From positions 14,127,501 through 14,191,500 of the forward strand of contig JASXTE010000007.1 of NCBI GenBank assembly GCA_030280995.1: DNA of 64,000 nucleotides, given 5' to 3'. Each line of letters opens with the position of its first letter. Position 1 is the stretch's first letter. Made by a program: the position numbers and the translations under genes. The DNA comes from Hemileia vastatrix (lineage: Eukaryota; Basidiomycota; Pucciniomycetes; Pucciniales; Zaghouaniaceae). The notes beneath the pieces are model-generated. The model had not been told where the DNA came from. It saw nothing but the letters and a program-made list of their open reading frames with translations, and searched no databases. This document shows positions 1 through 64,000 of the stretch, piece after piece.

Positions 1-1
1 T

Positions 2-874
2 TGGGAATACAAGTTAACTCCAGATGTTGCGCCTAAAGATGTTAGCTCTGCAATTGATCCTAGAAACATTGTTGAAGGCAGAAGAATTCGCACTCAGAGA
101 ATGCTTAATTCAGCTTCACTGATAAATAAATATTTTTGTCTGACTTCTGCGTTCTCATCACATTCAATTCATGACTCAACATTGAACTCCATCTTCTCAG
201 ACCCTCTCACATATTATGAAGCTGTAAATAGAGCTGATGGCAATCACTGGATGATTGCTATTGACAAAGAGTTGAAAATGATTGAGGATCAGAAGGTTTG
301 GGAAATTATTGAACGGCCATCAGATGTTGATGTAATTGGATCAATTTGGGTTTTCAAGATAAAACGAGATGTCAATGGAAACATAAGTAAATATAAAGCG
401 CGTCTTTGTGCAAGGGGTTGCTCACAAAAATCTGGTGTCAACTATTTTGAAACATTTGCACCTACAGGGAGATTGACAACTCTTCGCGTCTTAATTAGTT
501 TGGCAAATAGTGAAGACTGGGAATTCATACAAATGGATGTTAAAGGCGCATTTCTATATGGAAAACCTGATGAAGATGTCTATATGAATTTTCCATTGGG
601 AATGACAAAACCAGCTAATTTTAAAAATCCTGTTCTTCTTTTGAAACGTTCTTTATATGGTTTAAAACAAGCTTCTCGTTGTTGGTATAATGAATTACTT
701 AATTTCTTCTACACAATCAATTTTTACCCTTCGGCAGCCGATCCTTGTCTATTTATTCATGAAAGTGATTCTAACCCTTGTTATGTACATGTGCACGTTG
801 ATGATCTATCAATTTTTGGAAAACAATCAATGGAACTGCCATCAGTTGGAGATGTAAGAAGCAGCCTACGGTAG
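2..874 (+). pseudogene. Copia-type reverse transcriptase fragment
   Basis: This is the reverse transcriptase (RVT_2) part of a Ty1/Copia polyprotein, open from the left edge of the window, so its true start lies outside. Copia hallmarks are visible in order: VWEIIERP, WVFKIKRD, YKARLCARG, FAPTGRLTTLRVLISLA, MDVKGAFLYG (first catalytic Asp), SLYGLKQASRCWY, and a VHVDDLSIFGK motif corresponding to the YVDD active site. After this motif the frame runs into unrelated residues because roughly 200 codons between RT and RNase H are missing. The RNase H part continues in another frame from 829. Integrase and gag would lie to the left of the window. The element is non-autonomous. The assignment to Copia RT is secure; the exact deletion breakpoint near 820-830 is inferred. 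Confidence 0.93.
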
Positions 875-1245
875 CATTGAGTACATCAGAAGCAGAAAGC
901 AAAGCAACTGTGGATGCCGCACAAGAAGCTATTTGGATGCAAACACTTCTAGTTGATCTTGGTTACAATCATAAAACTTCTTCAAAACTTTTTTCAGACA
1001 ATCAAGGCAGTATTGCTCTTTGCAAAAATCCGGTATTTCATGCTCAAACTAAACATATAGAAATTCAATTTCACTGGATCAGAGAGCAAATTATGGCCGG
1101 CAAAATTGATCTACAATACACTCCAACATCTGATATGATTGCCGACATATTCACAAAATCACTCAGTAAAGAAAAATTCATTAAGTTTTCGACTGAAATT
1201 GGCTTGAAGAATATGATTGACAACAAGGAGGAGTGTGAAAATTAA
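829..1245 (+). pseudogene. Copia RNase H, joined out of frame to RT
   Basis: This is the C-terminal RNase H domain of the same Copia element. The frame becomes recognisable at NGTAISWRCKKQPTVAL, the usual entry into Copia RNase H, followed by STSEAESKA, AIWMQTLL, FSDNQGSIALCKNP, AQTKHIEIQFHWIRE and the C-terminal TSDMIADIFTKSL. The catalytic acidic residues (E of STSEAE, D of SDNQ) are present. It is read one base out of register from the RT part, with an internal deletion between them, so no full pol can be made. The stop codon TAA overlaps the purine tract and LTR start, as is typical of Copia elements. Confidence 0.92.
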
Positions 1246-1560
1246 TAGTTTATTTATTTAAATCATACTTTTAATATCATTCCAACATATGACTATTGTT
1301 ACGTTGTGTGATCTCATCTAGTAGAACATATATATATGTCACTGCATATTGATATATCTCTGTACGCGTGTTGTTGAATCATATTCTATATACATGTTGA
1401 GTGAGATCTATTATCTATATAGTGAGCACCCTGTCTGTGGGTAGTTCTTCGTCTTTTGCTATTTTTCTTTCTCGCTCAATATATTTTATATTTTGCCTTT
1501 CAGGTATTAGCGGCAGAGACCCTCTCACTATTTGAGACACAAGCGACGTTAACTAATAAG
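1234..1560 (+). repeat. Probable 3' LTR of the Copia element
   Basis: A purine-rich tract (ACAAGGAGGAG, 1222-1233) is followed by TGTGAAAATT, the expected polypurine-tract/LTR junction at the end of a Copia pol. The LTR start at 1234 is therefore supported. The right end is not: no second LTR lies in the window to compare with, and a LINE relic begins near 1625. I set the end at about 1560 by guesswork. Confidence 0.5.
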
Positions 1561-1624
1561 TCGTTATTATTTACATTTATAAGGCTTTTAGTACCCATCT
1601 TGGTAATTAGATACGTACTCAGTC

Positions 1625-1935
1625 TTTGAACCCAAACTGTTGGGGATTCTCCTTGGTCTCCACCTCTTCATGGCCAACCCATTACATCATTACATGAATT
1701 CCCTCATAGTGCTAATTGACTAACAATCAACCATCAAAGCCCTTTCTACTACGCCTCTTTCCACTTTGAACACCGTGCCATCATTGAAGTTACATCCTTC
1801 CTCCTCAGTCGTAACCCAACCCTTCAACTGCTCCTCCAGTGATGCCCAGGACACACAGGCATTGTAGGGAACAAAATTGTCGACATCCTGGCTAACAACT
1901 CCCATCCTTTTGCACCCTACGCCTTATTCTTTATC
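1625..1935 (+). pseudogene. LINE (non-LTR retrotransposon) RNase H relic
   Basis: Read across frames, this stretch shows a LINE ORF2-type RNase H. It begins LLGILLGLHLF, then IVLID followed by a stop where DN is expected, then IKAL. After a frame change comes LQLLLQ, a stop, and CPGHTGIVGNKIVDILANN. The last block matches the conserved W-x-PGH-x-G-x-x-GNE-x-x-D-x-LA signature of LINE RNase HI, with the usual Trp codon position occupied by TGA. At least two stops and one frameshift make it non-functional. Weak similarity may extend to about 2180. I see no reverse transcriptase for it here. Family level is inferred from the motif only. Confidence 0.65.
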
Positions 1936-2429
1936 CACTTCCTGCCCCCTCGATATCAGGTCACACTCCCGCTCCCTTCTCCTCAATTTCCACAACCATG
2001 AAACATTAAAATAACTGCGCGGTCATTACTTAGTTAATACGGGTAGCTTCCCCTTGTCTTGTAATCCATAGCTCAAAATATACTCCATAGTACCCCTTAT
2101 TCCTTGCACGCCCATCACAGCTGCTCTTAAATTTCGCGCTCAAGATGTTTAATAAAGCCGTTCTCTTTACTGCAGTTTCTCAAAGACATGTGGAAAACTA
2201 ATGAAATAATGATGCATTGCAGATGGCCTTGAGATGTTATCACTAGACACAACACTATTTATGAACCACTGACAAGTCCATGAGTAAGATATTTGTAAAT
2301 AACTAGAAATATGTCTTGGTTAACAATAAGACAATGCCCTTGGATGATGATGAAAAAAGAAAACAAGTTGCTTTGGGAACATTCAGCCGCACTCCTTTTA
2401 GTGCAGAGATGTCCCGATGATAGAATAAT
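1936..2429. other. Gene-free spacer
   Basis: This holds the possible decayed tail of the LINE relic and the 3' flank of the minus-strand gene that ends at 2430. I see no further gene or repeat. Confidence 0.5.
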
Positions 2430-3131
2430 TTAACCTAGATGACGAGGTTTATGAGGGTGAAATGTAAGCTTCTTCAAAGGTTTCTTTGACTTTGACATGT
2501 TTGCCATTAGGAGGGGAGATGGATTATATGCGGGAAAATCTATGTCCCGATTAAGATAATCCTTATAAAGTGCACGCACAACATAGACCAAAAGATTATA
2601 GGCGGAGGCACTATCAGTTGCTAGCATTTCCACGAGGGCGTTTACAGTACTTTCGATGATGATGGCGAAGCTGACACTGACGTAACCGCCGACCAATGCT
2701 GCAGTCAAGGTGATGCCACTATCAACATTCCATGCTGTTGCAATAGACACAGCTATCAGATAACCCGCATCTGAGACGATGTTCTTGCGATACAGTGGTA
2801 CAAGAATCTCTGCAGCTGTATCAATGCAAAAATCAACGAGAGTGTAAACCACAATATCTCTCTTCGAAAGACGGTTGCTTTGGATGACGGTATCAAGTGA
2901 TCGAGTGTCAAGAGAACTAGAAAGTGGTTATAAATATATTTTAGAAATTTCTTCTTAATAGAAAATGGGCATAACTTACGAGACGGTGGACAGAACCTCT
3001 GTTTTAGGCAAAGCTGAGGCGCCGAAAAAGAAAGCTGAAAGTGATAGGGAATGTAAGCAGAGAGAGGACCAGAAGATTTGAAGGTAGTACCCACCAAACA
3101 GAGCCAGCAATGAGCAAAGTGAGAACTGCAT
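2430..3131 (-). CDS. Small secreted protein, three exons, candidate effector
   Basis: I infer a spliced gene: exons 3131-3095, 3034-2980 and 2916-2430 (minus strand), 579 nt, 192 residues. Intron 1 is 60 nt (GTGGGT...TTTCAG) and intron 2 is 63 nt (GTAAGT...TTCTAG); reading frame is kept across both. The spliced N-terminus MQFSLCSLLALFAFFFGASA is a textbook signal peptide with a plausible cleavage after ASA. A dibasic SKRD near residue 53 could be a Kex2 site. The mature part has a hydrophobic, alanine- and valine-rich middle (AALVGGYVSVSFAIII) and a basic Lys-rich tail; cysteines are scarce. I recognise no domain. It is the only gene here without transposon features, lying between a LINE relic and foldback repeats. 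A secreted, possibly effector-like protein is an inference; without splicing, intron 1 would be read as part of a membrane segment, which I find less convincing. Confidence 0.72.
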
Positions 3132-4143
3132 TATTGTAAAATCGTTTGCTATTGAAAAAGATTGGAAAATAGAAAGTATAATCTGCTAGTGTAGAACAAA
3201 TGATTTGTTTTATTGATAATAGTACGTTTATCTACCTGGTGTGTATATCTATCTATGAATTTTAACTAGTCTTGAAGTCCTTGTAGAGATGGGATCTGAG
3301 GATGTGAGTTGACCATGAGTGGCTTCTTATAGCCATTTACCCTTCACAGATTTTTAGTTACTTCTTGATGAGAGACATTGAAATACAGGTTTATCTAAAA
3401 CCTGCTGCGAATTTGAAAAAGGCTGTCAGGACTCAATCAACTTAAAAAAAAAACAAGAGTAAATTTTAAGGAGGCACAGCCAACCCAGTGAATCTGACCA
3501 ATACAAGGCCTTTATCAGGTGGAAGTCAAAGAGCGGTAGAATGCTTAATAAAAAATAAATTTCAAACAATTTCACCCAAGTTTATCGTGGACTTGTCATA
3601 GAAGGGATCTTCATTGAACAATTACGCTCATCCTGTATGTAATACATTTTCGTAATAACTTTCAATACAGATAATACAGATACATAATTACGTTTTATGA
3701 CATTAATTTCGATTATTTGTTGATCTATACTCATCAACTTCTCAAGAACTAATCAGACAGCGTGCAAAAATCTGTTGACTACCAAAATCTTATTTAAGTA
3801 AGTTGAACTGAGTAATAATGAGCTACGATTAAAACACAATTGCCAATTGAAGAACAACAAATGACAAATTCACAACCACAACACCCTTATTACACTCCAC
3901 ATTCCGAACATTATATTCTACTCTTTCTGTCTATTTAACTGCACATGTTTGTTCACACTTTCACGGCTGATCATCAAATGTACCAAAATGAGACATAGTA
4001 AGAAAGGAGGAAAGTGTTGACATTAATTATTTGATTGAGGTGTGAGATTCTTCACATGTGCACAGAGAATTTTCATGTGGGTTTGATCTGTAGATTTGGT
4101 CCAAAATGGTTAACAAGGATCCCACTATACAATGTGGATTTTT
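3132..4143. other. Gene-free spacer upstream of the secreted-protein gene
   Basis: AT-rich sequence that must contain the promoter of the minus-strand gene starting at 3131. I see no convincing TATA box, open frame or repeat. Confidence 0.5.
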
Positions 4144-4343
4144 GGTACAGCTAAGTCATAAAAGCTTGCGGAATTTTTGACGAAAAAATAAAAGTTGTTC
4201 TCAACAAAAAATGATTTGCCTATTCAAAAGGGTTGGGGATAGGGCGGGGGTACTTCCTTTTGAATAGGCAAATCATTTTTTCGTGGGCGTAACTTTTATT
4301 TTTTCGTCGAAAATTCCGTAAGATTTTGTGACTTGGCTGTAAA
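4144..4343. repeat. Foldback (hairpin) element
   Basis: Left arm 4145-4231 (from GTACAGCTAAGTC to TATTCAAAAGG) is the reverse complement, with few mismatches, of right arm 4256-4342 (from CCTTTTGAATAGG to GACTTGGCTGTA). The loop is about 24 nt. The arms form an 87-bp stem, typical of a MITE or foldback element with no coding capacity. Confidence 0.8.
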
Positions 4344-4359
4344 CCAAGCGTTAGTACAG

Positions 4360-5405
4360 TCAAACCCATAAACGTTGAGATAAATATGAGAAATTTCGAA
4401 AATTTATGGACAGCCCAAAAGTTGAGCTGCAGTATTTTTTTGACATCTTCAATTGATTTTTTGACAATCGGGTTGATTTCTCTGTTGTATCGCCCCTCTT
4501 CATCATCTGAGTTATGAGAGAAGTCAAATAGACTGCCACAAAATGAATTATAGATCTCAAAAATAAAGCTAAACCGGAAAAGCTTGCGTCCACTTCTTCC
4601 CTGCCATGAGCGATTTAAACACATGTTTTTGGCGTAGGATCGAAGACAAGAAAACCGCAAGCTTTTCAGGTTTTGCTATATATTGCAACTCAACTTTTGG
4701 GCTGTCAATCAATTTTCAAAGAATTCCATGTTTGCCTCAATGTTCTCGGATCTGGCTGTAAAACAGGCTGTGTTTTAGATATATTTGTTGTCGAAATATA
4801 GCTCTATCAAATCCAACTATTAACCTAATTGAAATACAGCCAGATACGAAAATATAGAGACAAAAATGAAAATTTTCCAAAATTTATTGACAGCCCAAAA
4901 GTTGAGCTGCAGTGTTTTTTGACATCACCAATTCATCTTGCGACAGCCCGTTCGACTTCTCTTTCTTCTCGGATGATGAAGAGGCGCAAATCACACTACA
5001 ATAAATATTCGTTTTGTCTTGGGGCGCAACAACAATGGCGCAACGATTACGCAACAGTTATGTAACAATTGTTTTTGGCACTTAAAGGTTTTAGGTGGGT
5101 CTTAAGTGCAAAAAACGATTGTTTCGTAACTGTTGCACAACTGTTGCGTAATTGTTGCGCCCTATGGCGAAATAAACAAGTGCTGTTGTGTCTTCCCTTG
5201 TCAAAATGTGCTTTCATGTCAGCTGACATTACACATCCAAGCACATTTTGGCGGGCGGTGGGTTTTTTATTTTTATTTTTGAAAACCGCGAGCGTTTTGG
5301 AATTGGCAATACAGTCCTTGCGAAAGCATTGAGACAAAAATGAATATTTTTGAAAATTTATGGACAGCCCAAAAGTGTTGAGCTGCAAATTTTTTTTGAC
5401 ATCTT
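4360..5405. repeat. Cluster of a degenerate dispersed repeat
   Basis: A block containing GACAGCCCAAAAGTTGAGC occurs in direct orientation near 4410, 4890 and 5365 and inverted near 4700. Each is flanked by a GAAAATTTATGG-like and a TTTTTTTGACATC-like stretch, and the outer ends approach GGCTGTA, shared with the neighbouring foldback. This looks like several nested or rearranged copies of one non-coding element. Open frames here are fragmentary and have no recognisable domain. Confidence 0.65.
5021..5162. repeat. Second foldback element rich in GCAACA repeats
   Basis: Left arm 5021-5085 and right arm 5100-5162 are inverted copies rich in TTGCGC/GCGCAA and CTGTTGC/GCAACAG steps, closing on CACTTAA/TTAAGTG with a short loop. 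A left-arm relic recurs at 30093-30180. It is non-coding and nested inside the repeat cluster. Confidence 0.7.
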
Positions 5406-5416
5406 CACACTACAAT

Positions 5417-5600
5417 AGGGGGTGTCAGTTCTGGCAAATCCGCACTTACAAATCCGCACTTAAATTTGACCAAATCCGCACTTAAATAAGTGCGGATTTC
5501 CAAAACACACTAGCCCCAATACTGGTGGATTTCAAAATGAAATAAGTCACTTATTTCACTCAAATCCGCACTTTCTCAACCAAAAGTGCTGATTTCACCA
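5417..5600 (+). repeat. Left terminal region of Harbinger copy 1
   Basis: Beyond the terminal inverted repeat this end carries several copies of AAATCCGCACTTA or its complement TAAGTGCGGATTT, including a palindromic pair around 5471-5498, then AAATCCGCAC and AAGTGCTGATTTC variants. Such subterminal repeats are typical transposase-binding sites; that role is inferred. The same pattern starts the second copy at 30368. Confidence 0.8.
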
Positions 5601-5724
5601 TCAAGTCCCATTTCACTGATTTGTCAGCATCATCCCATTCATACACAGCACTCCGCAGCATAACACTTCATAACTCACAACATCGTACATCACTTACATC
5701 TTCATATCATATCATATAAGAGTT

Positions 5725-6350
5725 ATGCCTTCCTCACTTTCAAATCGTGATAAATTACATAAAGCAATGACTTTCATGGCTCTTGAACTGCTCTTAGACT
5801 CTGATTGCAATTCTGATTCTGATCTAGAAGAAGATTTTGTCTTTTTATCAAAGATGGCCATGAAACGTTTCCTTCTTCCCAGAAAGTCTCAAGTACTTCA
5901 TACCCCCAAGTACACCATCCAAACACTTCTTAAACTATCTACACCCAGTTTTAGAGAGCTGTTCAGGACTTCTCAGGAATGTTTCCTTAAATTTCTTGAG
6001 CTTATTCAGGATCATCCCATATTTCACAATAATTCTCAAAAAGAACAACAACATCCTTCAATTCAATTGGCCATCACACTATGTCATTTGGGTTCAAATG
6101 GTAATGGAGCCGCTTTGAAACATTTAGAAAATGTCTTTGATTTAGGGTATGGTTCAGTTAACACTTATACCAAACAATGTATCACTGCCATCAACTCCTT
6201 GTAATCTCAACTTCTCACCTGGCCAACAAAAGAAGAGCGACTTGAATCATCTCAGGTTATGCAAGCAGAGGGCTTCCCAGGATGTATTGGTTTTGTTGAT
6301 GGTACTGCTATTCCTTTGAGCCAGAAACCTGCTCAAGGTGGAAACAATTA
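5725..6350 (+). pseudogene. Harbinger (DDE_Tnp_4) transposase, N-terminal half
   Basis: The N-terminal part of a PIF/Harbinger transposase starts at an ATG just after the left terminal region. It has an acidic Ser/Asp stretch, then a helical region (FRELFRTSQECFLKFLELI, LAITLCHLGSNGNGAALK, FDLGYGSVNTYTKQCITAI). An in-frame TAA at 6202-6204 replaces a Glu codon found in the copy at 30641. Downstream the catalytic block with the first Asp is intact (FPGCIGFVDGTAIPLSQKP). The frame ends after GGNNYF at 6350, where the inverted Tet/JBP cassette begins, so the second Asp and the Glu are missing. Inactive. Confidence 0.88.
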
Positions 6351-6861
6351 CTTTCACATTCTCGTCAAAAATTTTCACCAAAATATTTACAAGTCGAAAA
6401 AATTCTATATCTGTTTTAAAAAATTGGCAATACTCACCCCTGCATTTTATTGAAGCAAGGGGTGGATATCACCAAAATTTTTCTAAGTCATCAATTTCAC
6501 ATGTCAGATTTGAAAATTTGGCAATACCCCCCCCCCTGCATTTTATTGAAGTAAGTGGTGGAAGTCATCTAAATTTAATATAATTACGTAAATTATTAAA
6601 TAAATATCTAATATATATCAATTTCCCTAGTTTAAAGTAATGACAATCCCTCAAGCCAAAATGCAGATCAAATCTAGAAACAAAAGTTTGGGACTTTCCA
6701 CAGGTATAGGCTAGAGGAACCCCATGAAACAAATAAATGTTATCATGATTACCATTTATACAACACAAGGTCGTGGGCCCATTACTTTAGTTGAGGAAAT
6801 TGATACATAAAAAATATTTATTAAAAATTTATGAAAAAATATAAAATTTTCGATGACAACT
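6351..6861 (-). other. 3' flank of the Tet/JBP cassette, copy 1
   Basis: This is the minus-strand downstream region of the oxygenase relic, matching the region after 34203 in copy 2 in inverted orientation. It includes a roughly 100-bp direct repeat (GGCAATAC...GCATTTTATTGAAG, near 6425 and 6520). No open frame of note. Confidence 0.6.
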
Positions 6862-7520
6862 CTAATCCCCATACTTTTTGGATCTAAATAAAGTTTTTTT
6901 AAATTGATTAACTTTACCTTCTTTCTTTACCTTGTTGATTCTTTGAATCAACTTATGACTGATTTGAAATGAGCTACCAAAATGTGTTAAATGTTGACAG
7001 GATTCCAAACCAGGAAGAGCTATGGTCATTTGATGATTATCCTTAGAAGAATTCCAAATAGTTTCGATGATACCATTTCCCAAACCAAAATCAATGATGC
7101 ACCGGTGGTCTGGAAAATATAAACCATGTCATTTGATTTTAGCTGGAGATGGTATTGGTTGGCCAGTAATCGGTTTGATATATGAGAATATACCAAAAGT
7201 AAGAAAATTGGTGTCCTTGGTATTGGTGTGAATTTTATTGTGAAATCCAGAATGAGTGATAATAACATTAGAAAATAAAAGATATTTGTGGCTGATATCT
7301 TCCCATTCGGAGTCACACCAATTCAGTATTCCAACTTTGGTTGCAAGTTCATGATTTTTTTCAAATGCTTTATTACAGTGCTTTTTGAGTCAAAGAGCAA
7401 GAAAAGAGCTAAAGGAAGGTAGAGTGTCCCATAAGCAAAAATCTTCATCTTTTTGAGCTTTAGTGATATTCTTGAGCAACGAATACATGCCTATATAATT
7501 GAAATGCCTAGATAATAATC
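6862..7520 (-). pseudogene. Tet/JBP-like 2OG-Fe(II) oxygenase relic
   Basis: On the minus strand the frame reads YSLLKNITKAQ, WDTLPSFSSFLAL, NWCDSEWEDIS, ITHSGFHNKIHTN, GIFSYIKPITGQPIPSPA, GLYFPDHRCIIDFGLGNG and DNHQMTIALPGLES. It parallels the oxygenase at 33063-34202 throughout. Two TGA stops interrupt it (after FLAL and before HGLYFPDH), and the N-terminal third is missing. The iron-binding HxD motif, HTD in copy 2, is HTN here, so the protein would lack a metal ligand even without the stops. It lies in opposite orientation to the transposase. This is clearly a dead copy of the same gene. Confidence 0.8.
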
Positions 7521-9059
7521 ATATAAGAGTTTCAGAATCCTTATCCTCTAAATATGCAATATAAAAATGTGAAATAAGACAAGTGAAATTCGGAAAAAAG
7601 GCTCAACTTCAAAGGTCAAAATCTCAGCAACCACTGAACCTAATTCAAACCTGTTTGAGGTAAATGAAAGATATGCTTTAGTAGAATCTTCAGTTAAAGG
7701 ACATGTGATTTAACTAAACCTAACCCTAATTTGTTACATAAAAAATGAAATAAAAATTTAAATTGGGAAAAAAAAGGCTCAACTTTAATGGTCAATATCT
7801 CAGCAACCACTGAATCAAATTCAAATCTGTTTGTGGGAAATGAAAGGTAGCCTTCAGGAGAATCTTCAGTAAAAAGAACATTAGATTTGAATAAACCTAA
7901 CCCTAATTCCGAGTCTGATTTTCAAAATTTTACAAAAACTTGAAAAGTGGTAATGAAGATGAGATCAAAAGGAGTTTTATAAGTTCACTGTTATCCAGAT
8001 AAGAGTCATACATATATTTAAGTATGAAATTTTCATAAAAGGAATTAGATATCATATAGGCATGAAAAAAAGGAGATGAAACTTACCTTGATTGAAAAGT
8101 AGGAAAAATAGAGTGAGAAAGATTGATGTTGGAATTTTGGGGAAATTGAATATGGAGTAAGTGAAATGCATAAAGAATGTGCAATGTATGTGTTTCAATG
8201 AAATGGAGCCAAAAAAAAGTGAAATAAGGGAAAGGGGGGATAATGACCATGCCAAGGAGGGATGAAGAGTAGGGTGATGGAGCTAAAAAAGAAAGTAAAG
8301 AGGGAGAGAAAAAAAAGGTTAATTATACCATTGAAATCCAAAATAACCACTTACAAAAAAAATTTAGATAAAAAAAATAAAATAAACAGAAAAAAACAAA
8401 AAAAATTATAATTAGTAATCAAAAAATCAAAAAAAAAGAATAAAGTGACTTACCTGGAGAGATGAGATGACAAAATGAATGAAACCAAATTGTTTGAGGG
8501 ATGTTGGAGGAGAATAGGAAAAGGATATGAGGGATGAATGAAAAAAAAAAAAATCACTGACAAAATATGCGATTTCAGAAAATATGCGATTTCATGTTGA
8601 GCTGGTGAAAGAAAACCAATGAGCCATCCAAAAAAAAAAAATTCACCGTAAATTCCAAAAAAAATGAATATGCAACAAACCAAAATACCAACCCAAGTGA
8701 ATGAAGTACACAAAGAGGACATTTGGAGAGTACAAAATGGTATGGGAAAGAAAGGGATGATGTGGCCAACATGTGGTTTTGAAAAAAAAATCACGAAAAA
8801 AGTGCTGATTTGAGGTCAGAACTGACACCCATAGAAAAAAGATTAAGAAGTAGAAGAAATAAGTAAAAAAGAATGTAAACATGCCTGGTCAAAATATTGA
8901 AAATGTCAGGAAGGGGTGTGTGCCGAGGATTGATGGGTAGGTAGCGAGGAAGGTCAGTGTGTCACATGTGACAGGGATGGGGTAAGAAAGGAAGGGATGT
9001 TTTGTGGCTAAAATGTGGTTGTGAAAAAAAATGGGAAAAAAGTGCTGATTTGAGGTCAT
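7521..9059 (-). other. Leader region of the Tet/JBP cassette, copy 1
   Basis: AT-rich and purine-rich sequence; read on the minus strand it corresponds to the leader before the oxygenase in copy 2 (shared CATCTCTC(C)AGGTAAGTCA near 8450 and TTTGTAAGTGGTT near 8350). It also has a tandem duplication of about 80 bp (GTGTCAGTT/CTATGACCTC block near 8820 and 9065). Hydrophobic frames here are low-complexity artefacts. Confidence 0.55.
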
Positions 9060-9183
9060 AACTGACACCCTTTTTTGAAATAAGTGACTTTTTTGCAAAA
9101 TTTAAGTGCTGATTTGTAAGTGCTGATTTGGTTTGAAATCCACACTTAAGTTAAGTGCGGATTTGCCAGAACTGACACCCCCT
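9060..9183 (+). repeat. Right terminal region of Harbinger copy 1
   Basis: It contains AAGTGCTGATTTG repeats, a palindromic ACACTTAAGTTAAGTG core and the terminal GCCAGAACTGACACCCCCT. The same end type, reversed, starts at 56511 and at 63913. Confidence 0.85.
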
Positions 9184-9186
9184 AAT

Positions 9187-10821
9187 GAATTACTTATAGG
9201 TAATGAAATTGATAGAGAGTTATTAGATATAATTGATAAGGATTTAAAAAATTATTCATTTGAAAATAACATGTTAGACTTGTCTTTAAATGAGGACAAT
9301 GTACATAGTTTTATTGACAACCAGGAAAATACTATTAATATAAAAATGGAATCAAATGAATTAAAACTTGACCCTGATGATGAATCTTCTGAATTGGAAA
9401 CAGACAAAATTTAATATTTTCTAAAAGAAAATCCAATGGAATCAAAAATAATTAGTAAATTATTATTAAGAATTGAAAAATTGGAAGAATTCTCTAGAGA
9501 GTCCAACAATAATACGGAAAGTGTATTATTAAACATCACACAATCATTGAGTACAACAGCCAATAAGTTAAAAGTTATTGAGAATTCAAATAATGAATTG
9601 ATCAATGAAAACAAAAGATTAAATTCTGAGATTAAAAATTTAGAAATTAAATTAGAACATTCTCAGAATATTATGGCCACCATAGAGGGACATGTAAAAT
9701 TGTATTTTTCAAATGTAAATGATACCTTAACTCATGTACCTGTGATAAAAGATAGGTTACAAAGAGTAGAAATTGAAGTAGCTAACATTTTTAAAAATAC
9801 TGAAACAATAAAAGATAATACCTCTTATGTAGAAAGAGTACCAGTTTTTATGAAACACTCTGATGATAAACCAATGATGGAACATGAACATAGTGTCATG
9901 GGCTCTGAGAATATAAAACCAGTAAAAGATGAAATAAATGATCATCTTTCTAAAGTAAGTGAATTACTCAATATTCCTCAGGTTAGGGAAGCAAAAACTA
10001 GCCAAAAGAACCGGCCTAAGATAGATCAGTACCCTTCTTTTGACAGGGATTCAAAATCTGATTGGCAACAATTCATACAAAGAATTGATAACTTAAAATT
10101 TTCATACAAATTACCTGATGAAGAAATTACTTCAAAGTTAATATCTTTATTTACAGATGTGGCCTTATTATGGTTTGAATCTGTATTGAGTGAGGGAATT
10201 AATTACTCCTGGAATGAATGGAAGGCACTAATTGAAAGGCAATTTGGTGGCCCAAAATTTAGAATCACTCAACAAAGATTGTATGAAAAGGCCATATATA
10301 ATCCAAATGCTGGAGATAAACCCATGGTCTTCTTAATGAATTTAATAAAAATCATGAAAGCTATGGATCCAAAAATGGATTATGAAGAGTGGAAAGAAAA
10401 AATAATATACAAGTTGCCTATATCAGTTAGAGACATTATTGTAGCTAGAACTGAAACTATCAGAGATACCTCTGGATTCATTAATATATGCAATGAGATA
10501 TTATTAAAAGACAAGTATGAAACCAAGTATAGTAATTACAGACAAAGTGTTGACGTGGTAAAACCTACTACAAGTAAGTTACCAGTGGAAAAGAAAAAAC
10601 CTTCAGCTCCCCTTGTCCCTAAAAGACAAGAAAATAACACTTGTTACAAATGTAATGAACCTCGGGTTAAGGGTCACACGTGTAAGAAGAGAATAAATGT
10701 TATTGAAACCTCACAGAATTCTGAACCCAGTAATCATGAAGATGAGAATGTGGAATCTAGTGAGGATTGCAAGAGTAACATATCTTACAGTGATGATGAA
10801 AATGAGATATTTGTATTATAA
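9187..10821 (+). pseudogene. Gypsy A gag
   Basis: Nucleocapsid/capsid precursor. An Asp/Glu-rich segment runs from the Harbinger border to a stop at 9412-9414. The main frame then runs from ATG 9436 (461 codons). It begins with a long coiled coil (LLLRIEKLEEFSRES, KVIENSNNELINENKRL), then the retrotransposon capsid domain (IDQYPSFDRD, DWQQFIQRIDNLKFSYKL, ALLWFESVLSEGINYSWNEW). It ends with a zinc-knuckle-like CYKCNEPRVKGHTC and an acidic tail. In D the same region continues without a stop into protease; here TAA at 10819-10821 interrupts it. The knuckle spacing is unusual but shared with D, so it is a family feature. Confidence 0.88.
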
Positions 10822-10830
10822 CAGGATATA

Positions 10831-11328
10831 ATGTTCCTGAATGATGCTATACCTCATACAGACACATCTTTAACTTCCATAGAGGAAGCTGAAATAATTA
10901 AAGATGTATCTCATGATACTTACAAAATAACACCTATCAGAGCACCTATTATCATATGTGGAAAAGAAATGAATGCCATTCTTGACACTGGGGCTGCAGG
11001 TAGTGTAGTTTCAATTAATACATTAATGAAACTTGATAGTAAGTACCAGGAAAAACTAGAACCTGTCCAGACAAAGAACTGGAGGGGTTTTGATTCAGTA
11101 TTAAATCCAATTGGAAAATCAAAAACTGCTGTATTCTTTAAATATAATAATGGATATGATAGAGCAGTTTGTGAATTTGTAGTAATGGATAATAATAATT
11201 GTAGTGATTGGTTTATTATTGGCAATGATTTATTAACAAAATTTGGCATTAAACTAGATCCTGCAAACAGTTGTTTCACCATAGGCGTGAATGGTAAAAG
11301 AAAATTCAAGATATGTTCTGAAAATTAA
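10831..11328 (+). pseudogene. Gypsy A aspartic protease
   Basis: Retropepsin domain that processes the gag-pol polyprotein. The active-site motif ILDTGAAGSVVS is at residues 50-61 and WFIIGNDLLTKFGIKLDP provides the second conserved block. The DTG is intact, whereas element D has DSG. The reading frame is the same as gag but separated from it by one stop, and a TAA at 11326-11328 separates it from RT. The start at 10831 is only the first ATG after the stop; in D there is no break. Confidence 0.88.
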
Positions 11329-11385
11329 GTATATACCATTTCTCCTAGAGAAGAACAACTACAAGGTGGAAGAACCACCAATGAA

Positions 11386-12354
11386 GTGGTTGAGTTGGAA
11401 AATGAAATCCAAAAGGCCTCTTTCAGTCCTCAACTCTCAAAAATTGAAGAAGAAGATATTTTGAGATTGATTAAATCATATCCTATTGCATTTGCTCATG
11501 GTTCAAATGAACTAGGATTGGTCAAAGACCATGAGATGAAAATCTCTCTAAGCTGTGATTTGGATAAAATTCCTGGCAGCTTAAAAAAGAAACCTTACCC
11601 AGCATCTCCTGCAAAAAGGAAAGATATTGAAGACAATATAAAATTGTTGTTGGAGATGGGTATTGTTGAAAAAGTGGACACAACACCTAAGTATTGTGTC
11701 ATTTCACCAGTATTAATCTCTTATGAAAATGATAAGGCAAGATTATGCGGTGATTATAGAGCTCTGAATACATACACAGTAGATGATATTTACCCTCTAC
11801 CAAGGATAGCTTCTATCCATGCTACCTTACAAGGAGCAAAATATATTTCCTGTCTGGATGGGAACAAGGGTTACCACCAGATTCCTGTGGAAAGAAATTC
11901 TCAAAATTACTTATTAATAACCACACATATGGGTATATATAAGTATGTGAGAATGCCATTTGGCCCAAAGAATGCACCTTCAGTCTTCCAAAAATTGATG
12001 GATAGTGTTTTTCATCAGGAGATGGTTGAAGGATGGCTATTGGTCTATATTGATGACATCATAGTGTTTTCAAAAACATATGATGAACATTTAAATCACC
12101 TGAAAAGAGTCTTTCAAAAAATGGATGAAATTAATATGACTATTGCATTAAAGAAATGTAAATTTGGATTTCAATCCTTGAAAGTACTTGGACATGTTGT
12201 ATCTGGATTACAAATTTGTGTTGACCAGAATAAGGTGGCAGCAATTAAAAACATTGGGATACCTAAAAATGTAAAAGAGGTTCAAAGTTTTTGGGTATGT
12301 GTGGATATTATAGACAATATATTAAAAATTACCAATCCATTGCAGCTCCTTTAA
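11386..12354 (+). pseudogene. Gypsy A reverse transcriptase
   Basis: RT domain with LCGDYRALNTYTVDDIYPLPR, CLDGNKGYHQIPV, MPFGPKNAPSVFQKLM and the catalytic VYIDDIIVFSK (YIDD). The thumb region follows to VKEVQSF, where a one-base frameshift near 12290 changes the reading to WVCVDIID. The intact relative D reads LQSFLGMCGYYRQYIKNY at this point. The original frame continues with RNase H beyond 12355. The upstream linker is shared with D. Confidence 0.92.
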
Positions 12355-13123
12355 CAACATTAATCAGGAAGAATGAGGCTTTCATTTGAAATAATGAAAG
12401 ACAACACGCCTTTAATAAATTAAAGGAATGTTTTATGTCAGCTCCAATATTGGGACTGCCAGATTTCACCCTACCTTTTATCTTGTACACTGATGCAAGC
12501 TTCATAGGTTAAGGTGCTGCTTTACAGCAGAAACAGATAATAAATGGAAAATTATCTGAAGTAGTTATCTGTTATATATCCAGAACCTTAGAAAAACAGA
12601 ATTAAGGTATGGTGCCACACAGCTAGAATGTTTAGCTGTGGTGTGGGCTTTGGAGAAACTTCATTACTATCTGGAAGACCAGAAGTTTGAACTTATAACA
12701 GATTGCAGTGCAGTAAAATCATTACTAAACATGAAAACACCTAATAGGCACATGTTTAGATGGCAACTAGCTGTAAAAGAGTACAGAGGAAGAATATCAA
12801 TCACTCACAGAGCAGGAACATTGCATTCAGATGTGGATTTATTATCCAGAAGTCCTTTGCCAAATGATGCTGACAACCCAGCTTATGTACCTGAAAATGA
12901 GGTTATACATATATTTGGGATTTATATAGTGGATTTAGAAGAAGAGTTTATGCAAACTATATTGGAAAATTATTCATCTGATAAAGATTTGTCTAAACTA
13001 TCTACAATTCTTAATGATCCAACAAATGCCTCCATGAGTGCATTAATTAAAACCTTGCCTCCAAAGTATAAAAATGCATTGGAAAAAGGTAAAATATCAA
13101 TTGAAGATGGATATATATATTAA
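12355..13123 (+). pseudogene. Gypsy A RNase H
   Basis: The first part (12355-12600) reads through two stops: TGA before the NNERQHAF block and TAA within the TDASFIG-x-GAALQQK block. A frameshift near 12595 precedes the open part. From about 12600 it reads YGATQLECLAVVWALEKLHYYL (with the catalytic Glu), LITDCSAVKSLLNMKT (Asp) and RMFRWQL-like sequence followed by ITHRAGTLHSDVDLLSR. The frame ends at TAA 13121-13123, where D has a Tyr codon. Non-functional but fully recognisable against D. Confidence 0.88.
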
Positions 13124-13162
13124 AGGAAAAAGTTAAGCAATGTAATAGTAATACCACCTTCT

Positions 13163-14479
13163 ATGAAAGAGTTAATGTTGAGTACTTGTCATGATGACAT
13201 CTTAGCTGGTCATTTTGACTTTAACAAAACATTAAAGAGAGTTAAAAATACAGCCTGGTGGATAAAAATGAAAGAGGATGTAAAAAAATACATTGAAACA
13301 TGTGACTCTTGTCAGAAATCTAAAAGATTAACTGGGAAGAGAGCTGGGTTGTTACAACAAATAGAGCAGCCAAAAGCTCCATGGGAAATTATAAACATGG
13401 ATTTTGTAACTGGCTTGCCATTAGCAGGAGAAGAAAGTTCCAATTCTTGCTGGGTAATAGTGGATAGATTAACAAAAATGTGTAAATTTATCCCTACCCA
13501 TAAAGAGGTATCTGCAAAAGACTTGGCATTACTATGGTGGACTCAGATGATGAATACTGCTGGGTTCCCCAAAGCCATAATCTCTGACAGAGATCCTAAA
13601 TTTACTTCAGAGTTCTGGACATCTTTGATGGAAGTATCAGGTTGTCAATTAAAATTGTCTACAGCACACCATCCACAAACTGATGGGCTGGCTGAGAGGA
13701 TGATACAAACTCTAGAAGACATGATCAGAAGATATTGTGCCTTTGGATTAGAATACAAAGACAATGAGAAATTCACACATGACTGGGTGACATTAAATCC
13801 TGGCCTTGAATTTGCTTATAACAGCACAACTCATTCTGTAACAGAGAAGAAACCATTTGAACTCTGGCTGGGATACGTACCAAATACCCCAGTAAATCAT
13901 TTAAATAAATTACCAAGGTTGGATATACACCCTGGCACTAAATCCTTTACTCATATGCAACAAATGTGTAGAAAGCATGCAGAAGAATGCATCCAAAAAG
14001 CATTTGAATATGAAAAGAAAAGGTGGGACAAATCTCATAAAGAATTTGAATTCAAAAAGGGAGATGAAGTCCTCATATCAACACTACATTTTAACTTACA
14101 AGGTAATGTTAAATTAAAGGATCCCTTTGTAGGACCTTTTGTAGTAAGTAAAATGGTTGGGAATCATGCAGTGGAAGTCATATTATATGCTCCATATGAT
14201 AGGAAACATCCAGTTTTCCCTATCTCATTATTGAAACCTTACCATGCAAATGATCCTGACTTATTTCCAAAAAGAAGGGGAAGGCCTAAAAAGCAACCTG
14301 AAGAAATTGTGGAAAAAGCAGAGATTGAAAAAATACTCAAGAAAAGAATCCTTACTAAAGAAAAAGGAACTGAGTATTTACTAAGATTTAAAGGGAAATC
14401 AAATGAATTTGATAAATGGATACCTGAAAAAGAAATTTCTAATTTATCCACCCTTCTTAAAAAATTTAAACAGAAATAA
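13163..14479 (+). pseudogene. Gypsy A integrase with chromodomain
   Basis: Integrase: the zinc-binding HHCC region (CHDDILAGHFDFNKT, CDSCQKSKR), then the catalytic core with NMDFVTGLPL (Asp 1), IISDRDPKFTSEFW (Asp 2) and HHPQTDGLAERMIQTLE (Glu). A GPF/Y-type segment (DPFVGPFVVSKMVG) follows. A C-terminal chromodomain spans the last 55 residues (EIEKILKKRIL, YLLRFKGKSNEFDKWIPEKE). Chromodomain integrases of this class (chromoviruses) are known to target particular chromatin. This part is a long open frame, but it is cut off from RNase H by the stop at 13121, so the copy cannot make full pol. Confidence 0.93.
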
Positions 14480-14659
14480 ACTTCTGTTCAACCAGCTGAG
14501 GGGTTAAAAAACCAGTACTCATAATATTTTATTATGTTTTATTTCTTTAAAGTATAATCTTTAATGCTACAGAATTAATCTGGATACCTGAAAATTACAA
14601 ATTAATAAAAAAAATTTATAACTTATCATTTTTTTTATTGTTTTTTTTGGGTGGGCAAA

Positions 14660-15039
14660 TGTCAGCCTGTATATCTCCAGGACTGAGTAAAAAGTGATTA
14701 TAAGTTATTTTAAACACATGAACTATACATGGGAACAATAAATAAGAGTACACAAATAGTATACATAAGTAAAATTATGATAATACACAAAAAATGCCAT
14801 TATAACACCTTATATACACGCATATATCCACCTTTTATAGGTCTTATGTACTTAATATTAAGTTGGAATATGTTAGGGTAATCTTAAGAGCCTTAAGTAT
14901 AAGGCTACATAATTTTTAAGTACACTTAAAGCTGTTATATTCATTGTTTTATGCAAAAAAACAAGAAATGCGCTTTATTTCACTTAAAAGTTGACTATAT
15001 GCGCTATAAAATTGAGAATACCAAAATTGCGCTTTGACA
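14660..15039 (+). repeat. Probable 3' LTR of Gypsy A
   Basis: After the gag-pol end comes a T/G-rich stretch and then TGTCAGCCTG, matching the TGTCAGCCAGGC start of the D LTR. The right border at TTTGACA (15039) mirrors the terminal TTGACA of the D LTR but is not proved, since no 5' partner is present. Confidence 0.5.
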
Positions 15040-15418
15040 GATCAATTGGGCTCATTTAGAACTATTGATTTGGATATTTAAATGCATAAAAATAACACTT
15101 TTCAAATTTGGTGTTTTTTATGCCAGAAATGGCTTCTGTGTACTGGCCACATACTGCATGCTTTTTTTCCCGTGTGAATAGCTTCATTTTTAGCAAAGTT
15201 AGCTTTTTCACACTATAATTACCCCACATTCTACACCCACTGTGGGGAAACACACTAAAATAGGCGACAGGAGCTTATTTAGTGTCATAGCTTAATTAAT
15301 AATGCATTGACCTTGTTTATGTGCACTAATTTCATTAATAACCTCACTCTTGGCACTTTAATTCATCACCACGCTTAAATTCGCCTAATTTTAGTCAAGG
15401 ATTTACCCGTGCAAGCGC
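15040..15418. other. Gene-free spacer left of element B
   Basis: No open frame or repeat recognised. The last four bases, GCGC (15415-15418), are the left target-site duplication of element B. Confidence 0.5.
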
Positions 15419-16539
15419 TGTGGTAGCCTAAAGTTTAGTATGGCACCTAAGTACCTAAATGGAGTTATTACGGTGTGCAAGATTGGCGTTATTATTTTAT
15501 AAAAGGGGTTTATTAAATTTATTTGAGTCTTAAATATAAAGAAATTTGGTTAAAAACAAATGCCTACACGAAATAAATTTATTTTACGGAGAAAACTTAT
15601 TTTGCAGTCTGAAAAGTTTTTAAGTATCAAGTCAAGTCACTCAAGAACCTTGGGAAATTTTTCCAGAATTTTTACTATTTTTCTTATATTTTTAAAAGAA
15701 TTTTAAAGATTTATAGAAATATTTACGTTTTCAGAAATTACTTAACTTTGATGAATGTTTACGGGGTAATTAGAGCTGCGCAGACTACGAAAATTAGTTT
15801 GGAAAATAAAGGGGAAGTAGCTCTATCATGTGTAATTTTTCTAAATTTTTTATTATAGTTTTTAAGGTTCTAATTGAGTCCGGAAGTCCGGACAGACTCC
15901 GTACGGACTCCGTTTCGACTCCGTACAGACTCCGTACGGGCTCCGGATTGACTCTGGGAGAGCTCTGGAGGGGAAAACTTAGGCACGTGACTAGGAATAT
16001 TTAAGCGCCTCTCAAACTCGAAATTGAGGGGGGGGGATACATCATACAGCTTAATCATTAACCACCACGGTCCTATTTTTTATTACTCAACAAATTAAAT
16101 AAATTTGTAATACCCTTATAACTTTAATTTTATATATAACATTTTAGAAATACTACTGAACAATTTAAATTACACTTCATACAGGGTATCTTTGAAAAGG
16201 TCTTCATTTCTGGGACTTGATTATTGCTGTCTCATAAAAACTCAAATTGTAATAAAAACATAAAAGTCAATCTTTACAGATCTTTCACTGGTACACCTTA
16301 ATTGTTGTTATCAGTATTTCTTTTCTCAACAGCCACATTCTTTAAATCTCAATAAGCGTTAAATATTTTAGTGTTTCATTATTTTTTTATCAATCAGATC
16401 CAAGTAGACTGGTTAGCTTAGTGATTTAGAATTCCCATTTTGTTATTTTTATTGGAAGGACGGGGTTTTCAGCTAAATCCACATATCTCCTCCGGATTCT
16501 GCTTACAGCAAGGCGACTGTAAGAGTTTACCTTACCATA
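15419..16539 (+). repeat. 5' LTR of element B
   Basis: TGTGGTAGCC...ACCATA; near-identical to 26981-28101. It contains a TATAAAAGG-like box at about 15497, a cluster of GACTCCGTACG repeats (15895-15950) and a run of Gs at 16029. The end reads ACCATA where perfect symmetry with the start would give ACCACA. Confidence 0.93.
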
Positions 16540-16541
16540 GT

Positions 16542-16558
16542 TGGCACCCAACATGGGG
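16542..16558 (+). other. Primer-binding site of element B
   Basis: TGGCACCCAACATGGGG starts two bases after the 5' LTR. The equivalent site in C is TGGCGCCCAACGTGGGG. Starting with TGG (complement of tRNA CCA), it resembles known lysine-tRNA primer sites; the tRNA assignment is from memory of retroviral sites. Confidence 0.75.
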
Positions 16559-16715
16559 TTTGAATTCTCTAGCTTACTTTAAAGACTTACTTGGATCAAG
16601 AACGTTCTTAGCCTGCAAGAGGCATACTTACTGGAACTCTAATTGGATTTTTGTTATTGGCCTGCAAGAAGCTTGTTATTTTATCGATTGTTAACGCTTT
16701 TCATTACTTATTGGG

Positions 16716-18838
16716 ATGTCTTCTTCTGCTGTTGCTTCTGGATCTTCTAACCCTCTTACTCCCTCAGTTAGAATTGTTTCTTGGGATGGCCCAAAGTTTG
16801 ATGGGGAGGAGGTTAAATGGTTCATTAGCAGGTATGAAGCTGCTGCTGCTGTTGATAGTGCTTCTCATGTGGATATGGTGAAGCAAGTTGGGTTTTTTAT
16901 TGCTGATAGGGAGGTGGAAAAAGAGGTTATTGCTATGCAGGCATTTAAGGACAAGGATTGGGTTAAGCTTTCTAAAGCTATGGTTGATAGATGGGGTGTT
17001 AGGTTTACTATGATGGACCTCAATAAAATTGTTGGAGACTGGCAAGCAAAAGGTGGAGTTTCTTCTATGTCTGACTTCAAAAAGCTCTGTGTTCAGTTTG
17101 ATGAAGTGGTGGAATATCTCATATTAGTGGATGAGTTAGTGCATGAGAATCTAGCAAAAGATTTGTTTTGGACAGCATGCTGCAGGGATATTTTTATGGA
17201 CGTCCTGAAGGATCTTTCAAGAAAAGATTTGATGAAGGAACTGCCTAATGGTGAGCAGAAACTGCCGGCTCTGGAGGTTATCAAAGAGAACATTCAGGCC
17301 CATCTCAAGTTGTTAGCATTGGACAAATATCAAGAGTCCTGCACTCAATATGTTAGCAAGGTTAGTGAAGTTTTGGCCGAAAACAACGATATTATGGTCA
17401 AAGCCAGGAGGCCAAGAAGGCACAAATTAGATTACCTGCTGCTAAAGTTGAGGGCAATGTAGATAATAAGATGGTCGATCACCTGGCCGATTTAACGAAA
17501 CAATTAAAAATATTTGTTCAAGAAACCCAGAAGCCCAATAAGGCCCCAATCGCTTCTTCGTCGACGTCAACTTCTTATCAGTCCAGAGGTTATGAACGTC
17601 GAAATTATAATGGCAATAATAATGGTAACCGCTTCCCAGGCAATGGGAGAAATGGTGGGAATGGTGGTAGTAGTTATAGAGGTGGCTACAATGAGCCAAA
17701 GGTGTGCTCCTATTGTAATAGGAGGGGGCATAGAGCAACAGTTTGTTTTGCTCTTGATAAGGATATGGATGCTGGGCGAGTTTTATTTGATGGTAAAGTT
17801 TATAAATTTCCTGATGGTTTGTTCATCAAGCCCAGTGATGGACAGTCTCCTTCTGATTTGGTCAGAAGAAGTTTAACGGCTGAAAGAAGAGCCAGATTTG
17901 AAGAGGTGACGGATGAAGATGTTAATGCCAAGGGTGGAAAAAATGGAAATGGTAATGGTGGTAAAGCTGACAAAGGCAAAGAGAAAGAGGTCAGTAAAGC
18001 CACATTTTCTACTTCTTTTGGTGGTTTAGAGCTGGCGACGGTTGCCCAGGTGGAGGGTAGCTGTATGGCTGGCGAATACAATGTTAATGCTGCTAGAAGA
18101 GCAGCTGCTACTAAGGCGAAGAGTAGCATTCAGAACCAATTGAGGGCAAATCCTGGCAAGGCCAATAACAAAGTGAACCCTTACTCAAAGGACAAGAATT
18201 CTAGTGCTCAAACTGCCGCCAACAAATTGAACCCTTACTCTAAGGACAAATTATATAAAATGCAGAAGTGGATTGCTGATATGGGGCCCCCTAGTTATGG
18301 CAAGTTTGATTTAAATGGTGAGCCTATGCCAGAGGATGATTTGGATTCTGAGGAGGACGTACCGTTGGTGTCTCTACCCAGACCAAGTTTTAGCGGTCCC
18401 ATCCCAATGGAGGGAGTAAGAAGGACTAGCGATGGATCAGGATTAGTGCAAGAAGCTGGTGATGGAGTTAGGGTTATAGAAAGTGAAGATGGCTTGGTTG
18501 GACCTCAAGAGGTACCCAGGGCCAAGGTTGTTAAATCAAAGGTCCAGTATGAGCAGCCAGTAGTTTCTGGTCAAGCTAATGCGATGGACGCAGTTTTGAA
18601 TAGGGTGAATCAACTGCAGATTCCCTTATCTTTGGGGGAGTTATTTACGATTAGTCCGGCGCTTGCTGAAAAGCAAAAGAAGCATTTGACGAGGCGTCAG
18701 GTTTCCACTGGAGAGGTGGAATATATTTGTGAAAATGCTGAAAAGTTTGGGGAAGATGTAGATACACATTTTTCCGCTCCCCTGGGTTACCTGGTGGTAA
18801 CTCTTAACGGTAAAGAAGTAAAGGCCTTGGTCGATTAA
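16716..18838 (+). pseudogene. Gypsy B gag with the start of protease
   Basis: Starts at ATG 16716 (MSSSAVASGSSNPLTPS). The capsid region (VSWDGPKFDGEEVKWFI, DRWGVRFTMMDLNKIV, LPALEVIKENIQAHLKLLALD) aligns along its length with C gag. A one-base frameshift near 17405 sends the first frame to a stop at 17462. The correct frame continues (QEAKKAQ...DHLADLTKQLKIFVQE) through a Gly/Asn-rich stretch and a CCHC zinc knuckle CSYCNRRGHRATVC. A long Lys/Asp linker follows, then the protease entry TLNGKEVKALVD. There, TAA at 18836-18838 replaces the Ser codon of the protease DSG motif, as judged from C. Gag packages the RNA; this copy cannot make the full product. Confidence 0.9.
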
Positions 18839-19303
18839 GGGTCTCAAATTAATTTAATTTCATTGGAGCAAGCGACGAGTATAGGCTTGCCAATTAAAAG
18901 TGGAACTGGGGGCAACCTCAGAGGCATTGGAGGGCATGCAACCGAGCTAATGGGTACAGCTGAGCATGTCAGGTTAGGCATTGGTGGATCTGTTGGTAAG
19001 GTTCACTTTTATGTGGCCAGAGGAGCAGTCAAAACTGTTCTTGGTGGTCCTTTTTTGATGGATTTTGAGGCCAGGATAGGGTATCAAGCTGGCATGGGGA
19101 TTAGTTTGGAGATCACTGGTGAAGATATGCGGAGGTTACATATGCGGTTAGCGCCTCCTGGAGATGAAGGTTGGGAAACACGGCCAGGGATTAATACTCT
19201 GTGCCAGTGTTGTGTTTGCACCAAGAAGCGGCATATAAAAAGGACGGCTTCTGGTGAATTATGTTTGTTGGAAAGGGATGAATGCCCTCATTTTTTGGGG
19301 TAG
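18839..19303 (+). pseudogene. Gypsy B aspartic protease, remainder
   Basis: Continues in the same frame after the stop in the active site: GSQINLISLEQATSIGLPI, GIGGHATELMGTAEHVRL and ILGGPFLMDFEARI-like sequence (here VLGGPFLMDFEARIGYQ). The C-terminus has a CQCCVCTKKR cysteine cluster, also present in C as CQCMDCCRRRK. It ends at TAG 19301-19303, immediately after a slippery heptamer. The protease matures the polyprotein; the nonsense codon within DSG inactivates this copy. Confidence 0.88.
19291..19297 (+). promoter_or_regulatory. Candidate -1 ribosomal frameshift site, element B
   Basis: T TTT TTG, in gag-protease frame (CAT TTT TTG GGG TAG), matches the X XXY YYZ slippery pattern and lies directly before the stop. 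The pol frame is -1 relative to gag-protease. C has T TTT TTA in the same place. Confidence 0.65.
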
Positions 19304-19559
19304 CTGGGGCTGATCACTCTAATGTTGTAATCTCTCCTCAGGATGAGATCCCGGATTGCAATAGGTCAGCTCACTTGGAGATAATTCAAGTGGATTCTCA
19401 ATTATTTTCTGTTAATATTACTTTGGAGTGCAAATACCTTTTGGAATTTTCTATATGTTTATTGGATTTACCCGGTTTTTCTATTAAATTTAAAAACGGT
19501 GAAAAAGGCAAAATGGGCCAAATTAGGTTAAATAAAAATTGGAAGGGTATGTTTTTTGA

Positions 19560-19926
19560 CCTCCAGCAAGAGGTTAAACTGCAAGTATCTCCTTCTATTT
19601 TTGACCTCCAGCAAGAGGTTAAACTGCAATTATCTCCTTCTATTATGGACCTCCAGCAAGAGGGTAAACTGCAAAAATCTTATCAAAATCCGATTAAAAA
19701 TCTTAGTATAATTAAAACACAAAAAAATAATTTATGTGAAAAGGTTATTCCGGACCTCCAGCAAGAGGTTAAACTGCAATTATCTCCTTCTATTTTGGAC
19801 CTCCAGCAAGAGGGTAAACTGCAAAAATCACATCAAAACCCAATTAAAAATCTCAGTATAATTAAAACACAAAAAAAAAATTTTTGTGAAAATTCAATTC
19901 CGGTCCTCCAGAAAGAGGTTAAACTG
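19560..19926 (+). repeat. Six copies of the 22-nt hairpin motif inside pol
   Basis: Copies start at 19560, 19605, 19650, 19755, 19800 and 19905. Each has stem CCTC, a 6-nt loop (CAGCAA), stem GAGG, one base, then TAAACTG. In frame they encode DLQQEVKLQ or DLQQEGKLQ, spaced by 45 or 105 nt. Two further copies lie in pol at 21906 and 21962 (LPHEVKLAG, LHQEDKLEN). Confidence 0.9.
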
Positions 19927-22900
19927 CCAACTTTCTTTACGGGTGATTTACTGTTGGATAAGGGAAGCAAAGATGTTGGAAAATCTGTTTATAAATTAGA
20001 AGAGGGAAAGGAGAAAAGGGTAAAATTTAAAAATGAAATAAAATATTTTTCTAATTTTTCTTATTCCGATTCTGGCGATGAAGAAGATTCATTTGATGAA
20101 ATTTTTAATGGCGATACAAAAGTAAATGTTTTACCTCAAGTTTATTTAGATGTGGACGCAGCCAAATATAAGAAAGTAGCAAATAAAGTTCGACCTATTA
20201 ATGAACCGCTACCTGCCAAATTAAATCCACCCTTGAGAAGACCAAGGTTATCAAGAGATCCTTATGAAATTCCCTTGGTAAAGAATCCGCCTGAATTTTC
20301 TGAGACGTCAAGAATCACTTTTGAGAGACTGGGTGTTGTTAATTTTGGACCTGATGGTTGGTTGTCTGGAGAAGAGAAGAAGTTGTTGTTGGATGTGATG
20401 GTCAAGCAAGAGAAGGCCATTGCTTTTGTAGAACAGGAGAGGGGTGTGTTGAAGCATTCCTATGGGGAGCCTTACAAGATTCCTGTGGTATGTCATGAAC
20501 CGTGGCAGCAGAAACCAATTCCTATTCCGGCTGCATTAAAAGAAGCCTATATTGAAGTTGTCAGAGAACGGATATGCACTGGACTGTATGAGCAATCAAC
20601 ATCAAGTTATTCTAGTCCGGTATTTTGTATCAAGAAACCGAATGGCAAGCTTAGAGTTGTTCATGATCTTAGGGAATTAAATAGGGTTACAATAAAGGAT
20701 GCTGGGATACCGCCTAGTGCTGAGGAGTTTGTCGAAGCATTTTCAGGGAGAGTGTGTTATGGTTTGGGAGATATTATGGGTGGATATGATGAGAGAGAGT
20801 TACATCCGGACTCAAGGCCTCTCACTACATTCGATACACCACTTGGACGTTTACAGTTAACAAGATTACCTCAAGGAGCAACAAATTCGGTTGCAGTTTA
20901 TCAAGCTCAGATGGCTTGGATCCTTCAAGACAAAATTCCACAATATGCTGGAATCTTTATAGATGATGGAGGAATTAAGGGACCAACAACCGACTATGAT
21001 AACCAGGTGTTGGAAGAGAATCCCGGGATACGCAAATTCATTTGGGAGTTTTCAATTACATTAGAAAGAATCTTGTTTCGAATTGAAGAGGCTGGTTTAA
21101 CTATTTCAGGTTCAAAATTTTCATGTTGTGTGCCAGCCTTAGAAATATTAGGCCATGTGGTATGTAGAGAGGGTAGGATTATGTCCAAGAAGAAAGTTAA
21201 CAAAATTCAGTCATGGCCAAGACCCAAGAATACGACCGAAGTTAGAGGGTTTTTAGGTGTTTGTGTATATGTTAGAATGTTTATAAAGGACTTTTCTTCA
21301 TTGGCAGCTCCATTGAGACGGTTAACGAGAAAGGATGCAGACTGGGAGTGGGATGAAGAGTGCGAGAAGGCGTTTGTGAAGTTAAAAGAGGTTGTAGGGA
21401 AGGATTTAGTCCTGCACAAGTTGGATTATGGAAAAGATGCTGGTAGAATTTATTTAGCAGTTGATTCAAGTCAGGTTGCAGCTGGGGCGGTTTTGTCTCA
21501 GATGGATAAAGCTGGTTACATCAGGCCAGTTAGGTATGAATCTGTAGTATTTACTGATGTCAAATCAAGATATTCTCAACCAAAATTGGAATTATGTGGT
21601 GTGGCAAAAATACTGAAGAAACTTCAGCATATTTTGTGGGGGCAACATTTTGAGTTGCAAGTGGATGCAAAATTGTTAATCCAGATGATTAATTCCCCAA
21701 GTTTACCAAATGCACCCATGACGAGATGGGTAGCTTTTATTCAACATTTTTCGTTCGATTTAGTTCACAAGCCTGGCAAGACTTTTACTATGCCAGATGG
21801 TTTATCAAGGAGACCACCCACTGAAGAAGATTCAGACTCAGAAGAGTTTGATGAAGATATACCTATTATCAAAGCCAGCACTAAAGGATCTGAAGACTTT
21901 CCATACCTCCCCCATGAGGTTAAACTGGCAGGACTATTGTGTTTAGATTATGGTGATTATGACCTCCACCAAGAGGACAAACTGGAAAATAGTTTTTATG
22001 TTAATAAAAGTTTTGGAAAAGGTTTAGAAAAATTTGGTAGAAAGGAGGTAGAAGAAGATGTGGTGTATGTAGAGGAAGATGAATTGGTAGTGTGGGATAG
22101 TAGTAAGTTAAGGAATGGTGTATATGTTGGAGAATTAGAGAATTTAAATAAAAAGGTGGATAAAGAGAAAGAGGTATTTTCAAATACAGTTTACGAAGGA
22201 TCCAAAGGTTCAGAAGAAAAACGTCGACATAGCTCGATTAAAGATTTATTTAGGGGTCAACGATTATTGGCTCATTCATGTGCAGGTGATATTGGTGATA
22301 GAGAAGTCCCTATTGATGTTATATTAATCGATTTTCAAGATGAAGTCTGGGGTCAGACTGGTTTTTATTTTTTGTTAGTCAAATATTTGTTGACTTTAGA
22401 GAGGCCAGAAGATTGTGAAGACGATGAATGGGTGGCTATCAAGAGGAAGTCAACTACGTTTTACCTATCTGGTCGACATTTAATGAGGAGGAGGTATCCA
22501 AATCCTCAAGTAGTTATAACTCAACAGAAGGGGCAAGAATTAGTTTTGAAATCACTGCATGAAGATCTCGGGCATAGAGGCGTTGGAGAAACGTTTAGAA
22601 GAATTTCTGATTTATTTTGGTGGCCTGGCCTGAAGATGGCTGTTAAACAGTGGGTTCAGTCATGCTAAGAATGTCAAAGACGAAGTTATTTAAGGCCAAA
22701 AGAACCTGGAGGTGCGACCGGTGAATATACGCTCTTTGGGAGAGTTAGTTTTGATGCCGTTCATATAAAAGAGGGACGGTATAAATATTTAATTGTGGCC
22801 AGAGATGATTTATCTGGTTGGGTAGAGGCAGCGCCTCTTATTAATTTAACTGCCAAAAATGTGGCAGAATTTTTGTTGAATAATTGGGTATATAGGTATG

Positions 22901-23617
22901 GGGTGATGAAGTTGGTAATGGCAGATGGAGGTCCTGAATTTGGGACAGAGTTTAAAGAGGCCGTATTGAAAGTTGGATCAAAGGTTAGGGTAGCAACCCC
23001 ATATTATCCTGAAGCTGAAGGCATGGTTGAAAGAGGGCATCAAGTTATCAAGGATGCTTTAGTTAAAATGTGTGGGACAAGTGCCGAAAAGTGGAGGCAC
23101 TATTTACCTTTAGTTTTATTTGCTGATCGAATCACTGCCAAAAGGACGACCGGATTTTCACCTTATGAACTTTTTTTTGGACAGAAAGCAGTTTTACCGG
23201 TTGATTTAGAAGCTGAATCATATCTTGGAGTTGACTGGGACACGGTCAAAACTACTGAAGAATTATTGTGTGCAAGAATGATGCAGCTAGAAAAGAAAGA
23301 AGAATATTTAGAAAAGGCATATTCGCGGATGATGAAGATCCAAAATCAATCAGTCAGATATTGGAATGAGCGGTTGGCACATCGATTAAGGAAACCTTTG
23401 AACCCAGGTGATATGGTCCTGGTGTATAATAGAAGTCTAGAGAGTCAATGGGGAAAGATGTTTGCAGATAGGTGGAATGGACCGTATAAAATAAAGGAGC
23501 AAGTTTCCGGAGGTTCATATGTGTTAGAAGAGTTGGATGGAGTAGTATTGAAGAAGAGGGTAGCGGCCGATCAAGTGAAACGGTTCTATCTTGAGGCACC
23601 AGGAGTGCCGAAGTCTA

Positions 23618-23870
23618 CCTCCGCAATGAGGATAAACTATGATATCGACGAAATTTTATGGATTTGTCCGCAATGAGGATAAACTATGATTTTTATAAAA
23701 ATCTTATCGACCTCCGCAATGAGGATAAACTATGACATTTATCAAATTTTATTGTCCTCCGCAATGAGGATAAACTATAATATCAACGAAAATTTTATTA
23801 CCCTCCGCAAGGAGGATAAACTATAATACCAACAAAATTTTATGATGACCTCCGCAATGAGGATAAACTA
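23618..23870 (+). repeat. Tandem array of the 22-nt hairpin motif after pol B
   Basis: Six copies begin at about 23618, 23666, 23711, 23756, 23802 and 23849. They read CCTC-CGCAAT-GAGG-A-TAAACTA (first stem base pair disrupted in the second copy, loop variant CGCAAG in the fifth) and are separated by 20-26 nt of AT-rich spacer. They straddle and follow the pol stop at 23676. Confidence 0.92.
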
Positions 23871-24082
23871 TCTTCTTTTATCAAAATACTTTACTATCGT
23901 TATACTGCATATGGGCAACGAAACTGTGATGAAACTTTACGAAATTCAAGAAAACCTTCTTTGAAATTTTCAAAATTTAAAATTCTTAAAATATGGGTGA
24001 AGATAGTGTTAGAAAATTTTTAAAAATTTATTGGAAGAAGTGTTCACAGGGGAACCTTCTTAATTTAATATTGGCAAGTGTG

Positions 24083-24123
24083 GGGGTAATTGATGGGCTG
24101 GCTGCTCTATGCACAATTACCCC
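24083..24123 (+). repeat. Conserved 10-bp-stem hairpin, B copy
   Basis: GGGGTAATTG pairs with CAATTACCCC around the loop ATGGGCTGGCTGC-TCTATGCA. Three C copies (43529, 43788, 46617) keep the loop while the stem changes in a paired way. It is preceded by GGCAAGTGTGG in B and two of the C copies. Confidence 0.82.
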
Positions 24124-24340
24124 ATAATTTTCGTTTCCAAAATTTTCCCTGTTTCTAGTTGAATCCTGGCTTTGTCTTTTAATTATATGAAGTCCACTAA
24201 GACTATAAACTGGAACGAATCAAGAGACACCGCTCTCAATGCCGGATTCAAGATTCTTTTATTTTGTTTTTGATTTTTTTTATGTTAGATTGTGATTTCT
24301 TTTCTTTAATATATATTATGAATTATTGTAAAGGTGATGC

Positions 24341-24392
24341 TCACTGGTGGTCTCTAATCATTTTTATAAATTGGAGGGAGCCCACCCAGTGA
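24341..24392 (+). repeat. TCACTGG/CCAGTGA hairpin, B copy
   Basis: TCACTGGTGG and CCACCCAGTGA are complementary around a loop ending TTGGAGGGAGC. The same arms and loop end recur in C at 43971-44022. Confidence 0.72.
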
Positions 24393-24466
24393 TCATCATT
24401 ATAAAAATTATCTTCTAAAAACTTTCATTTATTTTCTTTTCTTTTCAATTTCTCAAAATTGTGTAA

Positions 24467-24492
24467 CCACATCAAGTTGCACTTGGATGTGG
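24467..24492 (+). repeat. CCACATC/GATGTGG hairpin, B copy
   Basis: CCACATC-AAG and CTT-G-GATGTGG form a stem with one bulged G. It is followed about 24 nt later by GGCTCATCAAATGGCTGGGG. C has two copies, one with the paired change AAG/CTT to AGG/CCT. Confidence 0.75.
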
Positions 24493-26165
24493 GTATGATG
24501 TTGAGGGTACGGCTCATCAAATGGCTGGGGGGCATCTTTTAAAATTTTTATTTTAAAATTTTTTTTTATTACTTTTTTTTATCTTTCTTTTCACATTTGT
24601 TTATCTTTCTTTAAAAATTGAATTTTAACTATTATTTCAAAACTATCTTTTTAAAAATCTTTTATTTTAAATCAAAAAAAAAAATAAAAAAAATAAAAAT
24701 AATATATTATTAATGGTAAAATAAAAATAAAAATAAAAAATAAAAAAAAAATAAATAAAAAATAAATAAATAATAAAATAACTAAAAATAAAAAAAAATA
24801 AAAATAAAACAAAATAAAATAAAAAATAAAATAAAATAAAAAAATAAATAAAAAAATAAATAAATAAAAGGTATTTTAGTTTTAGGTAGTTTAGATGTTT
24901 ATATTTTTATTTTTCAAACATTATTCAAGAAAGCTACATACCAGGAAGAACACCATCAAGGGTTGTTATCTTTTGAAGAATCAAAATTAGAAAATTTAGA
25001 AGGACCTTGATTGATTTCCTGGGATTCGAATCTTATTTCACGGTCACAATAGTGTTGAAGCCAGTTGGCTATTTTAAAAAGGTCTCTTAACAGTTGTTCT
25101 CTCATCCAAGATTCTGATCTATCTTCGATCTATCAGAGGGCGGGTATTGTTTGAAATAAGCGATAAGGTTATTAAAATTAGCAAATTTTATACAAATTTT
25201 GGAATGTTTGGTCCACCATGACTTTAAACTGGTAGTTCATTCATTGTTTAGTCAACTATTACTTTAAACTGGAAAATTAATATCTGCAGGATAATTCAAC
25301 ATTCATTGGTCCACTATGGCCTTATACTGGATTACTTGTCGATAAAATGTTTGGTCCACTATGACATTAAACTAGATTATCAAATTTATTCAGTCTTTGG
25401 TCAAGCCTAGGCCTTATTTAGGAATTTATCAAGTTATTTATGCACCTAAACGATCTTTGGTCCACCAAGACCATAAACTGGCAATCGATTATATGTTTGG
25501 TCCACCAAGACTTTAAACTGGAATGTCAATCTTGTTTGGATAACTCAATTCAATATTTTAATTTATCACTGTCCACTAAGACTCTAAACTGGTTATTCAA
25601 TTATTTCTGGAATTGGGTGCTGATAAGCTTTAGGAGGTTAAAATTTTAGATGGTGATGATGCTAAGGAAAGCATAATGGTTAATTAGGTGAAATTTGTGG
25701 CGCTTTAACATGGTCTAAAGTTAATATTATTATTGGAAGCCTGAAAAAGTATTTTATGGGTTTGCTGTATAGCAAAGTTTGAAAATTGTGATGAAGGAAT
25801 CAGAAGTTAGGATGGTAGTTGGATTTTAGGGAATGATTTTTAGTGCCTCAGTGTTAGGCCATTTTTGGTGTGAAGCTTGGAGGACCTTATGGCGAGATTG
25901 GAATCATAGAATTCGGCTCAGTGGGGGGCCCTATGAGGTTGGAATCATGAGTATTCGGCTCATAGGAAGATCCACTCTCTCAATGCTGTGACAAGAAGGA
26001 AGACTGGTATATGGGAGTCTGAAGGGATTCAAACCTTGCTCTCAGTAGTGGAATCATCACAAGATTTATTATTATTTTATGTTAAGCCAGAGAAGAAAGA
26101 AAACAACATTTATGTTGAAAGTTAAAGAAGACCAAGCAAAAACAAAATTTTATCAAGTTATACTG

Positions 26166-26856
26166 TTAGAAAAGATAATTTCTTTGAAATTGTTCAACAT
26201 CATTATCAAAGCTTTGCATTAAAATTCTTCTTTTCATGAGGTCTTCATGGTTATTAGCTGGAGTTTCTTGAGAATAGGCCAGCATTTTTCGTTTCAACTC
26301 ATTAGTAAAGTCAAGAAAAAGATAGCGATGAAAATTTGGATAATGATTGATATAGTCCGTCTTCACTCTACCAACATCATCAGTGTTGGTTATTTCGACA
26401 GCTAGAAGTTCAAATATGTTATTAAGTCATAGGTTTAGTCAATTTTTATTAAAAGTTTTTTTAGTAAGATAATAGGGTCTTACATTTAGAGCCAGGAAAC
26501 ATAGTCTCAGCAAAGTTGGTTGGGGGCACTGGCGTTATAGGATTAGGATCTTGTGAAGGAAAAATTAGGCCGGGATCCGCTGATGAAGATTGAACTTTTG
26601 AAGCTGTTTTTGATCTTATTTGTTTTAAGAAGACAGGAATTTTTGATCATTTTTTAGAAGTTGAGGGATCAGGGAGAGCTGCTGGTCCTAAATATACGTT
26701 TGTTTTAGAAGGAACTATTGGCCAGTTACATTTGACTTTTTTCACACGGCATAAGTCCCAAGCTGTCCTGCCAGGAAGATTAGGGTTGGAAATTAAACAA
26801 GGTACCTGGTATCGAGCACAGAGTTCACATGGAGCGACAAGTTCTTTGAAAGACAT
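26166..26856 (-). pseudogene. Antisense zinc-cluster gene of element B
   Basis: A spliced gene on the strand opposite to gag-pol, starting 125 nt inside the 3' LTR. Exon 1 is 26856-26484 and exon 2 is 26401-26166, with an 82-nt intron (GTAAGA...TTCTAG); together 609 nt, frame kept. Exon 1 encodes CELCARYQVPC and LCRVKKVKC, a Zn2Cys6-like cluster in which the fourth Cys is Trp (AWDLC). A Ser/Pro-rich linker follows. Exon 2 gives a helical end (FTNELKRKMLAYSQETPANN, DLMKRRILMQSF). One in-frame TGA (26647-26649, codon 70) interrupts it. C carries two better copies. Zn2Cys6 proteins are fungal DNA-binding regulators; a role in regulating the element is an inference. Confidence 0.72.
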
Positions 26857-26970
26857 ATTGATGAAGATGAATTTTATAGTTGATTAAAGAAGATGGTGGT
26901 TGAAGGTTAAAGATGAATATTGTGTTTGACCACTTATGCAAAGTTTTAAGAATGGCAACATTCTCAATTG

Positions 26971-26980
26971 GAGGGAGGAT
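26971..26980 (+). other. Polypurine tract of element B
   Basis: GGAGGGAGGA directly before the 3' LTR, preceded by ACATTCTCAATT. The same sequence precedes the 3' LTR of C. It primes plus-strand DNA synthesis. Confidence 0.88.
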
Positions 26981-28101
26981 GTGGTAGCCTAAAGTTTAGT
27001 ATGGCACCTAAGTACCTAAATGGAGTTATTACGGCGTGCAAGATTGGCGTTATTATTTTATAAAAGGGTTTCATTAAATTTATTTGAGTCTTAAATATAA
27101 AGAAATTTGGTTAAAAACAAATGCCTACACGAAATAAATTTATTTTACGGAGAAAACTTATTTTGCGGTCTGAAAAGTTTATAAGTATCAAGTCAAATCA
27201 CTCAAGAACCTTGGGAAATTTTTCCAGAATTTTTACTATTTTTCTTATATTTTTAAAAGAATTTTAAAGATTTATAGAAATATTTACGTTTTCGGAAATT
27301 ACTTAACTTTGATGAATTTTCACGGGGTAATTAGAGCTGCGCAGACTACGAAAATTAGTTTGGAATATAAAGGGGAAATAGCTCTATCATGTGTAATTTT
27401 TCTAGATTTTTTATTATAGTTTTTAAGGTTCTAATTGAGTCCGGAACTCCGGACGGACTCCACTTTGACTCCGCTTTGACTCCGTACGGACTCCGTACGG
27501 GCTCCGGATTGACTCTGGGAGAGCTCTGGAGGGGAAAATTTAGGCACATGACTAGGAATACTTAAGCGCCTCTCAAACTCGAAATTGAGGGGGGGGGGAT
27601 ACATCATACAGCTTAATCATTAACCACCACGGTCTTATTATTTATTACTCAACAAATTAAATAAATTTGTAATACCCTTATAACTTTAATTTTATATATA
27701 ACATTTTAGAAATACTACTGAACAATTTAAATTACACTTCATACAGGGTATCTTTAGAAAGGTCTTCATTTCTGGGACTTGATTATTGCTGTCTCATAAA
27801 AACTCAAATTATAATAAAAACATAAAAGTCAATCTTTACAGATCTTTCACTGGTACACCTTAATTGTTGTTATCAGTATTTCTTTTCTCAACAGCCACAT
27901 TCTTTAAATCTCAATAAGTGTTAAATATTTTAGTGTTTCATTATTTTTTTATCAATCAGATCCAAGTAGACTGGTTAGCTTAGTGATTTAGAATTCCCAT
28001 TTTGTTATTTTTATTGGAAGGACGGGGTTTTCAGCTAAATCCACATATCTCCTCCGGATTCTGCTTACAGCAAGGTGACTGTAAGAGTTTACCTTACCAT
28101 A
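26981..28101 (+). repeat. 3' LTR of element B
   Basis: Same length and almost the same sequence as 15419-16539, with scattered substitutions and compensating one-base indels. Followed by the target duplication GCGC. Confidence 0.93.
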
Positions 28102-28789
28102 GCGCCTGCCAAGAACTGCATGTAGTTACCCCACATCTCACGCTCTTTGTTAAGTTTTTGGGTGGTTTCTCAGTCAATTTTGGTTATTTTTGAATGGGAA
28201 TTTCACGTAGTATAATGTCAGGATTAGCCCCATTATTTCTACAGGAAATCCCCCTTATTATTAATCTATTATTAACCTTAAAAAGTCTCCTTTAGTCTTT
28301 TATATTATTGTTTTATACGCATATACTCTCTTTTTGTCTTTTTCTTTAATTTTGATGGATTTCCCTTATTATTACAGTATTTTGGTGGTTGGTACTTGTC
28401 TAATTATGTCATGGGTCACTAGGGATGTTTATGGGAAGGTCTGTTAGTTGTTTTGAGGCGTCATTAACTATGTATTGGATGGTATATCAAGGGATTTATT
28501 GGGGAACTCAGTGTGTATAAAAGGAGGAGGTTTTTGGGTCCTGTTTCTTCATTCCTTATCATTACAATTTAACCAATATAACCAAATCAATTACAATACA
28601 TATCAATTAGTACTTTTATAAGACTTTTGAATAGTATCTGAATTTATATAATCTATTTTTCTACCAACTACAAACATTGTAAGCCATATATAAGAATAGT
28701 GAGAATTATATTACTGAGACCTTTATATTTGATTTTATTTTATAACTTAGTGGATTAATACTACAATATTCATATAGGACCATTAAAAT
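28102..28789. other. Spacer with a possible solo LTR
   Basis: No gene. A TATA-like TGTATAAAAGGAGG at about 28510 followed by a pyrimidine-rich CTTCATTCC resembles an LTR promoter, perhaps of the neighbouring Copia relic, but I see no matching copy in the window. Confidence 0.35.
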
Positions 28790-29999
28790 CTTCTAGACAA
28801 CTGACTATTCAAGCTAGTTCACGTCCTTGTACTTGACTTTAGCCTGACACTTTACACACAGTGCAGTTGAGTGACCAAGAAGGTAAGAACTTTGGAAGTC
28901 CATTGGCTGCTCCAAATTTGAATAGTCGTTTGATACATTTGAGGGACCTGTGACCAAGGCAGAATTGCCATACCATCAAATTATTATCATCATTGTCATT
29001 TTGTACAGAAATCTCAGTTGGGCTGGGAGCAAACTCAGAGGGGCTGACAGCAACAGAAAGAATTTTATTTCAAGTTAGAAATTTATCATCTATGGTAACA
29101 GGGTCAGGTAATAACCATTTTCTATCTCTATATTCTGCTTTGAGTAAGTAGAATCTGTCTCTTTCCAGAATAAACATGTCCTTCTCATCAATCCCAATGT
29201 GTCCCCCTCCCTCTATAATTGCAGCAGGCGAGATCAAGGTGTTACTTGCAGATTCAAAATACAAGACACCATTTAATGAAAGTATATTCACATCCACATC
29301 CCAAAAGTTAAGAGTCCCCATTACTTTGATGAAAGGATATTTGGAGAGGTGGGTGGAAACTTTCAGTGGTATAGGTTTTTTAAAAGGTTTGAAGTTTACT
29401 AACTGGTCTTTGTTTCCAGTTAGGTGGTGAGTGGAACCACAATTGAGGATTGGACTTGAGTAGGTGTAAGATATTTTTGCATGGGCCTCTTTGGTTTGGG
29501 GTTCATCATCTACAGTAATGAAATCCTCTCCAATTTTGGTTATTTTGGAAAAAATTTGGGGATTAAAATTTTTTTGATGATGAGAGGGAAGATGTGGAGT
29601 TTGTGACACAGAGGTGGTGGGTGGAACAAAAGGTTGGTAAACTGGATAGAATGGTGAAACAGTTGGTTAGTATGTTTGGTAATTCAATGAACTTCTGCAG
29701 CTCATTAGAGGTGGAGGTGGATAAAAATAAGGGGCAGATAAATTACATGGGTCGTAGGAAGCCATATGTGAAAGATAAAAAGAAAATAAAAAAAAGATAA
29801 TATTGATATGATTGATGCTAGCTCGGAGGTTATCCTGAGGGGTTGGTGTTACTAGTTGAGTTGTGGAGGTTATCCAAGATAAAGATAAAAAAATTGAGTT
29901 ACCAAAGGGTTCAGAATTACTGAGGGAACAGGTCAGGTTTATCGCAGGCCCATAACCTATAGTGGAGACTATCAAGTTTTCATTACTCTGAACAAACAC
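28790..29999 (-). pseudogene. Copia gag-pol relic
   Basis: Minus-strand Copia remains. The clearest part (29609-29070) has the protease-like ILNCGSTHHLTGNKDQLVNF, where Copia proteases normally have D-[ST]-G-A. It continues with VMGTLNFWDVDVNIL, VLYFESASNTLISPA and FILERDRFYLLKAE. Downstream on the minus strand, to about 28850, fragments of the pre-integrase domain follow (FCLGHRSLKCIKRLFKFGAANG, CTVCKV), with stops. A proline-rich stretch from 29999 to 29610 may be gag remains. The first Asp of the protease appears replaced by Asn. There is no RT or RNase H, so the element is truncated near 28790. Confidence 0.72.
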
Positions 30000-30092
30000 T
30001 TATATATCTATATACACATAGTTCTAGAATATTCTACTAGTTTCTCAATGCTTCTTAAACTTACTACTAACTTCCCTAAACACTCCCTAAAA

Positions 30093-30367
30093 ATTTTGTC
30101 TTGGGGAGCAACAATGGCGCAACAATTATGCAACAGATAAGTAACAATTATTTTTGGCATTTAAAAGTCTTACAAGGGTCTTAATGGAATCTACCTCCAT
30201 GTTGGTAAAGAATAAGTATATAATTGAATTTTAATTGGTCATTACATAATGTGGTTCTTACATCCTATTTGATTGTGTGAATCTCACAAATTCTAAAAAG
30301 GAAATTTTCAAGGAAGTAACTTAGCGTTTCTGTCAGCCAGGCTGCTAGACCCACCCAGTAGAATAAT
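30093..30367. repeat. Repeat scraps before Harbinger copy 2
   Basis: 30093-30180 resembles the left arm of the foldback at 5021. 30240-30330 resembles the outer part of the E LTR (AAATTCTAAAA, GGAAATTTTCAAGGAAGTAA, compare 54238). 30331-30364 resembles the D LTR start (TGTCAGCCAGGCTGCTAG). The block ends in AAT, the expected duplication beside the Harbinger end. No genes. Confidence 0.55.
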
Positions 30368-30640
30368 AGGGGGTGTCAGTTCTGGCAAATCCGCACTTAT
30401 CTAAGTGCGGATTTCCAAAAAACACTAGCCCCAATACTGGGGGATTTCAAAAGTGAAAAAAGTTGCTTATTTCACTCAAATCCGCACTTTCTCAACCAAA
30501 AGTGCTGATTTCACCATCAAGTCCCATTTCACTGATTTGTCAGCATCATCCCATTCATACGCAGCACTCTGCAGCATAACACTTCATAACTCAAAACATC
30601 GTACATCATTTACATCTTCATATCATATCATATAAGAGTT

Positions 30641-31890
30641 ATGCCTCCCACACTTTCAAATCGTGATAAATTACATAAAGCAATGACTTTCATGGCTCTT
30701 GAACTGCTCTTGGACTCTGATTCTGATTCTGATTCTGATCTAGAAGAAGATTTTGTCTTTTTATCAAAAATGGCTAAGAAAAGTTTCCTTCTTCCCAGAA
30801 AGCCTCAAGTACTTCATACCCCTAAGTACACCATCCAAACACTTCTTAACCTATCTACACCCAGTTTTAGACAGCTGTTCAGGACTTCTCAGGAATGTTT
30901 CCTTAAATTTTTTGAGCTTATTCAGGATCATCCCATATTTCACAATAATTTTCAAAAAGAACAACAACATCCTTCAATTCAATTGGCCATCACACTATGT
31001 TGTTTGGGTTCAAATGGTAATGGAGCAGCTTTGAAACGTTTAGAAAATGTCTTTGATTTAGGGTATGGTTCAGTTAACACTTATACCAAATAATGTATCA
31101 CTGCCATCAACTCCTTGGAATCTCAACTTCTCACCTGGCCAACAAATGAAGAGCGACTTGAATCATCTCAGGTTATGCAATCAGAGGGCTTCCCAGGATG
31201 CATTGGTTTTGTTGATGGTACTACTATTCCTTTGAGCCAGAAACCTGCTCAAGGTGGAAACAATTACTTTGACCGTAAAAAGAGGTAGATTATTTTTAAC
31301 TCCTTTCATTCTCTTTGAAACTAACACAAACAAATATATCTTCTTTATAGATATTCAATTTCTGTTCAGCTTATAAGTGACGTAAACAAAAAATTTATTT
31401 CATTCTTTGCTGGCTATCCTGGCTCATGTCATGACTCCTACATCTTCCAAAGAATGCAAATTTCAAATGAAACTGAAAAATTCTTTTATGAAGATCAGTA
31501 TCTTCTTGCAGATTCTGCTTATGTGAATGGAAAGTATGTACTTCCTGCTTTTCAGGTAGAAGCTTCAGAAGACAGTCAAAATGCCAAGTTCAACAATCAT
31601 TTGGCAAAGTCAAGAGTCCGTATTGAAAATTCTATTGGAATCATGAAAGGTCGTTTTTCTAGTTTAAGGGAATTAAGAAGTCCTCTTAGAAATAAATATT
31701 AAATGGAGGCGGTGATTGACTGGATTCTGTGTTGCACTATACTTCATAACCTACTTGCTGACCTCAAAGATTAATGGTTAGAGCTGTATGAAGATGAACA
31801 AGTTCATTCACCTCCGACTATATCCAACACTTTTATTTCTCAATCAAATAGTATAAGGGCAAAAATTCTTCCAATAACACTCCAACATTT
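30641..31890 (+). pseudogene. Harbinger (DDE_Tnp_4) transposase with one intron
   Basis: Exon 1 runs from ATG 30641 to 31284 and exon 2 from 31351, with a 66-nt intron (GTAGAT...TTATAG) whose removal joins DRKKR to YSISVQLISDVNKKF. Catalytic motifs are all present: GFVDGTTIPLSQKP (Asp 1), QYLLADSAYVNGKYVLP (Asp 2) and RVRIENSIGIMKGRF (Glu). TAA at 31091-31093 replaces Gln in NTYTKQC (intact in copy 1). Further stops lie at 31700-31702 and near 31770, before and after the final helix EAVIDWILCCTILHNLLADL. The transposase would cut at the TIRs; this copy is inactive, though each break differs from those of copy 1. A Myb-like partner ORF, usual in Harbinger elements, is not seen. Confidence 0.88.
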
Positions 31891-33062
31891 TTCAACACAA
31901 TTTTTTTTTTTCATTCTCTTCAAATGATCAATTTGCATGTGTTATTCACTAAGAATGGTAAATTTTTTTGCATATTTTTTTGGTTTTTGAATTTGCTGTT
32001 AAAGTCTTATTTTTTTAATCTCTCTCTGTTTTCTTTAATCAACTCAACATGAAATCACATATTTTTTCAGTCACTCTCTTTTTTTTCTTCACTCATATCC
32101 GTTTTCTCCTCTCTTCCTACATCACTCAAACAATTTCACTTATATTTCTTTTTTCTCAACTCATCTCTCAGGTAAGTCATTTTATCTTTTTTACTTAATT
32201 TTTTGCTAATTTTTTTTTTTTTTTTTTTTTGGTTTTTTTTGGTTTTTTTTTGTAAGTGGTTTTTTTTTAAATTTATAGGTAAAATTAACCTTTTTTTTCT
32301 CTCTCTCTCTCTCTCCCACTTTTCTCTCATTTATCCTATTCTTTATCCCCCCTTGGCCTGGGCTTTTTCCCACCTTTACCCTCTCCTTGGAATGGATACA
32401 TCCCCCTTTTCCCCCCTCCTTGGCTCACTCTAACCTCCCTTTTCTCCATCTTTGTTCTCATCTCTCCCTTTCTCCCCCTTGTTGGTGTCCTCATTTCCTC
32501 CCCTCATTCTTCTCCAACCTCCCTCCAAACTCTCCCAATCACCCCCTCCAACCCCCCTTCCAAACCCCCCTTCAATCCGTTCATAACCCCCCCTCCTATC
32601 CCCCTCAAAACCCCCCAATCCCCCCCTCAAAACCCCCCTACCCCCCCCTCAATGTTCCTTAACGATTCACTAACGAATCATTAAGGAACATTGAGGGGGG
32701 GGGGGGGTAGGGGGTTTTGATGGGGGGATTGGGGGGGTTTGGAGGGGGTTTGGAGGGGGGGTTAGGGGGGGGGGGAATAGAGGTGGATTGAAGGGGGGGT
32801 TTGGGGGGATTGAAGGGGGGTTTGGAAGGGGAATTTAGGGGAATGGGGAAGTGATAAAAAAAATTTCACAGTTTTTTGAATTTTTTTTTTTGATTCTTTT
32901 AATTTTAGAGAAAAATATTCATCAAGTTAAAGTGAAATAAAAAAAATTGTTATTAGTCTTTTGAGGATTTTTATTTTTTTAATTTAAATTAAGTGAGTTT
33001 GTATTTTTAATGTATAATTTTGGGTGTTTGAAAAGTAACAACACCCAAAAGTAGAAAAATAC
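31891..33062 (+). other. Leader of the Tet/JBP gene, copy 2
   Basis: T-rich and then C-rich sequence with a splice-like CTCAGGTAAGTCA at about 32167, shared with copy 1. It contains the large inverted C/G tract (separate entry) and a small perfect hairpin (TTTTGGGTGTT/AACACCCAAAA, about 33019-33051). Proline-rich frames are artefacts of C-runs. Confidence 0.6.
32480..32880. repeat. Inverted C-tract/G-tract with G4 potential
   Basis: Centred on 32672, the left pyrimidine arm is mirrored by a purine arm: AATGTTCCTTAACGATTC, a 6-nt loop, then GAATCATTAAGGAACATT, continuing outward as C-runs and G-runs. The purine arm has many runs of 5-14 Gs separated by 1-6 bases, ideal for G-quadruplexes. Confidence 0.82.
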
Positions 33063-34202
33063 ATGTCTTTAACTTCAGATTCACCACTTACCTCATTCTC
33101 ATCTTCTTTAACTTCATTATCATCTTCAAATTCAACTTCTTTTCAATCATCATCTTAAACATTGACAAAAAATGAACAGTATCGAAATAAAAGAAATTTA
33201 AAAAAAAAATTCACTTGGATCAAATATTTGGCCATATTTCAAAAATCAAGTACTATAAAACTAAAGTTGAAAAAAAAACAATATCCAAAAACTTTACCTG
33301 AAAGTATACATTATTTAACTGAAACTGGAGGTGATGAAGTTAAAGCTGTTATTAATAATACTTTCAAACCTCAATTTATTTACGAAAACCATTCTTTTAA
33401 TGGTTTAAAAGATGAATCATTTAATCAACTCTGCAATATCATCATAACACTCTATCAAATGGCTTTGTTTTGCTTACCTTTAAGGAATAAGAATTTGTTT
33501 GGTGGAATAATGATTGGTATTGGATGGAGACCAGGATTTGATAAAGTTTTTTCTCCTGGTATGTTTAAAAGTTTTTCTGGTTTTTTTGATATCATTTTAC
33601 TGAATTTAATTCAAATAGGCATATATTCTTTACTCAGATCTTTATTTAAAGCTGAATTAGATAATGATTTCCAAAAATGGAATACTTTACCTTCATTTAA
33701 TTCATTTCTTGCTCTTCGACTTAAAAAACTCTGTAATATAGCTTTTGAAACGAATCATGAAGTTGCTACGAGACTTGGAATACCAAATTGGTGCGACTCT
33801 GAATGGGAAGATATTAGCAGTGATTATCTAATGTTTTCAAATGTTATAATCACTCATTCTGGATTTCATAACCAAATTCACACCGACTCAAATGATGCAA
33901 ACTACCTCACTTATGGAATTTTCACATCTACTAATCCTATCACTGGACAACCTATTCCGTCACCTGCAAAAATTAAAGGAGATGGATTATATTTCCCAGA
34001 TCATAGATGTATAATTGATTTTGGATTAGGAAATGGAATCACCGAAACAGTTTGGAATTCTTCTTATGATAATCACCAAAACACAAAGGTTCCTCCAGGT
34101 TTGGAATCTTGTCGAGACTTCACGCATTTCGGTTGCTCTTTCCAGATCAGTCAAAAGTTAATCCAACAAATAAACAAGTTAAAAAAAAAAAGAAAAAGGT
34201 AA
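33063..34202 (+). pseudogene. Tet/JBP-like 2OG-Fe(II) oxygenase, one stop near the start
   Basis: From ATG 33063 the frame gives a Ser/Thr-rich N-terminus, an in-frame TAA at 33156-33158, then 348 open codons to 34202. An internal ATG at 33171 exists. Motifs of the basidiomycete Tet-like oxygenase family: WNTLPSFNSFLALRLKKLC, IPNWCDSEWEDIS, THSGFHNQIHTDSNDANYL with the iron-binding HTD, YGIFTSTNPITGQPIPSPA, LYFPDHRCIIDFGLGNG, NSSYDNHQNT (likely distal His) and FTHFGCSFQISQKLIQQIN. Tet/JBP enzymes oxidise methylated or modified bases in DNA using Fe(II) and 2-oxoglutarate. Activity here is inferred; the metal site is intact but the early stop may prevent expression unless a downstream start is used. 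It lies downstream of a Harbinger transposase in the same orientation. Confidence 0.78.
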
Positions 34203-34878
34203 TAAATTTAAAAATTCTTTAGGTAGATCTAAAAAGTATGGGGATTTGTAGAGTCACCAAATATTTAATATTCTTCCATAAATTTTTAATAAATAAATAT
34301 GATATTTCAATTTATGAAATTAAAGTAATGGGCCAACCACCATGTGTTGTATAAAAGGTAATCATGATAACATTAATTTGTTCATGGGGTTACTCTAGCC
34401 TATACCTGTGGAAAGTCCCAAACCTAGTTTCTAGACTTGATCTGCATTTTGGCATGAGGAATTGTCATTACTTTAAAAGTAGTAAATTTGAAATATCATA
34501 TTTATATATTAATTAATTTATGTAATTATATTAAATTTTGTTGACTTTCACCCTTTACTTCTATAAAATGCAGGGGAGGGTATTGCCAATTTTTTAAATC
34601 TGACATGTGAAATTGATGACTTAGAAAAATTTGGTGGTACCCACCCCTTGTTTCAATAAAATTCAAGGGGAGGTATTGCCAAATTTTCAAAAGAGATATT
34701 GAATTTTATTGACTTAGAAGTATTTAGATAAGCAAACTTATTGACTTGAAAGTAAAGATAGAAATTTTTATTATATTTTCAAATTTTTGTCAAAATAAAA
34801 GTATAAGCAAACTTATTGACTTGAATGTAAAGATAGAAAAATTGTATGATATTTTCAAAAATTTGTCAAAAATAACGT
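34203..34878 (+). other. 3' flank of the Tet/JBP gene, copy 2
   Basis: Matches 6351-6861 in inverted orientation. It contains a roughly 100-bp imperfect tandem repeat (AGGGGAGG(G)TATTGCCAA...TTTT, near 34575 and 34665) and a second repeat (AAGCAAACTTATTGACTTGAA near 34730 and 34805). No gene. Confidence 0.6.
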
Positions 34879-35601
34879 TGTAGACAATCCTATAGTACTA
34901 GCTATAGGCCTTGACCAAGGGATTTGGAGAAAAACCAGAGAGAAAATCCCCTGTCCCTTTAGAAAAATAAGTGAGATTCACCTGCTACAGTAAATTGGTT
35001 CCTGTTTTGCTAAAGACCCTTTTCCAATACACTTGACTGCTTGATGAGCCAAGAAAGTAGTCACCAGACAGACTACCAGACCAAAGAACTGAAATTTAGA
35101 CCAATGTCCACACCAGAGACAGCAAAGATACTTGATGTAGGCTGCAAATCCACACCAGAGACAGCAATAATACTTGCTATAGCTTGCAAGACTATAACAG
35201 AGAAAACAGTTGCTAAAGTTAAGTTAAATGAAGAACTCAATTGCAACAAAAACAGCCAATTGTGGCCAGAAAACAGTGAAAACTGAGTGAGGAACAATGA
35301 TATCACCTCCGGATGGTTGTATGATGATTAAGGTTGCCCCAAACTGTCTTATTCACTATATACACACAGACCACTATCAAAGAGCCCATGCGCACCCACC
35401 AATCTGGCGACTGTACCCGCCAAATTGCATAAAAAACCCTCCAGAAGCGCTCCCCAACCTTCTAAAACAGAGGCAGGCGGGCCGCCCAACGTCGGAGGTG
35501 CCGCCTAAAGCGGCATGGCCTCCCTGAAGCCAGAGAACCACTAAAAACACCCAATCTACTTAGAAAAACTAACTACAACTACTAAAACCTTTAAAACACG
35601 G
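34879..35601 (-). repeat. Older LTR of the C type, antisense, interrupted by C
   Basis: Starts TGTAGACAATCC, the complement of the C LTR end, and runs as a diverged reverse copy of the LTR to ACGG at 35601, where element C begins. It resumes at 48659. It proves nesting of C within an LTR of its own family. Confidence 0.9.
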
Positions 35602-36696
35602 TGTGGTCTTCCAACATTGGCAGGGGCCTTTGTTGTGTGATTTGGCGCTGTTTGTGCATGTCTTAATTGACATCTGTTAAGGAATTTGGTATTTTTCTGG
35701 TTTTATTCCGTGGATATTGGGTCTGCGGGTATGTGGGTACTATCATTGGATAGCCCTGGTTTTTCTCTATATTTTATGTCTTGAAGACATTTTTCATATT
35801 CTGAGTTTTAAGGGGTCATTTCCTCATTTTTCATTTATAAAAGATTGCTGTTTAATTTTGTTTTTCGTGTTTTACGGGCTAACCTTAAGGCTTAGGGTTA
35901 AGTGCTTAGTACCATTTGATAGAGCTAATTTTTCTCTATATTTCATGTCTCAATGTTGTTATAGTGAAATTCCGTGTTTTAAAGGTTTTAGTAGTTGTAG
36001 CTTATTTTTCCAAGTAGATTAGTGGTTTTTATTGGTTTTCTGGCTTCAGGGAGGCCGGGCCGCTTCAGGCGGCATCTCCGACGTCGGGCGGCCCGCCCGC
36101 CTCTGTTTTAGGAGGTTGGGGAGCGCTCCAGGAGGGTTTTTTATGCAATCTGGCAGGTACAGGCGCCAGATTGGTGGGTGCGCATGGGCTCTTAGTTAGT
36201 GGTCTGTGTGTACATAGTGAATAAGACGGTTTGGGGCAACCTTAATCATCATACAACCATCCGGAGGTGATCTCATTGTTCCTCACTCAGTTTTCACTGT
36301 TTTCTGGCCACAATTGGCTGTGTTTGTTGCAAGTGAGTTCTTCATTTAACTTAACTTTAGCAACTGTTTTCTCTGTTATAGTCTTGCAAGCTATAGCAAG
36401 TATTATTGCTGTCTCTGGTGTGGATTTGCAGCCTACATCAAGTATCTTTGCTGTCTCTGGTGTGGACTTTGTTCTACATTTCAGTTCTTTGGTCTGGTAG
36501 TCTATCTGGTGACTACTTTCTTGGCTCATCAAGCAGTCAAGTGTGTTTAAAAAGGGGTCTTTAGCAAAACAGGAACCAACTTACTTTAGCAAGTAAATCT
36601 CACTCTATTTTTCTAAAGGGACAGGGGATTTTCTCTCTGGTTTTTCTCCAACTCCCTTGGTCAAGGCCTATAGCTAGTACTATAGGATTGTCTACA
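35602..36696 (+). repeat. 5' LTR of element C
   Basis: TGTGGTCTTCC...GTCTACA. It includes a GC-rich palindromic block (about 36045-36130, GCCGCTTCAGGCGGC and GGGCGGCCCGCCCGCC) and a TTTAAAAAGGGG box near 36546. Frames in it on both strands repeat in all three LTR copies and have no domain. Confidence 0.94.
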
Positions 36697-36700
36697 TTTC

Positions 36701-36717
36701 TGGCGCCCAACGTGGGG
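36701..36717 (+). other. Primer-binding site of element C
   Basis: TGGCGCCCAACGTGGGG, four bases after the LTR; it resembles the lysine-tRNA primer site of several retroviruses (from memory). Confidence 0.8.
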
Positions 36718-36787
36718 TAGAACTTGCCAGTTCCTTGGAATCTCTGTTTTCTTTGGTTGGCTCTTTTTGGTGTTTTGGTCAGGAGGA

Positions 36788-39169
36788 ATGGCTTCTGGTT
36801 CTGCTATTCCTGTGGTGACTGTCAGTGGGGGGAATGGTCCTCCTTCTGTGATGTTTAGGGAGTGTGTGAGGATTAAAACTTGGGATGGTACCAAGTTTAA
36901 TGGGGAGGATGTCAAGTGGTTTCTAGAGAAGTATGAAACTGCTGCTGGAGTGGATGGTGCTTCCTACCTGGACATGGTGAAGCAGATTATCTTCTTCATT
37001 GGTGATAGGTCAGTGGAGAAGGAGATTGTGGCCATGTCTGGCTACAAGAAGAGGGATTAAAAATTGTTGTGTAGGGAAATGGTGGATCGATGGGGTGTCA
37101 GGTTCACTATGGTGGACTTGAACAAGGTTGTAAGTGAATGGCAATCTTATGGTGGTGTTGGTAACTTACATAGTTACAGGAAGTTTCTGCTACAGTTTAA
37201 TCCTGTGGTGGAATACTTGGTGGAAGTGGAGGAGCTGGCACATGAAAATGCTGCCAAAGATGTTTTTTGGTCTGCCCTGGCTAGGGATGTCAGGATGGAT
37301 GTGTTGAAGGAGTTGTCAAGAAAGGAATTGATGAAAACTCTTTCTAATGGGGATCAGAAGTTGCCTGCCTTGGATAAGGTGAAGGAGGCTGTTGAGGCCC
37401 ATTTGAAGTTATTGGCTGTGGACACCTATCAGGAGGGGTGTGCCAAGTATGTCAGCAAAGTCAGTGAGGCTTTGGCTGAAGAGGAAGTTAGGGAGAAGAA
37501 GGAGGAGAAAAATTTGGTGCAGGTTCCCAAACAGGAGAGGGACCCAATGGCGGAGCAGCTGGCTGATCTGACAAAACAGCTGCACATTTTTGTTCAGGAG
37601 GCCAAGAAGGTTAATAAGGCACCTTCTCAGCCAAGAGAGTTTGAAAGAAGGGCTGGTAGGAGTGATCCTTGGGTTTGCTCTTATTGTAGTAGGAGGGGGC
37701 ACAGGTCCAATGATTGTTGGGCACTGAACAGAGATGTGTCTGAAGGAAAAGTGGAGTTTGATGGCAGGGTTTTTAAGTTCCCTGACGGTTCTTTTGTGAA
37801 GCCCAGTGAGGGGCAGGCTCCTGTTGATTTGGTCAGGAGAAGAGGTGGTCTCAATCAAAGGAGGCCAAGGTTTGAGGAGATTCCTGATCAGGGGAAGTCT
37901 TCTGTTAAGGTAGATGAGGACGTCAAGGGAAAGGGGAAGGAGGTCAATAAGGTCTCTTTTTCTACTTCTTTTTGTGGTTTGGAGTTGTATTCTTGTGGTG
38001 GACAGTTAAGTGGAGAATGCTTGGCTGGTGTTTATGATGTGGAAGCAGGGAAGGTGGGAAGGCCTAAGAGAAGTTCTCAGGCCCAACCAAAGCCAAATGC
38101 TTCAAAGGGTGATCCTAAGCTGAGTGCAGCTAGGAAAAGGTACAGCAAAGAGGAGCTGTACAAGATGCAGAAAGGTATGGCTGACATGGGCCCCCCTAGT
38201 TTTGGTGCATTGGACCTGAATGGTGAGCCATTGCCAATGGAGGTGGATTCTGATTCTGCGGAGGATGTCCCTTTGGCTTCATTGCCAAAGCCTGTTGGAG
38301 TCAGAGGTTCTGGTGAAGGATCTGGTTTGGTTCCTGTTAATGGTAAATCTGTTGGTGGTTCTGGTCCTCAAGAAGCTTCTAGGACTAAGGTGGTGAAGCA
38401 AAGAGCTCACTTTGAGAGGCCAGTAGTGTCTGGTCAAGTTAATGTTATGGACTCTGTCCTGGAAAGGATGAACCAGGGTCAGGTTTCCCTATCTTATGGG
38501 GAATTGTATGCTATCAGTCCAGGGTTGGCTGATAGGCAGAAGAAGTTGTTGACCAGGAGAAGGGTTTCTTCTGGTGAGGTAGAATACATTTGTGATTCTG
38601 CTGAAAAGTTTGGTGAGGGGTTGGAAACTCATTTTTCTGCTCCTCTGGGATATGTCAATGTCACTCTGAATGGCAGGGAGGCAAGGGAATTGGTGGATTC
38701 AGGTTCTCAGATAAACCTGATTTCTTTGTTTGAGGCAACTCATATGGGCCTCCCCATCAAAACTGGTATTGGTGGGAATTTGAGAGTGATCGGTGGCCAT
38801 GTCACTGAATTGGTCGGAACTTCAGAGTTTGTGAAGTTAGATGTTGGAGGAGCCTCAGGGAAGGTTCATTTTTACATTGCTAAAGGTAATGTAAAAGCAA
38901 TTTTGGGCGGGCCATTCTTGATGGATTTTCAGGTAAGAATTGGTTATCAATTTGATTTGGGAATCAGTTTGGAGTTGACTGGTGAAGACAAAAGGAGGCT
39001 TCACATGAGGTTATCATCCCCTGGAGAGGATAGTTGGAAGACTTGGCCTGGTTTATCTTCAATGTGCCAGTGCATGGACTGCTGCAGGAGAAGGAAGGAA
39101 GTGGGTGCTGCCTCTGGTTTTTTGGAGTGCGGCTCAGGCTCTATTGAGAGTCTGTCTTTTTTAGAGTAA
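36788..39169 (+). pseudogene. Gypsy C gag-protease
   Basis: Starts at ATG 36788 (MASGSAIPVVTVSGG). Capsid region: IKTWDGTKFNGEDVKWFLEK, then TAA at 37058-37060 where B has Trp-Val, then DRWGVRFTMVDLNKVVSEW and LPALDKVKEAVEAHLKLLAVD. A charged linker precedes the CCHC knuckle CSYCSRRGHRSNDC. Protease: VTLNGREARELVDSGSQINL with intact DSG, IGGHVTELVGTSEF, ILGGPFLMDFQVRIGYQ, then a Cys-rich end CQCMDCCRRRK. The frame ends at TAA 39167-39169, two codons after a slippery heptamer. Other than the single gag stop it is open. It parallels B throughout and serves as the reference for B's breaks. Confidence 0.93.
39157..39163 (+). promoter_or_regulatory. Candidate -1 ribosomal frameshift site, element C
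   Basis: TCT TTT TTA GAG TAA in gag-protease frame contains T TTT TTA, a classic X XXY YYZ heptamer, one codon before the stop. Shifting by -1 leads into the pol frame (RVRRADHPS...). Confidence 0.68.
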
Positions 39170-42100
39170 GAAGGGCTGATCACCCTAGTGCTACAACCTC
39201 TCCCCGAGATGAGGAAATCCCAGGTTGTAGTAGGTCAGCTCCCTTGGAGATATACTAAGTGGATTTTCAACTTTCTCTTTTTAATGTTTCTCTTCTCTGC
39301 AAGTATTAATCAAGTTTTTTATCAAGTCTCTGTTCTCTCTCAAGATTTTTAATTATTTTTAATTCAAGTTTAAAGAAGAAGATTGGTTATATATCTTTAT
39401 TGAAAGATATGCGGAAAAGTTTTGGGGCGGTGAGATTGGGGTCTAAAAGTAAGTCCTCCCAATTGTGCACCACTAGGGTTTCTTCTACACCTTTCAAAAA
39501 CATTACCTGGGCCACACCTGTGAGCATTGGGAAAACCCCTGGTTATTTTTGTAGGTCAGAAGAAAACTCAAGAAAAGAAGATAAAAATTTCAAGATAATT
39601 CATGAAAATCAAGAAAAAAATCTGAAGATAATGAATAAAGAAGACGCAAAATATTTTTGTGAAGATCGTCAAGATCTATTTTTGGGCCTCCAGCATGAGT
39701 TTAAACTGCAGAAAATTTTGAAGCATGATGATTGTCAAGATCAATTTTTGGACCTCCAGCATGAGGATAAACTGCACAATTTTAGAAGATGTGATTCAGA
39801 AGACGAATCAAGATTTGAAGATTTGGAAGTTGGAAGTGAGGATGATGATGTGGAATTGCAGAAAAGTTTTGGAGTGGTGAGATTGGGGTCTAAAAGTAAG
39901 TCCTCCCAATTGTGCACCGCTAGGGTTTCTTCTACACCTGTCAAAAACATTACCTTGGCCACACATGTGAGCAATGGGGAAACCCTTGGTTTTTGTTCCA
40001 GGTCTGGTGGTGAAGATTTCCTGAAGATCCCTCAAGTTGAAGGGGGAGCGGCAAAGTATAAGAAGGTAGCGCAGAAGATTAGGCCTGTCAATGAGCCTAT
40101 GCCTGTGGGTTTGAATCCACCTTTGAAGAGACCTCCTTTGTCAAGAGATCCGTACTGTACTACTTTGGTGAAGAATCCTCCAGAATTTGTAGAGACGGCT
40201 AGGGTGACCGTGGAAAGATTGAAAGTTGTTAATTTTGGTCCTGATGGGTGGTTGTCTGAGGAAGAAAAGGAGTTGTTGTTGCACGTTATTGTGCTAAGGG
40301 AAAAAGCGGTGGCATTTGTTGAGGAGGAAAGGGGTGTTCTGAAGCACTCTTATGGGGAACCTTACTTGATTCCTGTTGTTTGTCATGAACCTTGGCAAAT
40401 CAAACCTATTCTGATTCCAGCCGCTATCAGAGAGGATTTTGTGGAGATTATTAGGGAAAGAGTCAGGACTGGGTTATATGAACAATCAACATCCAGTTAC
40501 TCAAGTCCGGTGTTCTGTGTAAAGAAGCAGAATGGAAAGTTGAGGGTGGTTCATGATCTTAGAGCCTTGAATAGAGTCACTATCAAGGACGCTGGTATGC
40601 CGCCAAGTGCAGAGGATTTTGTTGAAGCTTTTGCTGGAAGAGTGTGTTATGGTTTGGGTGATATTATGGGTGGTTATGATGAGAGGGAACTACATACGGA
40701 TTCAATGCCTCTCACAACTTTTGAGACTCCTTTGGGAAGATTTAAGCTCACTAAGTTGCCTCAAGGAGCAACTAATTCGGTGGCAGTTTATCAAGCACAG
40801 ATGGCTTGGATTTTGCAGGATGAGGTTCCTACTCATGCTGGTATTTTTATTGATGATGGTGGAATTAAAGGACCATCCACTGATTATGGTAATGAGGTGT
40901 TATCGGAGAACCCTGGAATAAGGAGGTTTGTGTGGGAATATGCAATAACTCTAGAGAGAGTGTTGTTCAGGATTGAAGAGGCTGGTTTGACCATTTCAGG
41001 GTCAAAATTCTGTTGTTGTGTTCCTGCTTTGGAAATTCTGGGTCATGTGGTGTGTAAAGAGGGAAGGATTATGGCGAAGAAGAAGATTAATAAAATTCAG
41101 GCATGGACAAGGCCTAAAAATACTACTGAAGTTAGAGGATTTTTGGGTGTATGTGTATATGTCAGGATTTTCATTAAGGATTTTTCTTTGTTGGCTTCAC
41201 CTTTAAGAAGGTTGACCAGAAAAGATGCAGATTGGGAATGGACTGAAGAGTGTGAAGAGGCTTTTCAGAAGCTGAAAAAGGTTGTTGGTGAAGATATAAT
41301 TCTTCACAAGTTGGATTATGGTGTTGGTGCTGGAAAGATTTATCTGGCAGTGGACTCAAGTTATATTGCTGCTGGTGCTGTGTTGTCTCAGGAGGATAAG
41401 ACTGGGAGGGTCAGGCCAGTAAGGTATGAGTCTGTGGTGTTTAATGAGGTGGAATCTAGGTATTCTCAACCTAAGTTGGAATTGTGTGGCGTAGCTAAAA
41501 TTTTGAAGAAGCTACAGATGGTTTTGTGGGGACAGCATTTTGAGCTGCAGGTGGATGCAAAATCTTTGGTTCAGATGATCAATACACCTAGTCTTCCAAA
41601 TGCTCCAATGACTAGGTGGGTGGCATTTATTCAACATTTTTCTTTTGACCTGGTACACAAACCAGGTAAAACTTTTACTATGCCTGATGGATTATCAAGG
41701 AGGCCACCTACAGATGAGGATTCTGATTCTGAAGAGTTTGACAAAGATGTTCCAGTGATTTGGGCCAGCACAAAGGGTGCTGAGGGTTTTTCTTTCCTCC
41801 CCCATGAGGCTAAACTGGATGATTGTTCTGACCTCCCCCAAGAGGTTAAACTGGCTGGATCTGATCTTGATTCTGGTGATAAGGATGTTTTTGTTGATGA
41901 AGATGGAGTTGTTGTTTGGGACAGCTCAAAATTGGAAAAGGGTGTTTTTGTTAGTGAACTGGATTCTCACAAGGTTCAGTGGAAAGAGAAGGACGTGCCA
42001 AAATTTAAGGATTGGTGTCCTGGTTGGGCTGCTCAATTGGCTCATGTTCACACTGGTGATTTTGATGACAGAGTTGTACCCTTGGATGTTGTTTTGTTGG

Positions 42101-43389
42101 ATTTTGAAGATGAGACCTGGGGTCAATCTGGGTTTTATTTTATTTTGGTGGAATATCTGTTGACCTTGGAGAGGCCAGATAGTTGTGATGATGATACTTG
42201 GTTGGCAATCAAGAAGAAGAGTCCTGGATTTTATGTGTCAGGAAGGCGCTTGATGAGAAGGAGACATCCTAATCCTCAAGTGGTGGTGACTCAGAAGAAG
42301 GGTCAAGAATTGGTTTTGAAGTCTTTGCATGAAGATCTTGGTCATAGAGGCTTTGGGGAGACTTATAGAAGAGTAGCGGAAAGATTTTGGTGGCCGGGTA
42401 TGAAGTTGGCTGTGCAGGGTTGGGTTCAATCTTGTGAAGAATGTCAAAGAAGAAGTCACTTGAAACCTAAAGAGATGGGCTGTGCTACTGGTGAATCAAC
42501 TGTTTTTGGAAGGGTCAGTCTGGATGCTGTCCATATTAAAGAGGGCAGGTATAAATAATTGATTGTTGCTAGGGATGATTTGTCTGGTTGGGTTAAGGCA
42601 GTGCCTCTGGTTAATTTGACTGCCAAGAATGTGGCAGAGTTTTTGAAGAAGGAGTGGATTTATAGGTATGGGTTGATGAAGTTGGTGACTGTTGATGGCG
42701 GGCCAGAGTTTGGTACTGAATTTAAAGAAGCTGTGGCTAGTGTGGGTTCTAGGGTTAGAGTGGCTACGCCGTATTATCCTGAAGCTGAAGGAATGGTTGA
42801 AAGAGGCCATCAAGTTATCAAGAATTCTTTGGTGAAGATGTGTGGAGATAGTGCCAAAAAGTGGAGGCATTATTTACCCTTGGTTTTATTTGCTGATAGG
42901 GTCACTGTGAAGAGGACAACTGGCTATTCTCCTTATGAGTTAATGTTTGGTCAGAAAGCCGTTCTACCAGTGGACTTGGAAGCTGTCTCTTATCTTGGAA
43001 TTGATTGGGATGACGTGCAAACAACAGAAGATTTGCTCTGTGCCAGGATGCAACAGTTGGAATGTAGAGAGGAATGTCAAGAGAAGGCATACTCTAGAAT
43101 GATGAAGATTATGAATCAATCAGTCAGATACTGGGACAAGAAGTTAGCTCATAGACTCAGGAATCCCTTAAAACCTGGTTGTTTGGTTTTGGTGTATAAT
43201 AGAAGTTTGGAGAGTCAGTGGGGGAAAATGTTTGCTGACAGATGGAATGGACCTTACAGAGTCAGATCTCAGGTGTCTGGAGGTTCTTATGTTTTGGAAG
43301 AGTTGGATGGTGCAGTCTTGAAAAAGAGGGTGGCTGCAGACCAAGTGAAGAGGTTTTATCCCAGAGGCACTAGGCATGAAGAAGATTGA
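39170..43389 (+). pseudogene. Gypsy C pol: RT, RNase H, integrase
   Basis: The -1 frame after protease meets TAA near 39257 and more shortly after. It is open from about 39400 to 42558, then again to 43389. A duplicated linker (SFGAVRLGSKSKSSQL and SFGVVRLGSKSKSSQL) and two DLQHE-type hairpin repeats precede RT. RT: LRVVHDLRALNRVTIKDAG, DIMGGYDEREL, LPQGATNSVAVYQ and active site GIFIDDGGIKG. RNase H: IYLAVDSSYIAAGAVLSQ, LELCGVAKIL and LQVDAKSL. Integrase: LHEDLGHRG...SCEECQRRS zinc site, VSLDAVHIK (Asp), TAA at 42556-42558 in place of Tyr, TVDGGPEFGTEF (Asp) and EAEGMVERGHQ (Glu). A GPY/F end (DRWNGPYRVRSQ) follows. No chromodomain is seen. Confidence 0.93.
39687..39774 (+). repeat. Two 22-nt hairpin motifs before RT in C
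   Basis: Copies at 39687 (CCTC-CAGCAT-GAGT) and 39753 (CCTC-CAGCAT-GAGG), each with tail TAAACTG, encode LQHEFKLQ and LQHEDKLH. Two more lie at 41796 and 41832 within pol (LPHEAKLDD, LPQEVKLAG). Confidence 0.88.
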
Positions 43390-43528
43390 CTCCGCAATGA
43401 GGATAAACTACGGACCATTCTTTAATTTTGGTTTTTTTTTTGTGGTGATGCTATGCATCTGTTTGTTGGAAACTTTTGTTAGAGGGTACCCATGGGTGGG
43501 GCTTCTAGATTTGATCTTGGCAAGTGTA

Positions 43529-43569
43529 GGGGTGACTGATGGGCTGGCTGCTCTATCAACAGTTACCCC
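43529..43569 (+). repeat. Conserved 10-bp-stem hairpin, C copy 1
   Basis: GGGGTGACTG pairs with CAGTTACCCC (one G-T wobble). The loop ATGGGCTGGCTGCTCTATCAA matches that in B. Confidence 0.82.
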
Positions 43570-43787
43570 AGATTGTCTGTTTCCAACCCTTTCTCTTAAT
43601 TTGGTTGAACCCTAGTATTGGTTTCTTTTTACAGGTTTTAGTCCTCTATGACTTTAAACTGGATATTGCTTTGGTTTTCAAGTGCCGGACTCTTCACTCT
43701 TATTGGTTTGGATTTTTTGAGTTGAATGTTGTGTTTTTGTTAGAATGTACCCAGGGGGGGCTTCTAGATATTATTTTGGCAAGTGTG

Positions 43788-43829
43788 GGGGTAACTGATG
43801 AGCTGGCTGCTCTGTAGAACAGTTACCCC
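43788..43829 (+). repeat. Conserved 10-bp-stem hairpin, C copy 2
   Basis: GGGGTAACTG pairs perfectly with CAGTTACCCC around ATGAGCTGGCTGCTC. Against B (ATTG/CAAT) the pair A-T/T-A to C-G is a compensatory change. Confidence 0.84.
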
Positions 43830-43970
43830 AGAATGTCTGTTTCAAGTCTTTTGTTTTTCCTAGTTGAATTCTAGTTCTGTTGTTTATTATTCAGGTTTTG
43901 AGTCCGCTATGACTTTAAAATGGTTTGGGACTGGCTTCTTTATCTATGGTTCTTTCATATTGGTGGCGGA

Positions 43971-44022
43971 TCACTGGTGGTCTCCCATCATTTTTACTTG
44001 TTGGAGGGAGCCCACCCAGTGA
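43971..44022 (+). repeat. TCACTGG/CCAGTGA hairpin, C copy
   Basis: Same arms as in B at 24341 and same loop end TTGGAGGGAGC; between the arms the sequences diverge. Confidence 0.72.
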
Positions 44023-44201
44023 TCATTTCTATGGACCAGACTTTCCCTTATTGGATCATCTATGGAGCTGGACCTTCTTTGATTTTGAAGTTATGTTTTT
44101 GCTAGATAGTAGTTTTAGATTATTTTCTTTTTTCTCTTTTTTTCTTTTAATTTTTTTATGGGGGTTGTTTAAAATTATAAAATCAAAAATATAGGGTGTT
44201 A

Positions 44202-44421
44202 CCACATCAGGGTCACCTGGATGTGGGCAAGCATTGGTGGGGAAAGGCTCATCAATTGGCCGGGCAAGGCTATTTTATTTTTATTTATTATTTATTTCAT
44301 GTGTTTCTGTGTTTCATTATTTTTTATTATTTTCTGAATTTCCAAATTTTGGATTTTGTTTTCTGATTAGTCATTTAAAAGATTTAATTGTGTATCCACA
44401 TCAAGGTGCACTTGGATGTGG
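44202..44421 (+). repeat. Two CCACATC/GATGTGG hairpins in C
   Basis: 44202-44226 has CCACATC-AGG and CCT-G-GATGTGG; 44396-44421 has CCACATC-AAG and CTT-G-GATGTGG. Each is followed by GCTCATCAATTGGC. The AGG/CCT versus AAG/CTT difference keeps pairing. Confidence 0.76.
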
Positions 44422-44632
44422 GTAAGGTATCAGGGGTTCAGCTCATCAATTGGCTGGGGGATACCATTTGTATTATTTTTTATATTTTATTTTATTTCAT
44501 TTATGTTATTTCATTTTCATTTTATTTATTAATTTTCTTATTTTAGTATATCAGTAGACCGTAAAAAAAAAAAAAAATTCTGAAATTATTTTTTTTACTT
44601 GTTTTATATTATTTATATGTTTCTAATCTTTT

Positions 44633-46215
44633 TCAGGAGCTCATTGTCTGGATGATGAAGCTTCTGGAGGCTGGTCCGGATTGTGATGACGTTTTTGTTT
44701 TTTTTTTGGGATTGTGGGAAGCACTGTGTTCTTTGAAGTGCATCCTGCTGGAGAGATTATAGGGATTGTAATGATCAGGGATTGGATTAGAGGGAAGTTC
44801 AGAGGAGGAAGAAGAAGAAGAGGCAGGAATGGAGTGCTGGAGGGTGTGTTTAATGATCCTAGACATTTTCCAGTGGTCGTCCAGTAGGCGCTTTCTCAGG
44901 TATTTTTCAAAGTCATTCAAGGGTCCATGAAGGGCAAAGGCTTTTAGCATATTGGAACACATGGTGCTTAGGTGTTTCTTCATGTCTCCATAATCCAGGG
45001 TCAAAGAAGTTTCAAGAGTTTGGCCAACTCCAATAATAGATTCAGGAGGAGGGGTGCCAACTAGACAAGAAGAATTGGATCAGTAATTATTTTTGTTGAA
45101 GAAATGGAATAATTAATTTGGTACTTACAGATTGGAAGCTCATCAAATCTGTAAGCAGCTGGGATTTGGATCTCTGACGATTTTGTTAAGGTCATAGTGG
45201 GTGGATCAACTAGGGAAAGATATGGATTCTCATGGTCTTCCTCTGAAGGATCCTGAGAAGGTGAACTGGGATGATGAGGTTCCTGGGGCCTAGTTGGAGC
45301 AGTGAGATTGTGGTTGTTGTTGTTTTTGTTATTTCTGTTGGATTCAGCTGGAGGAGGTGCTGGTGATGGAGTACCAGGGTTGTTAAAGGATGGAGCAGGA
45401 GAGGGGGATTTGGAAGCAGACTGCTCTTTTCTGGATGGAGAATTTGAAGAGATGGAACTGTCAGAAGAGTAGTTGGCTGACAGAGGAGAGGTGTATTTTC
45501 TTTGTCTTAGTTGGGGATGAAGTTGTTGTTGTGGAGCAGTGTGTGGTGTTCTGGTTTCTTCTTGGGGTTCTCTGGCAGTTCTCTTAGAAATCTGGGAAAT
45601 TTTGGTGTTTTTGGATTTTGGAAGGGTGGATTGTATTGCTCTAGGAGCAGTAGGAGGTAGTTGGTTTGAGTTGTTTTTGTTATCTGGATGAATTTAGCTA
45701 TTTTCTGGCCGTTTTTGGAGGTTTTGGCCCTGATTTTCGCTGTTTGGTGAGGCAGGCAGGCCGCCCGACGTCAGCCGGGCCGCCTGGACGCGGTCTAGAA
45801 GCCTAGGGGTTGATTTTGAAGCTTTTGGAGCTAATTTAGCAGTGATAAAAGCAGTTTCTTGAGAAGCTAAGGCTGGTCTTTTTGGAAGAGTGCGGGAAGC
45901 TGAGCTTCTGGATCTTCTGGAAGGAGCTGAAGATAGAGAGGAAGAGGATGGACCAAGTTCTGGAGACCTGGTAGGGGATCTGGAGATGTACTTGTGAGAA
46001 GGAGAAGGCGGAGGAATAGGATAGTGGGCATCTCTTTCACATTTCTTTTTTTTGGAATAGCAGGAGTCACAAGCCCTGTTGTAGAATTTGGCTTCTGGAT
46101 TTGGAAGAGTGAATGTGCAAGGTCTGCACATGTGTATGCACTGTTTGCAGGCATAGTCCCTTGGATCAGTGAAGCAAGAAAGAGTAGAGGAGTCAACAGC
46201 AGGGGATCCAGACAT
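44633..46215 (-). pseudogene. Antisense zinc-cluster gene 2 of element C
   Basis: Opposite strand to gag-pol. Exon 1 is 46215-45129 and exon 2 is 45060-44633, with a 68-nt intron (GTAAGT...GTCTAG); 1515 nt in frame, about 504 residues. The N-terminus holds a Zn2Cys6 pattern: CKQCIHMCRPC, 15 residues, then CDSCYSKKKKC (C-x2-C-x6-C-x15-C-x2-C-x6-C) with the usual basic stretch. A very long Ser/Pro/Gln-rich linker follows. The C-terminus is helical (DMKKHLSTMCSNMLKAFALH, FEKYLRKRLLDDHWKMSRII), with a Ser run and a Lys-rich tail. One TAA (45694-45696) at codon 174 is the only break in an otherwise open 505-codon frame. Likely a nuclear DNA-binding protein; function in the element is unknown. Confidence 0.75.
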
Positions 46216-46870
46216 GATTTGTGGTGTGAAAGGTGATGAAAAGGATAAGAGAAGATTTTGTCAGTGATGAATAGAAGATGAAGTGAAGGTGGACGCTCTG
46301 TGGGTCTGGCTGTGTGTGTGTATTGCATTAAATTGGCTGGGTCAGATTCATGCAAGATTCTGTCAGTCCTCTATGACTCTAAACTGGAAATTTTATCAGT
46401 CCATCAAGACTCTAAACTGAAAAAGCTATAGTATCAAGGTAGTCCGTCAAGACTTTAAACTGAACACTGTGTTAGTCCCCCAAGACTTTAAACTGAGGGT
46501 TGTAAGTCCCCCAAGACTATAAACTGAGGGAAAAGTTTTTGTTGTTGGAGTTGGTTTGAAAGATTGGTGGAGGGTATCCACAGGGGGAGCCTCCGAATTT
46601 AGCAAGGGCAAGTTTGGGGGTAATTGATGGGCTGGCAGCTCTATTCACAATTACCCCAGAATGTTAGTTTTTTCTCTGTGTCTTAATGTGGTTGATCTCT
46701 GGTTCTGGGTTTATGATTTAGGTTTTTGAGTCCCCCAAGACTTTAAACTGAGGGTTTTTGAGTCCCCCAAGACTATAAAATGAGGATGGTCCCCCAAGAC
46801 TTAAAACTGAGGTTTGTTTGTGGTTACATCCTATAGAGGGTGTGATCAATTTTTCTTTTCTGAATCAAAC
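46216..46870. repeat. Array of 22-nt hairpin motifs between the antisense genes
   Basis: Eight or more copies: 46364, 46398, 46441, 46474, 46505, 46729, 46761 and 46788, with stems AGTC/GACT (last GGTC/GACT), loops CCCCAA, CATCAA, CGTCAA or CTCTAT, and tail NTAAACTG. A 10-bp-stem hairpin lies among them at 46617-46657 (GGGGTAATTG/CAATTACCCC). The region would be the upstream sequence of the antisense gene at 46215. Confidence 0.88.
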
Positions 46871-47511
46871 TCAAGTACTAGTGGAATTACAGAGTGAATC
46901 AAGAGATGAAATGAAGTGTTCAGAATTAGCCTTGAACTGGTGAATGAGGTGTCTTCTGTTCTCAATGTCCTGTGGATCTCTAGCAGGAGTGGATTGGAAA
47001 TAATGAAGCAGAAGTTGTTTCTGTTGAGATGTGTGTTGTTGGAACTTGGCCTTGAAAGTGGGCAAGTGCGTTGGTGTTGGTGGTGCAATGGATCCTACAT
47101 TGTTATCATCACTATCAGAAGAGGAAGGAACTGAGAAGTTATCAGTTTTAAAGTTGAAGGAAGGAATGAATGTTCATTACCATCAGATGGACCAGGGATG
47201 GGGGAACTAGTTGCTTTATGGGTTGTGGCACTCTTCTGGGAAGGGTGGAGCCTTTTGATTAATCTGGGTATCAGGATGGATGGCCTAGATCTTTTGGTGC
47301 TGGCAGAAGAAGGACCAGGTTGAGGCAGAGGTGAATCTGTTGTAGAAGAAAGTGGACCAGGTCTGTGGCAGGTCTTCTTTCTGGAGTGGCAGACATCGCA
47401 GGACGTTCTGTATGGATGAACAGGTGGTGTTATGGTGCAGATTAAATTATTGTTGATGCAGTATTGGCAGGGGCCCAATTCAGAGGCAGATTTGGAAAGG
47501 AGGTTAAACAT
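46871..47511 (-). CDS. Antisense zinc-cluster gene 1 of element C
   Basis: Start ATG 47511 (MFNLLSKSASELG), 49 nt inside the 3' LTR on the opposite strand. Exon 1 is 47511-47181 and exon 2 is 47094-46871, with an 86-nt intron (GTAATG...ATGTAG); 555 nt, 184 residues, no internal stop. It carries a canonical Zn2Cys6 binuclear cluster: CQYCINNNLIC, 12 residues, then CDVCHSRKKTC. A Ser/Pro-rich basic linker follows (STKRSRPSILIPRLIKRLH). The C-terminal helix (FQQHTSQQKQLLLHYFQSTP, IENRRHLIHQFKANSEHF) resembles the ends of the B and C2 proteins. Zn2Cys6 proteins bind DNA, often as dimers. The LTR presumably supplies the antisense promoter. An intact open frame in a transposon suggests selection or a recent insertion; function not known. 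Confidence 0.78.
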
Positions 47512-47549
47512 GGTGGTTGGATAAAGAAAGAATGCGGACATTCTCAATT

Positions 47550-47559
47550 GGAGGGAGGA
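47550..47559 (+). other. Polypurine tract of element C
   Basis: GGAGGGAGGA before the 3' LTR, with the same upstream ACATTCTCAATT as in B. Confidence 0.88.
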
Positions 47560-48654
47560 TGTGGTCTTCCAACATTGGCAGGGGACTTTGTTGTGTGATT
47601 TGGCGCTGTTTGTGCATGTCTTAATTGACATCTGTTAAGGAATTGGGTATTTTTCTGGTTTTATTCTGTGGATATTGGGTCTGCGGGTATGTGGGTACTA
47701 TCATTGAATAGCCCTGGTTTTTCTCTATATTTTATGTCTTGGAGACATTTTTCATATTCTGAGTTTTAAGGGGTCATTTCCTCATTTTTCATTTATAAAA
47801 AATTGCTGTTTAATTTTGTTTTTCGTGTTTTACGGGCTAACCTTAAGGCTTAGGGTTAAGTGCTTAGTACCATTTGATAGAGCTAATTTTTCTCTATATT
47901 TCATGTCTCAATGTTGTTATAGTGAAATTCCGTGTTTTAAAGGTTTTAGTAGTTGTAGCTTATTTTTCTAAGTAGATTAGTGGTTTTTATTGGTTTTCTG
48001 GCTTCAGGGAGGCCGGGCCGCTTCAGGCGGCATCTCCGACGTTGGGCGGCCCGCCCGCCTCTGTTTTAGGAGGTTGGGGAGCGCTCCAGGAGGGTTTTTT
48101 ATGCAATCTGGCAGGTACAGGCGCCAGATTGGTGGGTGCGCATGGGCTCTTAGTTAGTGGTCTGTGTGTACATAGTGAATAAGACGGTTTGGGGCAACCT
48201 TAATCATCATACAACCATCCGGAGGTGATCTCATTGTTCCTCACTCAGTTTTCACTGTTTTCTGGCCACAATTGGCTGTGTTTGTTGCAAGTGAGTTCTT
48301 CATTTAACTTAACTTTAGCAACTGTTTTCTCTGTTATATTCTTGCAAGCTATAGCAAATATTATTGCTGTCTCTGGTGTGGATTTGCAGCCTACATCAAG
48401 TATCTTTGCTGTCTCTGGTGTGGACTTTGTTCTACATTTCAGTTCTTTGGTCTGGTAGTCTATCTGGTGACTACTTTCTTGGCTCATCAAGCAGTCAAGT
48501 GTGTTTAAAAAGGGGTCTTTAGCAAAACAGGAACCAAATTACTTTAGCAAGTAAATCTCACTCTATTTTTCTAAAGGGACAGGGGATTTTCTCTCTGGTT
48601 TTTCTCCAACTCCCTTGGTCAAGGCCTATAGCTAGTACTATAGGATTGTCTACA
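47560..48654 (+). repeat. 3' LTR of element C
   Basis: Exactly the length of the 5' LTR (1095 bp) with about a dozen substitutions seen by eye, many C/T or G/A. Followed by ACGG. Confidence 0.94.
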
Positions 48655-48736
48655 ACGGAATTTCACTATAACAACATTGAGACATGAAATATAGAGAAAA
48701 ATTAGCTCTATCCAATGGTACTAAGCACTTAACCCT
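48655..48736 (-). repeat. Remainder of the older antisense LTR
   Basis: After the target duplication the interrupted LTR continues (AATTTCACTATAACAACATT, complement of LTR interior) and breaks off near 48736 at the border of element E. Confidence 0.85.
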
Positions 48737-49222
48737 TTATTATTTTATTAAATCATTTAAATCAAAATATTTATTAATATTATTTATTATTTCAGTACTT
48801 ACAACATAGTGATTCTAAATTATAAATCATAATAATAATTATAATAATTCTACCTCTTTAAATTTTAGTAAACAAAATATAAGAAAACATACATACCTTT
48901 GACTTTGAAAACCCCAAAATCCACCTATCACCGGCATTGGACCTCTGTTAAAAATCTTCTAGACCATCAGGACCCTCTAACAGTTTCCATTATGAGATGG
49001 AGCGGTATTTATGTTTGGATGAAAAGCTGTTAGTAGATACAAGTAAAACTTTTGAAGGAAAGCTTGTAAAAGCAATAATATAATAAAAGCAATAAAAAGC
49101 GAGAAAATCTAGAAAAGTCTATTTTATATGTAAAAATAAGATACTAATGATAAAGTGAAAAGAATAGAATGAAAAGTCTTAGTTCTAATAAGTAAAAGTA
49201 AAAAAGAAAAGCTGGAGTCACA
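48737..49222 (-). repeat. 3' LTR of element E
   Basis: Minus-strand LTR starting TGTGACTCCAGC at 49222; the paired 5' LTR starts TGTGATTCCAGA at 54500. The outer end is only bounded by the neighbouring LTR scrap. Confidence 0.7.
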
Positions 49223-49287
49223 TCACCCTTTCCAGATTTTGATGCAAGTTGTAGAGTAGCTAGGTTGGCTAAGGTGAAGTGGATGTC

Positions 49288-49593
49288 TCATTCAAAGAGC
49301 TTTTCATCAATATCATAGATCAGATTATACAATGCAGAATGTATAGTTTCCATACTGAAATATAATTTTACCATGTTTCTGATTGTCCATTTTTCATTTT
49401 CAAAGAGATATCTTATCCACATACAAAGAAAATAGATACTAGTAAGTTTAAAATTTTGATCTGGTCTTCCATTTTGGGTCTTACAACCTTTCCCTTCTCT
49501 TTCGAAGAGTCCATGTGGCATCTCTGAGGCAATATGATATTGAGGATCAAGGAACCCATATTTGTCTACTCTGAAGCCGTAAAAGTTTATCAT
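49288..49593 (-). pseudogene. Gypsy E polyprotein C-terminal extension
   Basis: FYGFRVDKYGFLDPQYHIAS, LFEREGKGCKTQNGRPDQN, CMWIRYLFENEKW. It matches the F sequence at 54974-55708 (KYRFLNQRHHNATEFPLGLF, WVRYMYQQDHW), so it is a family trait downstream of integrase. Function unknown. Confidence 0.6.
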
Positions 49594-49951
49594 ATAGATG
49601 GTATCCTGTACTGTTTCTGGCCTGTTGATCTTGGGTTTGAAGTCTTAAACTGGCATGATGGAGTTCAACTTGATTTCCATGGAATAGTTTTAACTATTCA
49701 CCATTAGTGTTGGTTCGCAAAATATGTCCATTAGAAGTCATGAGCTGGTATGAACCATTGGGAGCACAGTCTTTGATGATGAAAAGGCCATCCCATCTGG
49801 GATGTTATTTCTTATGGTCAATCTTCAAACGCCTAAGAACCTTGTCTCCAATTTTGAGTGCTTGTTCCACATATGATTCATCAGTTTGAGCATATCATTT
49901 TCTTGTTCTTTCATTGAGTTCATTAATTCTTTCTTGTTGGAAATTATATAG

Positions 49952-50740
49952 TCATGAGCTTTCTAGATTTTGTTTGAAGTAGATTTCTTCCTGATCAGTA
50001 TCTGAGATGTCAGGTAAGTGACCAAGTAATGGAGGATCAGATGGAAATCTTACCTGAATTCCATATTTAATTTCAAATGGGCTACACTTTAATGCTTGAA
50101 ATGGAGAATTTTGGTAGGCAAATAAGGATTTACCTAAAAACTGGCCCCAAAAATCTTGATTATCTGGAGAAACAATCATTCTTATAGTATTTTCTAAAGT
50201 CCCATGAGACCTTTCTATTAACCCATTAGACTAAGGATGGTAAGGCATTGTTTTTATATGTTTTACATTTTATTCTTTCATGAAAACTTTGAATTGGTAG
50301 AAGTCAAATTCTCTTCCATTATTGGTGGTAATTTCTGCAGGTAAGCCATGGTTCATTGTAATTAAACTTACCATCTCCATTTCAGCTTTTGTAGAAGTTG
50401 ATTTCAATGCTGTAGCATAAGCTCAGCTTTCTCTATAGTCAATAGCTGTAATAATTTGTTTTTTATTTGTCTTTGTCTTATGAAGTGGCCCTACAAAATC
50501 AAGGGCCCACTTGAGAAAAGGGCCTCCTCAGACAATAGGCTTCAATGGAAGTCAAAGTTGATTAGATGGCTCTTTAGTAAACTGGAATGCAAGACAATGA
50601 GAAATAACCTTTTTAGTTAGTGCCATCATTTCCTGGAATAGATATTTTTGTTTTAAAATTTTTACCAGATCATTTTCATTTTGATGTGCTAGATCAAGGT
50701 GAACATTATTAAGGCATGTCTTGAATTCTTGTTGGTTTCT
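49952..50740 (-). pseudogene. Gypsy E integrase
   Basis: Minus-strand fragments in order: a WALDFVGPLHKTKT block (first Asp), TTNNGREFDFYQF (expected Asp replaced by Asn), YHP-stop-SNGLIERSHGTLENT (Glu), VSPDNQDFWGQFLGKSLFAY and FEIKYGIQVRFPSDPPLLG. The same motifs are better kept in F at 55956-56350. Several TAA/TAG stops and frame breaks make it inactive. Gypsy integrase inserts the cDNA. Confidence 0.78.
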
Positions 50741-51138
50741 TATAACCTTAACATAATGTTCTACTTTATTGTATTCAGGGATGTAATATAGTTCATTGTA
50801 TTTTATAAATTATTGTTTTGGATGTTCAAGCGGGGGTGATTTATTTGAGATGATCTGATGAATATTTTCTAATTGTCTCCAAGGATCTCGTTCTGTGTTT
50901 GCATTGAAAAGAGGGTTGATTTTTCTGGTGGATCTTTATCATAAGGTGTGTTAGGTTTTCTGTATAAAGCATTGTCTTCGAGCTGTTTATTAACAGGACA
51001 GTAGATTATATGAATATTAACAAACTCTACTTCATTTATGAAACAAGTAAGACGTTGAGTTACCTCTTTTTGGGTCCTGAAGTGTTGAAGGGACTGGTGG
51101 TCAGTCCTTATGATAACTGGGAATCCTTCAACATATCC

Positions 51139-51441
51139 TCAAAAGTACTTTAGAGAATGTACTATATCTAAGAGTTCTCTTTCCTGTGCTGAATATTTTT
51201 TTTTGGTAGTTGACAATTTTCTTGATTTGTATGCAACTGGCCTGATATTTTTATCCTTTAATTGTTTTACATATTCAATAGGATCAAAGTTATTTTTTTC
51301 ATATTTAATTTCTATGTCCTGTTGCAGGAATTCTCCAATGTTTGTTCCAGAAGCATCAGTATCCAGAATAAAAGGATGAAAGACTTTTGGATGCTTTAAT
51401 AGTATTGTTTTGGAAAGAGAAGTTTTGAGTTTTTGAAACAA
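51139..51441 (-). pseudogene. Gypsy E RNase H fragment
   Basis: KTILLKHPKVFHPFILDTDA (catalytic Asp in DTDASG), IRPVAYKSRKLSTTKKKY and ERELLDIVHSLKYF (Glu). Ends near the left by a stop at 51139; the third catalytic block follows in other frames towards 50900. Confidence 0.82.
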
Positions 51442-51606
51442 TTGTTCTTCTTCCCCTCCCCAGTTTACTTTGGCTCCCTTTTTAGGTGAATTTTTTGTTA
51501 AATTGTAAAGAGGTGAAGCAATAGTGGAAATTTTTTTAATAAATCTTTTGTAATATGTGCATAAATTTAAAAATACTCTGACCTGAGTGATGTTCGAAGG
51601 AGTTTG

Positions 51607-52270
51607 TCAATTAATTATTTTTTCAATTTTATTTGGATTTGTTTTTAAACCTTCTCCATCAACTATGTGCCCTAAAAAAATTAACTGCTTCTGTACCCAA
51701 TTACATTTGTCAGTAGAAAGTATAAATTTGTTTTCATTTAGAATCTTTAATACCTTCTCAATATTGTATAAATGAGACTTTAAGCCTTTAGAGTATAATA
51801 TAATGTCATCAAGGTAAACCAAAGCGCACTTGTCAATAACTGATTTTAATATTTTATTCATGAAAGATTGAAACGTACTAGGTGCCTTGCACAATCCAAA
51901 AGGCATTACTCTCCATTGGAAATTGCCCATTCTTCAAGTGAAAGCAGTTTTTTCTTTAGAATTTTCATCCATAAGTAACTTCCAAAAGCCACTTTTTAAG
52001 TCTAATGTAGTAAAGAATTTTGCTCCCTTGAGGTTCATGTATGTGTCATCAATTTGAGGTAAAGGATATGCTTTCCTTTTAGTTACTGAGTTGAGAGGCC
52101 TATCGTCTACACAAACTAAGGTAGAACCTTCTGGTTTTTTGACAAGGATCCATTGTGATGAACAGGGGGAATCAGATTCCTTGATTATACCTTTTTTAAG
52201 TCCGTCTTCAACAAAATATTTAATTATTAAGTTTTCTGCAGGATTGTGTGGTTGAGATTTTGATTTGATA
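51607..52270 (-). pseudogene. Gypsy E reverse transcriptase
   Basis: The first part (52270-51931) reads FVEDGLKKGIIKESDSPCSS, PLNSVTKRKAYPLPQIDD and FFTTLDLKSGFWKLLMDE, then a TGA. The second part (51930-51607) has MPFGLCKAPSTFQSFMNKIL, the active site VYLDDIILYSK (YLDD) and FLGHIVDGEGLKTNPNKIEK. Otherwise a well-kept RT; the single stop and the loss of the linker to RNase H disable it. Confidence 0.88.
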
Positions 52271-52481
52271 GGGGTAGAAGTACCAGTGTCAATATGATGT
52301 TTGAATGGAGAATTTTTTCATACTTCTAACTCTCCTTTAAAGCAAAAGGGGGCTACTTTCTTAGAAAAATCAAGAATCTTTTGACTAAGATTAGCATTGC
52401 CATATATTGGAGCCAAGGATAATTGATTTATAATACTTACAGGACTTATGGTACAGCCTCTTTCTTTTTTACTTATGATAG

Positions 52482-52769
52482 TTAATTTATCATTTTTATA
52501 ATTAAAGACTGGTTTGTATTTTTCATCCAGGGGCGTCCCAGAGCCATATTGAAGTTTGGAAGTGTTATGATTAAGAACTCGTCATGGATGAAATTCAAAT
52601 TTATTGAACCAAATATTTTTACTAAACTTCCGTTTTCCAGCCTCACATGTTTTATTGTTCTTTCTCCTATGGTTCTAATCAGTCCTTCAGCAGACTTAGA
52701 AGAAATATAATTTTCACCTGCCCCACTGTCAATTATTGTGAACAAAATAGACTTTCCTGCTGTCATCAT
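52482..52769 (-). pseudogene. Gypsy E aspartic protease
   Basis: Retropepsin with active site FTIIDSGAGENYIS and the second block FNMALGRPWMKN. Open over 95 codons, bounded by stops on both sides. It would process the E polyprotein. Confidence 0.82.
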
Positions 52770-53080
52770 ATAAGTAGGTAAAGAAGTAGTGTCACCATTG
52801 ATGTTGATTATATTGAAAGTAGATTTCCTTCTAGAAACCTGGCTGACTGAGGCACTTGGTCCTATCTCAGATAGAAAAGAGGAGCTGTTGAAGTCAGATA
52901 ATTCTTGATAAAATTTATTTTTGAATTCTTTTTCATTGTCTTTTTTAGCAATTTGATTGATTACATTGAAATCAGTTACTTCTTCTCCTTTGTAGATTCC
53001 ATCACTATTGTTTTTGGACCAATGTTTGGAGCCATCAACAATTTGAGAAACTTCTTTCTCAATGTCATAAGATGGATTGA

Positions 53081-54003
53081 TTATATTGACTTTATGATAA
53101 GTTTTAATTTTCTCTTCTTTCTCTTGGCTTTCAACTTTATCTTGCAGTCTTTTTCTAAATGTCCTTTTCTATGACAGTAAAAGCACTGAGCTGTAGCAGG
53201 ATTTATAGCGTCCAAGTCCATTTGGTCTGTTTTATCATGATTGAAGGTCTTTTTACAAGGAGATCTGAGTTGGAAGTTTACTCCAGTTTTCCAACTGGAT
53301 GAAGCTGGTGTGTGGGACCTTAATTGAGACTTGTGGGGTGTCAGAATTTTTGATCCGTAACGATGAGTTTCTTTGTAAGTAGAATCCCTATCTTTTATGA
53401 TGTTAAAAACTTGTTCCAAATTAGGTTTTTCACCAAAATAAATTTGAGAAATTTCATACTGCATGTTGGCCGGAAATTTTTTACAAAAAATAAAGATTTT
53501 TTCTTTAACTAGGAGTCAAGTGGCAGGGATCTGAGCTGAAATATCACTAAATTTTGAGATGATTTTATCAATCTTTCCCTGAAAGGAGAGATTATAAAGG
53601 TTTTCACACATCTTGTCTTCTTTTAATTCATGATTATATTTTTCTAAAAAGGCCTCTTTTAAGAAATACCAATCAGGAAGATTTTTTCCATTGTCGTGTA
53701 GTATCTAGTTGAAGAATGACTTGGCTTCCCCTGTAAGGTAAGTCCCCATAGGGGCTAGCCATTTAGATACTGAAATTCTTCTTGCTTGAAAACTGATTTT
53801 TAAATCCATGAGCCAATGTTCTACATTATCTCCATAGCCCTTGAATTATTCCAGTTTAAGACGGAGTTTTGGTTCTTTTTTGTTGAGAACAGTCGTGGCC
53901 AGACGTGATTTAGCTGGTTAAGTTCTCCTTCCAACTGGGCCATCTTTTTGACCATGAAGTTAAACTGGGCACACATTTGTGCATAGTCTTGATTTTCAGA
54001 CAT
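53081..54003 (-). pseudogene. Gypsy E gag
   Basis: The N-terminal piece starts at ATG 54003 (MSENQDYAQMCAQFNFMVKK, coiled-coil-like). The C-terminal piece (53464-53081) ends in a CCHC zinc knuckle CFYCHRKGHLEKDC followed by a Lys-rich stretch. The middle is broken by stops and shifts. Gag binds the RNA genome. Confidence 0.8.
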
Positions 54004-54099
54004 CTAATCCAAGATGCTTTAAGTAAGCTAAAAATTTATTATATCTGTAGAATAAATCCTATTAACCTCTTTTCAGAATATTTCTTATCTGCGTAAGGT

Positions 54100-54500
54100 G
54101 GATACCAGGGCCTTTAAGAATATTTGATTGATAATTTTCTAATAGATAAATTAAGACAAATTTCAAAGGTTAGTAACAAGGAAAAACTGATGAAGAGTTT
54201 TTTTTTCTAAAAACTCACAAATAATTATTTGTGAATCTTGAAAATTCTAAAACGAAAATTTTCAAGGAAGTAAATTAGTGTTTCAATTACAAGATGGCAC
54301 AGTATTTATGTTTGCAGGAAAATCTATTAGTAGATACAAGTAAAACTCTTGAAGAAAATCTTGTAAAAGCAATAATATAATAAACGGGATAAAAATCATG
54401 AAAAGCTAGAAAAGTCTATGTTAAATGATAAAGTGAAAAGAATAGAATGAAAAGTCATGGTTCTAAAAAGTAAAAGTAAAAAAGAAAATCTGGAATCACA
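54100..54500 (-). repeat. 5' LTR of element E
   Basis: Pairs with 48737-49222 (see the element entry). The inner border near 54100 is set by the TGGTATCC primer-like site. Confidence 0.65.
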
Positions 54501-54973
54501 ATTATATTAGGAAATAATAGTGTAATAGTTTCTAATTTATTAATTTATACTTTTCCTTTCTTGTAATCATTATCCACTAAATAGTTAGTTTACTATAATA
54601 ATTACTAATTCTATAATAATTTTAATCACTCAAAAGCTCTACAATTCTCTCAAATATAATTACTAAATTGTGATTCCTAAGATTTTCTACGTACATTTAG
54701 AATTCTGAGGAGAAGCTAACTTACTGTTCATTGCACAATATTAGGCCTCTTTTTATAGGTGCAGAGTAACCAGAAGAGCATAGAGTAAAAATCTGCAGAT
54801 AGTAAATAGTGTGAGCTTTTCAGAGAAAAGCTCTTAGATTCATTTAAGAGTCAAAAGTTAAGAATTAATAAAAGAAACTAAGATAAGATAATTAAGTGAA
54901 AAGTAAAAGATGTTTTTAGATAAGCTATGAAATATTGTATTCCAAAAAAGGAAAAGGAAAAATAAGAATAACA

Positions 54974-56353
54974 CCATCCCCTCTATTTTGATGATGCCAA
55001 GTTAGATCTTTGGGGGTGAAATTAACTGTTCTTTCCAGAAGGTTTTCATCTAATTCACAAATTAGATTATAAGCTTCTGCAGTGATTTTTTTCATTGCAT
55101 GGAAAAAATCTATAAAATTAGATATATCCCAGTGATCCTGTTGATACATATATCTTACCCAGTGTAACAAGTTTCACCGCGCAATACGGGGGGGCGGACT
55201 TGTTAGCAAGTCCGCAACCTTGGACTCAAATTCACCACAGATTGAACACACATTGAGTTATTGACAAAGGAACCATACAATCAGGGATGAACACCACTCA
55301 GCATAACAGTTTTTGTGGGTCTTCAAGTAGAGTTCAGTATGAGTTCAGTATGAGTTCAGTCTGAGTTCCATCTGAGTTCAGTCTGAGTTCAGGTTGGGGA
55401 CTTGCTAGCAAGTCCACCCCCTATATTGCGTAGTGTTTGCTGTAAAAAATTCTAAAATGCCTGTTGGGATGTCCATTTGGGGTGAAACAGTTTTGCCATT
55501 CCATACAAAACAATCCTAGTGGAAATTCTGTAGCATTATGATGTCTTTGGTTGAGGAACCGGTATTTTTCTACTCTTTGCAATGTGGGTTCTATTATAGG
55601 CCCTGTATCCCAAGTTATTTCTTGCTGATTGATTTCTGAATTGGAATCTACTACTGGAATGATGGAGTTGAGCTGATTTTCCATGGAATAACTTTTAGCA
55701 GGCTCCATTAGTATTAGTTCTTAGAGCATGATTATTTGAAGTCATTGACTGATACAAACCATTATGAAGACATTCACAAATGTGAAAGGGACTATCCCAC
55801 TTTGGATTTAGTTTAGATGGTCTTTCTTTGAACTTCCTGAGAACTTTGTCTCCCACCTGTTAGCTTCTTTTGGTGTAAGTATTATTGGTATTTGCATATC
55901 TTTCTTCAGCTTCTTTTTTTAATTCATTAATTCAATTTTGTCATTCAGAACGTAGTTAGACATTTTCCAAGGTTTGTTGAAAGTAAATTTGTTCTTGGTT
56001 AGAATTGGTAATCTTGGGTAATTCTCCAAGAAGTACTGGATCTGATGGTAATCTTACCTGTATACCATAGACCATGTCAAAGGGTGTTGTCTTGAGAGAT
56101 TTTGAGGGAGAGTTTCTATAGGAAAACAGTGCTTTGTCAAGGTATTTGTCCCAGCATTTTTGATTTTGGGGTGAGACATACCTTTGAATTGTATTTTCAA
56201 GTGTTCCATGAAAACTTTCTATGAGTCCATTTGACTGGTGATGGTAAGGAGTAGTTTTTATATGTTTTATTTTTGCATTTTTCAAAAATATTTCAAATTG
56301 ATAGGAGTCAAATTCCAATCCATTGTCAATCAAGATTTCTATTGGTAATTGGT
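54974..56353 (-). pseudogene. Gypsy F integrase and C-terminal extension
   Basis: Minus strand from 56353: LPIEILIDNGLEFDSYQFEI (Asp), TTPYHHQSNGLIESFHGTLE (Glu), CWDKYLDKALFSYRNSPS and FDMVYGIQVRLPSDPVLLGE. After a gap come EKYRFLNQRHHNATEFPLGL, HFRIFYSKH, the MITE (55430-55180), and LLHWVRYMYQQDHWDIS. The first catalytic Asp and zinc region are missing with the truncated part. It helps to read the more damaged E sequence. Confidence 0.8.
55180..55430. mobile_element. 251-bp MITE with palindromic ends
   Basis: Ends CGCAATAC and TATTGCG are inverted, followed inside by G-rich GGGGG(C/T)GGACTTG. Each end contains an 18-bp near-perfect or perfect palindrome (GGACTTGCTAGCAAGTCC at the right). 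The centre has about six tandem 11-mers (AGTTCAGTATG and variants, 55329-55394). It splits the F pol sequence. Target duplication not clear. Confidence 0.8.
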
Positions 56354-56510
56354 TGTGGTCTTTCAACATTGGCGGAGACCTTTGTTGGTCTATTTGGCAT
56401 TGTTTGGATGTCTTAAATGGCATTATTTAATAATTAGGTGTTTTTCTAGAATTATTCAGCAAATATTGGGACTGCGGGGATGTGTGTACTACCATTTGAT
56501 AGCCCCAGGT
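56354..56510 (+). repeat. Truncated LTR of the B/C lineage
   Basis: TGTGGTCTTTCAACATTGGC... matches the first 160 bp of the C LTR with many differences, then is cut by a Harbinger end. Confidence 0.78.
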
Positions 56511-56704
56511 AGGGGGTGTCAGTTTTGGAAAATCTGCACTTAACTTAAGTGCGGATTTCAAACCAAATCAGCACTTAAATTTTGCAAAAAATTCACTTAT
56601 TTCAAAAAAGGGTGTCAGTTATGACCTCAAATCAGCACTTTTTTCCCCTTTTTTTTCACAACCACATTTTGGCCACAAAACATCCCTTCCTTTCTTACCC
56701 CATC
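56511..56704. mobile_element. Harbinger-like terminal fragment
   Basis: AGGGGGTGTCAGTTTTGG followed by the reverse of the right end of copy 1 (AAGTGCGGATTTCAAACC, GTGTCAGTTATGACCTC), up to CCCCATC where the D LTR begins. In copy 1 the same sequence continues, so element D inserted into it. Confidence 0.82.
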
Positions 56705-57524
56705 TGTCAAGGTACGCTTTTAGTCTAGAAGTTTTGGTACGAAGTTCTACGAGGATTTATAAGGTTTAAATGGATTCTCAACAAATTTGTACGTATTTCT
56801 TAATTCAAAGATGATTGTTTTACTCAATAAAAAGAGGTAGGATTAAAATATTAATATAATTTATAAATTAGAATTACGCTATTGTAAATACTAATGATAT
56901 AGAATATAAGAATAAGTTTTTATTGGTTATTGTTGTAATAAAATCGTTTGGTAAGATAGAATGATTAAAAGACAACAAAAAGAGAGGCCTTTTATAGGCA
57001 AAGGAGAGACAAAGCACGGAAATCAAATTCTAAAAACAGTAGGGAAAAAGAGAGAAAAAGAACATTCCAGAAAGAGTATTTCAAATAATAAAGTTATTCC
57101 AAAAAGAAGGCGTCAAAAAGATGTATTTACAGAGTATGTCAGAAATACATCAATATTTTTAATATTTACTGTAAATGTCAATTCCAAATAAGAAATTTGA
57201 TTTATTTGTATATATTTAATATTATTTGAATATTTAAATCTTATTTTATCTTTGTATTTTATTTTTTAAATATAAAGTTTTATTTTTCCCAACCTGTCAA
57301 TTGAGCACGGTATTAGAGAAAATATAAGGGACAAAATTATAATTATAATTTTACTTATTTAGTTAATTAATTAATTTAATTTTAACATTCTGTAACTAGT
57401 TAATTTATAACTAATGTTAATGTAACTAAATGATATTTAAATAATAATTAAAGATGATAAGGTGCCGCTTCATCCAGTAAATAATTCCTTATTTCACTGG
57501 GTAAGTCCAGTAGCCTGGCTGACA
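56705..57524 (-). repeat. 3' LTR of element D
   Basis: Minus strand TGTCAGCCAGGC (57524) to ACCTTGACA (56705), 820 bp, with inverted TGTCA/TGACA ends and an AAGGGAG purine tract directly upstream (minus strand). Confidence 0.78.
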
Positions 57525-57559
57525 CTCCCTTACTCTAAAAAAAATAATAAAAAAAAATG

Positions 57560-60500
57560 CTATGATTTTTTCTTCTTATACTTATTTAGTAGAGTAGGAA
57601 GATTAGATATCTCCTTCCCAGGTATCCAAGAATCATATTCAGATGATTTATTCTTGAATCTCAATAAGTATTCTGTACCTTTCTCAGCAGTGACTATTCT
57701 GTCATTTAATATTTTTTCAATTTCTGCTGTCTCAGTGATTTCATTTGGGGTTTTCTTTGGTCTACCCCTCCTTCTTGGAAATAAATCACTATTGGATGTG
57801 TAAGGTTTCAAAAGAGATATTTGAAAAACAGGATGTTTTCTGTCATATGGGGAATACAGAATAACTTCAACTGCATTATCTCCAATCATTCTTCTGACAA
57901 CAAAAGGACCAACAAATGGATCTTTTAATTTGTTATTACCTTGTAAGTTGAAGTGGACTGTAGAAATCAACACTTCATCACCCTTTTTAAAAGTGTATTC
58001 TTTATGGGATTTGTCCCATCTTTTCTTCTCATATTCAAATGATTTTTCAATACATTTTTGAGCATGATTTCTGCATAGTTGTTGCATTTGAAGAAAAGAT
58101 TTTACACCAGGATGTATATCCAATTTAGGTATTTTGTTATTGAGAATTTGGGCAGGAGTATTAGGAACATATCCAAGCCAGAGCTCAAAAGGCTTTCTTT
58201 GAGTAACAGAATGAACAGTGCTATTATAAGCAAATTCTAACCCAGGAAGTAAGGTAACCCAATCATGAGTGAATCTGTCATTATCTTTATACTCAAGGCC
58301 AAAGGCACAATATCTTCTTATCATGTCCTCTAAAGTCTGAATCATTCTTTCAGCTAAACCATCAGTCTGAGGGTGATGGGCAGTAGAAAGTTTCAGATCA
58401 CAACCACAAGCATCCATCAGAGACATCCAAAATTCAGAAGTAAATTTAGGGTCTCTGTCAGAGATTATGGCTTTAGGAAAACCAGCAGTATTAAACATAT
58501 GAGACCACCATAAGAAAGCTAATTCTTTAGTGGAAACATCCTTGTGGGTAGGGATAAATTTACACAATTTTGTGAATCTGTCCACAATAACCCAACAAGA
58601 GTTATAACTGTCTTTACCAGCAATAGGTAATCCTGTTACAAAGTCCATGTTTATTATTTGCCATGGAGCATCAGGAGGTTCAATATGTTGCATTAATCCT
58701 GCTCTTTTACCAGTTAATCTTTTTGATTTTTGGCATGAATCACAGGATTCAACATATAATTTTGTGTCCTCAGACATATTAGCCCACCAAGCAGTGTTCT
58801 TAATTCTGATCATTGTTTTTTCAAAATCAAAATGTCCAGCTAATATGTCATCATGACAAATTTTCAAGATGATTTCTTTCATAGAAGGAGGAATAACAAT
58901 AACATTACTCAACTTTCTTCTATAATATAGATATCCTTCATCAATTGAAAATTTTCCTTTTTCCAAACCCTTTTGGTACTTTGGTGGAAGGGTTTTAATT
59001 AATGCTTGTATTGAAGCATTCATTGGATCATTTAATATGGTGCATAACTTTTTCAAGTCAGTGTCCTTATCATATGATTCCAGAATAAGCTGTAATAGCT
59101 CTTCCTCTATATCAACCACATATATCCCATGGATATGGATAATTTCATCCTCAGGATCATAAGCAGGATTTGAGTCATCATTTGGTAAGGGTAACCTTGA
59201 TAACATATCCACATTTGAGTGACCAATACCAGCTCTGTGAATAATTGTCATTCTCCCTCTGTATTCTTGAACAGCCAGTTGCCATCTAAACATATGTCTA
59301 TTAGGTGTTTTCAAGTTTAATAGGGATTTAACTGCACTGCAGTCAGTGACAAGTTCAAATTTCTGGTCATCTAGGTAATAATAAAGCTTTTCCAGAGCCC
59401 ATACTACAGCTAAACACTCTAATTGAGTAGCACCATATTTCAATTCGCTATTTCTCAAGGTTCTTGAAATATAACAAATTACTACCTCTGAAACTTTATC
59501 ATTTATCACTTGTTTTTGATGGAGGGCAGCACCAAGACCAATAAAACTGGCATCAGTGTACAAAACAAATGGTTGATCAAAGTCAGGTAAAGCAAGAATT
59601 GGTGCTGACATCAAACAGTGTTTCATAGTGTCAAAGGCTCTTTGTCTTTCACTATTCCAGAAAAAAGCAACATCCTTTCTAGTTAATTGGGTAAGGGGTA
59701 AAGCTATGACTTGGTAATTTTTAATATACTGTCTATAGTATCCACACATTCCCAAAAAACTTTGGAGCTCTCTCACTGTTGTAGGAGCTTTCACCTGTTG
59801 TATGGCTGCCACTTTGTTCTGGTCAACACATATCTGTAAGCCTGAAACAACATGACCAAGAACTTTTAAAGAATGGAAACCAAATTTACATTTCTTCAAA
59901 GCAAGTGTCATATTTATTTCATTCATTTTCTGGAATACTTTACACAGGTGTTTAAGATGGTCCTCAAATGTTTTTGAGAATATAATGATATCATCAATAT
60001 AAATCATCAGCCATCCTTCAATTATCTCTTGATGGAATGTGTTATCCATTACTTTTTGGAAAACTGAAGGGGCATTTTTAGGGCCAAATGGCATCCTAAT
60101 ATACTTATAAATACCCATATGAGTGGCAATCATCAGAAAGTTCTGAGAATTTTCCTCAACAGGTACCTGGTGATATCCCTTATTACCATCCAAACAGCTG
60201 ATATATTTAGCACCCTGTAAAGTAGCATGTATAGAGCTGATTCTAGGTAAAGGATAGATATCATCAACAGTATAAGTATTTAGTGCTCTATAATCACCAA
60301 ATAACCTGGCTTTATCTTTCTCATAAGAAATTAGGACAGGTGAGATAACACAATATTTAGGTGTTTCAACTACCTTTTCAATAATATTCATTTTTAAAAG
60401 GGTACAGATATTATCTTCAATATCTTTTCTCTTTGTGGGAGAAGCAGGATAATGCTTCTTCTTTAAACTAGGTGGTATATCAGTTAATGGACAAGACAAT

Positions 60501-63500
60501 GAAAGTTTCATTTCCTCCTTAACTAATCCCAGTTCATGTGACCCATGAGCAAAGGCCATAGGAAAAGATTTTATCAAGTTAATGATGGAATCTTTATCCT
60601 CACCAGAAAGTTGTTCTCCAAAAGAGGCATTGTCAATTTCAGACATAAGGGCATGCATTTCCTTTGTAGATCCTCCTTTATATTGAACCACAGAATTACA
60701 TGTGTTCAATTCTGGTTTTAATAATTTTTTAGGGGAGGAAATTTTAAATTTTCTCTTCCCATTCAACCCCATTGTGAAACATTGGTTTGAAGGATCCAAT
60801 TTTATGCCATACTTGGTTAAAATATCATTCCCTACAATAAACCAATTGCTCAAGTTATCATTTTTCATGACAACAAAATCACAAATAGCTCTTACAAAAC
60901 CATGGTTATATTTAAAAAACACTGTGGCTTTGTATTTACCAATGGGGGACAAAACAGAGCCATACCCTCTCCAATTTTCAGAAATGATAGGCAACAGTTT
61001 AGATTTATAGTCTTGATCTACTGAAGCAAGTGCTCTTTCAGATACTACACTTCCTCCAGCTCCAGAATCCAGAACAACTTCAATGCTGGTTCCATTGATC
61101 AAGACTGGTGCCTTAAGAGGGGCAATAATAATTGAGTTATCCTCAATGTTCTTTATGATCTCAGCATCCACAACTGTAGATAAATCATTATTATCAATGT
61201 CAATAGTATTTAAATAATGAATATCTTCTTCCAGCATCAAGATTTCTTGTTGAGATTCATATGAAATATTGCTGGCACAATCACTTGATGTATCATCCAG
61301 TGCCACTGTGTCATCAGCATGCTCCTCTGTGTGTTCTACAAGATTTATCTTCCTGTCACAAACATGGCCTTTCTGCCAAGGCTTGTTGCACTTGAAGCAA
61401 GTGTTTGTTGCATATTTCTTTGGTGCAACAGGGGCAGAAGGTTTACCAACCTTTTCCTGAGGTTTTTGTTGGTAAGTGGAGGGTTTCTCCAAAGGGGTCC
61501 TAGGAATGAATCTTCTTGCATCATACTTATTGTTTAGAAGTATCTCATTGCAAGTATTAATGAAAGAAGAGGGTTCTTTGGAGAACTCAATCCTAGCCAC
61601 AATCAAGTCTCTCAGAGACATTGGTAATTTATAGAGGATCCTGTCCTTCCATAAATCAAACTCCATATTTGGGTCCATTGCCCTTAAGATTTTGACAAGT
61701 TTCATTAAAAACTCAATAGGTTTATCAGTAGAAGAGCTATATTTAGTTTCCTCATACTGCCTTTGTTGAGCCATTCTGAACTTGGAGCCACCAAATTGTG
61801 CTTTAATTAATTTCTTCCAATCCTCCCATGAGTAGTCATTCCCATCCAGGAGAACAGATTCATACCACATCAGGGCAACATTAGTGAACAAAGAAATTAA
61901 TTTGGACACAATTTCCTCATCTGGGAGTTTGTAAGAATTTTTTAAATTATCAATTCTGCAAATAAATTGTTGCCAATCAGAGGAAGAATCACCATCAAAT
62001 GTTGGGTACTGGTCAAGTTTTGGCCAATTCTTTTGATTTGAAGGAGTCTCCTTAGTACTAGCTTGTTTCTGAGTAAGAAGCAGCTGTAATTTCTCTAATT
62101 GTGCTGAAATCTCATTGTTTAATTCTGTTGCAGATCCTGGTGCATCATCAGTTTTTGATGGAAACTCAGTGTTATCAACAGGTATTTCTGGATCAATTTT
62201 TATTTTAGATGAACTAGCCACAGGTACTGGTTGAGCATCCTGCACTATATGTTCTTTCACAGAATTGTAAGAATATTTTTGGTCATTTAACAATGAGTTC
62301 AATGTTTCTTCAATGGTTTTTAGTCTTGTTTTCATTCTTGGAAGACTAGATAAACTTTCATTGACAGTTGCAAAAGATAATTGGTTTTTATGTTGAAAAG
62401 ATGACAAATGGTCACTCAATCTTTTCAGATTTATCTTATCCATTTCTACCTCCTGGAAACAGGCAGATACAGTATCTTTTAGTTTAGACAAATCATTTTT
62501 TATATTTTGCCATGAAGCAATTTTCTTTTCATGGGTTGCTTTGTAATGAGACAATTCATCAGAGACTCTCTGTGCTTCACTTTTTAATGCTTGATAACCC
62601 TGATCAGTTAACAAAATATTATATCTCTGAGTCAATTGCATATTTTTCATTATATGATTTTGCTTGGCAATAATATCTCTCAAGTGCTCATCATTAATTC
62701 TTGCTACATCTGGAGTGTTTCTCAATAAGGAAACTGAATAACTTTCCAGGCTCTCATAGAACTCAGGGTCAAGAGTTTCATCAATCACAGCCATATCAGG
62801 ATTAATCATTGAGGTAGCAATTAAAAGTAATGGATTGGATACATGAGATAACTTTCTACTATTCCCAGCCTCTATAGGTCTCAAGGTTTCATCCTGCCTT
62901 CCAGATTTACCTGAAGGAACAGAGTCAGCCACAAGAAAAGGCACTTGAGAATCAATAGAGGGACGTACCAGGGTTTGCTGGGTATCACCATATTGGGTTT
63001 CCTTCTTCTTTTGCCTCCTTGATAAGGGTGGGGAGGAGTGGGGTTTGCCTGGGTGGGCCTTGATGGACCTACCTGAGGTAATTGATGCTGATTTTGAGCT
63101 AAGTAGTCCCACTGTGTGTTGAGCCAGTCCCACTGCCACTTGGACACTTCTACCATCTCTTGGGATTGGGGAGCCAATTGTTGTTGATCCCTGGGAGGAA
63201 GAGGTTTCCTTTTCTCTTGGAGAGAAGTATTTTTTCTTTTCTCCCATTCTTCCAAGGCATCTACCCTTACCTTTAGTTTTAAGCTGTCTGTCTTTAACTC
63301 CTTTATGTGGGTTGACAGATTCTTTATCTGCTGAGACAACGGCATCTTTTTTATCTTGAAGCCTCTTGGAAGCTCTTCTGGTGGGTTTGTCCTGGGTTTC
63401 TGATCCTGAGTATTGTCCACTAGGATTTCTACTTCTTCCATTTCCACATCCTGTTTGGGGCAAGGATTTATTAGTTTGAGAAATTCTTCTTGTTAAAGGA

Positions 63501-63580
63501 GAACTTACAGAAGTAGGCTCATCATAATCAATTAAGTCTAGTTCTTCTTCACGTGAAGCAAAGCCACTTTGATCAGTCAT
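57560..63580 (-). CDS. Gag-pol polyprotein with chromodomain, intact
   Basis: 2006 residues in one frame (MTDQSGFASREEELDLIDYD...). Approximate order: Ser/Lys-rich N-terminus (1-250); coiled coil (about 270-440); capsid domain (520-680, LDQYPTFDGD, DWQQFICRIDNLKNSYKL); zinc-knuckle-like CFKCNKPWQKGHVC (about 735); protease VVLDSGAGGSVVS (about 840); RT (1070-1240, LFGDYRALNTYTVDDIYPLP, MIYIDDIIIFSK with YIDD); RNase H (1330-1470, VLYTDASFIGLGAALHQK, TQLECLAVVWALEKL, LVTDCSAVKSLL); integrase zinc site (1570-1615), catalytic NMDFVTGLPI, IISDRDPKF and AERMIQTLE; GPF segment; chromodomain (1950-2000, EIEKILNDRIVT, YLLRFKNKSSEYDSWIPGKE). All catalytic residues are present. The absence of any gag/pol stop is typical of single-frame chromoviruses. 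Host transposition potential depends on the 5' LTR outside the window. Confidence 0.96.
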   Translation of the reverse strand: MTDQSGFASREEELDLIDYDEPTSVSSPLTRRISQTNKSLPQTGCGNGRSRNPSGQYSGSETQDKPTRRASKRLQDKKDAVVSADKESVNPHKGVKDRQLKTKGKGRCLGRMGEKKKYFSPREKETSSSQGSTTIGSPIPRDGRSVQVAVGLAQHTVGLLSSKSASITSGRSIKAHPGKPHSSPPLSRRQKKKETQYGDTQQTLVRPSIDSQVPFLVADSVPSGKSGRQDETLRPIEAGNSRKLSHVSNPLLLIATSMINPDMAVIDETLDPEFYESLESYSVSLLRNTPDVARINDEHLRDIIAKQNHIMKNMQLTQRYNILLTDQGYQALKSEAQRVSDELSHYKATHEKKIASWQNIKNDLSKLKDTVSACFQEVEMDKINLKRLSDHLSSFQHKNQLSFATVNESLSSLPRMKTRLKTIEETLNSLLNDQKYSYNSVKEHIVQDAQPVPVASSSKIKIDPEIPVDNTEFPSKTDDAPGSATELNNEISAQLEKLQLLLTQKQASTKETPSNQKNWPKLDQYPTFDGDSSSDWQQFICRIDNLKNSYKLPDEEIVSKLISLFTNVALMWYESVLLDGNDYSWEDWKKLIKAQFGGSKFRMAQQRQYEETKYSSSTDKPIEFLMKLVKILRAMDPNMEFDLWKDRILYKLPMSLRDLIVARIEFSKEPSSFINTCNEILLNNKYDARRFIPRTPLEKPSTYQQKPQEKVGKPSAPVAPKKYATNTCFKCNKPWQKGHVCDRKINLVEHTEEHADDTVALDDTSSDCASNISYESQQEILMLEEDIHYLNTIDIDNNDLSTVVDAEIIKNIEDNSIIIAPLKAPVLINGTSIEVVLDSGAGGSVVSERALASVDQDYKSKLLPIISENWRGYGSVLSPIGKYKATVFFKYNHGFVRAICDFVVMKNDNLSNWFIVGNDILTKYGIKLDPSNQCFTMGLNGKRKFKISSPKKLLKPELNTCNSVVQYKGGSTKEMHALMSEIDNASFGEQLSGEDKDSIINLIKSFPMAFAHGSHELGLVKEEMKLSLSCPLTDIPPSLKKKHYPASPTKRKDIEDNICTLLKMNIIEKVVETPKYCVISPVLISYEKDKARLFGDYRALNTYTVDDIYPLPRISSIHATLQGAKYISCLDGNKGYHQVPVEENSQNFLMIATHMGIYKYIRMPFGPKNAPSVFQKVMDNTFHQEIIEGWLMIYIDDIIIFSKTFEDHLKHLCKVFQKMNEINMTLALKKCKFGFHSLKVLGHVVSGLQICVDQNKVAAIQQVKAPTTVRELQSFLGMCGYYRQYIKNYQVIALPLTQLTRKDVAFFWNSERQRAFDTMKHCLMSAPILALPDFDQPFVLYTDASFIGLGAALHQKQVINDKVSEVVICYISRTLRNSELKYGATQLECLAVVWALEKLYYYLDDQKFELVTDCSAVKSLLNLKTPNRHMFRWQLAVQEYRGRMTIIHRAGIGHSNVDMLSRLPLPNDDSNPAYDPEDEIIHIHGIYVVDIEEELLQLILESYDKDTDLKKLCTILNDPMNASIQALIKTLPPKYQKGLEKGKFSIDEGYLYYRRKLSNVIVIPPSMKEIILKICHDDILAGHFDFEKTMIRIKNTAWWANMSEDTKLYVESCDSCQKSKRLTGKRAGLMQHIEPPDAPWQIINMDFVTGLPIAGKDSYNSCWVIVDRFTKLCKFIPTHKDVSTKELAFLWWSHMFNTAGFPKAIISDRDPKFTSEFWMSLMDACGCDLKLSTAHHPQTDGLAERMIQTLEDMIRRYCAFGLEYKDNDRFTHDWVTLLPGLEFAYNSTVHSVTQRKPFELWLGYVPNTPAQILNNKIPKLDIHPGVKSFLQMQQLCRNHAQKCIEKSFEYEKKRWDKSHKEYTFKKGDEVLISTVHFNLQGNNKLKDPFVGPFVVRRMIGDNAVEVILYSPYDRKHPVFQISLLKPYTSNSDLFPRRRGRPKKTPNEITETAEIEKILNDRIVTAEKGTEYLLRFKNKSSEYDSWIPGKEISNLPTLLNKYKKKKS
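62881..63447 (-). other. 188-codon overlapping frame within gag D
   Basis: Open in the +1 frame relative to gag-pol. It begins MEMEEVEILVDNTQDQKPRT, then a heptad-like helix (SQQIKNLSTHIKELKTDSLK, VRVDALEEWEK), a Gln/Pro-rich part (WQWDWLNTQWDYLAQNQHQL) and a basic stretch GGKRRRKP. It looks more protein-like than the Ser/Lys-rich main frame over the same bases. It could be an accessory protein, or the ancestral gag N-terminus now out of frame. Confidence 0.4.
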
Positions 63581-63912
63581 CTTAAGATTCTACTGAAATG
63601 AAGGAAAAGAGACAAAAAATTAATTAGTCTTTATTTTTAATTTTTATTTAACAGAAAAAATAAAATAAAAATAATAAAAAAAATCTTGTTAGGATAAAAA
63701 TCAACTTAAATAAAATTAATAAAAAAAATTTAAAACCAGGATAATGCAATCAACTGTAGAAATAAATTAGAGTTTCTATTAATTTTTATTTTCAGGATTT
63801 AAATCAACTAATTTATTACCAGGATTTATTGTCAACTGAAATAATCAAATATGAATCTTTATTAATTAAAAAAAATTTATTTTGACTGATCACTTAACTA
63901 CCAGGACTTAAT
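63581..63912 (-). other. Leader of element D
   Basis: AT-rich untranslated leader on the minus strand. Five to six ATCC(T)GGT(A/T)-like repeats with TTGA-containing spacers are spread through it. No LTR or primer site before the Harbinger end. Confidence 0.6.
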
Positions 63913-64000
63913 AGGGGGTGTCAGTTCTGGCAAATCCGCACTTAAATTAAGTGCGGATTTCAAACCAAATCAGCACTTACAAATCAGCACTTAAATTTTG
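63913..64000. mobile_element. Harbinger-like end entering from the right
   Basis: AGGGGGTGTCAGTTCTGG preceded by AAT (63910-63912), then the inverted AAATCCGCACTTA/TAAGTGCGGATTT pair and AAATCAGCACTTA repeats, as in the right end of copy 1 reversed. It continues beyond the window. Confidence 0.85.

What the first reader, a model, noticed from the sequence alone, without database searches (positions are those of the whole stretch)
19560..46809. A 22-nt hairpin motif with covarying stem, repeated about 30-40 times in elements B and C
Pattern: 4-nt stem, 6-nt loop (CNNNAW), complementary 4-nt stem, one base, TAAACTG. Stems occur as CCTC/GAGG, AGTC/GACT, GGTC/GACC and GGTC/GGCC, so pairing is kept while bases change. 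It is found in pol (in frame), right after pol in tandem, through the 3' region, and between the antisense genes. Such covariation with a fixed single-stranded tail suggests a selected RNA structure, for example a binding site for gag or a host RNA-binding protein, or a processing signal.
Basis: seen in the sequence. Interest (0 to 1): 0.88.

Follow-up and report, generated by a model that had tools for sequence, protein, structure and literature searches.

The report
Palindromic motif arrays in fungal retrotransposons
Two related fungal jumping genes carry dozens of copies of one short palindromic DNA word, and each also carries, written backwards, an intact or decayed gene for a protein that resembles zinc-cluster DNA-binding proteins, so the word is more likely the docking site of the element's own regulator than an RNA hairpin.

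Summary
A 22-nt unit (NSTCC NNN AW GASN N TAAACTR) occurs 37 times, 22 in LTR element B and 15 in C, all on the sense strand; none in LTRs, gag or the rest of the window. The weakest copy scores 23.4 bits, the next match 11.2. The arms pair in 95% of cells, G.U included, but only the outer two pairs really change, in two classes: CTC/GAG in and just after pol, GTC/GAC in the 3' region. So independent changes are few and cannot tell an RNA hairpin from a palindromic DNA site. The nucleotide sequence itself is conserved: 18-21 of 22 against 4-12 of 20 in flanks, and 21 of 21 shared codons inside pol. Native flanks disfavour the hairpin. C has two antisense ORFs, B a decayed one, between pol and 3' LTR, with a zinc-cluster-like domain whose halves are in the reverse of Gal4's order. 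Best reading (0.55): a DNA site array for the element's own antisense protein, working like VANC/VANDAL21. Binding is inferred. The host genome search did not complete, so spread beyond the window is untested.

The parts
15419..28101 (+). LTR retrotransposon B (Ty3/Gypsy pol; LTRs about 15419-16539 and 26980-28101, 97% identical; 4-bp target duplication GCGC, ends read by eye)
35602..48654 (+). LTR retrotransposon C (LTRs 35602-36696 and 47560-48654, 99% identical; 4-bp target duplication ACGG, ends read by eye)
19560..19926 (+). 6 in-frame motif copies, class CCTC/GAGG, pol N-terminal extension of B (peptide LQQEVKL and variants)
21906..21984 (+). 2 in-frame motif copies, class CCTC/GAGG, RNaseH-integrase linker of B
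23618..23870 (+). tandem array of 6 copies (about 46-bp period), class CCTC/GAGG with tail TAAACTA (one copy, 23665, has a broken stem), at the end of B pol
24191..24212 (+). motif copy AGTC/GACT just after the palindromic block D2 in B
25210..25591 (+). cluster of 7 copies, class GTC/GAC, 3' region of B
39687..39774 (+). 2 in-frame motif copies, pol N-terminal extension of C
41796..41853 (+). 2 in-frame motif copies, RNaseH-integrase linker of C
43389..43410 (+). single copy (ACTC/GAGG, TAAACTA) at the end of C pol, 21/22 identical to B 23618
43640..43922 (+). 2 copies AGTC/GACT (43640, 43901), each just after a D2 block, in C
46365..46809 (+). cluster of 8 copies, class GTC/GAC, in the gap between antisense genes AS1 and AS2 of C
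46874..47541 (-). AS1 of C: antisense gene from next to the 3' LTR; zinc-cluster-like exon, GT-AG intron 47180-47131 (50 nt) that fits the frame change, second exon
45697..46215 (-). AS2 of C: second antisense ORF with zinc-cluster-like Cys pattern (a further ORF follows downstream to 45064; not joined here)
26169..26856 (-). AS1 of B: homologous antisense gene in pieces; one cluster Cys replaced, one internal stop, intron 26483-26402 (82 nt) fits the frame change
24041..24181 (+). block D2 in B: 140 bp with long palindrome GGGGTAAYTG...CARTTACCCC; in C at 43487-43627, 43746-43886, 46575-46715

Best explanation
The 22-bp unit is a double-stranded DNA recognition site, polar and built on an inverted repeat (half-sites CTC or GTC, six bases apart, plus a TAAACTG tail). 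It is recognised as a dimer by the zinc-cluster-like protein that the same element encodes antisense between pol and the 3' LTR. Many dispersed sites let the protein coat pol and the 3' part of its own element and regulate it, most likely by activation or by countering silencing, while leaving host genes alone. SHOWN here: the sites, their class geography, nucleotide-level conservation inside and outside pol, and the antisense genes with a zinc-cluster-like signature. INFERRED: expression of the antisense gene, zinc and DNA binding, dimerisation, and the regulatory outcome.
For: Only two six-frame matches to CX2CX6C-X5-25-CX2CX6-8C exist in the 64 kb, both in the antisense region of C beside the densest cluster; mean 0 per window in 40 codon shuffles. 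Profile of three antisense domains against PDB sequences: 8 of 9 matches up to E 10 are fungal zinc-cluster regulators, best GAL4 and LEU3 (E 0.34, 0.84), whose two halves align in swapped order. Trimmed domains pass the Pfam Zn_clus cut-off of 21 in 2 of 3 (21.3, 13.4, 22.6 bits). Foldseek with the AS1 model: 19 of 21 hits are Zn2Cys6 regulators such as GAL4, PPR1, HAP1, Pho7 (a 20th, a CBF3 chain, holds one by recall; the other is an HNH nuclease). AS2 model: both of 2 hits are Put3. AS1 is homologous between B and C in both parts (E 8e-8 and 1e-9 in a small search), with GT-AG introns that fit the frames. Motif 18-21 of 22 identical at six B/C pairs, ungapped flanks 4-12 of 20. Shared codons 21 of 21 identical against 312 of 603 background, P 9e-8; linker pairs alone 2e-4. 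Inverted triplets six apart match Zn2Cys6 dimer sites such as Ppr1's (recalled). Dense same-orientation arrays are what VANC21 binds (PMC5735166, passages).
Confidence: 0.55

Rival explanations
1. RNA hairpin in the sense genomic RNA: the stem-loop with single-stranded TAAACTG tail is a binding site for gag, a host RNA-binding protein or a processing factor.
For: On 30 distinct rows the arms form standard pairs in 95% of 120 cells, against 73.9% in shuffles (0 of 500 as high); covariation score 0.49 against 0.15. All 37 copies on the sense strand. Of 11 departing pairs in the 10 imperfect copies 5 are G.U (by eye), more than the roughly 1 in 6 of random single changes (my estimate, not tested). 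Another, longer palindrome (D2) sits just upstream of four copies. In isolation the 22-mers do fold (36 of 37 below 0 kcal/mol).
Against: Weak stems; stem probability lower in native than in shuffled flanks, higher in 13 of 37. Inner pairs nearly fixed; two position-bound classes, so few independent compensatory changes. 6 of 11 departing pairs are mismatches. No copy in the 5' untranslated region or gag, where packaging signals usually lie (recalled).
Confidence: 0.22
2. Selfish short tandem repeat: the unit spreads within the element by slippage and gene conversion and has no function; similarity is homogenisation.
For: Several copies are in tandem arrays with periods of about 31-46 bp; a 150-bp block in pol is duplicated.
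Against: Sharp 22-bp edges; conserved at corresponding B/C sites where ungapped flanks differ; confined to pol and the 3' region; arm complementarity kept in both classes.
Confidence: 0.13
3. Selection is on the peptide L-Q/P/H-Q/H/K-E-x-K-L in pol, and the copies outside are by-products.
For: 12 copies in frame, coding LxxExKL.
Against: 25 of 37 copies lie at the end of or after pol; 21 of 21 shared codons are identical; in 77 related proteins an LxxExKL-like scan gave only strings of other context, none like the motif peptide.
Confidence: 0.03
4. The site is bound by a host DNA-binding protein (for example a host Zn2Cys6 factor), and the antisense genes are unrelated to it.
For: Nothing shown here ties the antisense protein to the motif beyond position and protein type.
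Against: Motif absent from the rest of the window; host sites would rather be expected in the LTR promoter.
Confidence: 0.07

Closest known systems
VANC21 / VANDAL21 (Hiun) anti-silencing system, Arabidopsis (PMC5735166, passages read)
   Same: Transposon with a short DNA motif (YAGTATTAY) in dense same-orientation arrays; arrays evolve by tandem duplication; element-encoded protein; motif types differ between subfamilies.
   Different: VANDAL21 is a DNA transposon (recalled); VANC is not a zinc-cluster protein (recalled); its motifs lie mainly in non-coding regions, while here 12 of 37 lie inside pol; motif here is a palindrome with a tail; no binding or demethylation shown here.
Retand LTR retrotransposons of plants (PMC11963269, passages read)
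   Different: Retand antisense protein has a TRP28 domain; none was found here in the antisense ORFs scanned with Pfam. Here the repeat unit is a defined 22-bp palindrome that also sits in pol.
Boty-like retrotransposons of Botrytis with antisense gene brtn (reference and methods passages only)
   Same: Fungal LTR retrotransposon with an antisense extra gene.
   Different: Sequence of brtn not compared; nothing on motif arrays in the passages seen.
Fungal Zn2Cys6 proteins (Gal4, Ppr1, Put3, Leu3, Hap1, Pho7)
   Same: Six Cys in two CX2CX6C halves, one half with a basic stretch; dimer sites are usually paired CGG triplets and the Pho7 site has an A/T-rich extension (PMC5559640, passages read).
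   Different: Halves in reverse order; putative half-sites CTC/GTC instead of CGG; encoded antisense by a retrotransposon.

Membership tests
Zn2Cys6 binuclear cluster (Pfam Zn_clus) | six Cys as CX2CX6C-linker-CX2CX6-8C | tested here: met
   AS1 and AS2 of C, the only two matches in six frames with a linker of 5-25; the B copy lacks one Cys
Zn2Cys6 binuclear cluster (Pfam Zn_clus) | basic CDxCRxxKxKC half first, PCxxC half second | tested here: not met
   query 39-54 aligns to GAL4 8-23 and query 17-32 to GAL4 25-41, i.e. swapped; AS1 residues 24-40 match profile 18-35
Zn2Cys6 binuclear cluster (Pfam Zn_clus) | profile score above curated cut-off | tested here: inconclusive
   trimmed domains 21.3 (AS1 C), 13.4 (AS2 C) and 22.6 (AS1 B) bits against 21; full AS1 ORF 12.5, AS2 ORF no match
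Zn2Cys6 binuclear cluster (Pfam Zn_clus) | fold of the zinc cluster | tested here: inconclusive
Ty3/Gypsy LTR retrotransposon | LTRs, PR, RT, RNaseH, integrase in Gypsy order | tested here: met
   Pfam PR (C gag-PR ORF), RT, RNaseH and integrase zinc domain; LTR pairs; the integrase core ORFs were not scanned
VANC anti-silencing system | element-encoded protein binds the repeated motif | not testable with these tools
VANC anti-silencing system | dense same-orientation motif arrays confined to the element | tested here: met
   within the window only; whole genome not reached
Retand lineage | antisense TRP28 domain ORF | tested here: not met
   no TRP28 match among the antisense ORFs scanned: three, six pieces
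Conserved RNA structure element | known Rfam family | tested here: inconclusive
   19 matches with E up to 1 over 15419-48654, none at its gathering score; two overlap motif clusters (46715-46805 -, E 0.096; 25213-25301 +, E 0.87)
Conserved RNA structure element | covariation beyond phylogeny | tested here: inconclusive
   shuffles exceeded on three of five measures, but pair 2-13 is 18 C-G, 18 G-C, 1 other, split by position, so events are few

The most novel reading that the evidence does not exclude
A rust-fungus retrotransposon lineage carries its own sequence-specific regulator: a fast-evolving, circularly permuted zinc-cluster protein encoded antisense. It has sown the protein's binding site through pol and its 3' region, even into the polymerase reading frame at the cost of codon freedom, with two site classes for pol and for the 3' region. 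This would be a retrotransposon counterpart, evolved independently in fungi, of the VANC anti-silencing system.
Probability: 0.35. Interest if true: 0.82.

Novelty: new variant of a known kind. Interest (0 to 1): 0.6.

Why it matters
[quoted passage not shown] Here an antisense gene that resembles DNA-binding proteins comes with a sharply defined, abundant candidate target, which makes the question testable. It would also be a case of a regulatory site forced into a coding frame, and of a zinc cluster with its halves swapped. The stem rust fungus methylates young transposons (PMC8444563, outline and abstract), so in rusts a counter-silencing device would have something to act on.

Tried and rejected
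RNA hairpin as first choice: demoted after the flank test and the class geography, not excluded. Known RNA family: nothing at gathering score (most sub-threshold matches are miRNA models on a low-complexity inverted repeat at 32.6 kb). Peptide-level selection: rejected on codon identity. Helical phasing of the spacings (27-106 bp): looked at by eye, no clear pattern, not tested. Public DNA: one scan of viral contigs with a CTC/GAG-class pattern gave 12 contigs with one match each and no arrays, taken as chance; the expected number was not computed. Relatives of pol: 77 proteins with E up to 1e-20 among 7981 scored candidates, rust and other fungi among the named ones; none shows the motif peptide; their DNA could not be read, so motif absence there is not shown at DNA level. 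Homologues of the antisense proteins: none in two searches (E up to 1 and 10), though the length limit of 0.55-1.75 times the query may have hidden longer spliced proteins. AS2 in B: BLAST gave no B match for AS2's zinc piece beyond the B AS1 zinc piece (E 0.012); an eye-seen similarity of a downstream piece was dropped. One of the nine PDB sequence matches (E 2.3) is an unrelated Cys-rich chain and was not followed. Literature: ten searches; no listed title or abstract start was about this motif or antisense zinc-cluster genes in rust retrotransposons, which only says that these term sets in this library did not list one; several lists were capped.

Full report
WHAT IS THERE. The window holds two LTR retrotransposons of one Ty3/Gypsy lineage, B (15419-28101, LTRs 97% identical) and C (35602-48654, LTRs 99%), each with a 4-bp target duplication read by eye. 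Their pol genes are about 76-77% identical in DNA over the aligned stretches. The two best protein relatives are unnamed (75% over half the query); the best named ones are from the rust Puccinia striiformis (73% over 52%), and one hit is filed under a bacterial metagenome bin. The species of the window is not known to me.

THE MOTIF. A stem-blind scan found 47 + strand sites with at most one mismatch, 37 of them in B/C. A covariance model gives the same 37 at 23.4 bits or more and nothing else above 11.2. Counts: B 22, C 15; all on the + strand; 12 in pol (in frame, one frame), 25 at or after the pol end, none in LTRs or gag. Information content drops outside the 22 positions to 0.6 bits or less; the largest flanking values are 0.58 at the base two before the unit and 0.41 four bases further up, a T/G-rich bias.

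ARMS. Over all 37, pair 2-13 is C-G in 18, G-C in 18 and broken in 1. On the 30 distinct rows, pair 1-14 is A-U 10, C-G 10, G-U 3, G-C 2, U-G 1, other 4; pairs 3-12 and 4-11 hardly vary. The C-G class occupies pol and its end in both elements; the G-C class occupies the 3' region in both (the one broken copy, 23665, lies within the pol-end array of B). The classes therefore look older than the B/C split, and the number of independent compensatory changes is small. In one search three of five measures exceed all 500 shuffles; 'pairs with a change on both sides' (2) and 'further pair types' (6; 139 of 500 as high) do not. That control does not allow for relatedness.

SELECTION ON SEQUENCE. At six corresponding B/C pairs (three of them one B copy against three duplicates in C) the motif is 18-21 of 22 identical while 20-bp flanks are 4-12 of 20. 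The flank comparison is ungapped and so understates flank similarity; with gaps the D2 block upstream of some copies aligns. In pol, the aligned motif copies share 21 amino acids (8 Leu, 4 Glu, 4 Lys, 3 Gln, 1 Pro, 1 His) and all 21 codons are identical; outside the motif, from B position 20140 on, 312 of 603 identical residues share the codon (Leu 19 of 59). P is 9e-8, or 2e-4 for the linker pairs alone, taking codons as independent. One search listed 26 shared residues in B motif copies; I left out five whose C partner does not lie in a motif copy (19567, 19618, 19660, 19918, 19924), of which one has the same codon and four differ, so without that choice the count is 22 of 26. Tandem duplication makes copies non-independent, so the smaller claim is the safer one.

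RNA OR DNA. The isolated hairpin is weak. In 102-nt native context its mean stem probability is 0.369 against 0.464 with shuffled flanks (20 shuffles per copy); it is higher than the control in 13 of 37 and above 0.5 in 16 of 37. This does not look like a locally selected RNA fold, though a protein could capture a weak hairpin. Of 11 departing pairs 5 are G.U (by eye), a mild point for RNA. A four-base inverted repeat spaced by six bases is equally the form of a dimer DNA site. One-strand orientation fits RNA or a polar DNA site; VANC21 sites are also arrayed in one orientation (PMC5735166, passages).

ANTISENSE GENES. Between pol and the 3' LTR, C has two antisense ORFs with CX2CX6C halves, and B has a decayed homologue of the first. 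In six frames of the whole window the full six-Cys pattern occurs only in those two ORFs, and not in 40 codon-shuffled windows. A three-sequence profile matches GAL4 in both halves, in swapped order, at E 0.34. Structure models are poor (pLDDT 56.5 and 52.0), yet 19 of 21 Foldseek hits of the first (20 with the CBF3 chain, by recall) and both hits of the second are Zn2Cys6 proteins, all with E above 1. GT-AG introns at 47180-47131 (C) and 26483-26402 (B) fit the frame change between the two homologous parts of AS1 (frame fit by my arithmetic; the C donor GTAATG is not a strong consensus). The densest cluster of C (46365-46809, 8 copies) lies in the gap between AS1 and AS2.

MECHANISM. I take the motif as the DNA site of the antisense protein, which binds along its own element and regulates it, probably against silencing. 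Shown: sites, conservation, gene resemblance, position. Inferred: expression, binding, outcome. Rivals are RNA hairpin (0.22), selfish repeat (0.13), host factor site (0.07) and peptide (0.03).

NOVELTY. Arrays plus an element-encoded binder are known in VANDAL21, and antisense ORFs plus repeats in Retand. The combination here (a zinc-cluster-like protein with swapped halves, a palindromic site with a tail, sites inside pol) is a new variant if binding holds. It is not filed as a Zn2Cys6 family member, because the order of the halves was tested and not met.

LIMITS. Two elements only. The genome search did not answer in twelve tries (last). No DNA of relatives was available, and no expression or methylation data.

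Noticed in passing
24041-24181, 43487-43627, 43746-43886, 46575-46715: A 140-bp block (D2) with a 10-bp plus 4-bp palindrome GGGGTAAYTG...CARTTACCCC, one pair of it changed on both sides (U-A to C-G), followed in all four cases by a motif copy 10-15 bp on. Could be a second site or an RNA hairpin of the element.
   Followed up: partly
33159-34202: ORF with a Tet-like 2OG-Fe(II) oxygenase domain (PF20515, E 1e-29) between the two elements; the stretch 33604-34725, which takes in its 3' part, has an inverted 80% copy at 6381-7505.
   Followed up: no
34876-35601: Inverted LTR fragment (94%) directly abutting the 5' LTR of element C.
   Followed up: no
57560-63589 (-): Uninterrupted 2009-aa gag-pol ORF with chromodomain; a relative in several ORFs, 76% identical over 11581-14480, lies at about 9400-14480 on the + strand.
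   Followed up: no
16001-24000 and 36001-48000: Strong G over C excess on the sense strand inside B and C (skew 0.18 to 0.37 in 2-kb windows).
   Followed up: no
32535-32831: C-rich and G-rich minisatellites facing each other as an inverted repeat; draw many sub-threshold miRNA matches.
   Followed up: no
19282-19930: Pol N-terminal extension of B enlarged by in-frame LQQEVKL repeats, including a duplicated 150-bp block.
   Followed up: partly
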